Positions 1 to 50,049 of a DNA stretch of 50,049 bases are shown one piece after another. Positions within the stretch are counted from its first letter, which is position 1; the number at the start of each line of letters is the position of its first letter. Source of the stretch: an uncultured Agathobacter sp. (GTDB lineage Bacteria; Bacillota; Clostridia; Lachnospirales; Lachnospiraceae); assembly GCA_944381555.1 (NCBI GenBank), contig CALWLL010000048.1, positions 1 through 50,049 of the forward strand. Direction: 5' to 3'. The position numbers and the translations under genes were made by a program. Below the pieces are notes generated by a model. The model was not told the DNA's origin. It saw only the letters and a program-made list of their open reading frames with translations, and ran no database searches.

Positions 1-154
1 CTTGTGGTTTCAATCTTTATAAATATCACAACAAAAAACAACGGGCATTAAAAGCAGCATAAGATATCCAGCTAAATATTTATTACTGATTCCTATTTTA
101 AGATAGGTCTATTAAAGTGTTTCCAAAAATGAAAGAAATACGTTGGATATACCA

Positions 155-193
155 AAGAAGCTCCTGCCGTGCAATGCGCGGCAGGAGCTTCTT
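155..193 (-). terminator. Hairpin downstream of the cold-shock gene
   Basis: A perfect 15-bp inverted repeat (155-169 with 179-193) encloses a 9-nt loop. It lies about 50 bp past the stop codon of the cold-shock gene and is the likely intrinsic terminator. The T-rich tail is better on the plus strand than on the minus strand, so it may work in both directions. The rest of 1-244 shows no convincing coding frame. Confidence 0.6.
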
Positions 194-244
194 ATTTTAG
201 GGGGAGTTTTTTTACAGCCCCCTTTGTGTGCTGTATTCAAATAA

Positions 245-445
245 TTAAACGCGAGTTACATTTGCAGCCTGTGGTCCTTTATCGCCATCAACTACTTCAA
301 ATTCAACCTTTTCTCCATCTTTTAATTCTTTGAATCCGTCCATATTCAATGCTGAGAAATGAACGAACACTTCGTTTCCGGTTTCATCGGAGATGAATCC
401 ATAACCTTTTTTTGCATTAAACCACTTAACTGTTCCCTGCTGCAT
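245..445 (-). CDS. Cold-shock protein, CspA family
   Basis: A 66-residue single cold-shock domain, the usual length for the family. Such proteins bind single-stranded RNA and DNA and act as RNA chaperones in the cytoplasm. Both nucleic-acid motifs are visible: RNP1 as KGYGFI and RNP2 as VFVHF, preceded by the typical GTVKWFN strand. An in-frame TTG two codons upstream (451) is possible, but the ATG at 445 sits about 10 nt after a perfect AGGAGG and is preferred. The gene is single, with its own promoter (504-532) and a roughly 50-nt leader that contains a small inverted repeat (479-494, CGAG/CTCG). Cold-shock leaders often have regulatory folding, but that is not shown here. Confidence 0.95.
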
Positions 446-503
446 AACCAAAAATCCTCCTAAAATGTAAAACCTATACGAGCTATATTACTCGCTTGTT
501 TAA

Positions 504-532
504 ACATTAGCACATATGACGAATTATGTCAA
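504..532 (-). promoter_or_regulatory. Sigma-A promoter of the cold-shock gene
   Basis: On the minus strand TTGACA (527-532) is followed after 17 bp by TAATGT (504-509). The predicted start is near 497, giving a leader of about 50 nt before the AGGAGG. Confidence 0.7.
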
Positions 533-567
533 ACGTTTTTCAGCTTTTCTGTTAAATCTTTACAAAA

Positions 568-1389
568 TTATTTTTTTAGATTTACATCCATCTGCGGGAA
601 TGGGATTTCGATACCATTTTTGTCAAATTCCAGCTTGATATTCTCTGTAATACGCCATTTTGCAGCCCAGTAATCATCACTCTTTACCCATAAGCGCACT
701 CCCATTGTAATGCTGCTGTCTCCAAGCAAAGAGACAAACACATTCGCTTCTTCCGTTTCCAGACGCGCTTCATCATTCATAATCACATCCGATAATACAG
801 CTTTGACTTTGGAAATATCGCTGTCATATGCTACACCAACCTCAATATCCACACGGCGTTTATCCATTGCAGACGCATTGATAATACTGCTGTTTGACAA
901 AGTCCCGTTTGGAATTAAAATAGCCTTGTTGTCCGGTGTCAACAGCTTGGTATAAAAAATAGTGATTTCTTTTACCGTTCCCTCCATGCCGTCACTGTTT
1001 TCCACAATATAGTCTCCTACCACAAATGGTTTTAAAAGGAGAATGAGCACGCCTCCCGCAAAATTTGATAAACTGCCCTGCAATGCAAGACCTACGGTTA
1101 CACCGGCTGAACCAAGCACTGCTACAACGGAGCCTGCCGTTACACCAAACTGAGACAGTATGATCATAACTAATACAAAATACAATACATACTTAACAAG
1201 CGAACTAAGGAAGGATGCCACCCCCTGTTCTACATTTGCTCTTGTCATTAGCTTTCTTAGGAATTTTACAAACATTCCTATCAGTTTCATTCCTATGATT
1301 AGAAATATTGCCGCACCAATTACATCTATCAGAAAATCAAGGATCACCGGCAAGGCTCCATCCAGATAAGTCTTAACTGTTTCATTCAT
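568..1389 (-). CDS. mscS: Small-conductance mechanosensitive channel, MscS family
   Basis: A 273-residue integral membrane channel of the MscS family, which opens under membrane tension to release solutes during hypo-osmotic shock. The start MNETVKTY at 1389 is chosen because it follows TTAGGAGGTTTTTT; an upstream extension to 1476 lacks a ribosome site. There are two N-terminal hydrophobic helices and then the glycine/alanine-rich pore helix (GSAGVTVGLALQGSLSNFAGG). A soluble beta domain follows (GDYIV, EGTVKEITIFYT, IPNG) and ends in the MscS alpha/beta fold. The length matches E. coli MscS (286 residues). It lies downstream of serA but has its own candidate promoter at 1489-1517. Confidence 0.93.
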   Translation of the reverse strand: MNETVKTYLDGALPVILDFLIDVIGAAIFLIIGMKLIGMFVKFLRKLMTRANVEQGVASFLSSLVKYVLYFVLVMIILSQFGVTAGSVVAVLGSAGVTVGLALQGSLSNFAGGVLILLLKPFVVGDYIVENSDGMEGTVKEITIFYTKLLTPDNKAILIPNGTLSNSSIINASAMDKRRVDIEVGVAYDSDISKVKAVLSDVIMNDEARLETEEANVFVSLLGDSSITMGVRLWVKSDDYWAAKWRITENIKLEFDKNGIEIPFPQMDVNLKK

Positions 1390-1488
1390 AAAAAACCTCC
1401 TAATTTTGCTGCATTTGGTGTATATCCATTTTGCATTATGAACATGCATTTTTGGAAACACACAAATTCCATACATAGTATATGAAAT

Positions 1489-1517
1489 ATTCTACAGCGA
1501 ATCAGGAGGTTCTTCAA
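1489..1517 (-). promoter_or_regulatory. Candidate promoter of mscS
   Basis: Minus-strand TTGAAG (1512-1517), 17 bp, TAGAAT (1489-1494), lying between the serA stop and mscS. The predicted leader is about 93 nt. No clear terminator was found after serA, so some read-through is also possible. Confidence 0.5.
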
Positions 1518-1543
1518 GTTTCAGTTTGAAAATACTCTTAATT

Positions 1544-2707
1544 TTATTTAATCTTTCTTACGCGTAAAACACCGTCTATCTGGCGCAGTTTATCAAGGAC
1601 TTCTTCCGTAACCTGAGTATCTACATCAATCAGGGAATATGCATAATCACCTTTTGCCTTGTTGGTCATATCGGAGACATTTATGTCGGAATCTCCTAAA
1701 ATGGTTGCATACTGGCTAATCATGCCCTTTACATTCTTATGCAGAATACCAATTCTGCCGGCGCTCATACATGCTCCCATGCTGCAATCCGGGTAATTTA
1801 CGGAATGTACGATATTACCGTTTTCCAGATAGTCCCGGAGTTCACGCACCGCCATGATTGCACAGTTATCCTCTGATTCAGCAGTTGAAGCTCCCAAATG
1901 AGGAGTCACAATACATCCCTTAGCACCGACAACCGTAGGATTTGCAAAGTCTGTTACATACTGCTTTACTTTGCCTTCCGCTAACGCTGCCACCATTGCG
2001 TCTTCGTCTACAAGCAAATCTCTTGCGAAGTTTAACACGACTGCATTGGATTTCATTTTTGCAATTGCCTCTGCATTTATCATTTTTCTGGTAGAATCCA
2101 GAAGCGGAACATGAATAGAGATAAAATCACATTCTCTGTAAATATCATCAACATTGCTGATGTGCTTTACCGTACCGGATAAGCTCCACGCTGCGTTGAC
2201 GGATATATATGGATCATAGCCGTATACCTCCATTCCAAGATGGGTAGCTGCGTTTGCGACTAAAACACCGATAGCACCAAGACCGATAACTCCAAGCTTC
2301 TTACCTGAAATTTCGGTTCCTGCAAAGTTCTTCTTCTCTTTTTCCGCTGCTTTTGCAATATTCTCATCATCTTTGTTGGCAAGACACCATTCAATGCCGC
2401 CAACCAAATCACGCGATGCATACAGCATTGCTGCAATTACCAATTCTTTTACGCCGTTAGCATTAGCTCCCGGTGTATTAAATACTACGATTCCTTTTTC
2501 TGCGCATACATCCAAAGGAATATTATTTACGCCCGCTCCGGCTCTTGCTACTGCAAGAACCTTCTCTCCAAGCTCCATATCATGCATGGCAGCACTTCTT
2601 ACAAGAGCGCAGTCTGCGTCAAGAATGCTATCTGTTTTTGTATATTCATCTGAAAATAATTTCAGGCCTACATCTGCGATTGGGTTTAAGCAATTATATT
2701 TATACAT
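1544..2707 (-). CDS. serA: D-3-phosphoglycerate dehydrogenase
   Basis: A 387-residue NAD-dependent 2-hydroxyacid dehydrogenase that converts 3-phosphoglycerate to 3-phosphohydroxypyruvate, the first step of serine synthesis. The substrate-binding RAGAGVNNI, the Rossmann motif GLGAIG in the middle, and the catalytic histidine region TPHLGASTAESEDNCA are all present. The last 75 or so residues form an ACT domain, the usual place for serine feedback. It starts 14 bp after serC and has a GGAGG site, so the two serine enzymes are co-transcribed. The next enzyme, serB, is not in the window. Confidence 0.95.
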   Translation of the reverse strand: MYKYNCLNPIADVGLKLFSDEYTKTDSILDADCALVRSAAMHDMELGEKVLAVARAGAGVNNIPLDVCAEKGIVVFNTPGANANGVKELVIAAMLYASRDLVGGIEWCLANKDDENIAKAAEKEKKNFAGTEISGKKLGVIGLGAIGVLVANAATHLGMEVYGYDPYISVNAAWSLSGTVKHISNVDDIYRECDFISIHVPLLDSTRKMINAEAIAKMKSNAVVLNFARDLLVDEDAMVAALAEGKVKQYVTDFANPTVVGAKGCIVTPHLGASTAESEDNCAIMAVRELRDYLENGNIVHSVNYPDCSMGACMSAGRIGILHKNVKGMISQYATILGDSDINVSDMTNKAKGDYAYSLIDVDTQVTEEVLDKLRQIDGVLRVRKIK

Positions 2708-2721
2708 ATGATTCCTCCGGT

Positions 2722-3804
2722 CTATCTGTTTTTCTCTTCAAATTCCTTCATAAATGCAACCAGCTTCTCTACGCCTTCTTTTGGCATAGCATTGTAAATA
2801 GATGCACGCATACCGCCAACACTGCGGTGCCCTTTCAGGTTTTCAAATCCGGCAGCTTTCGCTTCTTTTACAAATTTTGCGTCCAGTTCATCATTACCGG
2901 TTACAAACGGCACATTCATAAGAGAACGGTCTTTTGATGCAACCGTTCCTTTGAACATCTTGCTTTCATCTAAGAAATCATAGAGAATCTTAGCCTTTTC
3001 TTCGTTCTTCTGTTTCATTACTTCAAGACCGCCCATCTTCTTAAGCCATTTGAATACTTTGCCGCAGATATAGATACCATAACAAGGCGGTGTATTATAC
3101 AAAGAGTCATTATCAGCCTGCGTTTTGTACTTTAACATTGTCGGTGTGCCAGGCAACACATCATCTGTAATTAAATCCTCACGGATAATCGCAATGACTA
3201 CCCCCGCCGGGCCGATGTTTTTCTGTACGCCGCCGTAGATGACCGCATATCTGGATACATCTACCGGTTCAGATAAGAAGCAGGAGGATACGTCTGCTAC
3301 AAGGTCTTTGCCCTTTGTATCCGGCAATTCCTTAAACTTTGTACCGTAAATGGTATTATTCTCACATATATATACATAATCCATATCCTCTGTGATTGGT
3401 AAATCGCTGCAATCCGGAATATAAGAAAATGTCTTGTCTGCGGAAGAAGCCAGTTCTACTGCTTCTCCGTAAATTTTAGCTTCCTGATACGCTTTCTTCG
3501 CCCACTGGCCGGTAATGATGTAACCAGCTTTGCGGTTTTTCATAAGGTTCATTGGTATGGCAGCAAACTGCTGTGAAGCACCGCCCTGTAAAAACAACAC
3601 CTTATAGTTATCAGGAATATTCATGAGGTCTCTTAAATCAGCTTCTGCTTCTTTGATGATTTCATCAAAAACTTTCGAGCGGTGACTCATCTCCATTACC
3701 GACATTCCGCAACCTCTGTAATCCATCATCTCTTCCGCAGCTTCACGCAATACTTCCTCCGGTAAAACTGCCGGTCCTGCTGAGAAATTATACACTCTGC
3801 TCAT
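2722..3804 (-). CDS. serC: Phosphoserine aminotransferase
   Basis: A 360-residue PLP enzyme of class V that transaminates 3-phosphohydroxypyruvate with glutamate to give phosphoserine. The N-terminus YNFSAGPAVLPEEVL is diagnostic. GGVQKNIGPAG carries the PLP lysine, and the C-terminus has the substrate loop GHRSVGGMRASIYNA. The length is typical. The gene has its own strong AGGAGG and sits 88 bp after ilvB. It is tightly coupled to serA, so serine and branched-chain amino-acid synthesis appear to share one transcript. Confidence 0.96.
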   Translation of the reverse strand: MSRVYNFSAGPAVLPEEVLREAAEEMMDYRGCGMSVMEMSHRSKVFDEIIKEAEADLRDLMNIPDNYKVLFLQGGASQQFAAIPMNLMKNRKAGYIITGQWAKKAYQEAKIYGEAVELASSADKTFSYIPDCSDLPITEDMDYVYICENNTIYGTKFKELPDTKGKDLVADVSSCFLSEPVDVSRYAVIYGGVQKNIGPAGVVIAIIREDLITDDVLPGTPTMLKYKTQADNDSLYNTPPCYGIYICGKVFKWLKKMGGLEVMKQKNEEKAKILYDFLDESKMFKGTVASKDRSLMNVPFVTGNDELDAKFVKEAKAAGFENLKGHRSVGGMRASIYNAMPKEGVEKLVAFMKEFEEKNR

Positions 3805-3892
3805 TTCTAATTACCTCCTGTTTCCATTTTAATTTTTCATTTTTTCACTTTTTATTTTCAGGCAGAAACTGCCCTAAATATTTTCCCTGACT

Positions 3893-5563
3893 TTATTTCA
3901 AATCGCTTTCGTCAAATGCCTCGTTGATTGGACTTCCCGGCGGAACCATCGGCCAGACTTTATCATCCGAATCAATGATACAATCAATTACAAACGGCAC
4001 TTTACACTCTAATGCCTCTGCAAAGGCTTCTTCAAACTCTTTGCGGCTTGTAACACGTCTTGCCTCTGCTCCCATTGCTTCTGCCAGTTTCACAAAATCC
4101 ACACCATCATCCAAGAGCGTTGCAGAATAGTGGCGCTCGTAGAACAATGTCTGCCACTGACGAACCATTCCCAATACATGGTTATTCATAATCACTTCAA
4201 TAAGCGGAAGTTTCTGTCGGCTTGCTGTTGCTAACTCATTCATATTCATACGAAAACAGCCGTCGCCGGCAATGTTGATTACCTGTTTATCCGGATTTGC
4301 CATCTGTGCCCCGATGGCTGCGCCAAGTCCGTATCCCATTGTACCAAGACCTCCCGACGTAAGAAGTGTCCTTGGCTTTTTGTATTTAAAATACTGGGCT
4401 GCCCACATCTGATGCTGGCCCACCTCCGTAACCATAAGGGCGTCTCCCTTGGTCATCTCGTATATCTTCTCAATGATATACGGTCCGCTTAATCCTTCGC
4501 CGTTATAGGAAAGAGGATATTTCTCCTTATATTCAGCAATATGCGCCATCCAGTCCGGATGTTCATATTGCGGCAGTTGCTCATTTAAACGGCTTAATAC
4601 TTCTTTAACATCTCCAATTACCGAAGCATCCGCTATTACGTTTTTGTTAATCTCTGCCGGGTCTATATCAATATGAAGAATCTTCGCCTGACGCGCAAAC
4701 TTCTTCGGATTACCCAGCACACGGTCTGAAAAACGTGCGCCGATGGCAATCAGCAGATCACATTCGCTTACGCCAAGATTTGAGGTTTTGGTACCATGCA
4801 TACCAAGCATTCCTGTGTATCTGTCATCCGTACCGTCAAAAGCGCCTTTTCCCATCAAAGTATCGCACACCGGCGCGTCAACTAAGTCTACAAATCTGCG
4901 GAGTTCTTCGCTCGCTTCAGAGATGACTGCACCGCCGCCAACAAATATAAATGGTTTTTTAGCTTTGCGGATACGGCGGAGCGCATTCTCAATATCCTCA
5001 TCCCTAATTGTATGAGACACTCGTGCCGGAAATTCCGGTTTTAGCGGTTTATATTCGCATTTTGCAGCAGTTATATCTTTTGGAATATCCACAAGAACAG
5101 GACCAGGACGCCCTTTTCTTGCAATGGCAAATGCCCTTCGGATGGTATCCGCCAGATTGTATATATCTTTTACAATAAAGTTGTGTTTTGTAATTGGCGT
5201 GGTTATGCCTGCAATATCAATTTCCTGAAAACTATCCTTTCCAAGAAGCGGCAGGGTTACGTTACATGTGATTGCCACCACCGGTACGGAATCCATATAA
5301 GCAGTAGCAATCCCTGTTACAAGGTTTGTTGCCCCCGGTCCGCTGGTTGCGAAACACACGCCAACCTTTCCTGTACTTCTCGCATAGCCGTCCGCCGCAT
5401 GGGACGCCCCCTGCTCATGAGAAGTCAGTACATGCTTAATGTCATTTTGCTGATAGATTGCATCATAAACATTTAAAATTGAACCGCCCGGATAACCGAA
5501 TACGGTATCCACGCCCTGTTCCTTCAAACATTCGATAATGATTTGTGAACCTGTAAGCTGCAT
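3893..5563 (-). CDS. ilvB: Acetolactate synthase, large (catalytic) subunit
   Basis: A 556-residue TPP enzyme that condenses two pyruvates to acetolactate, or pyruvate with 2-ketobutyrate, for valine, leucine and isoleucine. The N-terminal pyrimidine domain contains the activating glutamate in HEQGASHAADGYARSTG. The middle FAD-binding domain is present, and the C-terminal TPP motif starts at GDGCFRMNMNELA and ends at MNN. It lies 53 bp after ilvD in the leuB-ilvD-ilvB-serC-serA operon. No small regulatory subunit (ilvN/ilvH) is adjacent. The ribosome site (AAAGG very close to the ATG) is weaker than those of its neighbours. Confidence 0.95.
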   Translation of the reverse strand: MQLTGSQIIIECLKEQGVDTVFGYPGGSILNVYDAIYQQNDIKHVLTSHEQGASHAADGYARSTGKVGVCFATSGPGATNLVTGIATAYMDSVPVVAITCNVTLPLLGKDSFQEIDIAGITTPITKHNFIVKDIYNLADTIRRAFAIARKGRPGPVLVDIPKDITAAKCEYKPLKPEFPARVSHTIRDEDIENALRRIRKAKKPFIFVGGGAVISEASEELRRFVDLVDAPVCDTLMGKGAFDGTDDRYTGMLGMHGTKTSNLGVSECDLLIAIGARFSDRVLGNPKKFARQAKILHIDIDPAEINKNVIADASVIGDVKEVLSRLNEQLPQYEHPDWMAHIAEYKEKYPLSYNGEGLSGPYIIEKIYEMTKGDALMVTEVGQHQMWAAQYFKYKKPRTLLTSGGLGTMGYGLGAAIGAQMANPDKQVINIAGDGCFRMNMNELATASRQKLPLIEVIMNNHVLGMVRQWQTLFYERHYSATLLDDGVDFVKLAEAMGAEARRVTSRKEFEEAFAEALECKVPFVIDCIIDSDDKVWPMVPPGSPINEAFDESDLK

Positions 5564-5616
5564 ATCCTTTAACTTAGAACTCCCTATTCAGGCAGTTTTA
5601 AATTCCTTTCTTTATA

Positions 5617-7281
5617 TTACTTAATCTCTAGTACAGCACCCCTGTTGCCGGATGTAACCATTGATGCATATCTTGCAAGGTAACCGGTTGTAACCTTTGG
5701 TTCGCGTGGCTGCCACTTTGCCCGGCGGGATTCTAACTCCTCCTGAGATAAGTCTACGTTCAAAGTCATGTTCGGAATGTCTATCTTTATGATATCGCCC
5801 TCTTCAATAAGTGCAATCGGACCTCCGACAGCAGCTTCCGGAGATACATGCCCGATGGAAGCACCGCGTGAGGCTCCTGAAAAACGTCCGTCTGTAATAA
5901 GCGCTACAGAACTTCCAAGTCCCATTCCTGCAATTGCAGAGGTTGGATTTAACATTTCACGCATACCCGGTCCGCCTTTTGGTCCTTCGTAACGGATAAC
6001 AACAACGTCACCGGCAACAATTTTACCACCCTTAATTGCAGCAATCGCATCTTCCTCACAGTCAAATACTCTTGCCGGACCTTCGTGAACCATCATTTCT
6101 TCTACAACAGCAGAACGTTTTACAACACTGCCGTCCGGTGCAAGATTACCCTTTAATACAGCCAGACCGCCTGTTTTGCTGTATGGACGGTCCATTGGAC
6201 GGATAACCTCAGGATTTTTATTTACTGCATTTGCGATGTTTTCCCCGATTGTTTTGCCTGTTACCGTCATACATTCTGTATTTAATAAGCCCGCGTCTGC
6301 AAGCTGTTTCATTACTGCGTATACTCCGCCTGCTTCGTTTAAGTCTTCCATGTATGTAGGACCTGCCGGTGCGAGATGGCAAAGATTCGGTGTTCTCTCA
6401 CTGATTGGATTTGCAAATTCTATATCAAAGTCAAACCCGATTTCATGCGCAATTGCCGGTAAATGAAGCATGGAGTTTGTAGAGCAGCCCAGTGCCATAT
6501 CTACTGTTAAAGCGTTAATAATCGCTTCTTTTGTCATAATGTCTCTTGGACGAATATTCTTGTTATACATATCCATAACCGCCATTCCTGCGTGTTTTGC
6601 AAGACGGATACGATCCGAGTAAACTGCCGGAATTGTTCCGTTGCCGCCAAGTCCCATACCAAGCGCCTCTGTCAGACAGTTCATGGAGTTGGCTGTGTAC
6701 ATACCGGAGCATGAGCCACAGGTTGGACACGCTTTTTCTTCGTACTCTTTTACATCTTCTTCTGTCATAATTCCCGCAGCATAAGAGCCAACTGCTTCAA
6801 ACATGGAGGAAAGACTTGTTTTACAGCCTTTCACCTTGCCTGCAAGCATTGGACCACCTGATACGAAAACAGTCGGTACATTGATACGGGCTGCTGCCAT
6901 AAGCAGTCCCGGTACGTTTTTGTCGCAGTTTGGAACCATAACCAGTGCATCAAACTGGTGTGCAAGCGCCATGCACTCGGTTGAGTCAGCGATTAAATCC
7001 CTTGTTACAAGAGAATATTTCATACCGATATGTCCCATTGCGATACCGTCGCATACTGCGATTGCAGGAAACACGACCGGTACTCCGCCCGCCTCTGCAA
7101 CTCCAAGTTTTACAGCATTTACAATCTTATCTAAATTCATATGTCCCGGTACGATTTCGTTATATGAGCTGACGATACCGACCATTGGTTTTTTCATTTC
7201 CTCTTCAGTAAACCCTAACGCATGAAAAAGGCTTCTGTGCGGAGCCTGCTGCATTCCTGTTTTTACGTTATCACTTCTCAT
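5617..7281 (-). CDS. ilvD: Dihydroxy-acid dehydratase
   Basis: A 554-residue iron-sulfur dehydratase that converts 2,3-dihydroxy-isovalerate and -methylvalerate to the 2-keto acids of the valine and isoleucine pathways. Cluster cysteines are visible in [19 protein letters not shown] and in [19 protein letters not shown]. The C-terminal signature [20 protein letters not shown] is intact. The length is normal. A GAGGAG site precedes the ATG. It is the second gene of the operon, between leuB (81 bp) and ilvB (53 bp). Confidence 0.97.
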
Positions 7282-7362
7282 ATGTTCTCCTCTCTTCCAA
7301 GCGCTTTTCGCCTTTTCTTTCTAGCTTACCCAAATTTGTGCTGTATTGCAAGCCCTATCTTT

Positions 7363-8463
7363 TCAGACTCGTTCTGCAATCAGACTTCCCATTTCTGCTG
7401 TGCCGACTTTTACAATCTTTTCTGTACTCTCACCATTCTGCGGCATAATATCACCGGTACGGTACCCTTCTTTTAATACCTGCTTTACAGCATCCTCCAC
7501 CGCATCCGCTTCTTTATCCAGGTCGAATGTATAACGAAGCATCATGGCCGCACTTAAAATCGTAGCAATTGGATTAGCAATTCCTAAGCCTGCAATATCC
7601 GGTGCAGAACCGCCGCTCGGCTCATAAAGTCCGAATTTGGTATCGTTTAGGCTGGCAGAGGACAACATTCCGATAGAGCCTGTTACCATGCTGGCTTCAT
7701 CCGATAAAATATCACCAAACATATTCTCTGTGAGAATGACGTCAAACTGCGCCGGGTTTTTTACAAGCTGCATTGCACAGTTGTCTACCAGCATATGCTC
7801 ATATGTGACCTCTGGATAATCCTTTGCCACCTCTTCTACCACTTTTCTCCAAAGTCTGGAAGAATCCAGTACATTCGCTTTATCTACAGAAGTAACCTTT
7901 TTTCTACGCTTCATTGCAATATCAAATCCGCGAACCGCAATCCTGCGAATTTCTTCTTCTGTATAAACAAGGGTATCACATGCGGTCAGACAACCGTTTA
8001 CTTCTTTTGTATATCTGTCGCCAAAGTATAATCCGCCTGTCAATTCTCTCATAATCATCATATCGAAACCATCGCCAATAATATCATCACGAAGCGGACA
8101 TGCGGCTTTTAATTCTTCATATAAGTATGCCGGTCTTAAATTCGCAAAAAGATTCAGCTCTTTACGAATCTTAAGTAATCCGGCTTCCGGACGAAGGTTT
8201 GGCGGAAGTTTATACCAGGGAGAGGTCTGGGTATTGCCTCCAATCGAGCCCATCAGTACAGCATCGCTTGCCTTTGCCGCCGCAACTGCCTCATCTGTAA
8301 GAGGAACTCCCACTGCATCAATCGAGCAGCCTCCCATTAAGATGTCTGTATATTCAAAAACATGACCATATTTTTCTCCAACTGCATCTAACACTTTCTG
8401 TGCTTCTGCTACGATTTCCGGACCAATTCCATCACCTGCAATAACACCAATTTTACAAATCAT
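7363..8463 (-). CDS. leuB: 3-isopropylmalate dehydrogenase
   Basis: A 366-residue NAD-dependent beta-decarboxylating dehydrogenase that makes 2-oxoisocaproate in leucine synthesis. It shows the N-terminal [14 protein letters not shown], the substrate arginines in [22 protein letters not shown], and the cofactor/metal region [27 protein letters not shown]. First gene of the operon, read from the promoter at 8514-8542. leuA, leuC and leuD are not in this window, so leucine genes are split. A short palindrome lies between the promoter and the start codon. Confidence 0.96.
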
Positions 8464-8479
8464 AATCTTCTCTCTTTCC

Positions 8480-8492
8480 CGTACCGGGTACG
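8480..8492. promoter_or_regulatory. Palindrome in the leuB leader
   Basis: CGTACC-G-GGTACG, with 6-bp arms around one base, lies about 15-27 nt downstream of the predicted leuB start point and about 17 nt before the ATG. It could be an operator or a small hairpin near the ribosome site. The regulator is unknown. Confidence 0.45.
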
Positions 8493-8513
8493 TTATTAAA
8501 AGTCATTTATACT

Positions 8514-8542
8514 ATAATAATGCAACTGCATTTCTATTTCAA
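8514..8542 (-). promoter_or_regulatory. Promoter of the leuB-ilvD-ilvB-serC-serA operon
   Basis: Minus-strand TTGAAA (8537-8542), exactly 17 bp, TATTAT (8514-8519). The spacer contains TGCAACTGCA. It is divergent from the dtxR promoter, with about 65 bp between the two -35 boxes. The leader is too short for a T-box or leader peptide. Confidence 0.7.
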
Positions 8543-8606
8543 TATAACCAACCATTTTACTTTTTTATAAATTCCATAACTTTGTTTTATATCTCCAGTT
8601 TTACAA

Positions 8607-8635
8607 TTGATATTTCAAAAATGCTATGGTATACT
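8607..8635 (+). promoter_or_regulatory. Promoter of the DtxR-like regulator
   Basis: Plus-strand TTGATA (8607-8612), 17 bp, TATACT (8630-8635). A G-rich ribosome site (GGGGGG) follows before the ATG at 8670. Confidence 0.7.
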
Positions 8636-8669
8636 CAAATAACATAAATTTACTAATGGGGGGTTTTTT

Positions 8670-9032
8670 ATGCACTATAATGAATCGGCTGAGAATTATT
8701 TAGAAACAATACTGATGCTTAGCAAGACTTTACCGGTTGTCCGTGCCGTAGATATTGCAAATGAACTCGGTTTTAAAAAATCAAGCGTAAGCGTTGCAAT
8801 GAAACAGCTCCGCGAAAAGGGGCATATCGTAGTTTCGGACGCAGGATATATCACTCTGACCAAAAATGGACTTGCTATTGCAGAAATGGTATATGAGCGG
8901 CATGAAACAATTACAAAAATTCTCACATCTCTCGGCGTCCCGGAAGATATTGCTTCAAAAGATGCATGCCGGATTGAACATGTCATTAGCCCTGAGAGCT
9001 TTCAAGCATTGAAAAAACTTTTGAATGAATAA
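8670..9032 (+). CDS. Metal-dependent transcriptional repressor, DtxR/MntR family, short form
   Basis: A 120-residue regulator with an N-terminal winged helix (helix-turn-helix about residues 24-50, AVDIANELGFKKSSVSVAMK) and a short dimerization domain. The C-terminal SH3-like domain of DtxR is absent, as in MntR. Metal-ligand positions can be read against the family: Glu12, His78, Cys100, Glu103 and His104. The motif DACRIEHVIS is nearly the same as in DtxR, where the cysteine is an iron-site ligand; MntR has Glu there. The first ligand position is Asn9 instead of Met or Asp, which is unusual. Its targets are not adjacent, but zupT at 19.5 kb has a palindromic promoter. Fe or Mn sensing is inferred. 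Confidence 0.88.
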   Translation: MHYNESAENYLETILMLSKTLPVVRAVDIANELGFKKSSVSVAMKQLREKGHIVVSDAGYITLTKNGLAIAEMVYERHETITKILTSLGVPEDIASKDACRIEHVISPESFQALKKLLNE

Positions 9033-9035
9033 TAT

Positions 9036-9082
9036 AAAACACACCTGACGAAAAGCTGTTGCTTTTCCATCAGGTGTGTTTT
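9036..9082. terminator. Bidirectional terminator between the dtxR-like gene and the chemoreceptor
   Basis: A 13-bp outer stem (9036-9048 with 9070-9082) encloses an inner 7-bp stem (9050-9056 with 9061-9067). There are A and T tracts on both sides, and the two genes converge here. Confidence 0.85.
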
Positions 9083-9087
9083 TCATT

Positions 9088-10503
9088 TTATACTTTTTCA
9101 AAACGATTTACTTCATTCTGCAATTCTTCTGAAATTTTCTGTGAGTTCTCTGACTCATCCTGTATCTGCACCATAGCGTCAACTAATGTTGCCGCATCTT
9201 CCGCAACGCTTGAGATGGCTCTTGCACTCTCTCCTACCGTCGTAGACACATCCATAAGACCTGTATTCATATCCTGCATAGTCTCGTTAATGGTAGATGC
9301 CTGTTCAGCAAATTCGCCGAGAATTCTGCTCATAAGGTCTGCGTCTGCTTCATACTGATTTACTATTCCAACAAATGCATCATAATCCTTCATTACATCT
9401 GTACCGATAAAATCTAACATCTTCTGTGCATTCTGTGCCAGCTTCATAACAGCGCCGGTTACCATATTACTGATATTTTGAATATCGTTAGCTGTATTAC
9501 GACTGCTATCGGCAAGAGAACCTATTTCGTCAGCAACAACTGCAAAGCCCCTTCCTGCATCGCCGGCTCTTGCAGCTTCAATAGAAGCGTTTAAAGCCAG
9601 CAGGTTGGTCTGGCTTGCAATATCAATGATGTTTCCTGTAAGCTCATTGATTTTATCAACACTCTTACTTTCGGCAACAGCATTCTCTAACTGCGTTCCA
9701 ATCTCACGGAGAATCTCAACCGCTGTTTTCTTGCTTTCCATTGTTTCCCTCTGCATTGTAACAGCACGGTTTTTAATCGTATCAACCGTTTCGTTGCCGC
9801 TGTCTGCGCTTTCATTCATTTTCTGTACCCGCTCGAGAATATCGTGGCTTCCGCTTGCAATCTGATCCAGAGTGGCAGTTACTTCCTCCATGCTTGCCGC
9901 AAGTTCTTCCATTGCAGAAGATACATTAAGCGCGCTCTTATTGGATTCGTTTACCTGTCCGGATACTGCAAGGGCAGAATCGCGCATTTTCTCCGCCTCA
10001 GTCTGCATTTTCCGCATAAGATTTTGCAGGCTTTCAATAAAACCGTTTACACCGGAAGCAAGCTGCCCAATCTCGTCTTTCGATTTTACTTCGATACGCT
10101 GTGTCAAATCACCTTTGTTATGTTCGATCTGGTCTACAATTTCTGACAAGTGACTGCTTGCATTACGCGCCGGTTTTGCTAAAGTCTTATTAACGATAAG
10201 TCCGACAATTATAATGAAAGCTATGCCGATTACCAGCAGGGCAATATCAAATACTACTGTTCCGCTGATTCTTGTTGCATTTTTATCTACAGAATACTCA
10301 AAACTTGCTTCAATATCAGCTATTGCCGCTTCATCATTTAAACGTACCGCTTCTTCATAATCAATCAGATATGAAGCGATGGAATCATTATATCCTTTAA
10401 TACTGTTCAGTGCAGCAAGATTTGCATAAATTGTCAGCAACAATACTGCACCCATGATTCCAACCATCAATATCACTTTTTTACCAATACTACTCTTTTT
10501 CAT
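9088..10503 (-). CDS. Methyl-accepting chemotaxis protein with a small extracellular domain
   Basis: A 471-residue chemoreceptor. A transmembrane helix lies at about residues 8-27 and a second at about 83-105, so the external part is only some 55 residues, too small for a Cache or dCACHE domain. A HAMP region and a long cytoplasmic coiled coil follow, with the conserved tip [28 protein letters not shown] that contacts CheA/CheW. No C-terminal CheR-binding pentapeptide is seen. It starts 30 bp after the GH2 glycosidase and has an AAGGAGGAG site, so the two genes are probably one transcript. No che or flagellar genes are in the window. The ligand is unknown. Confidence 0.93.
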
Positions 10504-10533
10504 ATAAAATTCTCCTCCTTCGTGCTTTATATA

Positions 10534-12174
10534 CTATCCGATTTCAGAATAAATTCTATCGGCAAGTTTTTTCATTGTCTGCTTATTCACTTTACACACT
10601 TTTCTGTCATATGTATACATCCCGTTAATCTCATCCTCCACATCGCTAAGCTGTGTGTAAACACATCCACACACACCTTCTTTGATTGCGGGAAGAATCA
10701 TTTTTTCATACATCGCCACGATGCGTTCTGTCAATTCTTCCATGTCTTTACAGGCGCCATATCCATATGTTTTATCGGCATTAAACGCATGTCCCGGAAC
10801 CAGATAAGAATATCCTCCGCATTCCGAAATGAACATAGGACGTTCCTTTGTACGCAGTTTTTCTACTCTGAAATAAATATGCTCGCTGTCTAAATCACTC
10901 TTCTTCTGTGCAAACCATCCCGATGTCGTATCGTAAATACGCGTTGCATCGATTCCTTTTGCGATATCATACATACGGTCACTTTCAAACTGACCCCAGC
11001 CCTCATTAAAAATGGTATAACCGATAATACATGGATGATTATACAAATCATGCAGCGTATCTTTCATGTGCTGTTCAAAAATCTGCTTGCTTTCGGCATC
11101 CTGATATCTGCCCTTGCAGTCATTGCGTTTTTTAAAGCCAACTGTAGGAAGTACGGTATCCAGAAGATACGAATACCCCCCATTGTTGACCATATCCTGA
11201 AAAACCAGCATTCCGAGCCTGTCACAGTCATAATAGAACTGTTCCGGCTCAATCTTGATGTGCTTACGAAGCATATTAAAGCCCAGTTCCTTCATTCTAA
11301 GGATGTCTCTTTCATACTCTGCTTCACTCTCCGGCAGATAAATGCCATCTTCAAAGTATCCCTGGTCCAGCACTGCATGCATGAAAATGGGTGTTCCATT
11401 CAAACATACACGATTTATACCATTTTGTTTTTTTATTTCAATCGTACGAAGTGCAAAATAAGAACTCACTTCGTCATCTCCTGCAATAATCCTGATGTCA
11501 TACAGATAAGGATTCTCTACTGTCCAGTTTACCGGATGAGCAATTGCAATCCGCCCTGTATTTTTCTCAAAGGAATGCTCTGCTACTATACCGTTTCTGT
11601 CAGATACAATCGCCTGGAACCCTTTTACCGCCCCGGCCACCGTAATCTCCACGTCACTAAGCGATGGCGTGAGTTTAATTTCTTCTATGTAGGAGGACGG
11701 TACATTTTCCAGCCACACTGTCTGCCAGATACCGCAGATTGGAGTATACCACATTCCGCCACGCTTTTTACGCTGTTTTCCATAGGGGTATTTTCTATCT
11801 AATTTGTCTGCCACATTGACACGAAGGCTGTTATTTCCGTCTCTTTTAACTGCATCTGTAATGTCAAAAGAAAAATGTAAATATCCGCCCTCATGCTTCC
11901 CGACAAAAATATCATTTACATATACTTCTGCAACTTCGTCTGCCGCCCCGAAATGCAGCAGAATTTTTTCTTGATTAAATTCTGTCGGAATTGTAAATGC
12001 AGTGCTGTAAACCATCTGCTCTCCTACGCTTCCATCAAACCCGGATAACCGGCTCTGCGGTGCAAATGGGATCACAATCTCCTGCCCGTCTAACTGCCAT
12101 GTGCCATTTAGAATCACATACCTGCTTCTTCTAAGCTGGGGTCTTGGATAGGATTGCCATTTTTTCTCTTTCAT
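10534..12174 (-). CDS. Glycoside hydrolase family 2 (beta-galactosidase/glucuronidase type)
   Basis: A 546-residue cytoplasmic retaining glycosidase (no signal peptide). The start at 12174 (MKEKKWQ) follows AGGGGAAGGGG; an upstream ATG at 12216 lacks a site. Domains: an N-terminal jelly-roll sugar-binding domain (about 20-155), an Ig-like domain (about 160-250) and a TIM barrel (about 255-546). The acid/base is Glu391 in FNEGWGQF and the nucleophile is Glu451 in FISECGGYS. The exact sugar (galactoside, glucuronide or mannoside) cannot be told from the motifs. A TATAAT at 12208-12213 is a possible -10. The following gene is a chemoreceptor 30 bp away. Confidence 0.88.
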   Translation of the reverse strand: MKEKKWQSYPRPQLRRSRYVILNGTWQLDGQEIVIPFAPQSRLSGFDGSVGEQMVYSTAFTIPTEFNQEKILLHFGAADEVAEVYVNDIFVGKHEGGYLHFSFDITDAVKRDGNNSLRVNVADKLDRKYPYGKQRKKRGGMWYTPICGIWQTVWLENVPSSYIEEIKLTPSLSDVEITVAGAVKGFQAIVSDRNGIVAEHSFEKNTGRIAIAHPVNWTVENPYLYDIRIIAGDDEVSSYFALRTIEIKKQNGINRVCLNGTPIFMHAVLDQGYFEDGIYLPESEAEYERDILRMKELGFNMLRKHIKIEPEQFYYDCDRLGMLVFQDMVNNGGYSYLLDTVLPTVGFKKRNDCKGRYQDAESKQIFEQHMKDTLHDLYNHPCIIGYTIFNEGWGQFESDRMYDIAKGIDATRIYDTTSGWFAQKKSDLDSEHIYFRVEKLRTKERPMFISECGGYSYLVPGHAFNADKTYGYGACKDMEELTERIVAMYEKMILPAIKEGVCGCVYTQLSDVEDEINGMYTYDRKVCKVNKQTMKKLADRIYSEIG

Positions 12175-12269
12175 TATCCCCTTCCCCTCATAAAATAAGT
12201 TACTGATATTATACAATATAATTCATTAAAATTTAACAATTTTTCTAAAAAATTTTCAGAAAATACAAA

Positions 12270-12305
12270 AATCCAGCATCTAGGCACTACCTTAAATGCT
12301 GGATT
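12270..12305 (-). terminator. Terminator of ddh
   Basis: A perfect 10-bp stem (12270-12279 with 12296-12305, ending in AATCCAGCAT and its complement) is followed on the minus strand by TTTTTGTATTTT. It lies 33 bp past the ddh stop. Confidence 0.85.
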
Positions 12306-12337
12306 CTTATTTTCCCATATTTGTATGCGGATTATTC

Positions 12338-13324
12338 TTATAATAGGTGAGTCCTAAGCTCTTCTCCACTTACCGGACTTAAATATGCAGGCGCTACATC
12401 GAATACTGTCTTGCATCCCTTCATCCCCTCTTTACTCATGCGGTAGGCTGCTCTTGCATAAGCTGCAATTACCGCTGCTGTGAATTCAGGGTTTGAATCC
12501 AGTTTTAAGCTGTATTCAATAATGTGGTTATTCTCTTCATTCCAGCCTGTCCTACCGCTGCGGATAACAAATCCCCCATGTGGAATACCGCTGTGGTTTG
12601 CCTGCAATTCTTCTTCTGAAATGAAGTTTACCGTTGTATCGTAATCTGCAAAGTAATTTGGCATATTCTTAATCTCTGTTTCAATACGTGCCTTATCAGC
12701 CCCCTCCTTTGCAACGACATAACATTCTCTTGTATGCATCTCTCTTGTCGTAAGCTTTGGATTTTCTCCTGCACGAACTCTTCTTAAAGCATCTTCTACC
12801 GGCACAGTATACTGTTTTCCGTCTGCAACGCCTTCCACACGCCGAATCGCATCTGAATGTCCCTGACTAACGCCTTTTCCCCAGAATGTGTAATCACTTC
12901 CATTTGGAAGAATTGCATTTGCATATAAACGGTTTAGTGAGAACATGCCCGGATCCCAGCCGACAGAAATCAGTGCCACCTTGTTATTTTTAACAGCGCT
13001 TTCATTTACAGCCTCAAAATGTTCCGGAATTCTTGCATGTGTATCAAAACTGTCCACTACATTAAAGTATTTTGCATACTCCTTTGTCTGTTCCGGAAGA
13101 TCCGTTGCACTGCCGCCGCAAAGAATCAACACATCAATGTCATTCTTCATATTAACGGCCTCATCCACATGATATACCTTTACTCCCTCATGTAAAATTT
13201 TAACGGTTGCAGGGTCTCTTCTTGTAAAAACAGCTACCAGTTCCATATCTGCATTCTGTTTAACAGCACATTCAATTCCTCTGCCAAGATTGCCATAACC
13301 CAAGATTCCAACTCTGATACTCAT
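12338..13324 (-). CDS. ddh: Meso-diaminopimelate dehydrogenase
   Basis: A 328-residue NADPH-dependent enzyme that reductively aminates tetrahydrodipicolinate to meso-diaminopimelate in one step, feeding lysine and peptidoglycan. The N-terminal Rossmann motif VGILGYGNLGRGIE, the conserved CGGSATD, DSFDTHARIPEHF, SVGWDPGMFSLNR and WGKGVSQGHSDAIRRVEGV are all characteristic of Ddh. The length is normal. AGGAGG precedes the ATG. It is a single-gene unit, with a promoter (13386-13414), a palindrome at the start point and a terminator (12270-12305). Confidence 0.96.
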   Translation of the reverse strand: MSIRVGILGYGNLGRGIECAVKQNADMELVAVFTRRDPATVKILHEGVKVYHVDEAVNMKNDIDVLILCGGSATDLPEQTKEYAKYFNVVDSFDTHARIPEHFEAVNESAVKNNKVALISVGWDPGMFSLNRLYANAILPNGSDYTFWGKGVSQGHSDAIRRVEGVADGKQYTVPVEDALRRVRAGENPKLTTREMHTRECYVVAKEGADKARIETEIKNMPNYFADYDTTVNFISEEELQANHSGIPHGGFVIRSGRTGWNEENNHIIEYSLKLDSNPEFTAAVIAAYARAAYRMSKEGMKGCKTVFDVAPAYLSPVSGEELRTHLL

Positions 13325-13356
13325 AAAAAACGAACCTCCTGATTCTAAATACTTCC

Positions 13357-13386
13357 TATGTGTTAGTCTTCTAAAACTAACACATA
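13357..13386. promoter_or_regulatory. Palindromic operator candidate at the ddh start point
   Basis: Perfect 10-bp arms TATGTGTTAG (13357-13366) and CTAACACATA (13377-13386) with a 10-nt spacer. One arm begins directly at the -10 box of the ddh promoter and the pair covers the predicted start. This placement fits a repressor site better than an RNA hairpin. Confidence 0.55.
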
Positions 13387-13414
13387 TTATAGTGCAGCCA
13401 TTTTTTCAATGCAA
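13386..13414 (-). promoter_or_regulatory. Promoter of ddh
   Basis: Minus-strand TTGCAT (13409-13414), 17 bp, TATAAT (13386-13391). Confidence 0.75.
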
Positions 13415-13445
13415 TAAAAATTTAAGTTTATACCATAAAAACAAA

Positions 13446-14558
13446 CTACTCCAGATTCTTTGCAACCTCTTTTAGTTCCTTCCGGATATTGATTTTCTGC
13501 GGACAGTGGCTTTCACACATGCCACACTCGATACAATCGGATGCTTTTCCATGATCTTTTGCATGATGCTTATACTCATTCCGGCGGTCCTGTTCTTTTG
13601 TTCCCTGCAACTGTTTCAGGCGGTTATAAATCCTGAAATAATCAGGGATCGGAATCTGCATTGGACAATCGTCCACACAATAGCGGCATGCCGTACATGG
13701 AACTGCAATATCATTGCGGATAATCTCTGCCGCTTTCATTACCAATGCCATTTCTTCTTCATTTAATGGCTGGAATTCCTTCATATAGCTTAGATTATCT
13801 GCCATCTGCGCTTCATCACTCATACCGGAGAGAACCATCACGACATTTTCAAGACTTGCCACAAAGCGTACTGCCCATGAGGCAATGGATGCATCCGGAT
13901 TATAATCCTTAAACATCTTCTCGACTATAGGAGAAACTACTGCAAGAGAGCCTCCTTTGATTGGTTCCATAACCAGAATCTGTTTTCCATGCTTTAATGC
14001 CACTTCGTAGCACGCACGGGATTGTACATTCTCATCTTCCCAGTCTAAATAATTTAGCTGAAGCTGGACATACTCCGCCTCCGGCCACTCAGTTAAAATC
14101 TTATCCAGAACATCCGCTGTATCGTGGAAAGAAAAACCGATGTGCTTAATCTTTCCTTCTGCCTTTTTCTGCTCTGCAAATTCAAAGACCTTCATTTCTT
14201 TTGCCTTTTTAAATCGTTCCGCATTCATCGCATGAAGCAGGTAGATGTCGATATAGTCTACGCCAAGACGCTCTAACTGTCCCTGGAAGAATTTCTCCAT
14301 TGTCATCTCATCATTAATCATCCATATGGAAAATTTATCCGTGACTGTATATGCGTCTCTCGGATAGCGCTTTACTACTGCTTCGCGAAAAGCCATCTCA
14401 CTATGAAGTCCGTGATATGGGGCAGCCGTATCGAAATAGGTAAATCCCTCCCCGATAAATTTATCTGCCATATCTTTTACGCGCGAAATGTCAATCGATG
14501 TGCCGTCATTTTCATCCGCAAGCGGAAGTCTCATAAGTCCGAATCCTAATTTTTTCAT
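13446..14558 (-). CDS. Aldo/keto reductase with C-terminal [4Fe-4S] ferredoxin motifs
   Basis: A 370-residue protein. Residues 1-270 form an aldo/keto reductase barrel with the start KKLGFGLMRLPL, the catalytic Asp/Tyr region FDTAAPYHG, and YIDIYLLHAM. Residues about 280-350 add two cysteine clusters, CTACRYCVDDCP and CIECGMCESHCP, each with CxxCxxCxxxCP spacing typical of 4Fe-4S binding. This fusion is common in anaerobes, but its substrate is generally unknown. The ATG lies about 10 nt after AGGAG. It stands alone between ddh and the GntR-ABC operon. Confidence 0.92.
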   Translation of the reverse strand: MKKLGFGLMRLPLADENDGTSIDISRVKDMADKFIGEGFTYFDTAAPYHGLHSEMAFREAVVKRYPRDAYTVTDKFSIWMINDEMTMEKFFQGQLERLGVDYIDIYLLHAMNAERFKKAKEMKVFEFAEQKKAEGKIKHIGFSFHDTADVLDKILTEWPEAEYVQLQLNYLDWEDENVQSRACYEVALKHGKQILVMEPIKGGSLAVVSPIVEKMFKDYNPDASIASWAVRFVASLENVVMVLSGMSDEAQMADNLSYMKEFQPLNEEEMALVMKAAEIIRNDIAVPCTACRYCVDDCPMQIPIPDYFRIYNRLKQLQGTKEQDRRNEYKHHAKDHGKASDCIECGMCESHCPQKINIRKELKEVAKNLE

Positions 14559-14633
14559 CTTTCATATGCTCCTGTTTTTATTATATAAGATAGCATACCA
14601 TTTTATTTTCATTCTGAAAATACCATATTTTGT

Positions 14634-16106
14634 CTAATTCCAATAAACCTCCAGAGGCTTTGTATTTACCGGTTCACAAAATCCGTAATTGTACTCAGTT
14701 ACAGCCGTATCCAAACTGCTTTTATATTCTCCCAAGTAAATAAGCCCGGTCTTATCAAATACCATCAGATAAAAACCGCCGTACCTATCCCGGAATGTTT
14801 TCATGCTTGATGCCAAAAGTTTCTCTCCGTCCCAGTCCAGAGAACTTTCTTCAAACAGGAATATTTCTCCATATTCTTCTATCTCTTTGCAGGAAATAGT
14901 ATATTCCATATGATACGTTCCATCTTCGTTTCTGGAAAAAATCATAGCCTCATCAAACGTATACTGTGCAACAATAACCTCATCATCTATCCAATAACAT
15001 CTGGATGATTCATCCGAATCAATCCGGGCATATGCAATCTGTTGTTTTTTCTCCAGTGTATCTAAGTCTACAACACTAAGACAGCACTCATCTTCCTCCT
15101 CTGAAAAAATCAACAGATTTTCCTTTTGGGTATCTAATTCCAGATTCACATATGCGGTTGGTTCCAATGCGTATATCATTTTCAAAGATTCTGCATCCGG
15201 CATTCCTGTTTCAGCGCTGTATTTAAAACTATAAATTCCATACCCGCCCGGAATCAAACTCGTGTCAACCAGTTTTCCAACCCAAGTCTTTGGTGAAAAG
15301 GTAAAATAGCAGGTGTCTTCTGTATAAACCGCATCTATCTCAAATAAAAATACATCTCCATAGTTTATCTCCTCTATTTCTACATCGTTGCAGGTACGTC
15401 CATAATTTACCGTCGAAAAACCATATCCCTCGATTTCTCCCTTACTGTTTTTGTTGATTCCAATACGACATACCTCATCCTCCAATACCGGAATTTTGAA
15501 AAAATTATTAAAGGCTTCCAGCACCTTAACCGCGTCTGTTTCTTTTGGCTCATCTGTTTGCAAATAATAGGATTGAATATCCAAAGACTGTTCAGGAAAA
15601 GCTATCCACAAATCAAAAATATAGTAATCCAGATAATCTTTCAGGTAAACATCCTTGCACCCTGTTGTTCCATTTGGAGTTTCCTCCATCAGCTCCATAT
15701 ACGCTAACTCCAATCCTTTTGGATTTTCTATTTTATCTCCTTCCCAGAACTGATTAAACATATTTGATGTAATCCTGCCATAGGTATCAAACTCCATTTC
15801 ACTATACTTTTGTCCGCCCAAATCCTCTTTTCCAAACTCATAAAACATAAAATCAGTTTGGGTAATCGGTTCTTCTCCTATTTTGTACGTGGTATTCCAG
15901 TACATATTGCTGTTATAGTACGTATTGCTGTTATATTTCATTTTGCATTCAACCGTAACCCCCTCTGCTACGGATTTATCCCCATAGAGTACCTTTTCCT
16001 CAAATCTGACCTCGTCTATCGTATCGCCAATGGTACTGTTTGCCCCAAAAATTCCATACCCTGATATCAATATCAAAGCTAATAAAACCGCCAGAGATTT
16101 TTTCAT
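14634..16106 (-). CDS. Secreted protein of unknown function, last gene of the GntR-ABC operon
   Basis: A 490-residue protein I do not recognise. The N-terminus (KKSLAVLLALILISGYGIFGA) is a clear signal peptide with no lipobox cysteine, so it is probably exported and released or wall-bound. The body is acidic and rich in Tyr, Asn and Glu. The C-terminal half has repeated strand-turn patterns (LLIFSEEEDECCLSVVDLDTL, then WIDDEVIVAQYTFDEAMIF) that could be a beta-propeller-like fold. It starts 3 bp after the ABC ATPase with a GGAGGAGG site, so it belongs to that operon. It might be a substrate, a partner or an immunity-type factor of the transporter. None of these is shown. Confidence 0.8.
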   Translation of the reverse strand: MKKSLAVLLALILISGYGIFGANSTIGDTIDEVRFEEKVLYGDKSVAEGVTVECKMKYNSNTYYNSNMYWNTTYKIGEEPITQTDFMFYEFGKEDLGGQKYSEMEFDTYGRITSNMFNQFWEGDKIENPKGLELAYMELMEETPNGTTGCKDVYLKDYLDYYIFDLWIAFPEQSLDIQSYYLQTDEPKETDAVKVLEAFNNFFKIPVLEDEVCRIGINKNSKGEIEGYGFSTVNYGRTCNDVEIEEINYGDVFLFEIDAVYTEDTCYFTFSPKTWVGKLVDTSLIPGGYGIYSFKYSAETGMPDAESLKMIYALEPTAYVNLELDTQKENLLIFSEEEDECCLSVVDLDTLEKKQQIAYARIDSDESSRCYWIDDEVIVAQYTFDEAMIFSRNEDGTYHMEYTISCKEIEEYGEIFLFEESSLDWDGEKLLASSMKTFRDRYGGFYLMVFDKTGLIYLGEYKSSLDTAVTEYNYGFCEPVNTKPLEVYWN

Positions 16107-16109
16107 AAA

Positions 16110-16844
16110 CTATTCCTCCTCCCACTCTAGTTTACTTATGGCGTTACCCACACGGTCAGCCTTATATTGATAGGTTTTCTTGATAAAGCCCATTAAGGTT
16201 TCTCCCTGTTCCTCCAAATCCATCATGGATACCTGCGATACTATTTCGCCTTTTCGAATTAGAATTGCACTTCCGATAAACTCTGACACTTCTTCAATCA
16301 AATGCGTGGATAATAAAACGGTTTCATGTGGTTCTAATATTCCCAATAATACCTTATAGAAATCTTCTCTGTTAAACACATCATTACCTGCAAACGGTTC
16401 ATCCATTAGAATGTAATCGGCTCCCTGACATATAGCGAGAATTACTTCAAACTGATTTTTCTGACCGGTTGAAAAACTTCTTAACGGCCGGTTCATTGGA
16501 AGGTCAAAAAACTCCATCAGTATTTGAAATCTTTTGTCCAGAAATTTTGGAAAATGCTCCTTGTAAAATTCTGCATGCTGTTTCGGCGTCAGATTAGGGA
16601 TAAAAGAATGTTCTGTTGTAGCAAAAGAAATCCTTGCAATATTTTTTCTGGTAATTGGTTCTCCATCTAAAGTAATCTTTCCCTGATATGGGATGAAGTC
16701 CAAAATGCATTTCATTAAAGTTGTCTTTCCTGCACCATTTTCACCAAAAAGTCCAATGATTTCCCCTTGTGGAATTTCTAAATTCACGCCCTTTAATGCA
16801 TGTTTTGCGCCATATATTTTCTTAACATTTTCTATTCTCAGCAT
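16110..16844 (-). CDS. ABC transporter ATP-binding protein (YtrB/BcrA-like)
   Basis: A 244-residue ATPase. The start MLRIENVKKIYG at 16844 follows AAGGAGGAACAATT; a longer frame to 16994 lacks a site and would overlap the membrane gene. Walker A GENGAGKTT, signature SFSTGQKNQ (a variant of LSGGQ), Walker B ILMDEPFAG and the switch histidine in LLSTHLIEEV are present. It works with the two membrane proteins upstream. A short GntR regulator plus this type of ATPase resembles the Bacillus YtrA/YtrB systems, which respond to cell-wall antibiotics. The similarity is by layout and motif only. Confidence 0.92.
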   Translation of the reverse strand: MLRIENVKKIYGAKHALKGVNLEIPQGEIIGLFGENGAGKTTLMKCILDFIPYQGKITLDGEPITRKNIARISFATTEHSFIPNLTPKQHAEFYKEHFPKFLDKRFQILMEFFDLPMNRPLRSFSTGQKNQFEVILAICQGADYILMDEPFAGNDVFNREDFYKVLLGILEPHETVLLSTHLIEEVSEFIGSAILIRKGEIVSQVSMMDLEEQGETLMGFIKKTYQYKADRVGNAISKLEWEEE

Positions 16845-16858
16845 AATTGTTCCTCCTT

Positions 16859-17341
16859 CTAAAATGGCAGACATTGCTGCGGGGTAAACACCAGATAAAC
16901 TCCCAGATAAATAGCCCAGAGTACTGCGATAACTCCGGCTGTAACTGCCAGCCCCGCCAATGGAAGCGTAATACAGCGTCTGTGCATTTCCCATTTATAG
17001 GGAAGACGTTTCATCAGATATACTATCTTGCTATCCGTATAGTGATAAGCATAGTGATATATCATCATTACAGCTAATGCTATGATTACGATGATAAATC
17101 CCATCATACGTCCCTCTATCAATTTCTGAAAATCCACCATCTTTGCATTTTCAATCAAATGCGCTTCCCCATTTATCCATTCAAACAGCGCTCTTCTTTC
17201 TTGGATATATGCGAGTACAAAACCAAGACTATACACGACTGCGCAAAATAGAAAGAATACAAACACCATCACCTCTCTTGCCAGATTGATGCCGGGCGGG
17301 GCATATTTTTCTAACCAGCTGCGTTCCTCTGTATTATTCAT
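16859..17341 (-). CDS. Membrane protein, putative ABC transporter component
   Basis: A 160-residue protein with three predicted membrane helices (about 24-46, 77-96 and 124-151) joined by charged loops. No known motif is recognised. It overlaps the preceding membrane protein by 8 bp and ends 14 bp before the ATPase, which makes translational coupling and a role in the same complex likely. It is shorter than usual ABC-2 permeases (six helices), so it may pair with the 242-residue partner. Confidence 0.8.
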   Translation of the reverse strand: MNNTEERSWLEKYAPPGINLAREVMVFVFFLFCAVVYSLGFVLAYIQERRALFEWINGEAHLIENAKMVDFQKLIEGRMMGFIIVIIALAVMMIYHYAYHYTDSKIVYLMKRLPYKWEMHRRCITLPLAGLAVTAGVIAVLWAIYLGVYLVFTPQQCLPF

Positions 17342-18062
17342 CTATCTTTTCCTCCTTTTGTTTCAAATAAACACTCCAGAACACTCCAGAAGCGAGGATA
17401 AAGAACAGCATATAAAATACGATAAAACTCATATCTGAACCGATTCCTTTCGGGAATAACAAAAATACCATTGCGACTACGGCGATAATGGAAAAATCTG
17501 TTTTTCCCCGTCGCTGCCGGAGCGGAAAAGTTGCTGAAGCAATCGCACAGCTACAGATAATAACCGCCAGAATTACCCAGCCAATCCCATCCTCCATTGG
17601 AAGAATACTATGCATATATGCGTTTCTGTAAAAGGCAATTACTACGGTCTGGTTTGTGGAATCTATTGCATTTTCCATATACATACCGCTTGCTATAACA
17701 AACAGCGCTGCCTGTGATGCCCACAGAAGAACATAACATAAGCAGTTATATAGAGCCTGTAACCAGAATACTGCCAGTTCTGAAATCTGTAGTCTTCTTA
17801 AGGTATATCCCTGATTACTTCCGATATTGCAGCCACATTGGCACAAGAATATCGTAATCAGTAAAAAAGCAACCGCAAGCGGCCATACGATATTGCTTTT
17901 GTCTACGATGCTTTCCAGCCCTCCTGATTCACTTCCAATCAGCTCTAACATCGTTCCCCGAAATAAACGTATCTGAATCCCCTCCATAATTACTATAACT
18001 GCAAGCACCTTATACAGTGTGCTTCTGGTTATCATTTCAAAAACCGATATATACTTTTTCAT
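17334..18062 (-). CDS. ABC-2-like membrane permease
   Basis: A 242-residue protein with about six hydrophobic segments (residues about 15-35, 58-78, 90-120, 155-178, 190-207 and 212-232), a layout like ABC-2 permeases. No motif gives a substrate. It begins 12 bp after the GntR regulator and overlaps the next membrane gene by 8 bp. Together with the ATPase it would form an exporter or a flippase-like machine. Confidence 0.82.
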   Translation of the reverse strand: MKKYISVFEMITRSTLYKVLAVIVIMEGIQIRLFRGTMLELIGSESGGLESIVDKSNIVWPLAVAFLLITIFLCQCGCNIGSNQGYTLRRLQISELAVFWLQALYNCLCYVLLWASQAALFVIASGMYMENAIDSTNQTVVIAFYRNAYMHSILPMEDGIGWVILAVIICSCAIASATFPLRQRRGKTDFSIIAVVAMVFLLFPKGIGSDMSFIVFYMLFFILASGVFWSVYLKQKEEKIDE

Positions 18063-18074
18063 GCTCTATCTCCT

Positions 18075-18482
18075 CTATTCTTCCAATCCTTCCTGCATCA
18101 TCTCCGGCTCCATCTCCCAATACTTATCGAGCAATGCATGCGCTTCTTCTCTGGTGATCCCTATAAGTTTCAAAGAACGAACTGCACCCTTTGCATCATC
18201 CTCTAACAATTCCGTTCTGATTTCCTGCATTTTCTGTTCTGTCAGCACCACGCAACTCTTTGCTCCGGCTCGCGACTGTATCAATCCCTCATCCTCCAGC
18301 AATTTGTATGCCTTCTGCACTGTATTTGGATTCACCCCCAGAAGCGCTGACAAGACGCGTCTGGATGGAAGTTCATCTCCATAACATATAGTTCCTGCAA
18401 CAATACCTCTTTTGATATATAACAAAATCTGTAAATATATGGGGCTTGTGTCCATCATAATGAAATTATCAAAAGATATCAT
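18075..18482 (-). CDS. GntR family regulator, YtrA type
   Basis: A 135-residue regulator with an N-terminal GntR winged helix (PIYLQILLYIKRGIVAG, then PSRRVLSALLGVNPNTVQKAYKLLEDEGLI) and only a short helical tail. This is the YtrA subfamily, whose members usually sit first in ABC transporter operons and repress them. The chosen ATG (18482) has GAGGTG nearby; MMDTSP eight codons in is an alternative. Its promoter carries two matching dyads that overlap the -10 and the start region, so autorepression is likely. Confidence 0.92.
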   Translation of the reverse strand: MISFDNFIMMDTSPIYLQILLYIKRGIVAGTICYGDELPSRRVLSALLGVNPNTVQKAYKLLEDEGLIQSRAGAKSCVVLTEQKMQEIRTELLEDDAKGAVRSLKLIGITREEAHALLDKYWEMEPEMMQEGLEE

Positions 18483-18521
18483 CCGTTATCACACCTCACT
18501 TCCTCATCCAGATTGCTTCCC

Positions 18522-18578
18522 AAACTGTATTACTCATATAATACTCTTTCTAACTGTATTATATGAGTAATACAGTTT
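18522..18578. promoter_or_regulatory. Twin GntR operator at the operon promoter
   Basis: A perfect 23-bp inverted repeat (18522-18544 with 18556-18578) and 11-bp spacer. Each arm contains its own dyad, GTATTA-N6-TAATAC (18527-18544 and 18556-18573). The centres are 29 bp apart. One dyad covers the -10 box, the other lies just downstream of the predicted start. The position directly before a YtrA-type gntR suggests autorepression. Confidence 0.75.
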
Positions 18579-18586
18579 ATTGTCAA
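18558..18586 (-). promoter_or_regulatory. Consensus promoter of the GntR-ABC operon
   Basis: Minus-strand TTGACA (18581-18586), 17 bp, TATAAT (18558-18563), a full match to the sigma-A consensus. Such a strong promoter needs tight repression, in keeping with the twin operator. Confidence 0.85.
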
Positions 18587-18594
18587 TACCTATT

Positions 18595-18628
18595 TAGACG
18601 TTGATATATTAAGGTCTTTCCTACAAAG
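18595..18628 (-). repeat. Dispersed intergenic repeat, copy A (diverged)
   Basis: On the minus strand: TAGGAAAGACC, then an AT-rich stretch and CAACGTCTA. It follows the hlyIII terminator, like the other four copies follow terminators. The second half is diverged (TTAATATAT in place of GTGATACAT). Confidence 0.5.
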
Positions 18629-18634
18629 AAAAAA

Positions 18635-18672
18635 GACCCCCGCAAAAAGCGAAATTGCTTTTTGCGGGGGTC
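18635..18672 (-). terminator. Terminator of the hemolysin III-like gene
   Basis: A perfect 16-bp stem (18635-18650 with 18657-18672) rich in GC at the base, 6-nt loop, and TTTTTTC on the minus strand, 12 bp past the stop. Confidence 0.95.
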
Positions 18673-18683
18673 ATATTATTTTC

Positions 18684-19334
18684 CTAAATCACATACATAA
18701 ACATAAACACAAAGTGGCAGATGCTTCCTGCCATGATGAACAAATGAAAAATCTCATGCAGTCCAAAATACTTATGGATATGGTCTAAAAACGGAATCTT
18801 AAGCGCATAAATCACTCCGCCGACCGTATAGAATAAACCGCCAATCAAAAGCCACCAGAAGGCTCCCGGCTCAAGGCTGTCTACAAGCGGTCCAAACACC
18901 AGAACACATTCCCAGCCCATAGCAATATAAATTACGGAAGAAAACCATTTCGGACAAGTTACCCAAAATAACTTAATCAACATTCCTATGATAGCAGTCG
19001 CCCACACGATTATAAGCAGCGGATACCCCACGGAAGGCTCTAAAACCAGTAAGCATACCGGAGTATATGACCCTGCAATCAACACAAAAATCATCATATG
19101 GTCAATCTTTTTAAATACTTTAAGCGCTTTGCCTTTCAGATTCACTGCATGATACAATGCGCTTGCACCATAAAGAAGCACCATACTTCCGATAAAAATT
19201 ATCATCGCAATAATGTATAACATATTCTGTGACAGGCTGGCCTTGATAAGCAGCGGAACTGCCGCCACCATCGCCATCAGCATTCCAATATAATGGGTAA
19301 TTGCACTTCCCGGCTCTCTTATTGTAATCTGCAT
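18684..19334 (-). CDS. trhA: Hemolysin III / TrhA family membrane protein
   Basis: A 216-residue protein with seven membrane helices, a member of the PAQR-like hemolysin III family (YqfA in E. coli, YplQ in Bacillus). The family signatures with metal-ligand candidates are present: SALYH, KIDHMMIFVLIAGSYTP, and HEIFHLFIMAGSICHF near the end. The family has been linked to membrane energetics or lipid homeostasis; hemolysis itself is poorly supported. GGGAGG precedes the ATG. A promoter at 19411-19439 and a palindrome in the leader suggest specific regulation. Confidence 0.93.
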   Translation of the reverse strand: MQITIREPGSAITHYIGMLMAMVAAVPLLIKASLSQNMLYIIAMIIFIGSMVLLYGASALYHAVNLKGKALKVFKKIDHMMIFVLIAGSYTPVCLLVLEPSVGYPLLIIVWATAIIGMLIKLFWVTCPKWFSSVIYIAMGWECVLVFGPLVDSLEPGAFWWLLIGGLFYTVGGVIYALKIPFLDHIHKYFGLHEIFHLFIMAGSICHFVFMFMYVI

Positions 19335-19375
19335 AATACATACCTCCCATACAGATTTTATTCCAAAAATCGCAT

Positions 19376-19398
19376 GATGTAGTTTTCAAAACTACATC
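19376..19398. promoter_or_regulatory. Palindrome in the hlyIII leader
   Basis: Arms GATGTAGTTTT (19376-19386) and AAAACTACATC (19388-19398) flank a single C, giving 11-bp arms. It is just downstream of the predicted start point. A second dyad (19403-19417, ATAGTA/TACTAT) overlaps the -10. A dimeric repressor site is more likely than a terminator, because no T tract follows. Confidence 0.55.
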
Positions 19399-19410
19399 TA
19401 AGATAGTATT

Positions 19411-19439
19411 ATACTATATCTTATCTTTTATACTGTCAA
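19411..19439 (-). promoter_or_regulatory. Promoter of the hemolysin III-like gene
   Basis: Minus-strand TTGACA (19434-19439), 17 bp, TAGTAT (19411-19416). The AT-rich dyad at 19403-19417 overlaps it. Confidence 0.65.
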
Positions 19440-19488
19440 GTAGAGAAAAACCGATTTCATAATTTGTTAATATTTTCCAACACATATT

Positions 19489-20322
19489 TTACATAAATAG
19501 CAGCAGACTTACCGCCATAACCATCATTCCTGCTACCAGACCGTAGATAGACAGATGATGTTCTCCATATTCTCTTGCTGCCGGAAGAAGTTCGTCAACT
19601 GAGATAAATACCATGATTCCCGCCACTGCCGCAAAAATAATCCCGTACACAAAATCACTCATAACCGGAAGCAGCACTAACCAGCCAATCAATGCTCCGA
19701 CCGGTTCTGCCAGTCCTGACAAAAATGAGTATAAGAATGCTGTTTTTCTTGAGCCTGTTGCCTGATATATCGGAACGGATACCGCAATCCCCTCGGGGAT
19801 ATTATGTATCGCAATCGCCGCAACGATTGGTATGGCAACACCCGGCCCCTGAAATGCCGATACAAAGGTTGCCATTCCTTCCGGAAAATTATGTATTGCA
19901 ATGGCAAGCGCCGTAAAAACTCCCATGCGCATAAGCTGTGTATTTTGATTTTTCTTCTCCTTTACACACGCCTCACACTCGCCGCAACTCTCACAATCCG
20001 CCAGTACATTTCTTGGCTCATGCGGATTTTCCGCAGATGGGATAAGCTTATCAATCAGCGCAATCAGAAATATTCCTCCGAAAAACGCTATTACCGTCAT
20101 CCATGCGCCATGTTTTTCTCCCAAGTCTGCCGCAAGAGCCTCATTCGCCTTGTTAAAAATCTCTATCAGCGATACATATATCATAACTCCCGCCGAAAAA
20201 CCAAGACTTAAAGACAAAAAACTCTTATTGGTTTTCTTCGCAAAAAAAGCAATCACACTTCCGATGCCTGTACTTAAACCCGCTAATAAAGTCAGCATAA
20301 AAGCAAACATAATGTTCTCCAT
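19489..20322 (-). CDS. zupT: Zinc/divalent metal transporter, ZIP family
   Basis: A 277-residue ZIP-family importer with about eight helices that takes up zinc and other divalent metals. The two signature helices are HNFPEGMATFVSAF and HNIPEGIAVSVPIY, which contain the His/Glu metal site. It is about 20 residues longer than E. coli ZupT (257). Part of the extra length is a cytosolic loop around residues 109-120 with CESCGECEAC, a CxxCxxCxxC array that may bind metal. The start MENIMFAF follows GGGAGG. Its promoter region carries a perfect palindrome, so metal-controlled repression is a good guess. Confidence 0.93.
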   Translation of the reverse strand: MENIMFAFMLTLLAGLSTGIGSVIAFFAKKTNKSFLSLSLGFSAGVMIYVSLIEIFNKANEALAADLGEKHGAWMTVIAFFGGIFLIALIDKLIPSAENPHEPRNVLADCESCGECEACVKEKKNQNTQLMRMGVFTALAIAIHNFPEGMATFVSAFQGPGVAIPIVAAIAIHNIPEGIAVSVPIYQATGSRKTAFLYSFLSGLAEPVGALIGWLVLLPVMSDFVYGIIFAAVAGIMVFISVDELLPAAREYGEHHLSIYGLVAGMMVMAVSLLLFM

Positions 20323-20403
20323 ATTCCTAATAACCTCCCTTTTCTAGAATATGCCTTTTTTACTCAAAGGAAGCTTATCCAGTCTATTTGCACATAAGCC
20401 GCT

Positions 20404-20432
20404 TCGAGTTAGCTAAAGCTAACTCGATTATA
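20404..20432 (-). promoter_or_regulatory. zupT -10 box with overlapping palindrome
   Basis: TATAAT on the minus strand (20427-20432) runs directly into TCGAGTTAGC-TTTA-GCTAACTCGA (20404-20427), a perfect 10-bp dyad at the predicted start point. GTTAGC/GCTAAC half-sites resemble those of DtxR-type boxes, though the spacing differs. The -35 (near GTGCTA) is weak. Confidence 0.55.
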
Positions 20433-20448
20433 ACACAGCTTTTTCTAT

Positions 20449-20634
20449 TTAGCACTCTTCAATTGCATCTACCGGACAACTATGGGCTGCTTCTTTTGCG
20501 CTTTCCATCTGTTCTGCCGGAACATCATTCCCTGCTGCAACTGCTGTACCTGCATCTGACATTGTAAACACTTCCGGACAAATGCTTGAGCATAAGCCAC
20601 AACCAATACAGTTCTCATTTACAAAATATCTCAT
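20449..20634 (-). CDS. Single-cluster [4Fe-4S] ferredoxin
   Basis: A 61-residue low-potential electron carrier. The start MRYFVNENCIGCGLC (20634) follows AAGGGAGAG; a longer frame to 20718 includes repeat and leader sequence. Ligands are in CIGCGLCSSICP and the distant CPVDAI, giving one 4Fe-4S cluster as in Thermotoga or Clostridium one-cluster ferredoxins. It lies between the chemoreceptor terminator plus repeat copy B on one side and zupT on the other. Its redox partners cannot be told from the context. Confidence 0.9.
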   Translation of the reverse strand: MRYFVNENCIGCGLCSSICPEVFTMSDAGTAVAAGNDVPAEQMESAKEAAHSCPVDAIEEC

Positions 20635-20749
20635 GAATTTTCTCTCCCTTCTCATCTTTTTCATTATTGTCTGCCACATTTGGATAAATATACATCCTGT
20701 ATTTAATGATACGAACAAAGTGTGCGCATCCTTCGCGGAGCGTTTTTCA

Positions 20750-20807
20750 TATCATAGGAAAGTAAATTTCTTTCACACGTTAATGTATCACGGTCTTTCC
20801 TATAAAG
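20750..20807 (-). repeat. Dispersed intergenic repeat, copy B (hairpin form)
   Basis: Minus strand: TATAGGAAAGACCGTGATAC, then ATTAACGTGTGAAAG, and finally ACTTTCCTATGATA, which is complementary to the start of the element. It lies just after the terminator at 20810-20847. Confidence 0.65.
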
Positions 20808-20809
20808 TA

Positions 20810-20847
20810 AAAAAGTGCTGTTGCAGCTCTCCTGCGCAGCACTTTTT
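20810..20847 (-). terminator. Terminator of chemoreceptor 2
   Basis: An 11-bp stem AAAAAGTGCTG (20810-20820) with CAGCACTTTTT (20837-20847) and a smaller inner GCAG/CTGC pairing, 17 bp past the stop. Confidence 0.9.
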
Positions 20848-20864
20848 ATTCTTTCCTCCACTGA

Positions 20865-22589
20865 CTAGTGAAGTTTAAATCTATTAACCTCTGAATCAAG
20901 TCCGTTTGCAATATTGAGGTTCGAATTTGCTTCTGCTTCAATATCATCTACACTTGTCGTAATATTAACGGTAGCTTCTGAAACACTTGTAATGCCTTTT
21001 GCACTTTCTTCAATAGCAATATTCACAGATGCAACGGATTCCTTAATAGAGTCTACATTTGTCTTTAATGTATCACTCGATGCGGCAAACTCATTCATCA
21101 TGCTATTCATATTGCCTACATCATTCTGGTAATTACGGCTGGTTTCCAGCAGTTTATCGTAACCGGTCATTGCTGTTTCATCCATGAACTTAAGCATCTT
21201 CCCAGATACGCTTGCCAAATCATTTACCGCATCAATAACCTGCGCGCTCACCACCTGAATCTGAGCCGCTGCTGCGGCAGAGTTTGTAGCAAGTTTTCCG
21301 ATTTCATCCGCTACTACCGCAAAGCCTCTGCCGGCTTCCCCTGCTCTTGCCGCCTCAATGGATGCGTTGAGAGACAGAAGGTTTGTCTGGCTTGTAATAC
21401 TGATAATATTATCCGTAAGCTCGCTGATTGTTTCAACTGCTTTTGATTTCTGTATCTTTTCATTCACAGATGCTGCAAGTTCATCCGCAAGGCGTTTTGC
21501 TTCTTCCTGCTCCGCAATAGCATTCTGGTGAACGGCCGCCGCTTTATTCATAATATCATCTGAGGATATACGGCCATTTTCAGCACGTTCATTAATTATA
21601 TCAATCTCTTCTACCATATCAACGATTGCATCATTGATTTCCGTAAGAGCCGCACTCGTTTCTTCCATACCTGCGCTCATCTCTTCCATAGTTGCCGATA
21701 CGTCTGTAATACTTACCTGCGTTGCAGAAAGGCTGGAAACAACCAATTTTGAAGAACTGTTAAGCTGTGTAGAGTTGCCCGCGATATTGATCATAATTCC
21801 GCGAATATAATCTAACAGGGCATTTACGTTATTTCCAATCAGCTCTAATTCATCACCGGAATGAATATCCAGTTTCTGTGTTAAATCACCCTCGTTATTC
21901 ACAAGATCGTAAATCTTAGCATTAACACCATTTAACCCCTTCATGATATTCTGAACCGTAATAAACAATGTTAATAAACCAACAACAAATCCGATTGCAG
22001 AAAGAGCTACTGTCTTAGTCAGAGTATCTGTAAGCTCATACATAATATCCGTTGCATCATAGTCGCAGCCTAATACAGCGACAACCTCACCTGTAATACC
22101 TGTAATTGGAGCATATACGGTAATTAAAGATTCTCCGTCTGAAGTATCAATTTCCGGTTCCACATATACCTGACCTTCAAATACCATTTTCAGGTCTTCG
22201 TAATTGTATTGAAATTCCTCACCAATTGCGTAGCATTCCTCGGTCTGATCTGCATCAATACCATAATATACCTTCTCCCCATCTGTATATAAGGTATACA
22301 TATATTTGATGCCGCTATGCTCCTGCATAGTAATCATCATGTCCTTTTGTTCTAAGTAATTAGCCGTATATTCATCCCCCAGTTTTATTCCGGCAATTTT
22401 TGTTCCGTCCAGTGTCACTACGGTTATCTGAGCAACGCTTTGCGCCTGCTTTCTGCCCATGAGCGTCATTTCCTCCTGAACTGTACCATAGGCGAAAAGA
22501 CTAAGCAGAGAACAAATAATTAAAAAAATTGCTCCAACCGGAATGAGTAATTTCAGCCGGATACTAATCTTACGTACCTTTTGTTTCAT
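20865..22589 (-). CDS. Methyl-accepting chemotaxis protein with extracellular Cache-like sensor
   Basis: A 574-residue chemoreceptor. The start at 22589 (MKQKVRKIS) follows GAGGTG; an upstream in-frame codon at 22619 lacks a site. A first membrane helix is at about residues 14-36. An external sensor of some 150 residues follows ([20 protein letters not shown], then [25 protein letters not shown]), which looks like a single Cache domain. The second helix is at about 195-217, then HAMP and the signalling tip with [32 protein letters not shown]. Cache domains usually bind small metabolites. It lies 33 bp downstream of a HAD phosphatase and ends at a strong terminator. Confidence 0.94.
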
Positions 22590-22622
22590 AATAGTCACCT
22601 CTTCTTCTTGTAAAACCATAAA

Positions 22623-23426
22623 TTATTTTATCAAATTATCACAATATTTACAACACCATTCAACGAATTCCGGCACAATATAATCTGCTTTTTCTGCCAT
22701 ATCGTTCTGTGGGGAAATATTAGACTTCACATAATAAGTGGAAAAGCCTGCCGTCTGTGCACCTTTGATATCGGTATGGGAATCATTCCCGATAAACAGG
22801 GTTTCTTCCGGATTTATTGCATATTTTTCTATCAGAATATCAAAAAACCTTTTGTCCGGTTTCCTTGTTTTATAATCAGAGGAAATCAGTATTCCGTCAA
22901 AGTACTTTGCAATATCCAGTACATGCATTTCATATTCTGTAAAGATGCGCTGCGCGTTAGACAAAAGATAGACCTCTTTTCCTGCGGCCTTCAATGCCTC
23001 CAGCATCTTATGCGTGCCTTTATAAACACGCACATATTCTGTAGTAAGCACGCGGAAAAACTGTCCGGTATGTACTGCCAGAACATAGTCAGCGTCTACG
23101 CCTTTTGCAGCATAAAGCTCCCGGAACACATCCGTAATTTCGATTTCCGGCGACGCCTCATGCGCATATTTTGGATCATTTTCCAATGTGGATTTTAGAC
23201 TTCTCTCCTTATCTTTTACCAGACGCTCATACGCCTCCTTTAATTCCTGCGGTTTGTAATGCGCCTTATAATACCCATAGAAAAGGCTCAGCTTTTCCCA
23301 TACGCCCATATCATTTTCATCTGTGTGGATATCCACGAGTGTGCCATACAAATCAAATACATAGACCTTATAGCCGAGCGGCAGCCTCGCCTCCTGTCTC
23401 TTTATGCTTGTCCGGTAAAGTTTCAT
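22623..23426 (-). CDS. HAD-superfamily hydrolase (YjjG-like)
   Basis: A 267-residue phosphatase-like protein. The start at 23426 (MKLYRTS) follows AGAGGA; an ATG at 23468 has no site. HAD motif I is VFDLYGTLVD, with the nucleophile and acid aspartates separated by one residue plus a Tyr insertion as in some YjjG-like enzymes. Motif II is LLSNAQ, motif III the lysine in TRKPDKRFF, and motif IV IGNDSHTDIKGA. Nucleotides or sugar phosphates are usual substrates. It follows sigF by about 60 bp without a visible terminator and precedes the second chemoreceptor. Confidence 0.9.
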   Translation of the reverse strand: MKLYRTSIKRQEARLPLGYKVYVFDLYGTLVDIHTDENDMGVWEKLSLFYGYYKAHYKPQELKEAYERLVKDKERSLKSTLENDPKYAHEASPEIEITDVFRELYAAKGVDADYVLAVHTGQFFRVLTTEYVRVYKGTHKMLEALKAAGKEVYLLSNAQRIFTEYEMHVLDIAKYFDGILISSDYKTRKPDKRFFDILIEKYAINPEETLFIGNDSHTDIKGAQTAGFSTYYVKSNISPQNDMAEKADYIVPEFVEWCCKYCDNLIK

Positions 23427-23488
23427 ACTGTTATATTCCTCTTTTGCAAATTTGTAGTTGAAATACATTATAATAATTATACACCTAT

Positions 23489-24235
23489 TTAGAATTGTTG
23501 TCTCAAAAATAATAATATTTTTTTCTCTAACCGGGACACTGCCACCTGATTCATTCCAAGTTCTTTAGCACTTTCTGATTGTGTCTTTCCTTCCAGATAC
23601 CTTAATTCTATCAGTCTGCGTTCCCTCGTTTTTAAAGTTTCCAGCATCTGCAGCACCGTAATCCGGTTAATCAAATCCGTCTCTCCTGTATAACTGTCCT
23701 CTAGCTGGTCTGCTAAAACCAACTGACTGCCATCCGACTGTCTTCCCACCGGCTGATAGATGGATTCCACCTCCGTAGTTGCCTCCATTGCAATCAAAAT
23801 CTCGTCTATAGACAAACCTGTGGCTTCCACAAGTTCCTCTATCGTAGGGTCATGGTTTTTCGTTTTCTTTAACTCCTCTTTTACCATAGCAATTCGTCTG
23901 GCATTATCCTTCACATGACGGCTGACATGTATCATTCCATCATCGCGTATAAATCTTCGTATCTCGCCGATGATCATCGGAACTGCATATGTGGAAAAGG
24001 AAAACTCTCTTGTTACATCAAATTTATCAATCGCTTTCATCAGGCCGATAACCCCAATCTGAAACAAATCCTCCTGCTCATAGCCACGATTTGCAAAGCG
24101 TTTCAGTACCATATATACCAGACCTGTATTGGCAGTTACTAATTGATCCCTTTCTTCTTTATCCCCATTTTGTGCTTTCTGAATGGAAAGCTTCCAATTT
24201 TCCTCCTTGGTGGACACACTACCTGTCACCATCAT
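23489..24235 (-). CDS. sigF: RNA polymerase sigma-F, forespore-specific
   Basis: A 248-residue sigma-70 family factor lacking region 1, typical of SigF. Region 2 includes LVYMVLKRFANRGYEQEDLFQIGVIGLMKAIDKFD and FSFSTYAVPMIIGEIRRFIRDDG. Region 3 is PTIEELVEATGLSIDEI. Region 4 is LKTRERRLIELRYLEGKTQSESAKELGMNQVAVSRLEKK. Identity is fixed by its place after spoIIAA and spoIIAB; it overlaps spoIIAB by 17 bp. In the forespore it is held by the anti-sigma SpoIIAB until SpoIIAA releases it. The exact start (24235 or the next ATG codon) is uncertain. Confidence 0.96.
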   Translation of the reverse strand: MMVTGSVSTKEENWKLSIQKAQNGDKEERDQLVTANTGLVYMVLKRFANRGYEQEDLFQIGVIGLMKAIDKFDVTREFSFSTYAVPMIIGEIRRFIRDDGMIHVSRHVKDNARRIAMVKEELKKTKNHDPTIEELVEATGLSIDEILIAMEATTEVESIYQPVGRQSDGSQLVLADQLEDSYTGETDLINRITVLQMLETLKTRERRLIELRYLEGKTQSESAKELGMNQVAVSRLEKKILLFLRQQF

Positions 24236-24662
24236 CCCTCGCTATGTATTTTGTCATTGTTATGCTGGTTCCTTCCCCCACCTGGGATGTAATATCGATT
24301 TCATCCATAAATGCCTCCATAAAAGCAAATCCCATGCCCGAACGGTCCTGCTCGGGCTTGGTGGTGTAAAAGGGCTGTCTGGCCTCCTCCACATTTTCAA
24401 TCCCAACTCCATGATCTGTGACCGTTACCGTAAGTTTTTGTCCTTCACGGATACAAGACATTTCCACCTGCCTGCTCTCATCATCATATCCATGAATAAT
24501 GGCATTGGTAACGGCTTCGGAAACAGCCGTTTTTACATCTTCCATCTCATCTATGGTGGGGTTCATATCTGCCATAAATGCCATAACCGTCATGCGTGCA
24601 AATGCCTCATTTACTGATTTTGCATCAAAAGTAAGATGCATCGTATTTGTTATTTTTTCCAT
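24219..24662 (-). CDS. spoIIAB: Anti-sigma-F factor / protein kinase SpoIIAB
   Basis: A 147-residue GHKL-fold serine kinase and anti-sigma factor. The ATP site shows the N box EAVTNAIIHG, the G1 box DHGVGIENV and the G2 box SGMGFAFMEAFMD. It binds SigF and phosphorylates SpoIIAA. It lies 21 bp after spoIIAA and overlaps sigF, the standard spoIIA order. The length matches Bacillus SpoIIAB (146). Confidence 0.97.
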   Translation of the reverse strand: MEKITNTMHLTFDAKSVNEAFARMTVMAFMADMNPTIDEMEDVKTAVSEAVTNAIIHGYDDESRQVEMSCIREGQKLTVTVTDHGVGIENVEEARQPFYTTKPEQDRSGMGFAFMEAFMDEIDITSQVGEGTSITMTKYIARDDGDR

Positions 24663-24683
24663 CTTCGCTTCCTTCCTTTTCTC

Positions 24684-24998
24684 CTATTTTACCTGAATGA
24701 TTTTATACAATCCTGCTGACTTAAAAATCGTATCCACCCGTTTTCCCAGATTTACTGCCGCTATGCTGCCTCCATGAAAATGCATCGTTTTACTTCTGCC
24801 TATCACTATTCCTATTCCCGAGCTGTCCATAAATTCCGTCTGGGAAAAATCCAAAACCAGCTCTTTGATGCGATAGGATTCTACCAACATATCTATTTCC
24901 TGGCACATATCCTTTGCAACGTGATGGTCCACCTCCTTTGGCATCTCATAAACCAGTTGCGTGCCATCTACTTTGTACCGTCTTGCTATTCTTTCCAT
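24684..24998 (-). CDS. spoIIAA: Anti-sigma-F factor antagonist SpoIIAA
   Basis: A 104-residue STAS-domain protein that frees SigF from SpoIIAB when unphosphorylated. The phosphorylation loop FMDSSGIGIVIGR (Ser59/Ser60) matches the Bacillus MDSSGLG site. The start MERIARR at 24998 follows AGGAGG; the frame extends upstream to 25040 without support. It is the first gene of the spoIIA operon. Repeat copy C and the TPR-gene terminator lie upstream. A clear sigma-H promoter was not found. Confidence 0.96.
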   Translation of the reverse strand: MERIARRYKVDGTQLVYEMPKEVDHHVAKDMCQEIDMLVESYRIKELVLDFSQTEFMDSSGIGIVIGRSKTMHFHGGSIAAVNLGKRVDTIFKSAGLYKIIQVK

Positions 24999-25042
24999 AT
25001 TTCCTCCTTTTTCTGCCGATAACAATATTCTTTTATCCATCC

Positions 25043-25075
25043 TTCACACTAATGTATCACGGGCTTTCCTATGAT
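25043..25075 (-). repeat. Dispersed intergenic repeat, copy C
   Basis: Minus strand: ATCATAGGAAAGCCCGTGAT followed by ACATTAGTGTGAA. One substitution in the core (GCCCG for GACCG). It lies between the TPR-gene terminator (25088-25114) and spoIIAA. Confidence 0.6.
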
Positions 25076-25087
25076 GCCCCAAAAAAT

Positions 25088-25114
25088 AAGACGCAGGATA
25101 TTATCTTGCGTCTT
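25088..25114 (-). terminator. Terminator of the TPR-protein gene
   Basis: Stem AAGACGCA (25088-25095) with TGCGTCTT (25107-25114), continued through one mismatch into GATA/TATC, followed on the minus strand by TATTTTTT. It is 15 bp past the stop. Confidence 0.85.
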
Positions 25115-25128
25115 TTGTAAATACGATA

Positions 25129-26508
25129 TTAAGTTTCTCCGTTTACATGCTTTTTCGCAGTATTTGCGCGTTCTGTATCTGGATAGTGGTCAATCACATA
25201 CTGATAATACTGTTTTGCAGATTCTGCATCCCCGCCCTTGCGGTAGGACTGGGCTAAATAATATGCAGCATATCCTTCTTCAAAATCAATATTATAGTCC
25301 ACGACTATCTGTAATTTTGCCACAGCATCTGCATAGTTCCCATCCCTGTAGCTTGTATATCCGGTTGTATAAAGGCTGCTGTAATATTCGCCGGAAACCT
25401 CTGTCCATAAGGTATTGTACATCGTTTTCGCACTATCCGTAAGCTGGTTCACATCAACCTGGCTTAAATTGGTTCCTGCTAAAATATAATCCTGACCGGC
25501 ATAGGCGACAAATGCACTCAGCAGCATATCGTAAGCCTCAAGCTGTTCCGGGAGGGTTTCATTCCCTTTTTCCATTTCCTCAATTGTAGCCGCCAGCTCC
25601 GCTTCCAGTTCTGCGATTTTCTCTTCTAATGCTGCCACCGTCTGTTCTTTGGCAGAAAGCGCATCATTAACTTCCACCAGCTTCTGATTTGATTCTTCCC
25701 TTGCCCGCTTTTGTACCTCCGGCACTACAAGAAATCCTATAATTGCGGCGCCGATAAGAAGACCTATCAGAAGATATGCTAATGTAAAGCCAAGAGAAGA
25801 TTCCTGAAAACGCTTCGGCATAATAATCATTTCATTGCCGCTTTGATAAGAGATCAAATCTTCGTCCTTTTTCTTTTTGCCGCTGCCGTTTTCCTTTAAC
25901 CGATTATTTACTTCCTTGAGATAACGAAGTGTAATCGTATTATTTGCATCAATTTTTCCTGCGCTGCGAAGGCACTTTTTTGCCAGATCCAGTTTATTTT
26001 CCTGCATATATAAAAGCGCCAGAAGCTGATGTCCTTTTACCATTTTCGGATTTAAAGAAAGTACCTTTTTTAACTGGATAATTGCCAGATCCCTGCTGTC
26101 CTGCCGACAATACAAGAGCGCCTGATTATACTTTTTAATGGTCTGGTTATTTGCCTCAAGCTGTGCGCGGTTCTTGCGTATCTCATCTAAATATCTGCCT
26201 GCGATATTATCCTCTTCCTGATAGCTCTTACTGATTACCCATTCACTAAGAGCGTCAACCGTCTCTCCCATTTCATAATATACAAGACCAAGCAGATTTC
26301 TTGCATCAATATTATTTTTATTAAATTTTAAACTTTTTTTCAGACTGATTATTGCACCGGACAGGTTACGGACTTCTGCCTTCTGTAATCCGTCATTGTA
26401 ATACATATTAGAAAGACGTATTACTTTCTGGAAAATAGAAATGTCAGTTCCGCACACCGGGCATATGTTTTCTCTTCCTGCCTCGTGATTACATTTGTAG
26501 CAAATCAT
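25129..26508 (-). CDS. Membrane protein with zinc ribbon, TPR repeats and coiled coil
   Basis: A 459-residue protein of unknown role. An N-terminal zinc ribbon (CYKCNHEA and CPVCGTD, residues 3-20) is followed by TPR-like helical repeats (about 35-200). A basic linker (KKKK) and one membrane helix (about 239-262) come next, then a coiled coil (about 268-315, EEKIAELEAELAATIEEME) and a second set of TPR-like repeats to the end (YYLAQSYRKGGDAESAKQYYQYVIDHYPD). This predicts a cytosolic zinc ribbon/TPR half and an external TPR half. It follows a 50-residue gene by 13 bp with a GAGGTGAGG site. A scaffold linking cytosol and envelope is a fair guess. Confidence 0.88.
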   Translation of the reverse strand: MICYKCNHEAGRENICPVCGTDISIFQKVIRLSNMYYNDGLQKAEVRNLSGAIISLKKSLKFNKNNIDARNLLGLVYYEMGETVDALSEWVISKSYQEEDNIAGRYLDEIRKNRAQLEANNQTIKKYNQALLYCRQDSRDLAIIQLKKVLSLNPKMVKGHQLLALLYMQENKLDLAKKCLRSAGKIDANNTITLRYLKEVNNRLKENGSGKKKKDEDLISYQSGNEMIIMPKRFQESSLGFTLAYLLIGLLIGAAIIGFLVVPEVQKRAREESNQKLVEVNDALSAKEQTVAALEEKIAELEAELAATIEEMEKGNETLPEQLEAYDMLLSAFVAYAGQDYILAGTNLSQVDVNQLTDSAKTMYNTLWTEVSGEYYSSLYTTGYTSYRDGNYADAVAKLQIVVDYNIDFEEGYAAYYLAQSYRKGGDAESAKQYYQYVIDHYPDTERANTAKKHVNGET

Positions 26509-26521
26509 GTATGCCTCACCT

Positions 26522-26674
26522 CTAGAACTGATTGTTATTCTGTTTCATCTCATTCATCATCTGTGAGAGAATGTCTGTAACGTCTGTCAAATCATGGTTA
26601 TATATTGCCGCTTCAGCCTCTTCTACCTCAAGAGATGGTCTGAAGTTCTTTAATTCTTCTTCAAAATTAATCAT
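26522..26674 (-). CDS. Small acidic protein, 50 residues, upstream of the TPR protein
   Basis: An open frame of 50 codons, too short for usual gene calls, with a clear GGAGGAAAAGAA site before the ATG (26674). It starts MINFEEELKNFRPSLEVEEA and ends MNEMKQNNNQF. It is acidic at the N-terminus and amphipathic helical throughout, with no membrane helix. It stops 13 bp before the TPR gene and has its own promoter (26739-26766), so it is the first gene of that operon. A partner or regulator of the TPR protein is possible. I do not recognise the family. Confidence 0.75.
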   Translation of the reverse strand: MINFEEELKNFRPSLEVEEAEAAIYNHDLTDVTDILSQMMNEMKQNNNQF

Positions 26675-26738
26675 TTCTTTTCCTCCAATGAACGCCAACA
26701 GGCTGTCCCATATAAAAAGCCACTAGATTATGTACTTA

Positions 26739-26766
26739 ATTATAATATAGCGGCTTAGATATTCAA
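26739..26766 (-). promoter_or_regulatory. Promoter of the 50-residue gene and TPR gene
   Basis: Minus-strand TTGAAT (26761-26766), 16 bp, TATAAT (26739-26744). A weak dyad, AAGCCGCTA with TAGTGGCTT, flanks the -10 region. Confidence 0.65.
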
Positions 26767-26829
26767 GTAAAAAAGTATTAAGTTTATTGAAAATTAGTCG
26801 ACACAAAAGAACTTTTTTTTGCAAAATTA

Positions 26830-28230
26830 TTAGCCCACAAGTTCATCCTTCATGGAGAACATAACAATGCGTCCATCCCTCTCAAAAAAAGATACCGACT
26901 GCTGATTCTCTTTTATATGAAGGATCGTATCATTGATACCGATTGTAACTCCGGTATATACATCGCGGATAACCTTGACAGAAGCTCCATGTGCTGCTTC
27001 TACAACTTTGCTCATGTTATTCAATGCCTGTGTATGCGATGCAAGGTCCGCCTGTTTTATAATCTTAGTACGAAGCAGCGCTGCTTTGCGCGGATCGCTT
27101 CGGGTATCGATTCCCTGCTCCGCACCGGCATCCTCAATCTGCTTTAAACCCAGATTAATCTTGTTGATAATATCCTCAGCTTCCCTGATACAGTTCTCAT
27201 GGTAAGTCAACTGTCTCTTCACTTCCCAGTTTACCCCGGCAAAAATCTTTGTCTTTATGCCCAGCTCATTACCAAAATTAAATGCCTCTACGCCTTTTGC
27301 AGCATGAATGATACCGCCGACAACGCTGGCACGTTTTCCGCGCAGATAGACTTTATCGTTAGAATTAATATCACAGCTAATTACAGAATCCGTTTCAATC
27401 ATTCCTTCTGCCTGTACGGTTGCATATTCCAGAAACTTTGCGTGGAGGTTTCCGCGCGTCTTGATCATTCCTTTTCCCCTGCCTAACATACCGCCGCGAA
27501 TAATAACATCCTTATTCGCATCAATAAGACAGCCTTCTACAGTCCCGTCAACCGTAACTGTACCCGTCGCTTTAATAACCGCGCCGGTTGGAACATTTCC
27601 ATGAATGATAACGTCTCCGCGAAAATCAATGTTGCCGGTTTCAAGTCCTACGTCTCCATAAACCTCATGCACCTGTGAAATGAGAATACGGTTATTCTGC
27701 ATCTCAATCTTACCTGTCATCGTTGCAGTATAAATCTTATTATCCTCTGAGCGCTCAAACCCCCTGCCCGTAAGAGGCGGTAACGGACGGCCTCTCTTTG
27801 CCATAATCAGCCTGCCCTTTACATTCATGCCGTTTGACCCTTCCACCGGCTCATTATATTCCGCAATGACCTGGCCTTCTTCCACAAGTTCTATAGAATG
27901 AATACTCCAATAATCTACCGTACCATCCGGTCTGTGCGTTGGTCTTTTATTAAAATCAACATCAAATTTAAAGTCAAAAAATGCATCAACACCCTCAACT
28001 GCGGGAATGCCCTTGGCAATCAGGCATTCACGGTTATAGTACTTCTCTTCTACCATAGCCGTGATTTTCTCTGTATCAACACCAATCTTAACCCCTGCCT
28101 TTTCCACCAGGGACATGACGTCAGAAAGTTCGTAAGCCTCATCCGTCAATGGCTCCGGCAAAAGCAGATATGCTTCCATCTCATCATATGAAATTCTGAC
28201 CTTCGGCTCTTTCCTTAAAGTAACTTCCAT
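26830..28230 (-). CDS. FapA-family protein (DUF342)
   Basis: A 466-residue protein of the FapA/DUF342 family. The N-terminal third is the family-specific domain (YWSIHSIELVEEGQVIAEYNEP, EGSNGMNVKGRLI). Residues about 170-330 carry glycine-spaced short repeats (GDVIIHGNVPTGAVIKATGTVTVDGTVEG) that make a right-handed beta-helix. The C-terminus is a helical coiled region. In other bacteria FapA affects polar placement of flagella and DUF342 proteins often accompany motility or envelope genes. The ATG at 28230 follows GGAG; a GTG two codons upstream is less likely. It may be co-regulated with the TPR gene and the two chemoreceptors, but no direct link is visible. Confidence 0.9.
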   Translation of the reverse strand: MEVTLRKEPKVRISYDEMEAYLLLPEPLTDEAYELSDVMSLVEKAGVKIGVDTEKITAMVEEKYYNRECLIAKGIPAVEGVDAFFDFKFDVDFNKRPTHRPDGTVDYWSIHSIELVEEGQVIAEYNEPVEGSNGMNVKGRLIMAKRGRPLPPLTGRGFERSEDNKIYTATMTGKIEMQNNRILISQVHEVYGDVGLETGNIDFRGDVIIHGNVPTGAVIKATGTVTVDGTVEGCLIDANKDVIIRGGMLGRGKGMIKTRGNLHAKFLEYATVQAEGMIETDSVISCDINSNDKVYLRGKRASVVGGIIHAAKGVEAFNFGNELGIKTKIFAGVNWEVKRQLTYHENCIREAEDIINKINLGLKQIEDAGAEQGIDTRSDPRKAALLRTKIIKQADLASHTQALNNMSKVVEAAHGASVKVIRDVYTGVTIGINDTILHIKENQQSVSFFERDGRIVMFSMKDELVG

Positions 28231-28265
28231 GTTCACTCCGATGCATCTCTATCCTAAAATGTAAT

Positions 28266-28301
28266 AAGCACGAATCCCCAAAATAATGGGTTTTCGTGCT
28301 T
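28266..28301 (-). terminator. Terminator of valS
   Basis: Stem AAGCACGAA (28266-28274) with TTCGTGCTT (28293-28301) and an inner CCCA/TGGG pairing. The minus-strand tail TTATTACATTTTA is only moderately T-rich. Confidence 0.7.
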
Positions 28302-28319
28302 TGATTGTAACATTATCTC

Positions 28320-30965
28320 CTACATCTGTGCAAGTCTTTCTTCAACCTGAGCCATCATTTGTTGATATTTTGCCAGCTTATCCTTTTCCTCCTGAACCTT
28401 TTCCGGTTTTGCGTTGCTTAAGAAGCGTTCATTAGAAAGCATTCCTTTCGAACGGGCAAGCTCTTTTTCAAGTTTTTCCTTCTCTTTTGTAAGACGTTCT
28501 TTTTCTTTTTCAAAGTCCACTAAGTCTTCAAGCGGAAGGTAAACCACTGCTCCCGGAATCACTACGGAAACTGCATTGTCCTCAATGCCAGACTTATCAG
28601 CCCCCACCGTGATTTCACTGGTAAATGCAAGATTTACATATACTTCTTTATTTTTTTCAAAGATTTCGCGAAGCTCTTTGTCTTCCGAAACAAGAAAGAG
28701 TTTTGCTTTTCTTGACGGTGGAACATCCATTTCCGTCCGGACATTACGAACACCTTTTACAAGGTCCTTGCAGTGTTCAATCGCAGCTTCTTCTGCCGGA
28801 AAATTCCACTCTTCTTTAAATTTTGGCCACTCTGCCAGCATAATGGTTTCTTCTTCTGACTGAAGCGTGCAGAAAATTTCCTCTGTAATGAATGGCATAT
28901 ATGGATGAAGCAGTTTTAGCGCTTCCGTTAATACGGTCTTTAACGTCCAGAGCGCGGCATTTGCAGAAGCCGCATCTTCCTCTTTCCTATAGGTACGAAC
29001 CTTGGTAATCTCAATGTACCAGTCACAGAATTCATCCCAGATAAAGTCATACACTTTCTGTACCGCGATACCAAGCTCAAACTTATCCATATTTTCCGTA
29101 GCCTCTTTTGCCAGAGTATTTACCTTAGAAAGAATCCACTTATCTGCTGTATGAAGCTCCTCCATAGAAGGTGTTTTGATTTCCATACCTTCTAAGTTCA
29201 TCATGATATAACGCGATGCATTCCATACTTTATTTGCAAAATTACGGGACGCCTCTACTCTTTCCCAGTAAAAACGCATATCATTTCCCGGCGCATTGCC
29301 CGTAATAAGCGTCAGACGAAGTGCATCGGCACCATACTTATCAATCACTTCAAGCGGATCAATACCATTTCCAAGGGACTTACTCATCTTACGTCCCTGA
29401 GAATCACGTACCAGTCCATGAAATAATACGGTATGGAACGGCGCTTTTCCCATCTGCTCATAACCTGAGAAAATCATACGGATTACCCAGAAGAAAATGA
29501 TGTCATAGCCCGTTACCAATACGTCGTTTGGATAGAAATAATCCAAATCCTCTGTTTTTTCTGGCCAGCCTAAAGTTGAGAACGGCCAAAGCGCAGATGA
29601 AAACCATGTATCCAGTGTATCCGGATCCTGATCCATTCCGTCATGCCCGCATTTTGGACAGGTATTCGGATTTTCATGTGCAACTGCCATATGCCCGCAT
29701 TTTGGACAGTAGTAAGCCGGAATTCTATGTCCCCACCAGAGCTGACGAGAGATGCACCAGTCACGAATATTGTCTGTCCAATTGAAATAGGTCTTATCCA
29801 TACGTTTTGGAAGGAGTTCAATTTCTCCGTTTTTTACTCCTTCTACGGCCGGCTTAATCATTTCATCCATTTTTACGAACCACTGCTGCTTAACCATCGG
29901 CTCTACGGTTGTGCCACATCTGTCATGGGTACCAACATTGTGAGAATGCGGTTCCACTTTAACAAGAAGTCCCATTTCCTCTAAGTCAGCTACCAGTGCT
30001 TTACGGCATTCATAACGGTCCATGCCTTTATATTTTCCCGCAAGGGCATTCATGGTAGCATCATCATTAATCACTACGATTTCTTCTAAGTTATGACGTT
30101 TTCCAACTTCAAAGTCATTCGGGTCATGTGCAGGTGTAATCTTTACGCAGCCTGTACCAAATTCCTTATCTACATATGCATCTGCGATAACAGGGATTTC
30201 GCGTCCTGTTGTTGGAAGAAGAAGTTTCTTGCCGATGATGTCTTTGTATCTGTCATCCTCCGGGTTTACCGCTACAGCAGTATCGCCGAATAAGGTTTCC
30301 GGACGGGTTGTTGCAATTTCAACAAAGCGGTCTTCTTCCCCAACTACCGGGTAGTTGATATGCCAGAAAAAGCCATCCTGTTCTTCATGCTCTACTTCTG
30401 CGTCTGAAATAGAAGTTTTACAAACCGGACACCAGTTAACAATGCGGGAGCCTTTATAAATCCATCCCTTATCAAACAATTTGATAAATACATCCCGAAC
30501 CGCATGGGAACATCCCTCATCCATGGTAAAGCGTTCTCTTTCCCAATCTGCGGAAGAACCTAATTTCTTCAACTGTTTGATAATGCGTCCGCCGTATTCT
30601 TCCTTCCACTCCCAGCATTTTTCTAAAAAGCCTTCACGGCCAAGTTCTGCCTTATCAATCCCCTGTTCTTTTAATGCCTCGATAACCTTAACCTCTGTTG
30701 CAATAGATGCATGATCGGTACCCGGCTGCCAGAGTGCATTGTAACCCTGCATTCTCTTATAGCGGATTAAAATATCCTGCATTGTATTATCAAGCGCATG
30801 CCCCATATGAAGCTGTCCTGTGATGTTTGGCGGCGGCATCACAATAGTAAATGGCTTTTTGCTGCGGTCTGCTTTGGCATGAAAATAACCATTGTCTTCC
30901 CATTTCCGGTAAAGACGGTCTTCAATGTCTTTTGGATTATAAGTTTTGTTTAATTCTTTGCTCAT
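28320..30965 (-). CDS. valS: Valyl-tRNA synthetase
   Basis: An 881-residue class I aminoacyl-tRNA synthetase that charges tRNA-Val. The HIGH motif is HMGHAL within PPPNITGQLHMGHAL. A zinc-knuckle region CPKCGHMAVAHENPNTCPKCG, the KMSKS motif as RKMSKSLGNG, and the C-terminal ValS coiled coil (DFEKEKERLTKEKEKLEKEL) are all there. The start MSKELNK at 30965 follows ATGAGGAGGAAAATA; the frame continues upstream through the T-box and repeat copy D, which is not coding. Expression is controlled by the T-box leader (31021-31290). Confidence 0.97.
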   Translation of the reverse strand: MSKELNKTYNPKDIEDRLYRKWEDNGYFHAKADRSKKPFTIVMPPPNITGQLHMGHALDNTMQDILIRYKRMQGYNALWQPGTDHASIATEVKVIEALKEQGIDKAELGREGFLEKCWEWKEEYGGRIIKQLKKLGSSADWERERFTMDEGCSHAVRDVFIKLFDKGWIYKGSRIVNWCPVCKTSISDAEVEHEEQDGFFWHINYPVVGEEDRFVEIATTRPETLFGDTAVAVNPEDDRYKDIIGKKLLLPTTGREIPVIADAYVDKEFGTGCVKITPAHDPNDFEVGKRHNLEEIVVINDDATMNALAGKYKGMDRYECRKALVADLEEMGLLVKVEPHSHNVGTHDRCGTTVEPMVKQQWFVKMDEMIKPAVEGVKNGEIELLPKRMDKTYFNWTDNIRDWCISRQLWWGHRIPAYYCPKCGHMAVAHENPNTCPKCGHDGMDQDPDTLDTWFSSALWPFSTLGWPEKTEDLDYFYPNDVLVTGYDIIFFWVIRMIFSGYEQMGKAPFHTVLFHGLVRDSQGRKMSKSLGNGIDPLEVIDKYGADALRLTLITGNAPGNDMRFYWERVEASRNFANKVWNASRYIMMNLEGMEIKTPSMEELHTADKWILSKVNTLAKEATENMDKFELGIAVQKVYDFIWDEFCDWYIEITKVRTYRKEEDAASANAALWTLKTVLTEALKLLHPYMPFITEEIFCTLQSEEETIMLAEWPKFKEEWNFPAEEAAIEHCKDLVKGVRNVRTEMDVPPSRKAKLFLVSEDKELREIFEKNKEVYVNLAFTSEITVGADKSGIEDNAVSVVIPGAVVYLPLEDLVDFEKEKERLTKEKEKLEKELARSKGMLSNERFLSNAKPEKVQEEKDKLAKYQQMMAQVEERLAQM

Positions 30966-30984
30966 TATTTTCCTCCTCATTTTT

Positions 30985-31020
30985 TCACACGTTAATGTAT
31001 CACGGTCTTTCCTATGATAT
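30985..31020 (-). repeat. Dispersed intergenic repeat, copy D (canonical)
   Basis: Minus strand: ATATCATAGGAAAGACCGTG followed by ATACATTAACGTGTGA. It sits between the T-box terminator and the valS ribosome site, with only 20 nt to the ATG. The 3' complementary arm seen in copies B and E is missing. Confidence 0.65.
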
Positions 31021-31053
31021 AAAAAAACCCTTCTGTGCATAAGCACAGAAGGG
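31021..31053 (-). terminator. T-box terminator hairpin upstream of valS
   Basis: CCCTTCTGTGC-TTAT-GCACAGAAGGG followed by seven T on the minus strand. An 11-bp perfect stem. Its 5' arm follows the T-box motif, as expected for the alternative antiterminator fold. Confidence 0.95.
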
Positions 31054-31290
31054 CGAATCAGCGCGGTACCACCTTCGTTTGCGTCGTTCATAAAAATGAA
31101 TTAACGCCTCATGTCCGTTAACGGGGACGATGCGGAATTGCCTACTATCATGCAAACACATCGTGTTCAGCAATTCGGTTCAAAAGCTACCTTCCATAAG
31201 CCGAGCTTCAAGGCACCTTTCAGCCGGTGAGCGCCTCTCTCTGCGAAGTCTTGTTATGTACTCCTCTTTCTCATAACCTTTATCTGTATT
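31021..31290 (-). promoter_or_regulatory. T-box leader controlling valS
   Basis: A tRNA-sensing leader of about 270 nt. The T-box sequence AAGGTGGTACCGCG (about 31063-31076) is the family signature that pairs with the free 3' end of uncharged tRNA. Stem I is closed by GGTT/AACC and carries the AGTA motif (GAGGAGTACATAA) and the distal AGAGAG. A GTA triplet (31188-31190, a valine codon) on the 3' side of Stem I is the best specifier candidate. Uncharged tRNA-Val would favour antitermination and ValS synthesis. Confidence 0.92.
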
Positions 31291-31296
31291 ACTTGT

Positions 31297-31325
31297 ATCT
31301 TACTTTTAGAAAATGCATTTGTCAA
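31297..31325 (-). promoter_or_regulatory. Promoter of the valS T-box transcript
   Basis: Minus-strand TTGACA (31320-31325), 17 bp, TAAGAT (31297-31302). The predicted start near 31290 opens Stem I of the T-box. The -35 lies just beyond the stop of the gtrA gene. Confidence 0.8.
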
Positions 31326-31333
31326 GATAATTC

Positions 31334-31753
31334 TCATATCTTCTTACGAAATATCCACTGCTTGCTCGCCACATAGTTTAACACAATTACCAATACATTT
31401 ACCGCTACTTTTGCAATCATTTCTTCTACTGCCGCAATATCCACAAGCATCCACATAAGAAGCATATCCATCACGCCTGTCGCAGCTCTTGCCAAAAAGA
31501 AACTTCCCATTTCCGCAAGCACGATTTTACCTTGCCATAATCTGCTTTCAAATACCCATATTTTATTTGTTAAAAAAGCAAACAGCACAGAGCATATCCA
31601 TGCAATGATATTCGCTAACAGATAATGTATTTTCATCACATCTGACATCAGGTAATAAACTGCGATATTTACTACCGTAGTAAGGATACCAAAAACTACA
31701 TATGCAAGTGGTTCCTTATACATCCTTATTATATTGCATATTTTTGCCAACAT
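31334..31753 (-). CDS. GtrA-family membrane protein
   Basis: A 139-residue protein with four membrane helices (about 16-36, 43-63, 78-98 and 112-130), the size and layout of GtrA. These proteins are thought to move polyprenyl-linked sugars across the membrane for cell-surface glycosylation. Family features FGILTTVVNIAVYYLMS and NYVASKQWIFRKK at the C-terminus are present. A 47-residue membrane peptide gene lies 11 bp upstream. A second GtrA is at 36.0 kb. Confidence 0.9.
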   Translation of the reverse strand: MLAKICNIIRMYKEPLAYVVFGILTTVVNIAVYYLMSDVMKIHYLLANIIAWICSVLFAFLTNKIWVFESRLWQGKIVLAEMGSFFLARAATGVMDMLLMWMLVDIAAVEEMIAKVAVNVLVIVLNYVASKQWIFRKKI

Positions 31754-31764
31754 ACTTTTATCCG

Positions 31765-31908
31765 TTACTCTTCTTCTAACAGTAAATCCTCATCATCATT
31801 GATACCGCCCATAGCCGACGAAACCGTTGCCGATACTACGATTACTACAATGATACAAATAAATATGATAAATGCGAAGAAAAGAAATAAGAACATTTCA
31901 TCTGACAT
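31765..31908 (-). CDS. 47-residue single-pass membrane peptide
   Basis: A short frame with an AGGAGAGGGTATT site before its ATG (31908). The protein starts MSDEMFLFLFFAF, has one hydrophobic helix (residues about 5-32) and an acidic tail (GGINDDEDLLLEEE). It stops 11 bp before the gtrA start, so the two are likely co-translated. It could be an accessory subunit of GtrA. No family is recognised. Confidence 0.65.
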   Translation of the reverse strand: MSDEMFLFLFFAFIIFICIIVVIVVSATVSSAMGGINDDEDLLLEEE

Positions 31909-32004
31909 AATACCCTCTCCTATCGTCTGCTCACTTTCGTGTTCTTGCGCTCATTATAGCATACCCTAAATTAAGGTGCAATATCAGAAAATCCGTCTTA
32001 AAAT

Positions 32005-32808
32005 TCAATCCGCCACCTGCATTCCGGTCACATCCATATGATAGTTGTCACGCATAATCAGTTCGGAAATCGGTATGATTTCATATCCTTGATTCTTGAG
32101 ATTGGTAAGCATCTCATCTAAGGCCTGTGCCGTATACTTTGCGCCATTGTGGCAAAGGATGATAGAACCCGGGCCTAAGGAATCATGATTGCATACGTTA
32201 GAAATAATACGTTCCGGCGGATAATCCTTCCAGTCAAGGGAATCTACATCCCACTGAATCGGATAATAGTTTAATTCATAACAAATCCGGATTACATCAT
32301 TATTATACGCTCCGTACGGGGGCCGGAATAATTCCATTTCATATCCTGTCAACTCTTTCACTGCATTATGGACTTTTAGAATCTGTTCCTTTTGCTTTTC
32401 TTTGGAAATCGTTGTCATATCCGGGTGCGTAGCGCTGTGATTGCCCAAATCATGACCTTTTTCCACCAGGGTTTTCACACATTCCGGATACTTTTCCACC
32501 CATTCTCCTGTCATAAAGAATGTCGTCTTCACTTCATGTTTATCTAATACTTCCATGATCTGTTCAAAGTCCTCTGCTCCCCATGCAGCATCAAAGCTTA
32601 TGGCAATTTTCTTTTCCTCAATGCCAACAGAATAAATTGGCAGTTCACGATCTCCATATGTGCTGCTTACTTCAACCGCGATGTTAGCCAAACGTCCAAT
32701 CAGCAAAGCACATACCAAAATACATGCCAACTGGCTTCCGATAATCATTTCCCGATGAGACTCTTTTATGATTTTTCCAATCTGTTTTAAAATCTTTTGA
32801 ACTTGCAT
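32005..32808 (-). CDS. pdaB: Membrane-anchored polysaccharide deacetylase, PdaB type
   Basis: A 267-residue carbohydrate esterase 4 (NodB) protein. An N-terminal anchor lies at about residues 21-42. The usual TFDDG motif is SFDAAWG (Asp73), as in the sporulation protein PdaB. The metal histidines are His124 and His128 in GNHSATHPD. RPPYG (162-166), QWDVDSLDW and ILCHNGAKYTAQALDEML complete the catalytic set. PdaB-type proteins help maintain spore cortex, in line with the spoIIA genes nearby. The start has no strong ribosome site. It lies 77 bp after mtnN. Confidence 0.88.
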   Translation of the reverse strand: MQVQKILKQIGKIIKESHREMIIGSQLACILVCALLIGRLANIAVEVSSTYGDRELPIYSVGIEEKKIAISFDAAWGAEDFEQIMEVLDKHEVKTTFFMTGEWVEKYPECVKTLVEKGHDLGNHSATHPDMTTISKEKQKEQILKVHNAVKELTGYEMELFRPPYGAYNNDVIRICYELNYYPIQWDVDSLDWKDYPPERIISNVCNHDSLGPGSIILCHNGAKYTAQALDEMLTNLKNQGYEIIPISELIMRDNYHMDVTGMQVAD

Positions 32809-32885
32809 ATACTGTACCGATATTTTTATAGTTTTCTTATTCCAATCTTATTCCATACAGCATATCCAATATACCTGGTTCTCTT

Positions 32886-33578
32886 TTATACTTCCTGTAT
32901 TCTTGCAATAAACTCCAGTACAATTTCAATGGAGCGAAGCGCTGCCTGTTCCGCAAAGGTCTGATAATCAAGTGCCCCTCCATCACCGTCGGAGATTGCA
33001 CGGAGCACCGCAAACGGGACATTATTTACGGTACACACATGTCCGATGCTGCCGCCTTCCATTTCACAGGCAACTGCACGGAAACGCTCTCGAATCAAGG
33101 CTTTGTGCTCCGGGTCATGCATAAAAACATCTCCTGTTGCAATCGGACCGGACACATAGTGTATCCCTTTGTCTTTCAGGCAATCGCACAATACCCTGCA
33201 CATTTTCTCATCTGCCGGAAAATAAATCTGATTTACCCCGGAAATAAGACCAACCGGGTCTCCGATTGCCGATGTATCCATATCATGCTGAAGGACGTCA
33301 CTTGCAACGGCCACATCCAAGACGCCCAAATCTTTTGTCAATGTTCCTGCCACTCCGATATTGATAATCATATCGGGATTGAATTTTAAAATCATTGCCT
33401 CTGCGCAGATAGCAGCAAAAACTTTTCCAACGCCGCATACTGCTGCTACCACGTCCATTTCACCAATCGTTCCGCTGACAAAACGTATCCCGCTGACGGT
33501 TACTGTGGACTGGTTCTCCATCGCTTCCTTTAAGTTGTCTACTTCCATCTGCATTGCGCCGATAATACCAATCTTCAT
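32886..33578 (-). CDS. mtnN: 5'-methylthioadenosine/S-adenosylhomocysteine nucleosidase
   Basis: A 230-residue enzyme that removes adenine from S-adenosylhomocysteine or methylthioadenosine. The start MKIGIIGAMQMEVD at 33578 follows GGAGG; an in-frame GTG at 33590 lies inside that site and is unlikely. NIGVAGTLTKDLGVLDVAVAS, the catalytic ACEMEGGSIGHVC and RAISDGDGG are diagnostic. It sits 42 bp after luxS, so the two consecutive steps of S-adenosylhomocysteine recycling are encoded together. Confidence 0.96.
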   Translation of the reverse strand: MKIGIIGAMQMEVDNLKEAMENQSTVTVSGIRFVSGTIGEMDVVAAVCGVGKVFAAICAEAMILKFNPDMIINIGVAGTLTKDLGVLDVAVASDVLQHDMDTSAIGDPVGLISGVNQIYFPADEKMCRVLCDCLKDKGIHYVSGPIATGDVFMHDPEHKALIRERFRAVACEMEGGSIGHVCTVNNVPFAVLRAISDGDGGALDYQTFAEQAALRSIEIVLEFIARIQEV

Positions 33579-33620
33579 ATATTCCTCCACCTTTGTCCTT
33601 TGGATAGATTCTTTCCCGTT

Positions 33621-34079
33621 TTATTCCGGATAAGTAAATTCCAGATTTGTCTGGCTGTTTAGGACTTCCAGATACTTTTTTGCCTCCTCTTTTGCAAGAG
33701 ACAGCGACAGGTTTTGATAGTTGCCGCATTCTATGGCAGATGCGCCAAACACAGGACCTTCATACGCAAGAATCTGCTCCAAAATCATCTTGGTCAGTGC
33801 AAATACTTCTGACGGCGCTAAATCCTTTACCAGAAAATAAAATCCGGTCTGACATCCCATTGGTCCAAAATAGATAATTTTATCCCGCACTTGCGAATTT
33901 CGGGCATATGTTGCAAACATATGCTCGAGGGAATGCATGGCTGCATTGTCCATATAATCACCTGCATTCGGTTTTCGCGTACGCAGATCGTAAGTGATGA
34001 CATTATCATCTTCACGGGAAATATAAAATCCCGGTTCTAAAATATTATGGTTAATCTGGAAACTCTTAATACGCTCCAT
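33621..34079 (-). CDS. luxS: S-ribosylhomocysteine lyase (AI-2 synthesis)
   Basis: A 152-residue metalloenzyme that splits S-ribosylhomocysteine to homocysteine and DPD, the precursor of autoinducer 2. Metal ligands are His49 and His53 in HSLEH and Cys118 in IECGNY. The catalytic Glu52 and Cys76 (GPMGCQTGFY) are intact. The gene has a GGGAGGATAAC site. It is placed between pepF and mtnN. Confidence 0.97.
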   Translation of the reverse strand: MERIKSFQINHNILEPGFYISREDDNVITYDLRTRKPNAGDYMDNAAMHSLEHMFATYARNSQVRDKIIYFGPMGCQTGFYFLVKDLAPSEVFALTKMILEQILAYEGPVFGASAIECGNYQNLSLSLAKEEAKKYLEVLNSQTNLEFTYPE

Positions 34080-34110
34080 GTTATCCTCCCGAATGAAAAC
34101 TGTATTGCTA

Positions 34111-35913
34111 TTATTTTACAAGTCCTTCAAGCATCTCTAAATAGCTTTCAAATACTACGAGTGCATCATCCACCGGTTCCGGTGTACTCATATCTACTCC
34201 TGCTGCTTTTAGTAAGTCAATCGGATCTTTGGAAGAGCCGCCGCTTAAGAAATTTTCAATATAGCGGTCAACCGCCGGTTTGCCCTCTTCTAAGATTTTC
34301 TTGGAAAATGCAATTGCAGCAGAATAGCCTGTCGCATACTGATATACATAGAAAGAAGTGTAAAAATGAGGGATGCGCATCCACTCATAATCAATTTCTT
34401 CATCTACAATCATATCCGGTCCATAGTACAAGACATTTAAGTCATGATATATTTTACAGATATCCTCCTTCGTCAGACTTTCACCATCTGCAATTCTCTT
34501 ATGCACAATCATCTCAAATTCCGCAAACATTGTCTGGCGGAATACGGTACCCCGGAAACTTTCTAACTGGTGGTTTATCAGATACCTGCGCTCTACTTCA
34601 TCGGATGTATTTTCTAACAGATAATGCATCAGCAGCGCTTCATTACAGGTAGACGCCACTTCCGCAACAAAAATTAAATATCCCGCATAAGTAATCGGCT
34701 GGTTCTTATCCGAATAATAGCTGTGCATTGCATGCCCCATTTCATGTGCCAATGTAAATACACTGTCTAAGTTATCCTGATGATTTAACAGCACATATGG
34801 ATGTGTGCCATACGCGCCCCATGAATATGCCCCGCTTCGCTTATTTTCATTTTCATATACGTCAACCCAGTCATGGTCCATACCCTCGGATGCCACTGCC
34901 ACATAATCCTCTCCCATCGGGGAAATGGCAGCCTTTACCATTTCCTTTGCTTCATCATAAGGATATTTCTTACCGGTCTCTTCTACTACAGGCACATACA
35001 AGTCATACATATGAAGACGTTCTACGCCCAACAGCTTCTTACGCAGGGACACATAACGGTGCATTGCCGGAAGGTGCTTATGTACGGTTTCAATCAAATT
35101 GTCGTACACGCTTTCGGGAATATTCCCATTATGCAAATGCATCGCACGGACACTTGGGAAATTCCGTACCTTAGCATAGAAATTCTCCTGCTTTAGCTGT
35201 GCCTGGAACATTGCGGCAACGGAGTTGGCATGCTTTTTATATTCTCCATATAACCCGCAGAACACTTCCTTACGCAGACTTCTGTCTTTGCTTTCAATGA
35301 GAGAAATATAATTTCCATGTGTAATCTGAATCCGGTTTCCCTCTACATCTGTTACTGACGGGAACTTAAGGTCCGCATTGTTAAACATTGAAAAAATATT
35401 AGACGGAGCCATTGCCATATCTCTTGCCAATGCAAGAATCTCTTCCACCTCGCCGGAACGCGTATGCTCCTTGTCGCGAAGAATCTGCTCCACCATTCTG
35501 CGGTAATGCTCTAAGCCTGGTTCTTCCTTAAAAAAGTTCTCTAAGAGAGCCTCATCCATCCCCAGAATTTCCGGCTGCATAAATGAGGTTGCGCTGGAAA
35601 TTGCTACCGAGATACTGTCCGCTTTTGCGGAATATCCCTGATATTTGGACACCGCTGTATCCTCATGATATTTCTGACCCGCATATACAATAACACGTTC
35701 TGCATGGTAACTCATTTCATCTATCTTCCTAAAGAACTCTAATAATATTGCCGGGCCTTCGCTTAATCTGCCTTTGTACTGTTCCATTTCTTTTGCTAAA
35801 TCCAGAAGCTTTTGTGCCTCTTCTTCCCACAATTCATCTGTAGCAAACATATCCTGCATATTCCATTTGTACTGCTTTGGTATCTCGCTGCGACTGCGAA
35901 GTTCTTTTCCCAT
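34111..35913 (-). CDS. pepF: Oligoendopeptidase F, M3 family
   Basis: A 600-residue cytoplasmic zinc peptidase that trims short peptides. The zinc site is HEMGH at residues 390-394 (TLAHEMGHAMHSYY), with the third ligand Glu in the following helix region (FVAEVASTCNEALL). The N-terminal PepF domain (RSEIPKQYKWNMQDMF) is complete and the length is normal. AAAGGAGATT precedes the ATG. It is the first gene of pepF-luxS-mtnN(-pdaB), with 31 bp to luxS. Confidence 0.96.
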   Translation of the reverse strand: MGKELRSRSEIPKQYKWNMQDMFATDELWEEEAQKLLDLAKEMEQYKGRLSEGPAILLEFFRKIDEMSYHAERVIVYAGQKYHEDTAVSKYQGYSAKADSISVAISSATSFMQPEILGMDEALLENFFKEEPGLEHYRRMVEQILRDKEHTRSGEVEEILALARDMAMAPSNIFSMFNNADLKFPSVTDVEGNRIQITHGNYISLIESKDRSLRKEVFCGLYGEYKKHANSVAAMFQAQLKQENFYAKVRNFPSVRAMHLHNGNIPESVYDNLIETVHKHLPAMHRYVSLRKKLLGVERLHMYDLYVPVVEETGKKYPYDEAKEMVKAAISPMGEDYVAVASEGMDHDWVDVYENENKRSGAYSWGAYGTHPYVLLNHQDNLDSVFTLAHEMGHAMHSYYSDKNQPITYAGYLIFVAEVASTCNEALLMHYLLENTSDEVERRYLINHQLESFRGTVFRQTMFAEFEMIVHKRIADGESLTKEDICKIYHDLNVLYYGPDMIVDEEIDYEWMRIPHFYTSFYVYQYATGYSAAIAFSKKILEEGKPAVDRYIENFLSGGSSKDPIDLLKAAGVDMSTPEPVDDALVVFESYLEMLEGLVK

Positions 35914-36006
35914 AATCTTAATCTCCTTTATCTATTCCTACTTCCTGCATTCTCTGTTTTCAAAAAGCAGAGAGAATCGCATACTGACTATATTTTAACA
36001 CAGAAA

Positions 36007-36027
36007 AAAGGGGGTTGCACCCCCTTT
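36007..36027 (-). terminator. Terminator of the second gtrA gene
   Basis: AAAGGGGG (36007-36014) and CCCCCTTT (36020-36027) with loop TTGCA, and a TTTTTT run on the minus strand. It is 15 bp past the gtrA stop. Confidence 0.9.
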
Positions 36028-36041
36028 ATAAAAAAAGACTA

Positions 36042-36431
36042 TTATTCTAAAAATGCTTTCTTTGAAATGAAGTTATAACCTGTTACCATACCTGCCGCAA
36101 ACACTTTGGCTACCGTGTAATAGATATTTAAAACATCTACTAACACCCACATTGCCATCTGGTTGAAGCCTAGTCCAATAAGACTTAAGACTAAAAATAC
36201 AGACACTTCCTTTGCCCTGCTCATATCCTCTCTTCCGCGAAAAACATAGCGCATGCTAAGAACATAATTCACAAGAATCGAAATAGTATAGGAAAATGCA
36301 CAAGCTCTGAAATATCCCATATGAGTTGATTCCGTGAAAAGAACCATAAAACCATAGTCAACTGCAAGGCTAATCATTCCAACTGAAGCAAATCTACAAA
36401 ATTGAAGCACCAATGCTATATTTTTCAACAT
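36042..36431 (-). CDS. GtrA-family membrane protein (second copy)
   Basis: A 129-residue protein with four membrane helices and the GtrA arrangement (FCRFASVGMISLAVDYGFMVLF, NYVLSMRYVFRGR, YNFISKKAFLE). The ATG at 36431 follows GCAGGAG; an upstream in-frame TTG at 36452 is less likely. It shares only family-level likeness with the copy at 31.3 kb. It is close to UDP-galactopyranose mutase, so a role in galactofuranose or surface-polymer glycosylation is possible but not shown. Confidence 0.88.
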   Translation of the reverse strand: MLKNIALVLQFCRFASVGMISLAVDYGFMVLFTESTHMGYFRACAFSYTISILVNYVLSMRYVFRGREDMSRAKEVSVFLVLSLIGLGFNQMAMWVLVDVLNIYYTVAKVFAAGMVTGYNFISKKAFLE

Positions 36432-36571
36432 AAATGAACTCCTGCTTTTCAACTTCTTTTAGAAACGGATTTATTATAATCCTCTGTTTTACAAATAACA
36501 ATTTATAAACTTCCCAAATAAAATTGAAATAAACAGAAGTTTTTCGTAAATTTTACCAAATCTTTACCTTT

Positions 36572-37174
36572 TTAGTACCGCAGCATCTCTTCCAAAGCCT
36601 GTCTGCCCTGCCTGTAATCCTTAAAATGTACCGCCAGAATGCCGCTTCGCATTGCACCTTCCACATTTTCATAACGGTCATCCACAAAAACACATTCCGA
36701 ACAGTTGAGGCTGTACTTCTGGCAAAGAAACTCATAGATCCTGCTGTCCGGCTTCAAAAGCCTGCACTCATACGAAAAGACTGCACCATCTGTCAATGAT
36801 AGAAACTCTAACTTTTCCCTTGTCTGGTTCATCATATTCTCGGAATAGTTCGAAAGAATATACAATTTGTAGCCTTTTTCTTTCAGTTCCTTTAACCACT
36901 CCATAGCATAAGGATACATCTTAATGGTTTTCCCTACGGTAGCGTGAATATGGCGGATCTCTGCTTCATATTCCGGTGCTCCGGCAATAAATTTTCCCAG
37001 AAATTCTTCCGGTGTGAAAAGCCCCTGATCAGACATATCCCACAGCTTATTTTCAAACACCGCACGGTTGATGGCGGCACGAGCCCCTTCATCTAAACCA
37101 ATGCTTTTCATATATTCGTCCGGTTCATAGGACACTAAAACTTTACCCACGTCAAAAATGATATTCTTTATCAT
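36572..37174 (-). CDS. HAD-superfamily hydrolase, YihX-like
   Basis: A 200-residue HAD phosphatase. Motif I is IIFDVGKVLVSY (FDxGxV form, typical of YihX/epoxide-hydrolase-N-like members), motif II LYILSNYS, motif III the lysine in RLLKPDSRIYEFL, and motif IV FVDDRYENVEGA. YihX in E. coli acts on glucose-1-phosphate, but substrate here is not known. The AAGGAG upstream is 17 nt from the ATG, further than usual; an in-frame ATT lies 5 nt from it and might be used. Confidence 0.88.
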   Translation of the reverse strand: MIKNIIFDVGKVLVSYEPDEYMKSIGLDEGARAAINRAVFENKLWDMSDQGLFTPEEFLGKFIAGAPEYEAEIRHIHATVGKTIKMYPYAMEWLKELKEKGYKLYILSNYSENMMNQTREKLEFLSLTDGAVFSYECRLLKPDSRIYEFLCQKYSLNCSECVFVDDRYENVEGAMRSGILAVHFKDYRQGRQALEEMLRY

Positions 37175-37219
37175 AATATGTAAAATCGTTGCTCCTTTTA
37201 TTAATCTGCACTACAAATC

Positions 37220-37297
37220 CTAATATCCATCAGTTCCCGCAGTTTTGGATTTTCCTGAGCCTGTTTCTCCCGTGATTCCGATGCGTGTTGCTTGCAT
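37220..37297 (-). other. Short frame with an orphan P-loop, possible gene remnant
   Basis: Between glf and the HAD gene the minus strand encodes 25 residues that begin MQATRIGITGETGSGKSK and then hit a stop. GITGETGSGKS is a full Walker A consensus, as in N-termini of RecN- or dephospho-CoA-kinase-like proteins. The rest of any ATPase is missing. It has no good ribosome site, and a second frame of 34 codons overlaps it. Chance or a decayed fragment are both possible. Confidence 0.25.
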
Positions 37298-37312
37298 TGT
37301 ATCATTCTTACT

Positions 37313-38431
37313 CTAAGCCAGCTCTTTCTCAGCCATATCAAGCGCACTGGCAATTACCGCATCCATGTCATAATATTTGTATTCTCCAAGACGTCCGCCA
37401 AATATAATATTTGCTTCTTTTTCCGCCAGTTTTTTATACTCTGCATAAAGTGCGCCGTTTTTTTCATCATTTACCGGATAATATGGTTCATCGCCTGCCT
37501 TCCATTCCGAACTGTATTCACGGCTTATCACTGTCTTCGGAAGGTCATTCCCGTCTGCATCTTTTCCAAACTCAAACCATTTATGCTCAATAATACGTGT
37601 CCAAGGCGTTTCCCTGTCCGTATAGTTTACAGCCGCATTGCCTTGGAAATTAGGCTTGTCCAGCACCTCCGTTTCAAAACGTACAGAACGGTACTCCAAA
37701 GTTCCGAGTTTATAACCGAAGTATGCGTCAATCGCACCTGTATATACCACTTTGTCTGCCAACGCATCGAGTTCTTCTTTCTTTTCCAGATAATCAACAC
37801 CCAATCTTACTTCAACGCCGTCTAAGAGCTTTGCCACCATCTTAGTATATCCGCCTACAGGTATTCCCTGATATAGAGCATTAAAATAATTGTTATCAAA
37901 CGTAAAGCGGACCGGAAGACGTTTGATAATAAAAGCCGGAAGCTCATTGCATGGTCTTCCCCACTGCTTCTGCGTATAACCCTTTACCAGTTTTTCATAA
38001 ATATCCGTACCCACAAGGCTGATTGCCTGTTCTTCTAAATTCTTCGGCTCTGTAATGCCTGAAGCCGCCTTCTGCTCTTCTATTTTTGCAGCAGCCTCTT
38101 CCGGTGTTACTACTCCCCACATCTTATTAAAGGTATACATATTAAACGGGAGAGAATACAGTTCTCCATGATAGTTTGCTACCGGTGAATTTGTAAAACG
38201 GTTAAACTCCGCAAAACGAGTGATATAATCCCAAACCGTTTTGTTGTTCGTATGAAAAATGTGCGCCCCGTAAACATGTACGTTTATGCCTTCCATTTCT
38301 TCCGTATAAACATTTCCTCCAATATTCGGCCGTTTGTCAATCACAAGAACCTTTTTCCCCTGTTCTACGGCTCTTTGTGCAAAAACCGCACCATATAAGC
38401 CTGCCCCAACTATTAAATAATCGTATTTCAT
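37313..38431 (-). CDS. glf: UDP-galactopyranose mutase
   Basis: A 372-residue FAD enzyme that converts UDP-galactopyranose to UDP-galactofuranose, the donor for galactofuranose in surface glycans. The N-terminal dinucleotide motif is VGAGLYGAVFAQRAVEQGKKVLVIDKR. Also typical are NVHVYGAHIFHTNNKTVWDYI, GYTQKQWGRP, and EYSSEWKAGDEPYYPVND near the end. The start at 38431 follows TTGGAGGCAAAC; an in-frame TTG at 38443 is unlikely. Repeat copy E lies just upstream. Confidence 0.96.
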   Translation of the reverse strand: MKYDYLIVGAGLYGAVFAQRAVEQGKKVLVIDKRPNIGGNVYTEEMEGINVHVYGAHIFHTNNKTVWDYITRFAEFNRFTNSPVANYHGELYSLPFNMYTFNKMWGVVTPEEAAAKIEEQKAASGITEPKNLEEQAISLVGTDIYEKLVKGYTQKQWGRPCNELPAFIIKRLPVRFTFDNNYFNALYQGIPVGGYTKMVAKLLDGVEVRLGVDYLEKKEELDALADKVVYTGAIDAYFGYKLGTLEYRSVRFETEVLDKPNFQGNAAVNYTDRETPWTRIIEHKWFEFGKDADGNDLPKTVISREYSSEWKAGDEPYYPVNDEKNGALYAEYKKLAEKEANIIFGGRLGEYKYYDMDAVIASALDMAEKELA

Positions 38432-38453
38432 GTTTGCCTCCAATTAATTTTTC

Positions 38454-38510
38454 TATCATAGGAAAGCTGCTCTCTTTCAACCTTAATGCATCACGGTCTT
38501 TCCTGTGATA
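38454..38510 (-). repeat. Dispersed intergenic repeat, copy E (hairpin form)
   Basis: Minus strand: TATCACAGGAAAGACCGTGA, then TGCATTAAGGTTGAAAG and CTTTCCTATGATA, which pairs with the beginning (13 bp, one mismatch). It lies between the htrA terminator and glf. Confidence 0.65.
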
Positions 38511-38516
38511 AAATAA

Positions 38517-38548
38517 AAAGACGTCTGATACAAGTATCACACGTCTTT
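38517..38548 (-). terminator. Terminator of htrA
   Basis: Stem AAAGACGT (38517-38524) with ACGTCTTT (38541-38548) plus inner TGATAC/GTATCA, followed on the minus strand by TTATTTTAT. It starts 18 bp past the htrA stop. Confidence 0.85.
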
Positions 38549-38565
38549 AACATTTTTGCAAGTAA

Positions 38566-39912
38566 TTACTGCTCAATTGAAGAAGCATCTCCCAGAACAA
38601 CTGTAATTTCTTTCTCTACATATTCATTGCCCTGCGCCTGAAGAATGCCAAGTTCTACTTCTTCTCCCGCTATATAGTACGTTAAAAGTTCTTTTAACTG
38701 GCTCATCGATGAAATTTTATTTCCGTCAAATTCTGTGATAATATCACCAGCCTGAAGACCTGCCTTTTCTGCGGCAGAATTGGAATATACTTTGTAAATA
38801 TATACACCGTAATTGCTGTCTACACCCTGGATTCCGAGATATCCGGCTTTTTCCGTATCAATCTCTTCTCCCTTAATAAGTTTTTCAATTACGATCATTG
38901 CATCTGAAATCGGAATTGCATATCCAATCCCCTCTACATCTGTATCGGCATATTTTACAGAGTTGATACCGATTACTTCTCCCTGTACATTAAATAATGC
39001 GCCGCCGCTGTTGCCCGGATTTATTGCGGCATCCGTCTGGATCAGGTTCTTATTTAAAATCGTAGTTCCCGTACTGGAATCTGTTACGGTAACAGAACGT
39101 CCAAGAGCACTTACCACACCGGTAGTAACAGACTGTCCATAACCTAATGCATTGCCAATCGCAATTGCGCCTTCCCCTACTTTAAGCTCCGTCGAATCCC
39201 CTAATGTAGCCAGACGGATTTCGCTTAATGTTTCACTCGGAATATCTGCAATCGCAACCTGAATTACTGCTAAGTCCTTCGAAGCAACCTGTCCTTTGAT
39301 TTCGGCTTCTACTACAGCATTATCGCAAAACTGAACCGTTAATGTTTTTGCTCCGTCTACAACATGGTTATTCGTTGCAATATAAATATACTCATTATCC
39401 TGTTCTACCAGAAAACCTGTGCCGCAGCTTTCGCTTTCCTGCACATAATTCTGTCCCCACATACCCTGAATCACGGTCTCGGATTCATTGGTAATTGCAA
39501 CGATACAAGGCATTGCATTTTCTACCAAATCAGACACATCCATAATCGCCACTATACTTTCATCGCTTGTATCTGTCTGCTGAATTGGATTTTTCACCGT
39601 TTCGGAATTGAGTGAACCGGCTGTTGTGTCGTCATCCGCGTCTTTATCCATATCTTTATCATCCTCCGCATCTGCGAGAATTCCTAATGCATCGCCACCG
39701 AAATAGATGACGCCAAGACCTGCGGAACCAACTACAAGCCCAAATACCAGAGCAATCGCTATAGTCTTTGCCAAAGTTACTCCAAAGCCTTTTTTACGAG
39801 GCGGCTTTGACGGACCTTGCGCTGCGGCCTGTGTCTCTGCCCCATTTGTATCTCCAAAACCATTTTCCGGATTTGTATAAGGATTATAATTATAATAGTT
39901 ATTGTTATCCAT
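38566..39912 (-). CDS. htrA: HtrA/DegP-like membrane-anchored serine protease
   Basis: A 448-residue trypsin-fold protease with a PDZ domain. An Asn/Tyr-rich cytosolic leader and RKK precede a membrane helix (about 46-70), then an acidic linker (EDDKDMDKDADDD). The catalytic triad is His in ATNNHVVDG, Asp in SKDLAVIQV and Ser in NPGNSGGALF. The C-terminal PDZ has AAEKAGLQAGDIITEFDG. It degrades misfolded proteins at the cell surface. It lies about 90 bp after glmS and ends at a strong terminator. Confidence 0.95.
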   Translation of the reverse strand: MDNNNYYNYNPYTNPENGFGDTNGAETQAAAQGPSKPPRKKGFGVTLAKTIAIALVFGLVVGSAGLGVIYFGGDALGILADAEDDKDMDKDADDDTTAGSLNSETVKNPIQQTDTSDESIVAIMDVSDLVENAMPCIVAITNESETVIQGMWGQNYVQESESCGTGFLVEQDNEYIYIATNNHVVDGAKTLTVQFCDNAVVEAEIKGQVASKDLAVIQVAIADIPSETLSEIRLATLGDSTELKVGEGAIAIGNALGYGQSVTTGVVSALGRSVTVTDSSTGTTILNKNLIQTDAAINPGNSGGALFNVQGEVIGINSVKYADTDVEGIGYAIPISDAMIVIEKLIKGEEIDTEKAGYLGIQGVDSNYGVYIYKVYSNSAAEKAGLQAGDIITEFDGNKISSMSQLKELLTYYIAGEEVELGILQAQGNEYVEKEITVVLGDASSIEQ

Positions 39913-40003
39913 CTTTCAAATTTCTCCCTTCTTGTATTTTACAAGCAAATTCTATCCGGTAAATGTGTAGAAATTGTGTCATATTCCTAAAATGAATATA
40001 AAT

Positions 40004-41839
40004 TTATTCTACTGTTACTGATTTTGCTAAATTACGCGGTTTATCCACATCCAATCCCCGATATACCGATACATAATAACCAAATAACTGCAATGGGATA
40101 ATTGCCAGCGAGTTGGTAAAATACTTATTCGTCTTAGGAACATAAGTAATGTAATCGGCGTTATCCTCCATAATATTATTATCATCATTGGTTACGGAAA
40201 ATACTACTGCGCCCCGGCTTCTTACTTCCACTATATTGCTAATGGTTTTTGCATAGAGTTCTTCCTGCGTAACTACAGCAACAACCAGCGTACCGTCTTC
40301 AATTAAAGAAATTGTTCCATGCTTTAATTCACCTGCCGCATACGCTTCCGAATGGATGTAGGATATTTCCTTTAATTTCAGCGAACCCTCTAAGGAAATC
40401 GCATAGTCAATCCCACGTCCGATAAAAAATACATTTTCTGCGCCGGAATAACGATTTGCAAATTTCTGAATTTTTTCTTTATTAGCAAGGAGAAGTTCTA
40501 TCTGGTTTGGAAGTTTCTCCAAATCAACCAGATAGAAAGAAAGTTCTCTTTCCGTAATCTGCCCGCGTACATGGGCAAACTTTAATGCAAGCAGATATTG
40601 CGCTACTAACTGGCAGCTATATGCCTTTGTGGTTGCAACGGAAATTTCCGGTCCGGCCCATGTATACATAACCTTATCCGCCTCACGTGCAATGGAGCTT
40701 CCCACTACATTTACAATTCCAAGCGTTTGAACGCCACAGGACTTTGCAAGACGAAGTGCTGCAAGGGAATCTGCGGTTTCACCCGACTGGCTGATTACAA
40801 TTACAAGGGTTCCTTTTTCTAAAATTGGATTACGGTAACGAAACTCTGAAGCTAAATCCACCTCAACCGGAATTCTTGCCATACCCTCAAATACATATTT
40901 GCTGGTCACTCCCGTGTGATAAGCCGAACCACATGCCACGATGTGAATCTTCTTAAGCCCACGAATCTCATCATCTGTCATGCCAAGTTCTTCAATCTCA
41001 ATACTCCCATTTTTCAAACGAGGTGTAATAGTATCACGGACTGCCTTCGGCTGCTCGTAGATTTCTTTTAACATAAAATGCTCATAGCCGCCTTTTTCTG
41101 CGGCATTGATATCCCAGTCAATATGTTTTGACTCTTTTATGAGTTCTTCTCCATCCAGATTGTAAAAGCGGATATCATCCTGCGATAAAACTGCCACTTC
41201 ATCATTTTCGATAAAGTATACGTCTCTCGTATATTTAAGCACCGCCGGCACGTCAGAAGCAATCAGATTTCCTCCATCCGCCTTGCCGACAATTAAAGGA
41301 CTGTCCTTCCGAACAGAATAAACCACTTCCGGCTGATCCACAAAAATAATCCCCAAGGCATAAGAGCCTTCCACACGGTTTACAACCTTACTGATTGCAG
41401 TTAATGCGTCATACTTGCACCGGTTGTAGTAATAATCCAGAAGATGTGCAATAACCTCCGTATCTGTAGCAGATAGAAACTCATAATCACGGGCTTCAAG
41501 CTGTAGCTTTAATTTCTGATAGTTTTCAATAATACCATTGTGAACAATCGTGATGGAATGGTCCGCATTATAATGCGGATGCGCATTAACATCAGATGGC
41601 TCTCCGTGTGTTGCCCAGCGTGTATGACCGATACCCACACAGCCGGGCATGGTGGCGCCATCATGCGTTAATTCACTTAATACCTTTAATCTCCCCATAG
41701 CCTTCTGCACATTGATACGTTCCCCATCATAAATTGCCATTCCAGCAGAATCATAACCGCGATATTCCAATTTGGTCAATCCGTCCAGCAAAATCGGAGC
41801 CGCCTGTTCCTTGCCTACATATCCTACAATTCCACACAT
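40004..41839 (-). CDS. glmS: Glucosamine-fructose-6-phosphate aminotransferase (isomerizing)
   Basis: A 611-residue enzyme that makes glucosamine-6-phosphate from fructose-6-phosphate and glutamine, the entry to amino-sugar and peptidoglycan synthesis. The N-terminus MCGIVGYVG exposes the nucleophile Cys2, with the glutaminase residues in HTRWATHGEPSDVNAHPH. Two SIS sugar-isomerase domains follow (VACGSAYHTG, SQSGETADSL and the C-terminal DKPRNLAKSVTVE). It starts 16 bp after the UAP1-like gene; there is no room for a glmS ribozyme. Confidence 0.97.
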   Translation of the reverse strand: MCGIVGYVGKEQAAPILLDGLTKLEYRGYDSAGMAIYDGERINVQKAMGRLKVLSELTHDGATMPGCVGIGHTRWATHGEPSDVNAHPHYNADHSITIVHNGIIENYQKLKLQLEARDYEFLSATDTEVIAHLLDYYYNRCKYDALTAISKVVNRVEGSYALGIIFVDQPEVVYSVRKDSPLIVGKADGGNLIASDVPAVLKYTRDVYFIENDEVAVLSQDDIRFYNLDGEELIKESKHIDWDINAAEKGGYEHFMLKEIYEQPKAVRDTITPRLKNGSIEIEELGMTDDEIRGLKKIHIVACGSAYHTGVTSKYVFEGMARIPVEVDLASEFRYRNPILEKGTLVIVISQSGETADSLAALRLAKSCGVQTLGIVNVVGSSIAREADKVMYTWAGPEISVATTKAYSCQLVAQYLLALKFAHVRGQITERELSFYLVDLEKLPNQIELLLANKEKIQKFANRYSGAENVFFIGRGIDYAISLEGSLKLKEISYIHSEAYAAGELKHGTISLIEDGTLVVAVVTQEELYAKTISNIVEVRSRGAVVFSVTNDDNNIMEDNADYITYVPKTNKYFTNSLAIIPLQLFGYYVSVYRGLDVDKPRNLAKSVTVE

Positions 41840-41855
41840 ACTCTATTATCCCTTT

Positions 41856-43064
41856 CTAAATTTCAATTCCATTCTTCAGCAATAATGCTCTTGCTGATTC
41901 CACAGAATCTACACCCGCTGCATTTTTCACAGGTGCAAACTCTTTTTCTCTTTCTACTTCAAACGACAGGCAATTATCCATCATATATACCATGTCGAGA
42001 ATCAATGTTTCAAACTTATAAGCATTTGGCGTATCGGGTTTGATGAGATTACCGTTTTCGTCAACATACGGAACCTTCTTCTCAACAATATGAAGCGGCA
42101 ATTGCTTTTCGGCAATTTCCAGCAATTTATCAACGCTGAATAAGTAATTCAATATAACCCCAAATCCATATAAAAGAGAGCCTGCTTCATTTGTCGCTTC
42201 CGCCATTTCCGGCGTCAGTTCATAATACTCAATAATAGAAGGCTTTCCATCCTCCAGGCAAAGCGCCCCTACTCTTTCGTATGGGCCGCATTTGCGAACA
42301 ACCTTGGCCCCGCTGACACAGCCGGATAACATGGTTGCACCTACAAAAACAGGGTCCGCAATCTGCTGCAATACATTATCCACCGCAAAAACGTTCAGCC
42401 ACTCTATTCCCTTCGCTTTTAAGTCTTCCCCTAAGCCCGCTTTTAACATAGAAGAGAACCAGCCGCCGTTGCCATTTGGAGACATCGCCAGCGAATCTTT
42501 TGACTCCATCAGCACATTTCCATCAAAATCAACTGCCGGAACCATCTCCTGCACAAAGAACTTCACAAAGTCTTTGTTATATCCAAAATAATCATGCTCC
42601 GCAAAAAACGCGCGGGTCTGGGCATCGTTTTTTTCACTTGTCATAATATAAAGCGGCACAAACGCCCCTGCTTCATCTGTCACTTTTTGCAGGTTATAAA
42701 CCAGTTGTTCAAAAATATACAGCTTTTTGTTGACACCAATGTTATACATACCCTTGGCCTTGTCAAATCCAAGACGGGTTCCCTGACCGCCCGCAAGAAG
42801 GATTGCACCCACCTTGCAGTTTTTGACTGCTTCCAGCCCAACTGCCTTAAATGTTTCCTTTTTGCTTTCAATCTCCGGCAGTTCCATTGCACCAAGCGGC
42901 GCAAAGGTGCCTCGCTTCTGCTCTTTGCCATGAATCATGTCCAAATAGGACCAGTCCATCTGCTCTAACTGTGCCTCTAATCTGGCAGGAATCTTCTGTC
43001 CGACCAACGCCGATAAATATTTTTGATTTGTAGAATGAATCTTATTGATTACATAGGAATTCAT
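41856..43064 (-). CDS. UDPGP-family pyrophosphorylase (UAP1/AGX-like)
   Basis: A 402-residue nucleotidyltransferase of the eukaryotic-type UDPGP family, which forms UDP-sugars from UTP and a sugar-1-phosphate (UDP-GlcNAc in UAP1, UDP-glucose in UGP2). The nucleotide loop is ILLAGGQGTRLGFDKAKGMYN; the usual Pro of PKG is Ala here. MSPNGNGGWF and WLNVFAVDNVL are also family features. The start at 43064 (MNSYVINK) follows GAGAGGA; the frame runs on to 43133 without a site. It is 16 bp from glmS, which suggests UDP-GlcNAc as product. Confidence 0.9.
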   Translation of the reverse strand: MNSYVINKIHSTNQKYLSALVGQKIPARLEAQLEQMDWSYLDMIHGKEQKRGTFAPLGAMELPEIESKKETFKAVGLEAVKNCKVGAILLAGGQGTRLGFDKAKGMYNIGVNKKLYIFEQLVYNLQKVTDEAGAFVPLYIMTSEKNDAQTRAFFAEHDYFGYNKDFVKFFVQEMVPAVDFDGNVLMESKDSLAMSPNGNGGWFSSMLKAGLGEDLKAKGIEWLNVFAVDNVLQQIADPVFVGATMLSGCVSGAKVVRKCGPYERVGALCLEDGKPSIIEYYELTPEMAEATNEAGSLLYGFGVILNYLFSVDKLLEIAEKQLPLHIVEKKVPYVDENGNLIKPDTPNAYKFETLILDMVYMMDNCLSFEVEREKEFAPVKNAAGVDSVESARALLLKNGIEI

Positions 43065-43097
43065 AATTACATCCTCTCTTTTACTTATGAAAAACAT

Positions 43098-43134
43098 ATT
43101 GGTAGACCAAGTACGCCATACCCGGTCTACCAAT
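43098..43134 (-). terminator. Terminator of the LCP gene
   Basis: An 11-bp stem ATTGGTAGACC (43098-43108) with GGTCTACCAAT (43124-43134), minus-strand tail ATGTTTTTC. It separates the pgm-ZnR-LCP unit from the UAP1-glmS unit. Confidence 0.8.
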
Positions 43135-43157
43135 TATTAAAAAGTTACTCTCTTGTA

Positions 43158-44318
43158 TTAGTCAAAGACGGTTCCATCCTGACCTGCCGTATTGTTATAG
43201 TCATCCATATTATATGGTTTAGTATCTTCATCAACACCTGTTTTTTCAATAATAGCATTGCTGATTGCCTGTACTGAGAATGATGGGACATATCCTTCTG
43301 TACCGAACATATAGGCATGAAGCTTTGATACGTTATTCTCTAAGCTGACCGGTACAACTGTATCGCCTGTACCCGACAGGGATCTTGTTACCAAATCAAA
43401 CGGAAATCCTGTCGTAGAACCAATCTCATATTTCTGCACATCCATTGCAAGATCTATTATCTCAGCAAGTGTGATGTTTGTGGAAATATCATCAAAAACT
43501 GCTTCGCAAATATCTAAGAGTGTGTTGAGGTCCGACTGTTTTGCCTTGTTTAACATTGCCTCTAATACGATACGCTGGCGGGAAGCGCGTCTAAAGTCAT
43601 CTCCTGCGGTCTTACGGATTCTCGCATATGCAGTTGCCTGTGTACCGCTGAGTGTCATTTTACCGGAGCCTTTTAGTTTTTTGGAATTCTCACCTGTTAC
43701 CTCATCGATTTCCCAAAGATAACTATTGATAAGCGACACTTCCTGCTTTGTAACTTCAATTTCAATACCGCCTAACGCATCAATAGCCTCCACTAATGCT
43801 GCCCAGTCTACACATACATATTTGGTAATATCCAAATCTAAGTTAGAGTTCAACATCTGCACAGCCTGTTTTGCTCCCCCTGTAGAATATGCTGTATTGG
43901 CTTTCTTGTACTTGCCATCGCCAATACTTAAATAAGTATCACGATATACCGATACAATTTTTACTTCTTTGGTCTCATTGTTGATGCTGGCAATCATGAT
44001 AACATCAGAAAGCCCCTTTTCATAATTGCCTACAGACCGGTTATCCAGACCAAAAATTGCAATATTCGTATAACCCTTCAGCACCTCCTGCTGCTCTGTA
44101 GAAATGTCCGTATTGATTCCGGCCTCTGAATTATTTCCGAATTGGTCGCCCTTATCTATACGGCCGTATAAATCTTTAAACTTTGCTACAAAAGCTATAC
44201 CTCCGACCAAGAGAAGAAGCAGTAGGATTTCAAAAACAAAAACAATGATTTTATTGCGCAGTTTCTGCTTTTTCGTACGCCTTCTTCTTGTCTTATTTCC
44301 CATATTTCTGTCTCTCAT
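43158..44318 (-). CDS. LytR-CpsA-Psr (LCP) family wall-polymer transferase
   Basis: A 386-residue membrane-anchored enzyme that transfers teichoic acid-like polymers or capsule from undecaprenyl carriers to peptidoglycan. A basic N-terminus (KTRRRRTKKQKLRNK) precedes one membrane helix (about 23-45). The LCP domain shows TNIAIFGLDNRS, LSDVIMIASIN, VSVYRDTYL and the arginine cluster RKTAGDDFRRASRQR. The start codon overlaps the stop of the zinc-ribbon gene (TAATG). A terminator follows. Confidence 0.94.
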   Translation of the reverse strand: MRDRNMGNKTRRRRTKKQKLRNKIIVFVFEILLLLLLVGGIAFVAKFKDLYGRIDKGDQFGNNSEAGINTDISTEQQEVLKGYTNIAIFGLDNRSVGNYEKGLSDVIMIASINNETKEVKIVSVYRDTYLSIGDGKYKKANTAYSTGGAKQAVQMLNSNLDLDITKYVCVDWAALVEAIDALGGIEIEVTKQEVSLINSYLWEIDEVTGENSKKLKGSGKMTLSGTQATAYARIRKTAGDDFRRASRQRIVLEAMLNKAKQSDLNTLLDICEAVFDDISTNITLAEIIDLAMDVQKYEIGSTTGFPFDLVTRSLSGTGDTVVPVSLENNVSKLHAYMFGTEGYVPSFSVQAISNAIIEKTGVDEDTKPYNMDDYNNTAGQDGTVFD

Positions 44319-44521
44319 TACTTACTTCCTTTCCTATTGTGAATATACAGCCATGCTTCGCTATAATCATTGCGTTCTTTTTCAGTCATGTCTGAATATT
44401 TCGCCATAGTCAGGTTCGTTAGTGTCATCTGGGTTACTCCGCAACGATGACATTCCACCTCCTTACGGCGGGATACCATTCGCATCCATCCACAATCCGG
44501 ACATATATATACCTTAATCAT
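44318..44521 (-). CDS. Small zinc-ribbon protein
   Basis: A 67-residue protein with CPDCGWMRM and CHRCG, two CxxC pairs that would hold one zinc. The C-terminal half is charged and helical (TEKERNDYSEAWLYIHNRKGSK). It overlaps the LCP start by one base in TAATG, so their translation is coupled. It follows pgm by 20 bp. Its function is unknown. Confidence 0.8.
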   Translation of the reverse strand: MIKVYICPDCGWMRMVSRRKEVECHRCGVTQMTLTNLTMAKYSDMTEKERNDYSEAWLYIHNRKGSK

Positions 44522-44541
44522 TACTTTATCCTTAATCTGTA

Positions 44542-46266
44542 TTACTCAAACATCTTCATGGTATGTTCTTTTAAATGCGTATTCTTTTCTTCCGCATCTG
44601 CGAGAGAAGTACCTTTCACACCAAAATAAAATTTAATCTTTGGTTCGGTTCCTGACGGACGCACGCAGCACCACGCATTATCACTCAATACATAATAAAA
44701 TACGTTTGAGCTTGGAAGCAGGCTTTTTGTCACTTCACCTGTTCTTACATTTGTTCTTGTACAAGCCTTATAATCAATCACCTCAAGAACTTCATAATCA
44801 CCAATTGCTGCCGGAACCTCTGTACGGGCCTTATTCATAAGTGCTTCAATCTGTGCTGCACCATCGATGCCTTTTAGGGTAAGGGTTGTGATATCCTCTT
44901 TGTAGTAGCCGTATTTCTCATACATTTCAATCATGGCATCCCAAAGCGTCATATTCTTCTTTTTGTAGTATGCAGCCACTTCGCAAAGCATAACAACTGC
45001 TGCCGGAGCATCCTTATCACGAGCATATGTACCCGGCAGACATCCATAGCTTTCTTCCATGCCAAATACATAATTGCGGTCGCCGGTGGCTTCAAATTCA
45101 CGAATCTTCTCACCGATATACTTAAAGCCTGTAAGGGTTTCCATATATTCAACCCCATACGCATTTGCGATTGCCTCGCCCATAGCCGTAGAGACAATGG
45201 ATTCTACAAAAACCGGATTTTCCGGCATTGTGCCCATCTTTGTTCTTTCTGCTAATATGTATTCCGCAATCAGCATTGCAGACATATTGCCTGTAAAGCT
45301 TACATATTCGCCTGATTTTGTGTCTTTGCAGTATACGCCAAGACGGTCCGCATCCGGATCTGTTGCAAGAACAATATCTGCATCTTTTTCCTTTGCCAGT
45401 TTGAGCGCAAGTTCAAACGCAGCCGGATTTTCCGGATTTGGCGCCGGACATGTAGGGAAGTTTCCATCCGCAACAGCCTGCTGCGGTTCCACATATACGT
45501 TTTCAAACCCAAGTTCTGACAATACTCTTGTAACAGGAAGTAAACCGGAGCCATGAAGCGGCGTATATACAATCTTGATATCCTTAGCCATTTCTTTGAT
45601 AATTTCCGGGTGAATGGAAAGAGCGCGTACTGCCTTAAAGTACTCTTCATCAACGGAATCATCCAGTACAACATATAGTCCTGCGGCGATGGCTTCTTCT
45701 TTATCCATAGTCTTTACCATATCAAAAGAAGTAACCTTGGCAACTTCTGCCATAATATTTGCATCATGAGGAGGTGTAATCTGTGCGCCATCCTCCCAAT
45801 ACACTTTATATCCATTGTATTCTCTTGGATTATGGCTTGCCGTAATCACAACACCTGCAAGCGTTCCAAGATGGCGAACAGCAAACGAAAGCATTGGTAC
45901 CGGTCTTAAGTCTCTAAATACATATGTCTTAATGCCATTTGCAGCAAGACAAAGAGCGGTAGCATCTGTAAATTCGTCATGCATATTACGGGAGTCATGC
46001 GCGATAACCACCCCGCGCTCCTGTCCGTTCTGTGCAATAATATAATTTGCCAGTCCCTGGGTAGCCTGACGTACGGTATAGATATTCATACGGTTTGTAC
46101 CCGCTCCGATAACGCCGCGAAGGCCGGCTGTACCAAACTCTAATGTACGGTAAAAACGATCTTCAATTTCTTTCTCATTACCTGCAATCGCTGCAAGTTC
46201 CGCTTTTGTAGCTTCATCAAAATAAGAATCCGTGCACCACTTCTCATACATTGCTCTGTAATCCAT
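44542..46266 (-). CDS. pgcA: Phosphoglucomutase/phosphomannomutase
   Basis: A 574-residue alpha-D-phosphohexomutase that interconverts sugar-6- and sugar-1-phosphates. The phosphoserine is Ser144 in VITASHNPREYNG, the metal loop is ATDPDADRLGV, the sugar loop GMEESYGCLPGTY, and the phosphate loop RPSGTEPKIKFYFG. The N-terminal TLEFGTAGLRG and the length match Bacillus PgcA. It heads a unit with a zinc-ribbon and an LCP gene. Its promoter shares the -35 region with the divergent MerR-methyltransferase gene. Confidence 0.95.
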   Translation of the reverse strand: MDYRAMYEKWCTDSYFDEATKAELAAIAGNEKEIEDRFYRTLEFGTAGLRGVIGAGTNRMNIYTVRQATQGLANYIIAQNGQERGVVIAHDSRNMHDEFTDATALCLAANGIKTYVFRDLRPVPMLSFAVRHLGTLAGVVITASHNPREYNGYKVYWEDGAQITPPHDANIMAEVAKVTSFDMVKTMDKEEAIAAGLYVVLDDSVDEEYFKAVRALSIHPEIIKEMAKDIKIVYTPLHGSGLLPVTRVLSELGFENVYVEPQQAVADGNFPTCPAPNPENPAAFELALKLAKEKDADIVLATDPDADRLGVYCKDTKSGEYVSFTGNMSAMLIAEYILAERTKMGTMPENPVFVESIVSTAMGEAIANAYGVEYMETLTGFKYIGEKIREFEATGDRNYVFGMEESYGCLPGTYARDKDAPAAVVMLCEVAAYYKKKNMTLWDAMIEMYEKYGYYKEDITTLTLKGIDGAAQIEALMNKARTEVPAAIGDYEVLEVIDYKACTRTNVRTGEVTKSLLPSSNVFYYVLSDNAWCCVRPSGTEPKIKFYFGVKGTSLADAEEKNTHLKEHTMKMFE

Positions 46267-46306
46267 AAAATAGCCTCCTATGCATTATATGCCATTATTG
46301 AAAATA

Positions 46307-46335
46307 ATTATAGCACACCAATTAGATTTTGACAA
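46307..46335 (-). promoter_or_regulatory. Promoter of pgm/pgcA
   Basis: Minus-strand TTGTCA (46330-46335), 17 bp, TATAAT (46307-46312). Its -35 occupies the same base pairs as the -35 of the divergent MerR-methyltransferase gene. Confidence 0.75.
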
Positions 46336-46357
46336 ACTTGTTTTATGTATATACAAT
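46329..46357 (+). promoter_or_regulatory. Promoter of the MerR-methyltransferase gene
   Basis: Plus-strand TTGACA (46329-46334), 17 bp, TACAAT (46352-46357). The spacer is 17 bp and not the 19-20 bp typical of promoters that MerR proteins activate. Confidence 0.75.
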
Positions 46358-46403
46358 CTTTTTATAAAATACTGCCATTTTCATTAAGGAGGGAGGCACA
46401 TTC

Positions 46404-47603
46404 ATGAAATTACCGGGCTACTACTCATCCGGCCAATTTGCTCGTATGGCTCAGGTGTCTGTCAGAACCATTCGCTTTTATGATAAACGAAATATATTGA
46501 AGCCATCTTATATTACAGCAAATGGCGCCCGCTTTTATACCGATTCGGATTTTATAAAATTACAGCAGATTCTCTTATTAAAGTATCTGGGATTCTCCTT
46601 GGACGAAATTCAGACAATGACCATCGACGATACAGACTATCACTTTCTGCGCAATTCACTTTCTACACAGAAGAAATTGATTGCTGACAAAATAGAACAG
46701 ATGCAGTTGGTAGAAAATGCGATTGACAGCACCATTTCGGCATTAGAGGACAACCAGCAGATTGACTGGCGTCAAATGCTTCATTTGATCCATTTAACTA
46801 GCATGGAAAAAAGTCTCAAAACCCAGTATGAAAATGCCAACAACATATCTGCCCGCATCCGTCTGCACCGGGATTACTCTGTAAACCCGCAGGGCTGGTT
46901 TCCCTGGTTATATGAAACAGGAATTTCACCATGCCTGCAATCCTTAAGTTCCACGCCGCAGATATTAGAGCTGGGGTGTGGGGACGGCTCTTTGTGGACG
47001 ACCAATATGCATTCCCTTCCAAAAGATATTCACATTACGCTATCCGATATATCAGAAGGTATGATTCGGGACGCAAGAAGAAATCTCGGAAACGACACCA
47101 GATTTTCCTATGAGATAATTGATTGTCACAAAATTCCGTCCGAAGCTCTTGCATATGACATTGTTATTGCAAACCATTTACTTTTTTATTGCGAAGACAT
47201 TAATCAGGTATGCAGAGAAATCAAACGGGTTTTAAAACCAAACGGAGTCCTCATCTGCAGCACCTACAGCGACAGGCATATGAAGGAAATCACAAAACTG
47301 GTACAGGAATTTGATAAACGTATTGTCTTAGCAGCCGAAAACCTATATGAGCGTTTTGGTCTGGATAACGGATATGATATTTTATCAAAACACTTCTCTA
47401 GGGTTTCCACACAACGCTATGACGATTATATTCTCCTTACAACTGGCGCGCCTCTTGTAGAATACATTTTATCCTGTCATGGAAATCAGAATCAATATCT
47501 ATTAGACCGCTATTATGATTTCCGGCAGTTTGTAGAGAAAAAAGTCAAAAATGAGTACCGGATAACCAAAGACGCCGGATTCTTCTTATGTCTGCGCAAT
47601 TGA
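46404..47603 (+). CDS. MerR regulator fused to a SAM-dependent methyltransferase
   Basis: A 399-residue fusion. Residues 6-75 are a MerR winged helix (SGQFARMAQVSVRTIRFYDKRNIL, then YLGFSLDEIQTM). A helix of about 80-130 replaces the usual effector domain or joins dimers. From about 150 a class I methyltransferase follows with motif I at 187-194 (ILELGCGDG), an acidic residue in LSDIS, and ANHLLFYCEDINQVCREIKRVLKPNGVLICSTYSD. The MerR part would let SAM binding or a methylated product affect transcription. AAGGAGGGAGG precedes the ATG. The divergent pgm promoter is a possible target. The substrate is unknown. Confidence 0.9.
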   Translation: MKLPGYYSSGQFARMAQVSVRTIRFYDKRNILKPSYITANGARFYTDSDFIKLQQILLLKYLGFSLDEIQTMTIDDTDYHFLRNSLSTQKKLIADKIEQMQLVENAIDSTISALEDNQQIDWRQMLHLIHLTSMEKSLKTQYENANNISARIRLHRDYSVNPQGWFPWLYETGISPCLQSLSSTPQILELGCGDGSLWTTNMHSLPKDIHITLSDISEGMIRDARRNLGNDTRFSYEIIDCHKIPSEALAYDIVIANHLLFYCEDINQVCREIKRVLKPNGVLICSTYSDRHMKEITKLVQEFDKRIVLAAENLYERFGLDNGYDILSKHFSRVSTQRYDDYILLTTGAPLVEYILSCHGNQNQYLLDRYYDFRQFVEKKVKNEYRITKDAGFFLCLRN

Positions 47604-47605
47604 TG

Positions 47606-47619
47606 TCGACATTTGTCGA
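47606..47619. promoter_or_regulatory. TCGACA/TGTCGA palindrome, Spo0A-box-like
   Basis: TCGACA-TT-TGTCGA directly after the stop of the MerR fusion and 17 bp upstream of a promoter. The half-site TTGTCGA resembles the core of Spo0A boxes (TGTCGAA), differing at the last base. A regulatory role is a guess. Confidence 0.3.
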
Positions 47620-47635
47620 TAGTAATCAGAATCTT

Positions 47636-47664
47636 TTGAAAAATTTGAAATCCGTGACTAAAGT
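47636..47664 (+). promoter_or_regulatory. Promoter of the small coiled-coil gene
   Basis: Plus-strand TTGAAA (47636-47641), 17 bp, TAAAGT (47659-47664). Confidence 0.5.
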
Positions 47665-47747
47665 ACTATTCCCCAACTTGCAATACCATGCTACAATGCC
47701 CTAGTGCGAGTGTGAAACAAGAAATTTTTAGGACAGAGGTATCCCGT

Positions 47748-47888
47748 ATGGCACCAAATGAAAAGACTAACGAAGAATTACTAAAGGAGATTGAAGTTTT
47801 AAAGAAAACTATCAAGGTTCAACAAAACACAATCAACAATTTGCTGAATAAGTATATATTAAATAAAAACACTAAGCACATACAATGA
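47748..47888 (+). CDS. Small coiled-coil protein, 46 residues
   Basis: A short gene with an AGAGGT site 8 nt before the ATG (47748). A longer frame from 47688 has no ribosome site. The protein, MAPNEKTNEELLKEIEVL and onward, is mostly one heptad-patterned helix (LLKEIEVLKKTIKVQQNTI) with a basic C-terminus. It has a candidate promoter and a strong terminator, so it is an isolated unit. I do not recognise it. Confidence 0.55.
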   Translation: MAPNEKTNEELLKEIEVLKKTIKVQQNTINNLLNKYILNKNTKHIQ

Positions 47889-47925
47889 GCTCCGTTTTTT
47901 GAGCATATTCGCATACAACTGAAAC

Positions 47926-47974
47926 GACCGCCACAGCTTAAGTCACTCTCATGACATTAAGTCCGATGGCGGTC
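47926..47974 (+). terminator. Long hairpin terminator after the small gene
   Basis: GACCGCCA (47926-47933) pairs with TGGCGGTC (47967-47974), and the inner CTTAAGTCA pairs with TGACATTAAG through one bulge. A tail TTTCTGTTTT follows. Confidence 0.8.
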
Positions 47975-48047
47975 TTTCTGTTTTACAAATTACCAAATTA
48001 CCTCTTAATATTTCTTATTTTCACGCACGTTTTTCATCTTTACATAT

Positions 48048-48230
48048 CTATTCTTCCAGCATAGCAAAATAACTATCCAGCCTTTCATTCATATTTACGC
48101 TTACTGTTTTCTTTAACCCTTTTCCCTTTAAAATATCAACAGTTTTTGGATATGATACATATAATAATCTCTCGGAATCCTGAGTGATTATAGCCAGTAG
48201 ATGCTGGCATTGGTCTTTGAAAAGTGAATA
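48048..48230 (-). pseudogene. 3' remnant of a truncated gene next to the transposase
   Basis: Sixty sense codons with no start lead to a TAG at 48048. They encode QCQHLLAIITQDSERLLYVS, YPKTVDILKGKGLKK and TVSVNMNERLDSYFAMLEE, which read like real protein. Just upstream in frame is a TAA (48231-48233), and the transposase terminator follows within 20 bp. The 5' part of the gene was probably lost on insertion of the element. The family is not recognised. Confidence 0.5.
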
Positions 48231-48250
48231 TTATCTAAAAAGTGAAAAAT

Positions 48251-48285
48251 AGGCATAAGAAACAGACATAACTGTCGCTATGCCT
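48251..48285 (-). terminator. Terminator of the transposase gene
   Basis: AGGCATA (48251-48257) with TATGCCT (48279-48285), inner ACAG/CTGT, and TATTTTTCACTTTTT on the minus strand. Confidence 0.75.
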
Positions 48286-48313
48286 TACAAAATACGGTAT
48301 AATCCTTATAGGA

Positions 48314-49801
48314 TCATGCTGTTTGTTGAATCAACTTTCTCAGGGTGGATTCGTAGGGCAGATCCCATGCATCAAGATGTTGCAGCATCATGATGTGATA
48401 GAGGCGGCAGTACCACATCTTAGTCGAGCGGTGTCTGCCGCTTTCTAATTGAAAGTCTATTTTCTCACGTTTATTGGAGCGTTCTGCCGATGTCCGGGCA
48501 TTGAATTCTTTTTTCCATTCCTTCGTGTCACGGGGCGGGAAGTTAATCAGTCTTGGGTTATCTTTCATAGCCAGATGAACCGTTCTTCCGTACTTTGAGT
48601 CTGAACATGGGTGTTCACAGGAGCAGCCATATTTCCTGCTGGCCAGAGGGCAGCGGAATTTCAGGCGTGCTTTTGATGGTTCAGAGCCGTCATGGTTCAT
48701 TTTCCGCCCGGTTTTACAGACAGGGACACCATCCTTTCCGATGGTAAAATCATTTTTGTATTTTACTTTGATGCCTCGTTTTTCATTGAGATCGATAAAG
48801 GGTTGGACGTGGTTCCTGTGGCAATAAAGGTAATACGGCATCGCATCATGGGCGGAATCCAGAATCCATTTGGTGACATGAAACTCCGGAAGGAAAGCTT
48901 TCATTCGGAAATAAGTTTCCAGAAAACCATGGGAATCATGTTTGGAAGCAGGATTCAACAAAGGAAAAACAGGAAGGTCGCTTTCCGAGTTGGCAGCGAC
49001 AAGCATATATAAGTCGTAGCCGAAATAAAAGCAGTCTCTGGAAGAATCCCATCCGATATCGCAGTCCGGCTGAGAAAAATACTGTTCACAGTTACAATCC
49101 TTGATCCCTTTGGAAGCACAGTCACAGATCCGGTGTTTCCGTTCCCTTTCAGAGGTGACAACAGGAGTGCCATCTCCGGCAATGGAAAGGGAAGAAGGGT
49201 TGATGAGGCCTTTCTGAACAGAAGGATTCAGGAACTCCTGATGATAGATTTTGAAAAGGGAAGCGTAAGGCTGATCATCTATGGAAAAAGAAGAAGTTTC
49301 CAACTGATTCAATAACTGGTCAATCGTGGTCTTATCAACCGATTCTGCTTTAGAGCCTTTCTGTTTGGGCTTTTTGACTTTCTTCTCTTTGACAGGATGT
49401 ATGTGAGGAGAAAGGTTATCCGAATCAGAATTCCAGAGACGGTCCAGGAAATCATAAAAAGTACCGACACCGGGAGTATCGCCAAACTCAAAACCGCTGA
49501 GAATGGCGTAAAGAGGATTGAATTTTAATTGAGCAGCCCAATCCGTGAGGGAATGAACTTTAAAGTCAATAGACAGCAGATAGGAACGCTGCATGCAGGA
49601 AGGGGTTCTTGGTTTGGGACCAAAGACCGAATATTTTGAACGCAGAAGTTGATCTGTGTAGGAAAGATCCAGATTCCAAAAGCGTTCAATGATATCCCAG
49701 GTGGCTGGTGAAAGTGCATTTGGGTCAGGATAATATTTACGAAGATTTACAGTAACAAAGTTTTGATAGGCGGCATGTCCGCCGGGATTCACAGGTAACA
49801 T
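48314..49801 (-). CDS. DDE transposase
   Basis: A 495-residue transposase with an IS4/IS1182-like layout. The candidate catalytic residues are Asp in SIAGDGTPVV, Asp in WILDSAHDAMPYY, and Glu in NARTSAERSNKREK. A cysteine-rich insert (CDCASKGIKDCNCEQ and CPLASRKYGCSCEHPC) lies between and around them. The N-terminal part (DLSYTDQLLRSKYSVFGPKPRTPSCMQRS) would bind the ends. GGAGGGCG precedes the ATG. The frame is intact, so the element may be active. The family name is tentative. Confidence 0.9.
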   Translation of the reverse strand: MLPVNPGGHAAYQNFVTVNLRKYYPDPNALSPATWDIIERFWNLDLSYTDQLLRSKYSVFGPKPRTPSCMQRSYLLSIDFKVHSLTDWAAQLKFNPLYAILSGFEFGDTPGVGTFYDFLDRLWNSDSDNLSPHIHPVKEKKVKKPKQKGSKAESVDKTTIDQLLNQLETSSFSIDDQPYASLFKIYHQEFLNPSVQKGLINPSSLSIAGDGTPVVTSERERKHRICDCASKGIKDCNCEQYFSQPDCDIGWDSSRDCFYFGYDLYMLVAANSESDLPVFPLLNPASKHDSHGFLETYFRMKAFLPEFHVTKWILDSAHDAMPYYLYCHRNHVQPFIDLNEKRGIKVKYKNDFTIGKDGVPVCKTGRKMNHDGSEPSKARLKFRCPLASRKYGCSCEHPCSDSKYGRTVHLAMKDNPRLINFPPRDTKEWKKEFNARTSAERSNKREKIDFQLESGRHRSTKMWYCRLYHIMMLQHLDAWDLPYESTLRKLIQQTA

Positions 49802-49933
49802 AAAAATCGCCCTCCAGTCGAAAGAAATAAAATATATTCAATCGGCTTCGCCGCAAATTTTTGGCGATTTGTCAAGTACTTTTGGCAAAAAAAGTGGGGG
49901 ATTTTAATAAAAAGGGATCTGATGAATATTCTT

Positions 49934-50018
49934 GTGCGATGAAATCGCACTTCCGGAAATTTGGGAATCAGATGTCCGGAAGTGGAAATCACCTATGTAA
50001 GTATGCGAGTTTACTCGC
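49934..50018. repeat. Cluster of short inverted repeats right of the transposase
   Basis: Three dyads lie close together: GTGCGAT-GAA-ATCGCAC (49934-49950), CACTTCCGGA (49948-49957) with TCCGGAAGTG (49975-49984), and GCGAGT-TT-ACTCGC (50005-50018). They may belong to the end of the insertion sequence or to a terminator of the gene at the window edge. The rest of 49802-50049 shows no confident gene. Confidence 0.5.
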
Positions 50019-50049
50019 GTAATGCTTTATCCAAGCCATATACCTCACG
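50011..50049 (-). CDS. Possible C-terminal end of a gene cut by the window edge
   Basis: The minus strand from the window end reads REVYGLDKALRE and then TAA (50011-50013). The stop lies in a 6-bp dyad. Only 12 residues are visible, so this is a weak call. Confidence 0.2.
   Translation of the reverse strand, partial: REVYGLDKALRE

Follow-up and report, generated by a model that had tools for sequence, protein, structure and literature searches.

A gene-less repeat behind the intrinsic terminators of Lachnospiraceae, probably a mobile element that targets them

Based on the combined evidence from the source genome and its relatives, the interspersed repeat described here is understood, with considerable confidence, as a mobile element directed to intrinsic transcription terminators. 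Mobility is supported by what is observed in the anatomy of the repeat, its placement, the covariation of its helices, the near-identity of copies, their presence or absence at the valS site, and their occurrence in tandem. Copies compared side by side reveal a unit of ~160 nt in which the T-run of the host terminator is followed by hairpin A, an A-run, a mini-hairpin, palindrome B and hairpin C. The explanation that accounts best for these features, to which we give close to an even chance, is that of a mobile element without genes, found in Lachnospiraceae and inserted in a single orientation directly 3' of the T-runs of intrinsic terminators. Among the four readings offered by a first-pass annotation of this DNA, that of a decayed mobile repeat fits best.

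Copies in the window and across the source genome

The window (the whole stretch of DNA analysed, 50,049 nucleotides) contains five copies at the places where the annotation had located them. The core TAGGAAAGACCGTGATACAT, which is the beginning of the ~160-nt element, has five window matches at up to three mismatches, the chance mean being 0.01, and a repeat search of the window unites the five copies in one family (D1). Read by eye, each copy lies directly 3' of a minus-strand hairpin with T-run, just as had been described, and the reverse-complement arm ascribed to copies B and E is recovered in both (inverted repeats I17 and I25). The copies and their host terminators are these, with the basis of each assignment in brackets:

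18629..18672, minus strand: host terminator of copy A, hairpin GACCCCCGC...GCGGGGGTC with T-run (sequence; inverted repeat I4)
18590..18628, minus strand: copy A, reduced to a degenerate 5' part of hairpin A (sequence, core matching, repeat family)
20809..20846, minus strand: host terminator of copy B (sequence; terminator scan, locus L030)
20712..20807, minus strand: copy B, upstream of a ferredoxin-like gene (sequence; alignment of copies; BLAST)
25081..25114, minus strand: host terminator of copy C (sequence; terminator scan, locus L038)
25043..25077, minus strand: copy C, reduced to the 5' part of hairpin A (sequence; core matching)
31021..31053, minus strand: host terminator of copy D, the terminator stem of the valS T-box leader (sequence; scan, locus L031; same site in relatives)
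30985..31020, minus strand: copy D, hairpin A represented by its 5' part, within the valS leader (sequence; core matching; relatives)
38511..38548, minus strand: host terminator of copy E (sequence; terminator scan, locus L016)
38448..38510, minus strand: copy E, complete hairpin A up to the A-run, upstream of a glf-like gene (core matching; inverted repeat; BLAST)

All are truncated or internally deleted forms from which most of the element is missing. Comparison of copies side by side extends copy B to 20712 and identifies it as an internal-deletion form, comprising the complete hairpin A, the A-run, the mini-hairpin and the start of module B fused to the end of hairpin C. Copy E is without modules B and C, and copy D is positioned between the T-box terminator and the valS start codon.

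The genome-wide search for copies that the first-pass annotation had proposed yields 45 core matches in the source genome (an assembly of 2.31 Mb in 66 contigs, 97.79% complete), against one for a reversed-pattern control. BLAST with the full element returns 66 pieces (E≤1), many of them near full length, and a covariance model of palindrome B, termed R1, has at least 24 matches, eight of which share the top score; R1 searches over 40 genomes used stricter filters, and all R1 counts are lower bounds. Eight contigs (C10, C13, C23, C25, C27, C30, C40 and C45) terminate within a copy, as is expected of near-identical repeats. Many other copies are decayed to their first 30-60 nt. Where copies stand in tandem, hairpin A lies directly behind the hairpin C of the preceding copy, which there replaces the host terminator. 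No gene lies inside the element, and inspection of the copies by eye revealed no target duplication.

Anatomy and folding of the element

Hairpin A is built from the arms TATCATAGGAAAG ... CTTTCCTATGATA around a loop that is long or short; relatives in which 3-8 nt take the place of the long loop are common. On its 3' side the hairpin closes in the A-run, which is complementary to the host T-run, and pairing of the two runs, with the 5' arm of hairpin A starting in the T-run, is found in 83 of 114 copies. We prefer this count as the stem figure, since the alternative measure, the longest stem within 130 nt (median 18 bp, compared to 8 in random windows), includes some host terminators. The pairing also lengthens hairpin A and could be structural; a guide role of the A-run is put forward as a candidate only. 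The mini-hairpin, in several stem types with a loop that is mostly UCC, is present in 81 of 116 sequences as against 7 of 116 when shuffled. Palindrome B, GGATGCGCAnCTCGCGG ... CCGCTCGnGCGCG, has a bulged A, a UC/UC loop and a small inner hairpin, the last retained in 113 of 116 in 43 forms. Hairpin C, found in 92 of 116 in 46 forms, ends in TTTGTT or similar and is terminator-like in 88 of 114 copies compared to 20 of 600.

The helices of the element covary. In an alignment of 42 sequences, 97.9% of cells are paired and three pairs have changed on both sides; covariation reaches 0.127 compared to 0.038 in shuffles, none of 500 of which attains the observed value. RNAalifold recovers the same ten pairs, and folding as DNA and as RNA gives z-scores of -6.6 and -7.1, respectively. 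Among 141 copies chosen by a fixed pattern, hence able to vary at the free N:N' position alone, standard pairing is kept there in 139, four G-T included (G-C 69, C-G 54, T-A 9, A-T 3, G-T 4, unpaired 2). Agreement between the arms of hairpin A that is specific to the individual copy, as assessed by an arm-swap test in five genomes, is clear in one (JALEPA, 13.1 vs 10.9), and the other four have little or no excess (11.2/11.2, 12.0/11.3, 8.3/8.2 and 8.8/9.0). Given the covarying structure, the earlier suggestion of an RNA element is half right; the mobile repeat is the better fit.

Placement behind terminators and occurrence in relatives

The terminator association of the repeat, previously drawn from the window, extends to the genome and the family. 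A scan for hairpin plus T-run places a terminator before 40 of 44 distinct core copies compared to 104 of 1500 positions drawn at random from those loci, the set of 44 leaving out the copy at 18604, which follows a terminator by eye. In those 40 copies the T-run starts at a near-constant distance upstream of the core. Elsewhere in the family, a terminator is found at 100 of 113 copies (13 are without) compared to 82 of 600 random windows. The claim that the repeat always follows a terminator holds for those 40 copies and fails for four: two (L022 and L044) have the T-run and no good hairpin, one (L058) is preceded by a degenerate copy, and one (L060) is a core match within a 350-aa ORF. T-runs alone do not explain the placement, for a hairpin accompanies 11 of 13 T-runs adjoining the element compared to 27 of 101 other intergenic T-runs. 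The nearly constant place behind terminators, which at the host sites are of ordinary, T-box and tRNA kind, implies that the element probably spreads by recognising them.

Gene orientation was counted for 44 of the 45 core matches, that at 38486 being omitted. Of the 43 copies preceded by an ORF, 39 stand behind a co-directional gene. An ORF follows 39 copies, of which 32 share its strand and 7 face it convergently, and the distance from copy to next ORF is widely variable. The same-strand majority would agree with the earlier proposal of a promoter for an unusual sigma factor with GATACATT as its -10 element; however, the convergent genes, the variable distance, and the location of GATACATT in the apical loop of hairpin A, lost from the many short-loop relatives, make that proposal very improbable. 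A conserved -10-like motif at a fixed place before genes was rejected on the same grounds of a motif borne by a loop that short-loop relatives lack and of convergent neighbours.

At the T-box terminator of valS, 27 of 30 loci were readable. By eye, the element or a remnant of it occupies the site in seven genomes (the source, G068, G018, G006, G066, G070 and G076), and the terminator stands without it in 20. Hairpin A at valS differs from lineage to lineage. No exact empty site was found there; the nearest relatives are ~79% identical. The findings on folding, orientation and the valS site bear jointly on a cis-acting RNA or termination aid, maintained by selection, perhaps as a bidirectional transcription barrier, and copied only occasionally. 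The covarying helices, the element's own terminator hairpin and the 39 of 43 copies behind a co-directional gene are what such a function would lead one to expect, yet so many copies reduced to their first 30-60 nt, the use of T-box, tRNA and ordinary terminators alike, and the 20 of 27 valS sites with neither element nor remnant render it doubtful compared to a mobile element.

With the source element as BLAST query, 21 of 60 genomes yield relatives, all from the same genus, and 24 genomes from other families of the order yield none. The R1 model reaches wider, with matches in at least 61 of 200 genera of the family. Across 196 class-wide genomes it matches at least three. Two belong to the family, the source genome among them; the third comes from a different family, and its match, in GC-rich sequence with no hairpin A and no T-run, looks like chance. 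The exact palindrome B pattern occurs in at least 115 stretches of named genomes. Among the 80 matches listed, the labels are Lachnospiraceae, Butyrivibrio, Roseburia, Eubacterium, Blautia, Catonella, Hungatella, Lachnospira, Candidatus Merdisoma and broader clostridial names; it is from these labels that the family is taken to be Lachnospiraceae. Viral contigs gave no match to the exact B pattern, nor did genome_contigs to the exact pattern of source-genome type. A search of the window against Rfam at gathering score gave no match, and over ten element-bearing loci no match at E≤10 could be placed on the element. A description of the element was not found in the literature covered, from which subscription papers were mostly absent.

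Spread in the absence of a dedicated transposase, through template switching of replication at hairpins and T-runs, slippage or recombination, would be in line with the close match of T-run to A-run, with arms that agree copy by copy in one genome, and with the lack of a linked gene. It is nonetheless improbable: near-identical full-length copies on many contigs, together with conservation of palindrome B throughout the family, indicate a dedicated recogniser.

Candidate routes of movement

For the terminator-targeted mobile element, a single-stranded HUH route is the mechanism we consider foremost, at somewhat below even chance. The element would move as folded single-stranded DNA, with cutting and joining done in trans by a putative HUH-type (IS200/IS605-like) transposase. 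The A-run that immediately precedes palindrome B might recognise the target T-run through base pairing, and hairpin A would then be the loop that separates target from guide. Copies would decay afterwards from the 3' side or via internal deletion, as is seen in the window. Little harm would be expected to result, given the landing behind a terminator and the element's own terminator at its end.

Several traits of IS200/IS605 elements and their gene-less, PATE-like derivatives recur here. Insertion is one-way, 3' of a fixed target, which is the terminator T-run at the 40 of 44 and 100 of 113 copies; hairpins lie near both ends; the T-run and A-run lie where a cleavage site and a candidate guide would be expected; and two IS200 left-end classes of these bacteria use the terminator target. 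The last point derives from 46 IS loci, eight of them unclassed, in classes drawn after inspection of the sequences. Classes I (9 of 9, four of these loci being from one genome) and II (7 of 8) stand behind terminators in 16 of 17 loci compared to 32 of 400 random positions, and classes III, IV and V do so in 0 of 6, 1 of 10 and 2 of 5. These figures follow a stricter terminator criterion, taken up after a loose one had failed to discriminate (27 of 39 IS loci vs 244 of 400 random windows). By eye, class II presents a T-run, then an A-run, then a GC-rich hairpin. One genome (G034) has four IS200-like copies behind terminators, one exactly between terminator and hairpin A. The unclassed locus L153 was also seen by eye to lie behind a terminator.

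There are also differences from IS200/IS605: no Y1 transposase was found in the source genome or in most re-searched element-rich genomes, a parent element sharing its ends was likewise not found, and the palindromes are unlike those of the IS200 copies read. In the source genome Y1_Tnp has no match at E≤0.01. Co-occurrence of element and Y1 was not seen (23 of 61 element-bearing genera vs 46 of 139 others), and Y1 is present in 9 of the 20 genomes that have at least seven element matches. When Y1 was searched again in 13 genomes picked, non-randomly, as apparently Y1-negative (ten earlier ones, the source, G031 and G018), 10 remained without match. With no match in the source and no co-occurrence, a Y1 transposase was rejected as the present mobiliser in most genomes. 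Among 866 ORFs near the element, judged by eye from their first residues, no recognised transposase appeared in clusters common to at least three loci, and long Y1 genes had no flanking element in the pieces read, one hairpin A copy (L168) excepted.

Group IIC introns, with whose insertion behind intrinsic terminators a 2007 study by Robart is reportedly linked, offer the second precedent. The available part of one source has them inserting directly behind intrinsic terminators (PMC7161350), which would suit a retro-element that uses terminators as targets in the same manner, an RNA ending at hairpin C being copied by a reverse transcriptase in trans. That route agrees with the partial account in PMC7161350 in target and orientation, with the terminator-like 3' hairpin (88 of 114) as a natural RNA 3' end, and with the one RVT_1 gene of the source genome. 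It is unlikely, however, given that no Rfam group II intron match occurs at ten element-bearing loci, that RVT_1 had no match in the element-bearing G018, G030 and G031 (two of them incomplete genomes), and that no GTGYG-type 5' end is evident by eye. The element itself also differs from group IIC introns in being far shorter and in carrying no reverse transcriptase gene. Neither a group II ribozyme core (Rfam, ten loci) nor a recognised linked reverse transcriptase gene (866 ORFs) was found, and a group II intron fragment was rejected from the Rfam result over the ten loci.

Other repeats resemble the element in part. REP/BIME, in the portion of PMC8266576 available, are imperfect, bulged palindromes that lie between genes in high copy number and are presumed to be mobilised in trans. 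The element resembles that partial description in these features, its own mobilisation in trans being putative; it differs as a larger multi-hairpin unit behind terminators and by the lack of Y1 in the source genome. The REP/BIME trait of a 20-50 nt palindrome preceded by GTAG has no counterpart, as no conserved GTAG stands before B in alignments A1 and A2, and the source genome has no PF01797 match at E≤0.01 that could denote a TnpA-REP gene. BOX, RUP, SPRITE and ERIC/RU are likewise short, gene-less and interspersed (PMC3049150 and PMC2759123, in the parts available); they belong to other taxa, and those parts make no mention of terminator targeting. For IS1272 of the IS1182 family, the accessible text of PMC5678879 describes inverted repeats targeted as structures, a target comparable to that of the element. 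IS1272 replaces the target repeat, whereas the element leaves the host terminator whole. IS1272-type insertion was rejected, the host terminator hairpin being still upstream of the element.

Taken more broadly, and more tentatively than the mobile reading or its HUH route, the repeat may be a gene-less, family-wide element that depends for its movement on an as yet unrecognised enzyme and locates terminators by structure rather than sequence, with the A-run as guide and a terminator of its own. If so, every copy would be a safe insertion and a new target together. Terminators constitute a structural target common to thousands of genes, and the question is raised which enzyme recognises a hairpin with its T-run; the terminator target common to two IS200 left-end classes provides a starting point for bench work. 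If a short element can indeed find terminators, its insertion there would amount to a safe-harbour strategy, one by which 3' ends and T-box leaders are shaped throughout a major family of gut bacteria.

Sites in T-box leaders and beside copy A

At locus L036, a T-box-like terminator is separated from the gene that it should control by a full-length copy of the element, terminator hairpin C included, as compared with the trimmed copies found at the valS site of the window (copy D) and at L054. Next to copy A, a perfect 23-bp inverted repeat, AAACTGTATTACTCATATAATAC, is placed between the element and the gene called gntR in the first-pass annotation, and it looks like an operator of that regulator.

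30985..31020, minus strand: copy D, in the valS T-box leader
18590..18628, minus strand: copy A
18522-18578: inverted repeat, putative operator

Surroundings of IS200-like elements

Among IS200-like left-end classes, drawn up after inspection of the sequences, two have an intrinsic terminator directly 5' in 16/17 cases (L328-L331 of a relative's genome, G034, and further IS loci); the three others mostly lack a preceding terminator, with only 3 of 21 having one. At L358, CRISPR-like direct repeats, CCCCGAGAGGGGACGGAAAC, occur upstream of a Y1 (IS200/IS605-type) transposase gene, adjoining an IS-like gene.

Longer forms and hairpin A

Longer forms of the element, with a larger branched structure in place of hairpin C, are present at L176, L205, L222 (there in tandem), L285, L144, L146 and L147. 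At L258 and L262, complementarity of the hairpin A 3' arm reaches into the stem of the host terminator, which gives the appearance of a flank copied in reverse.
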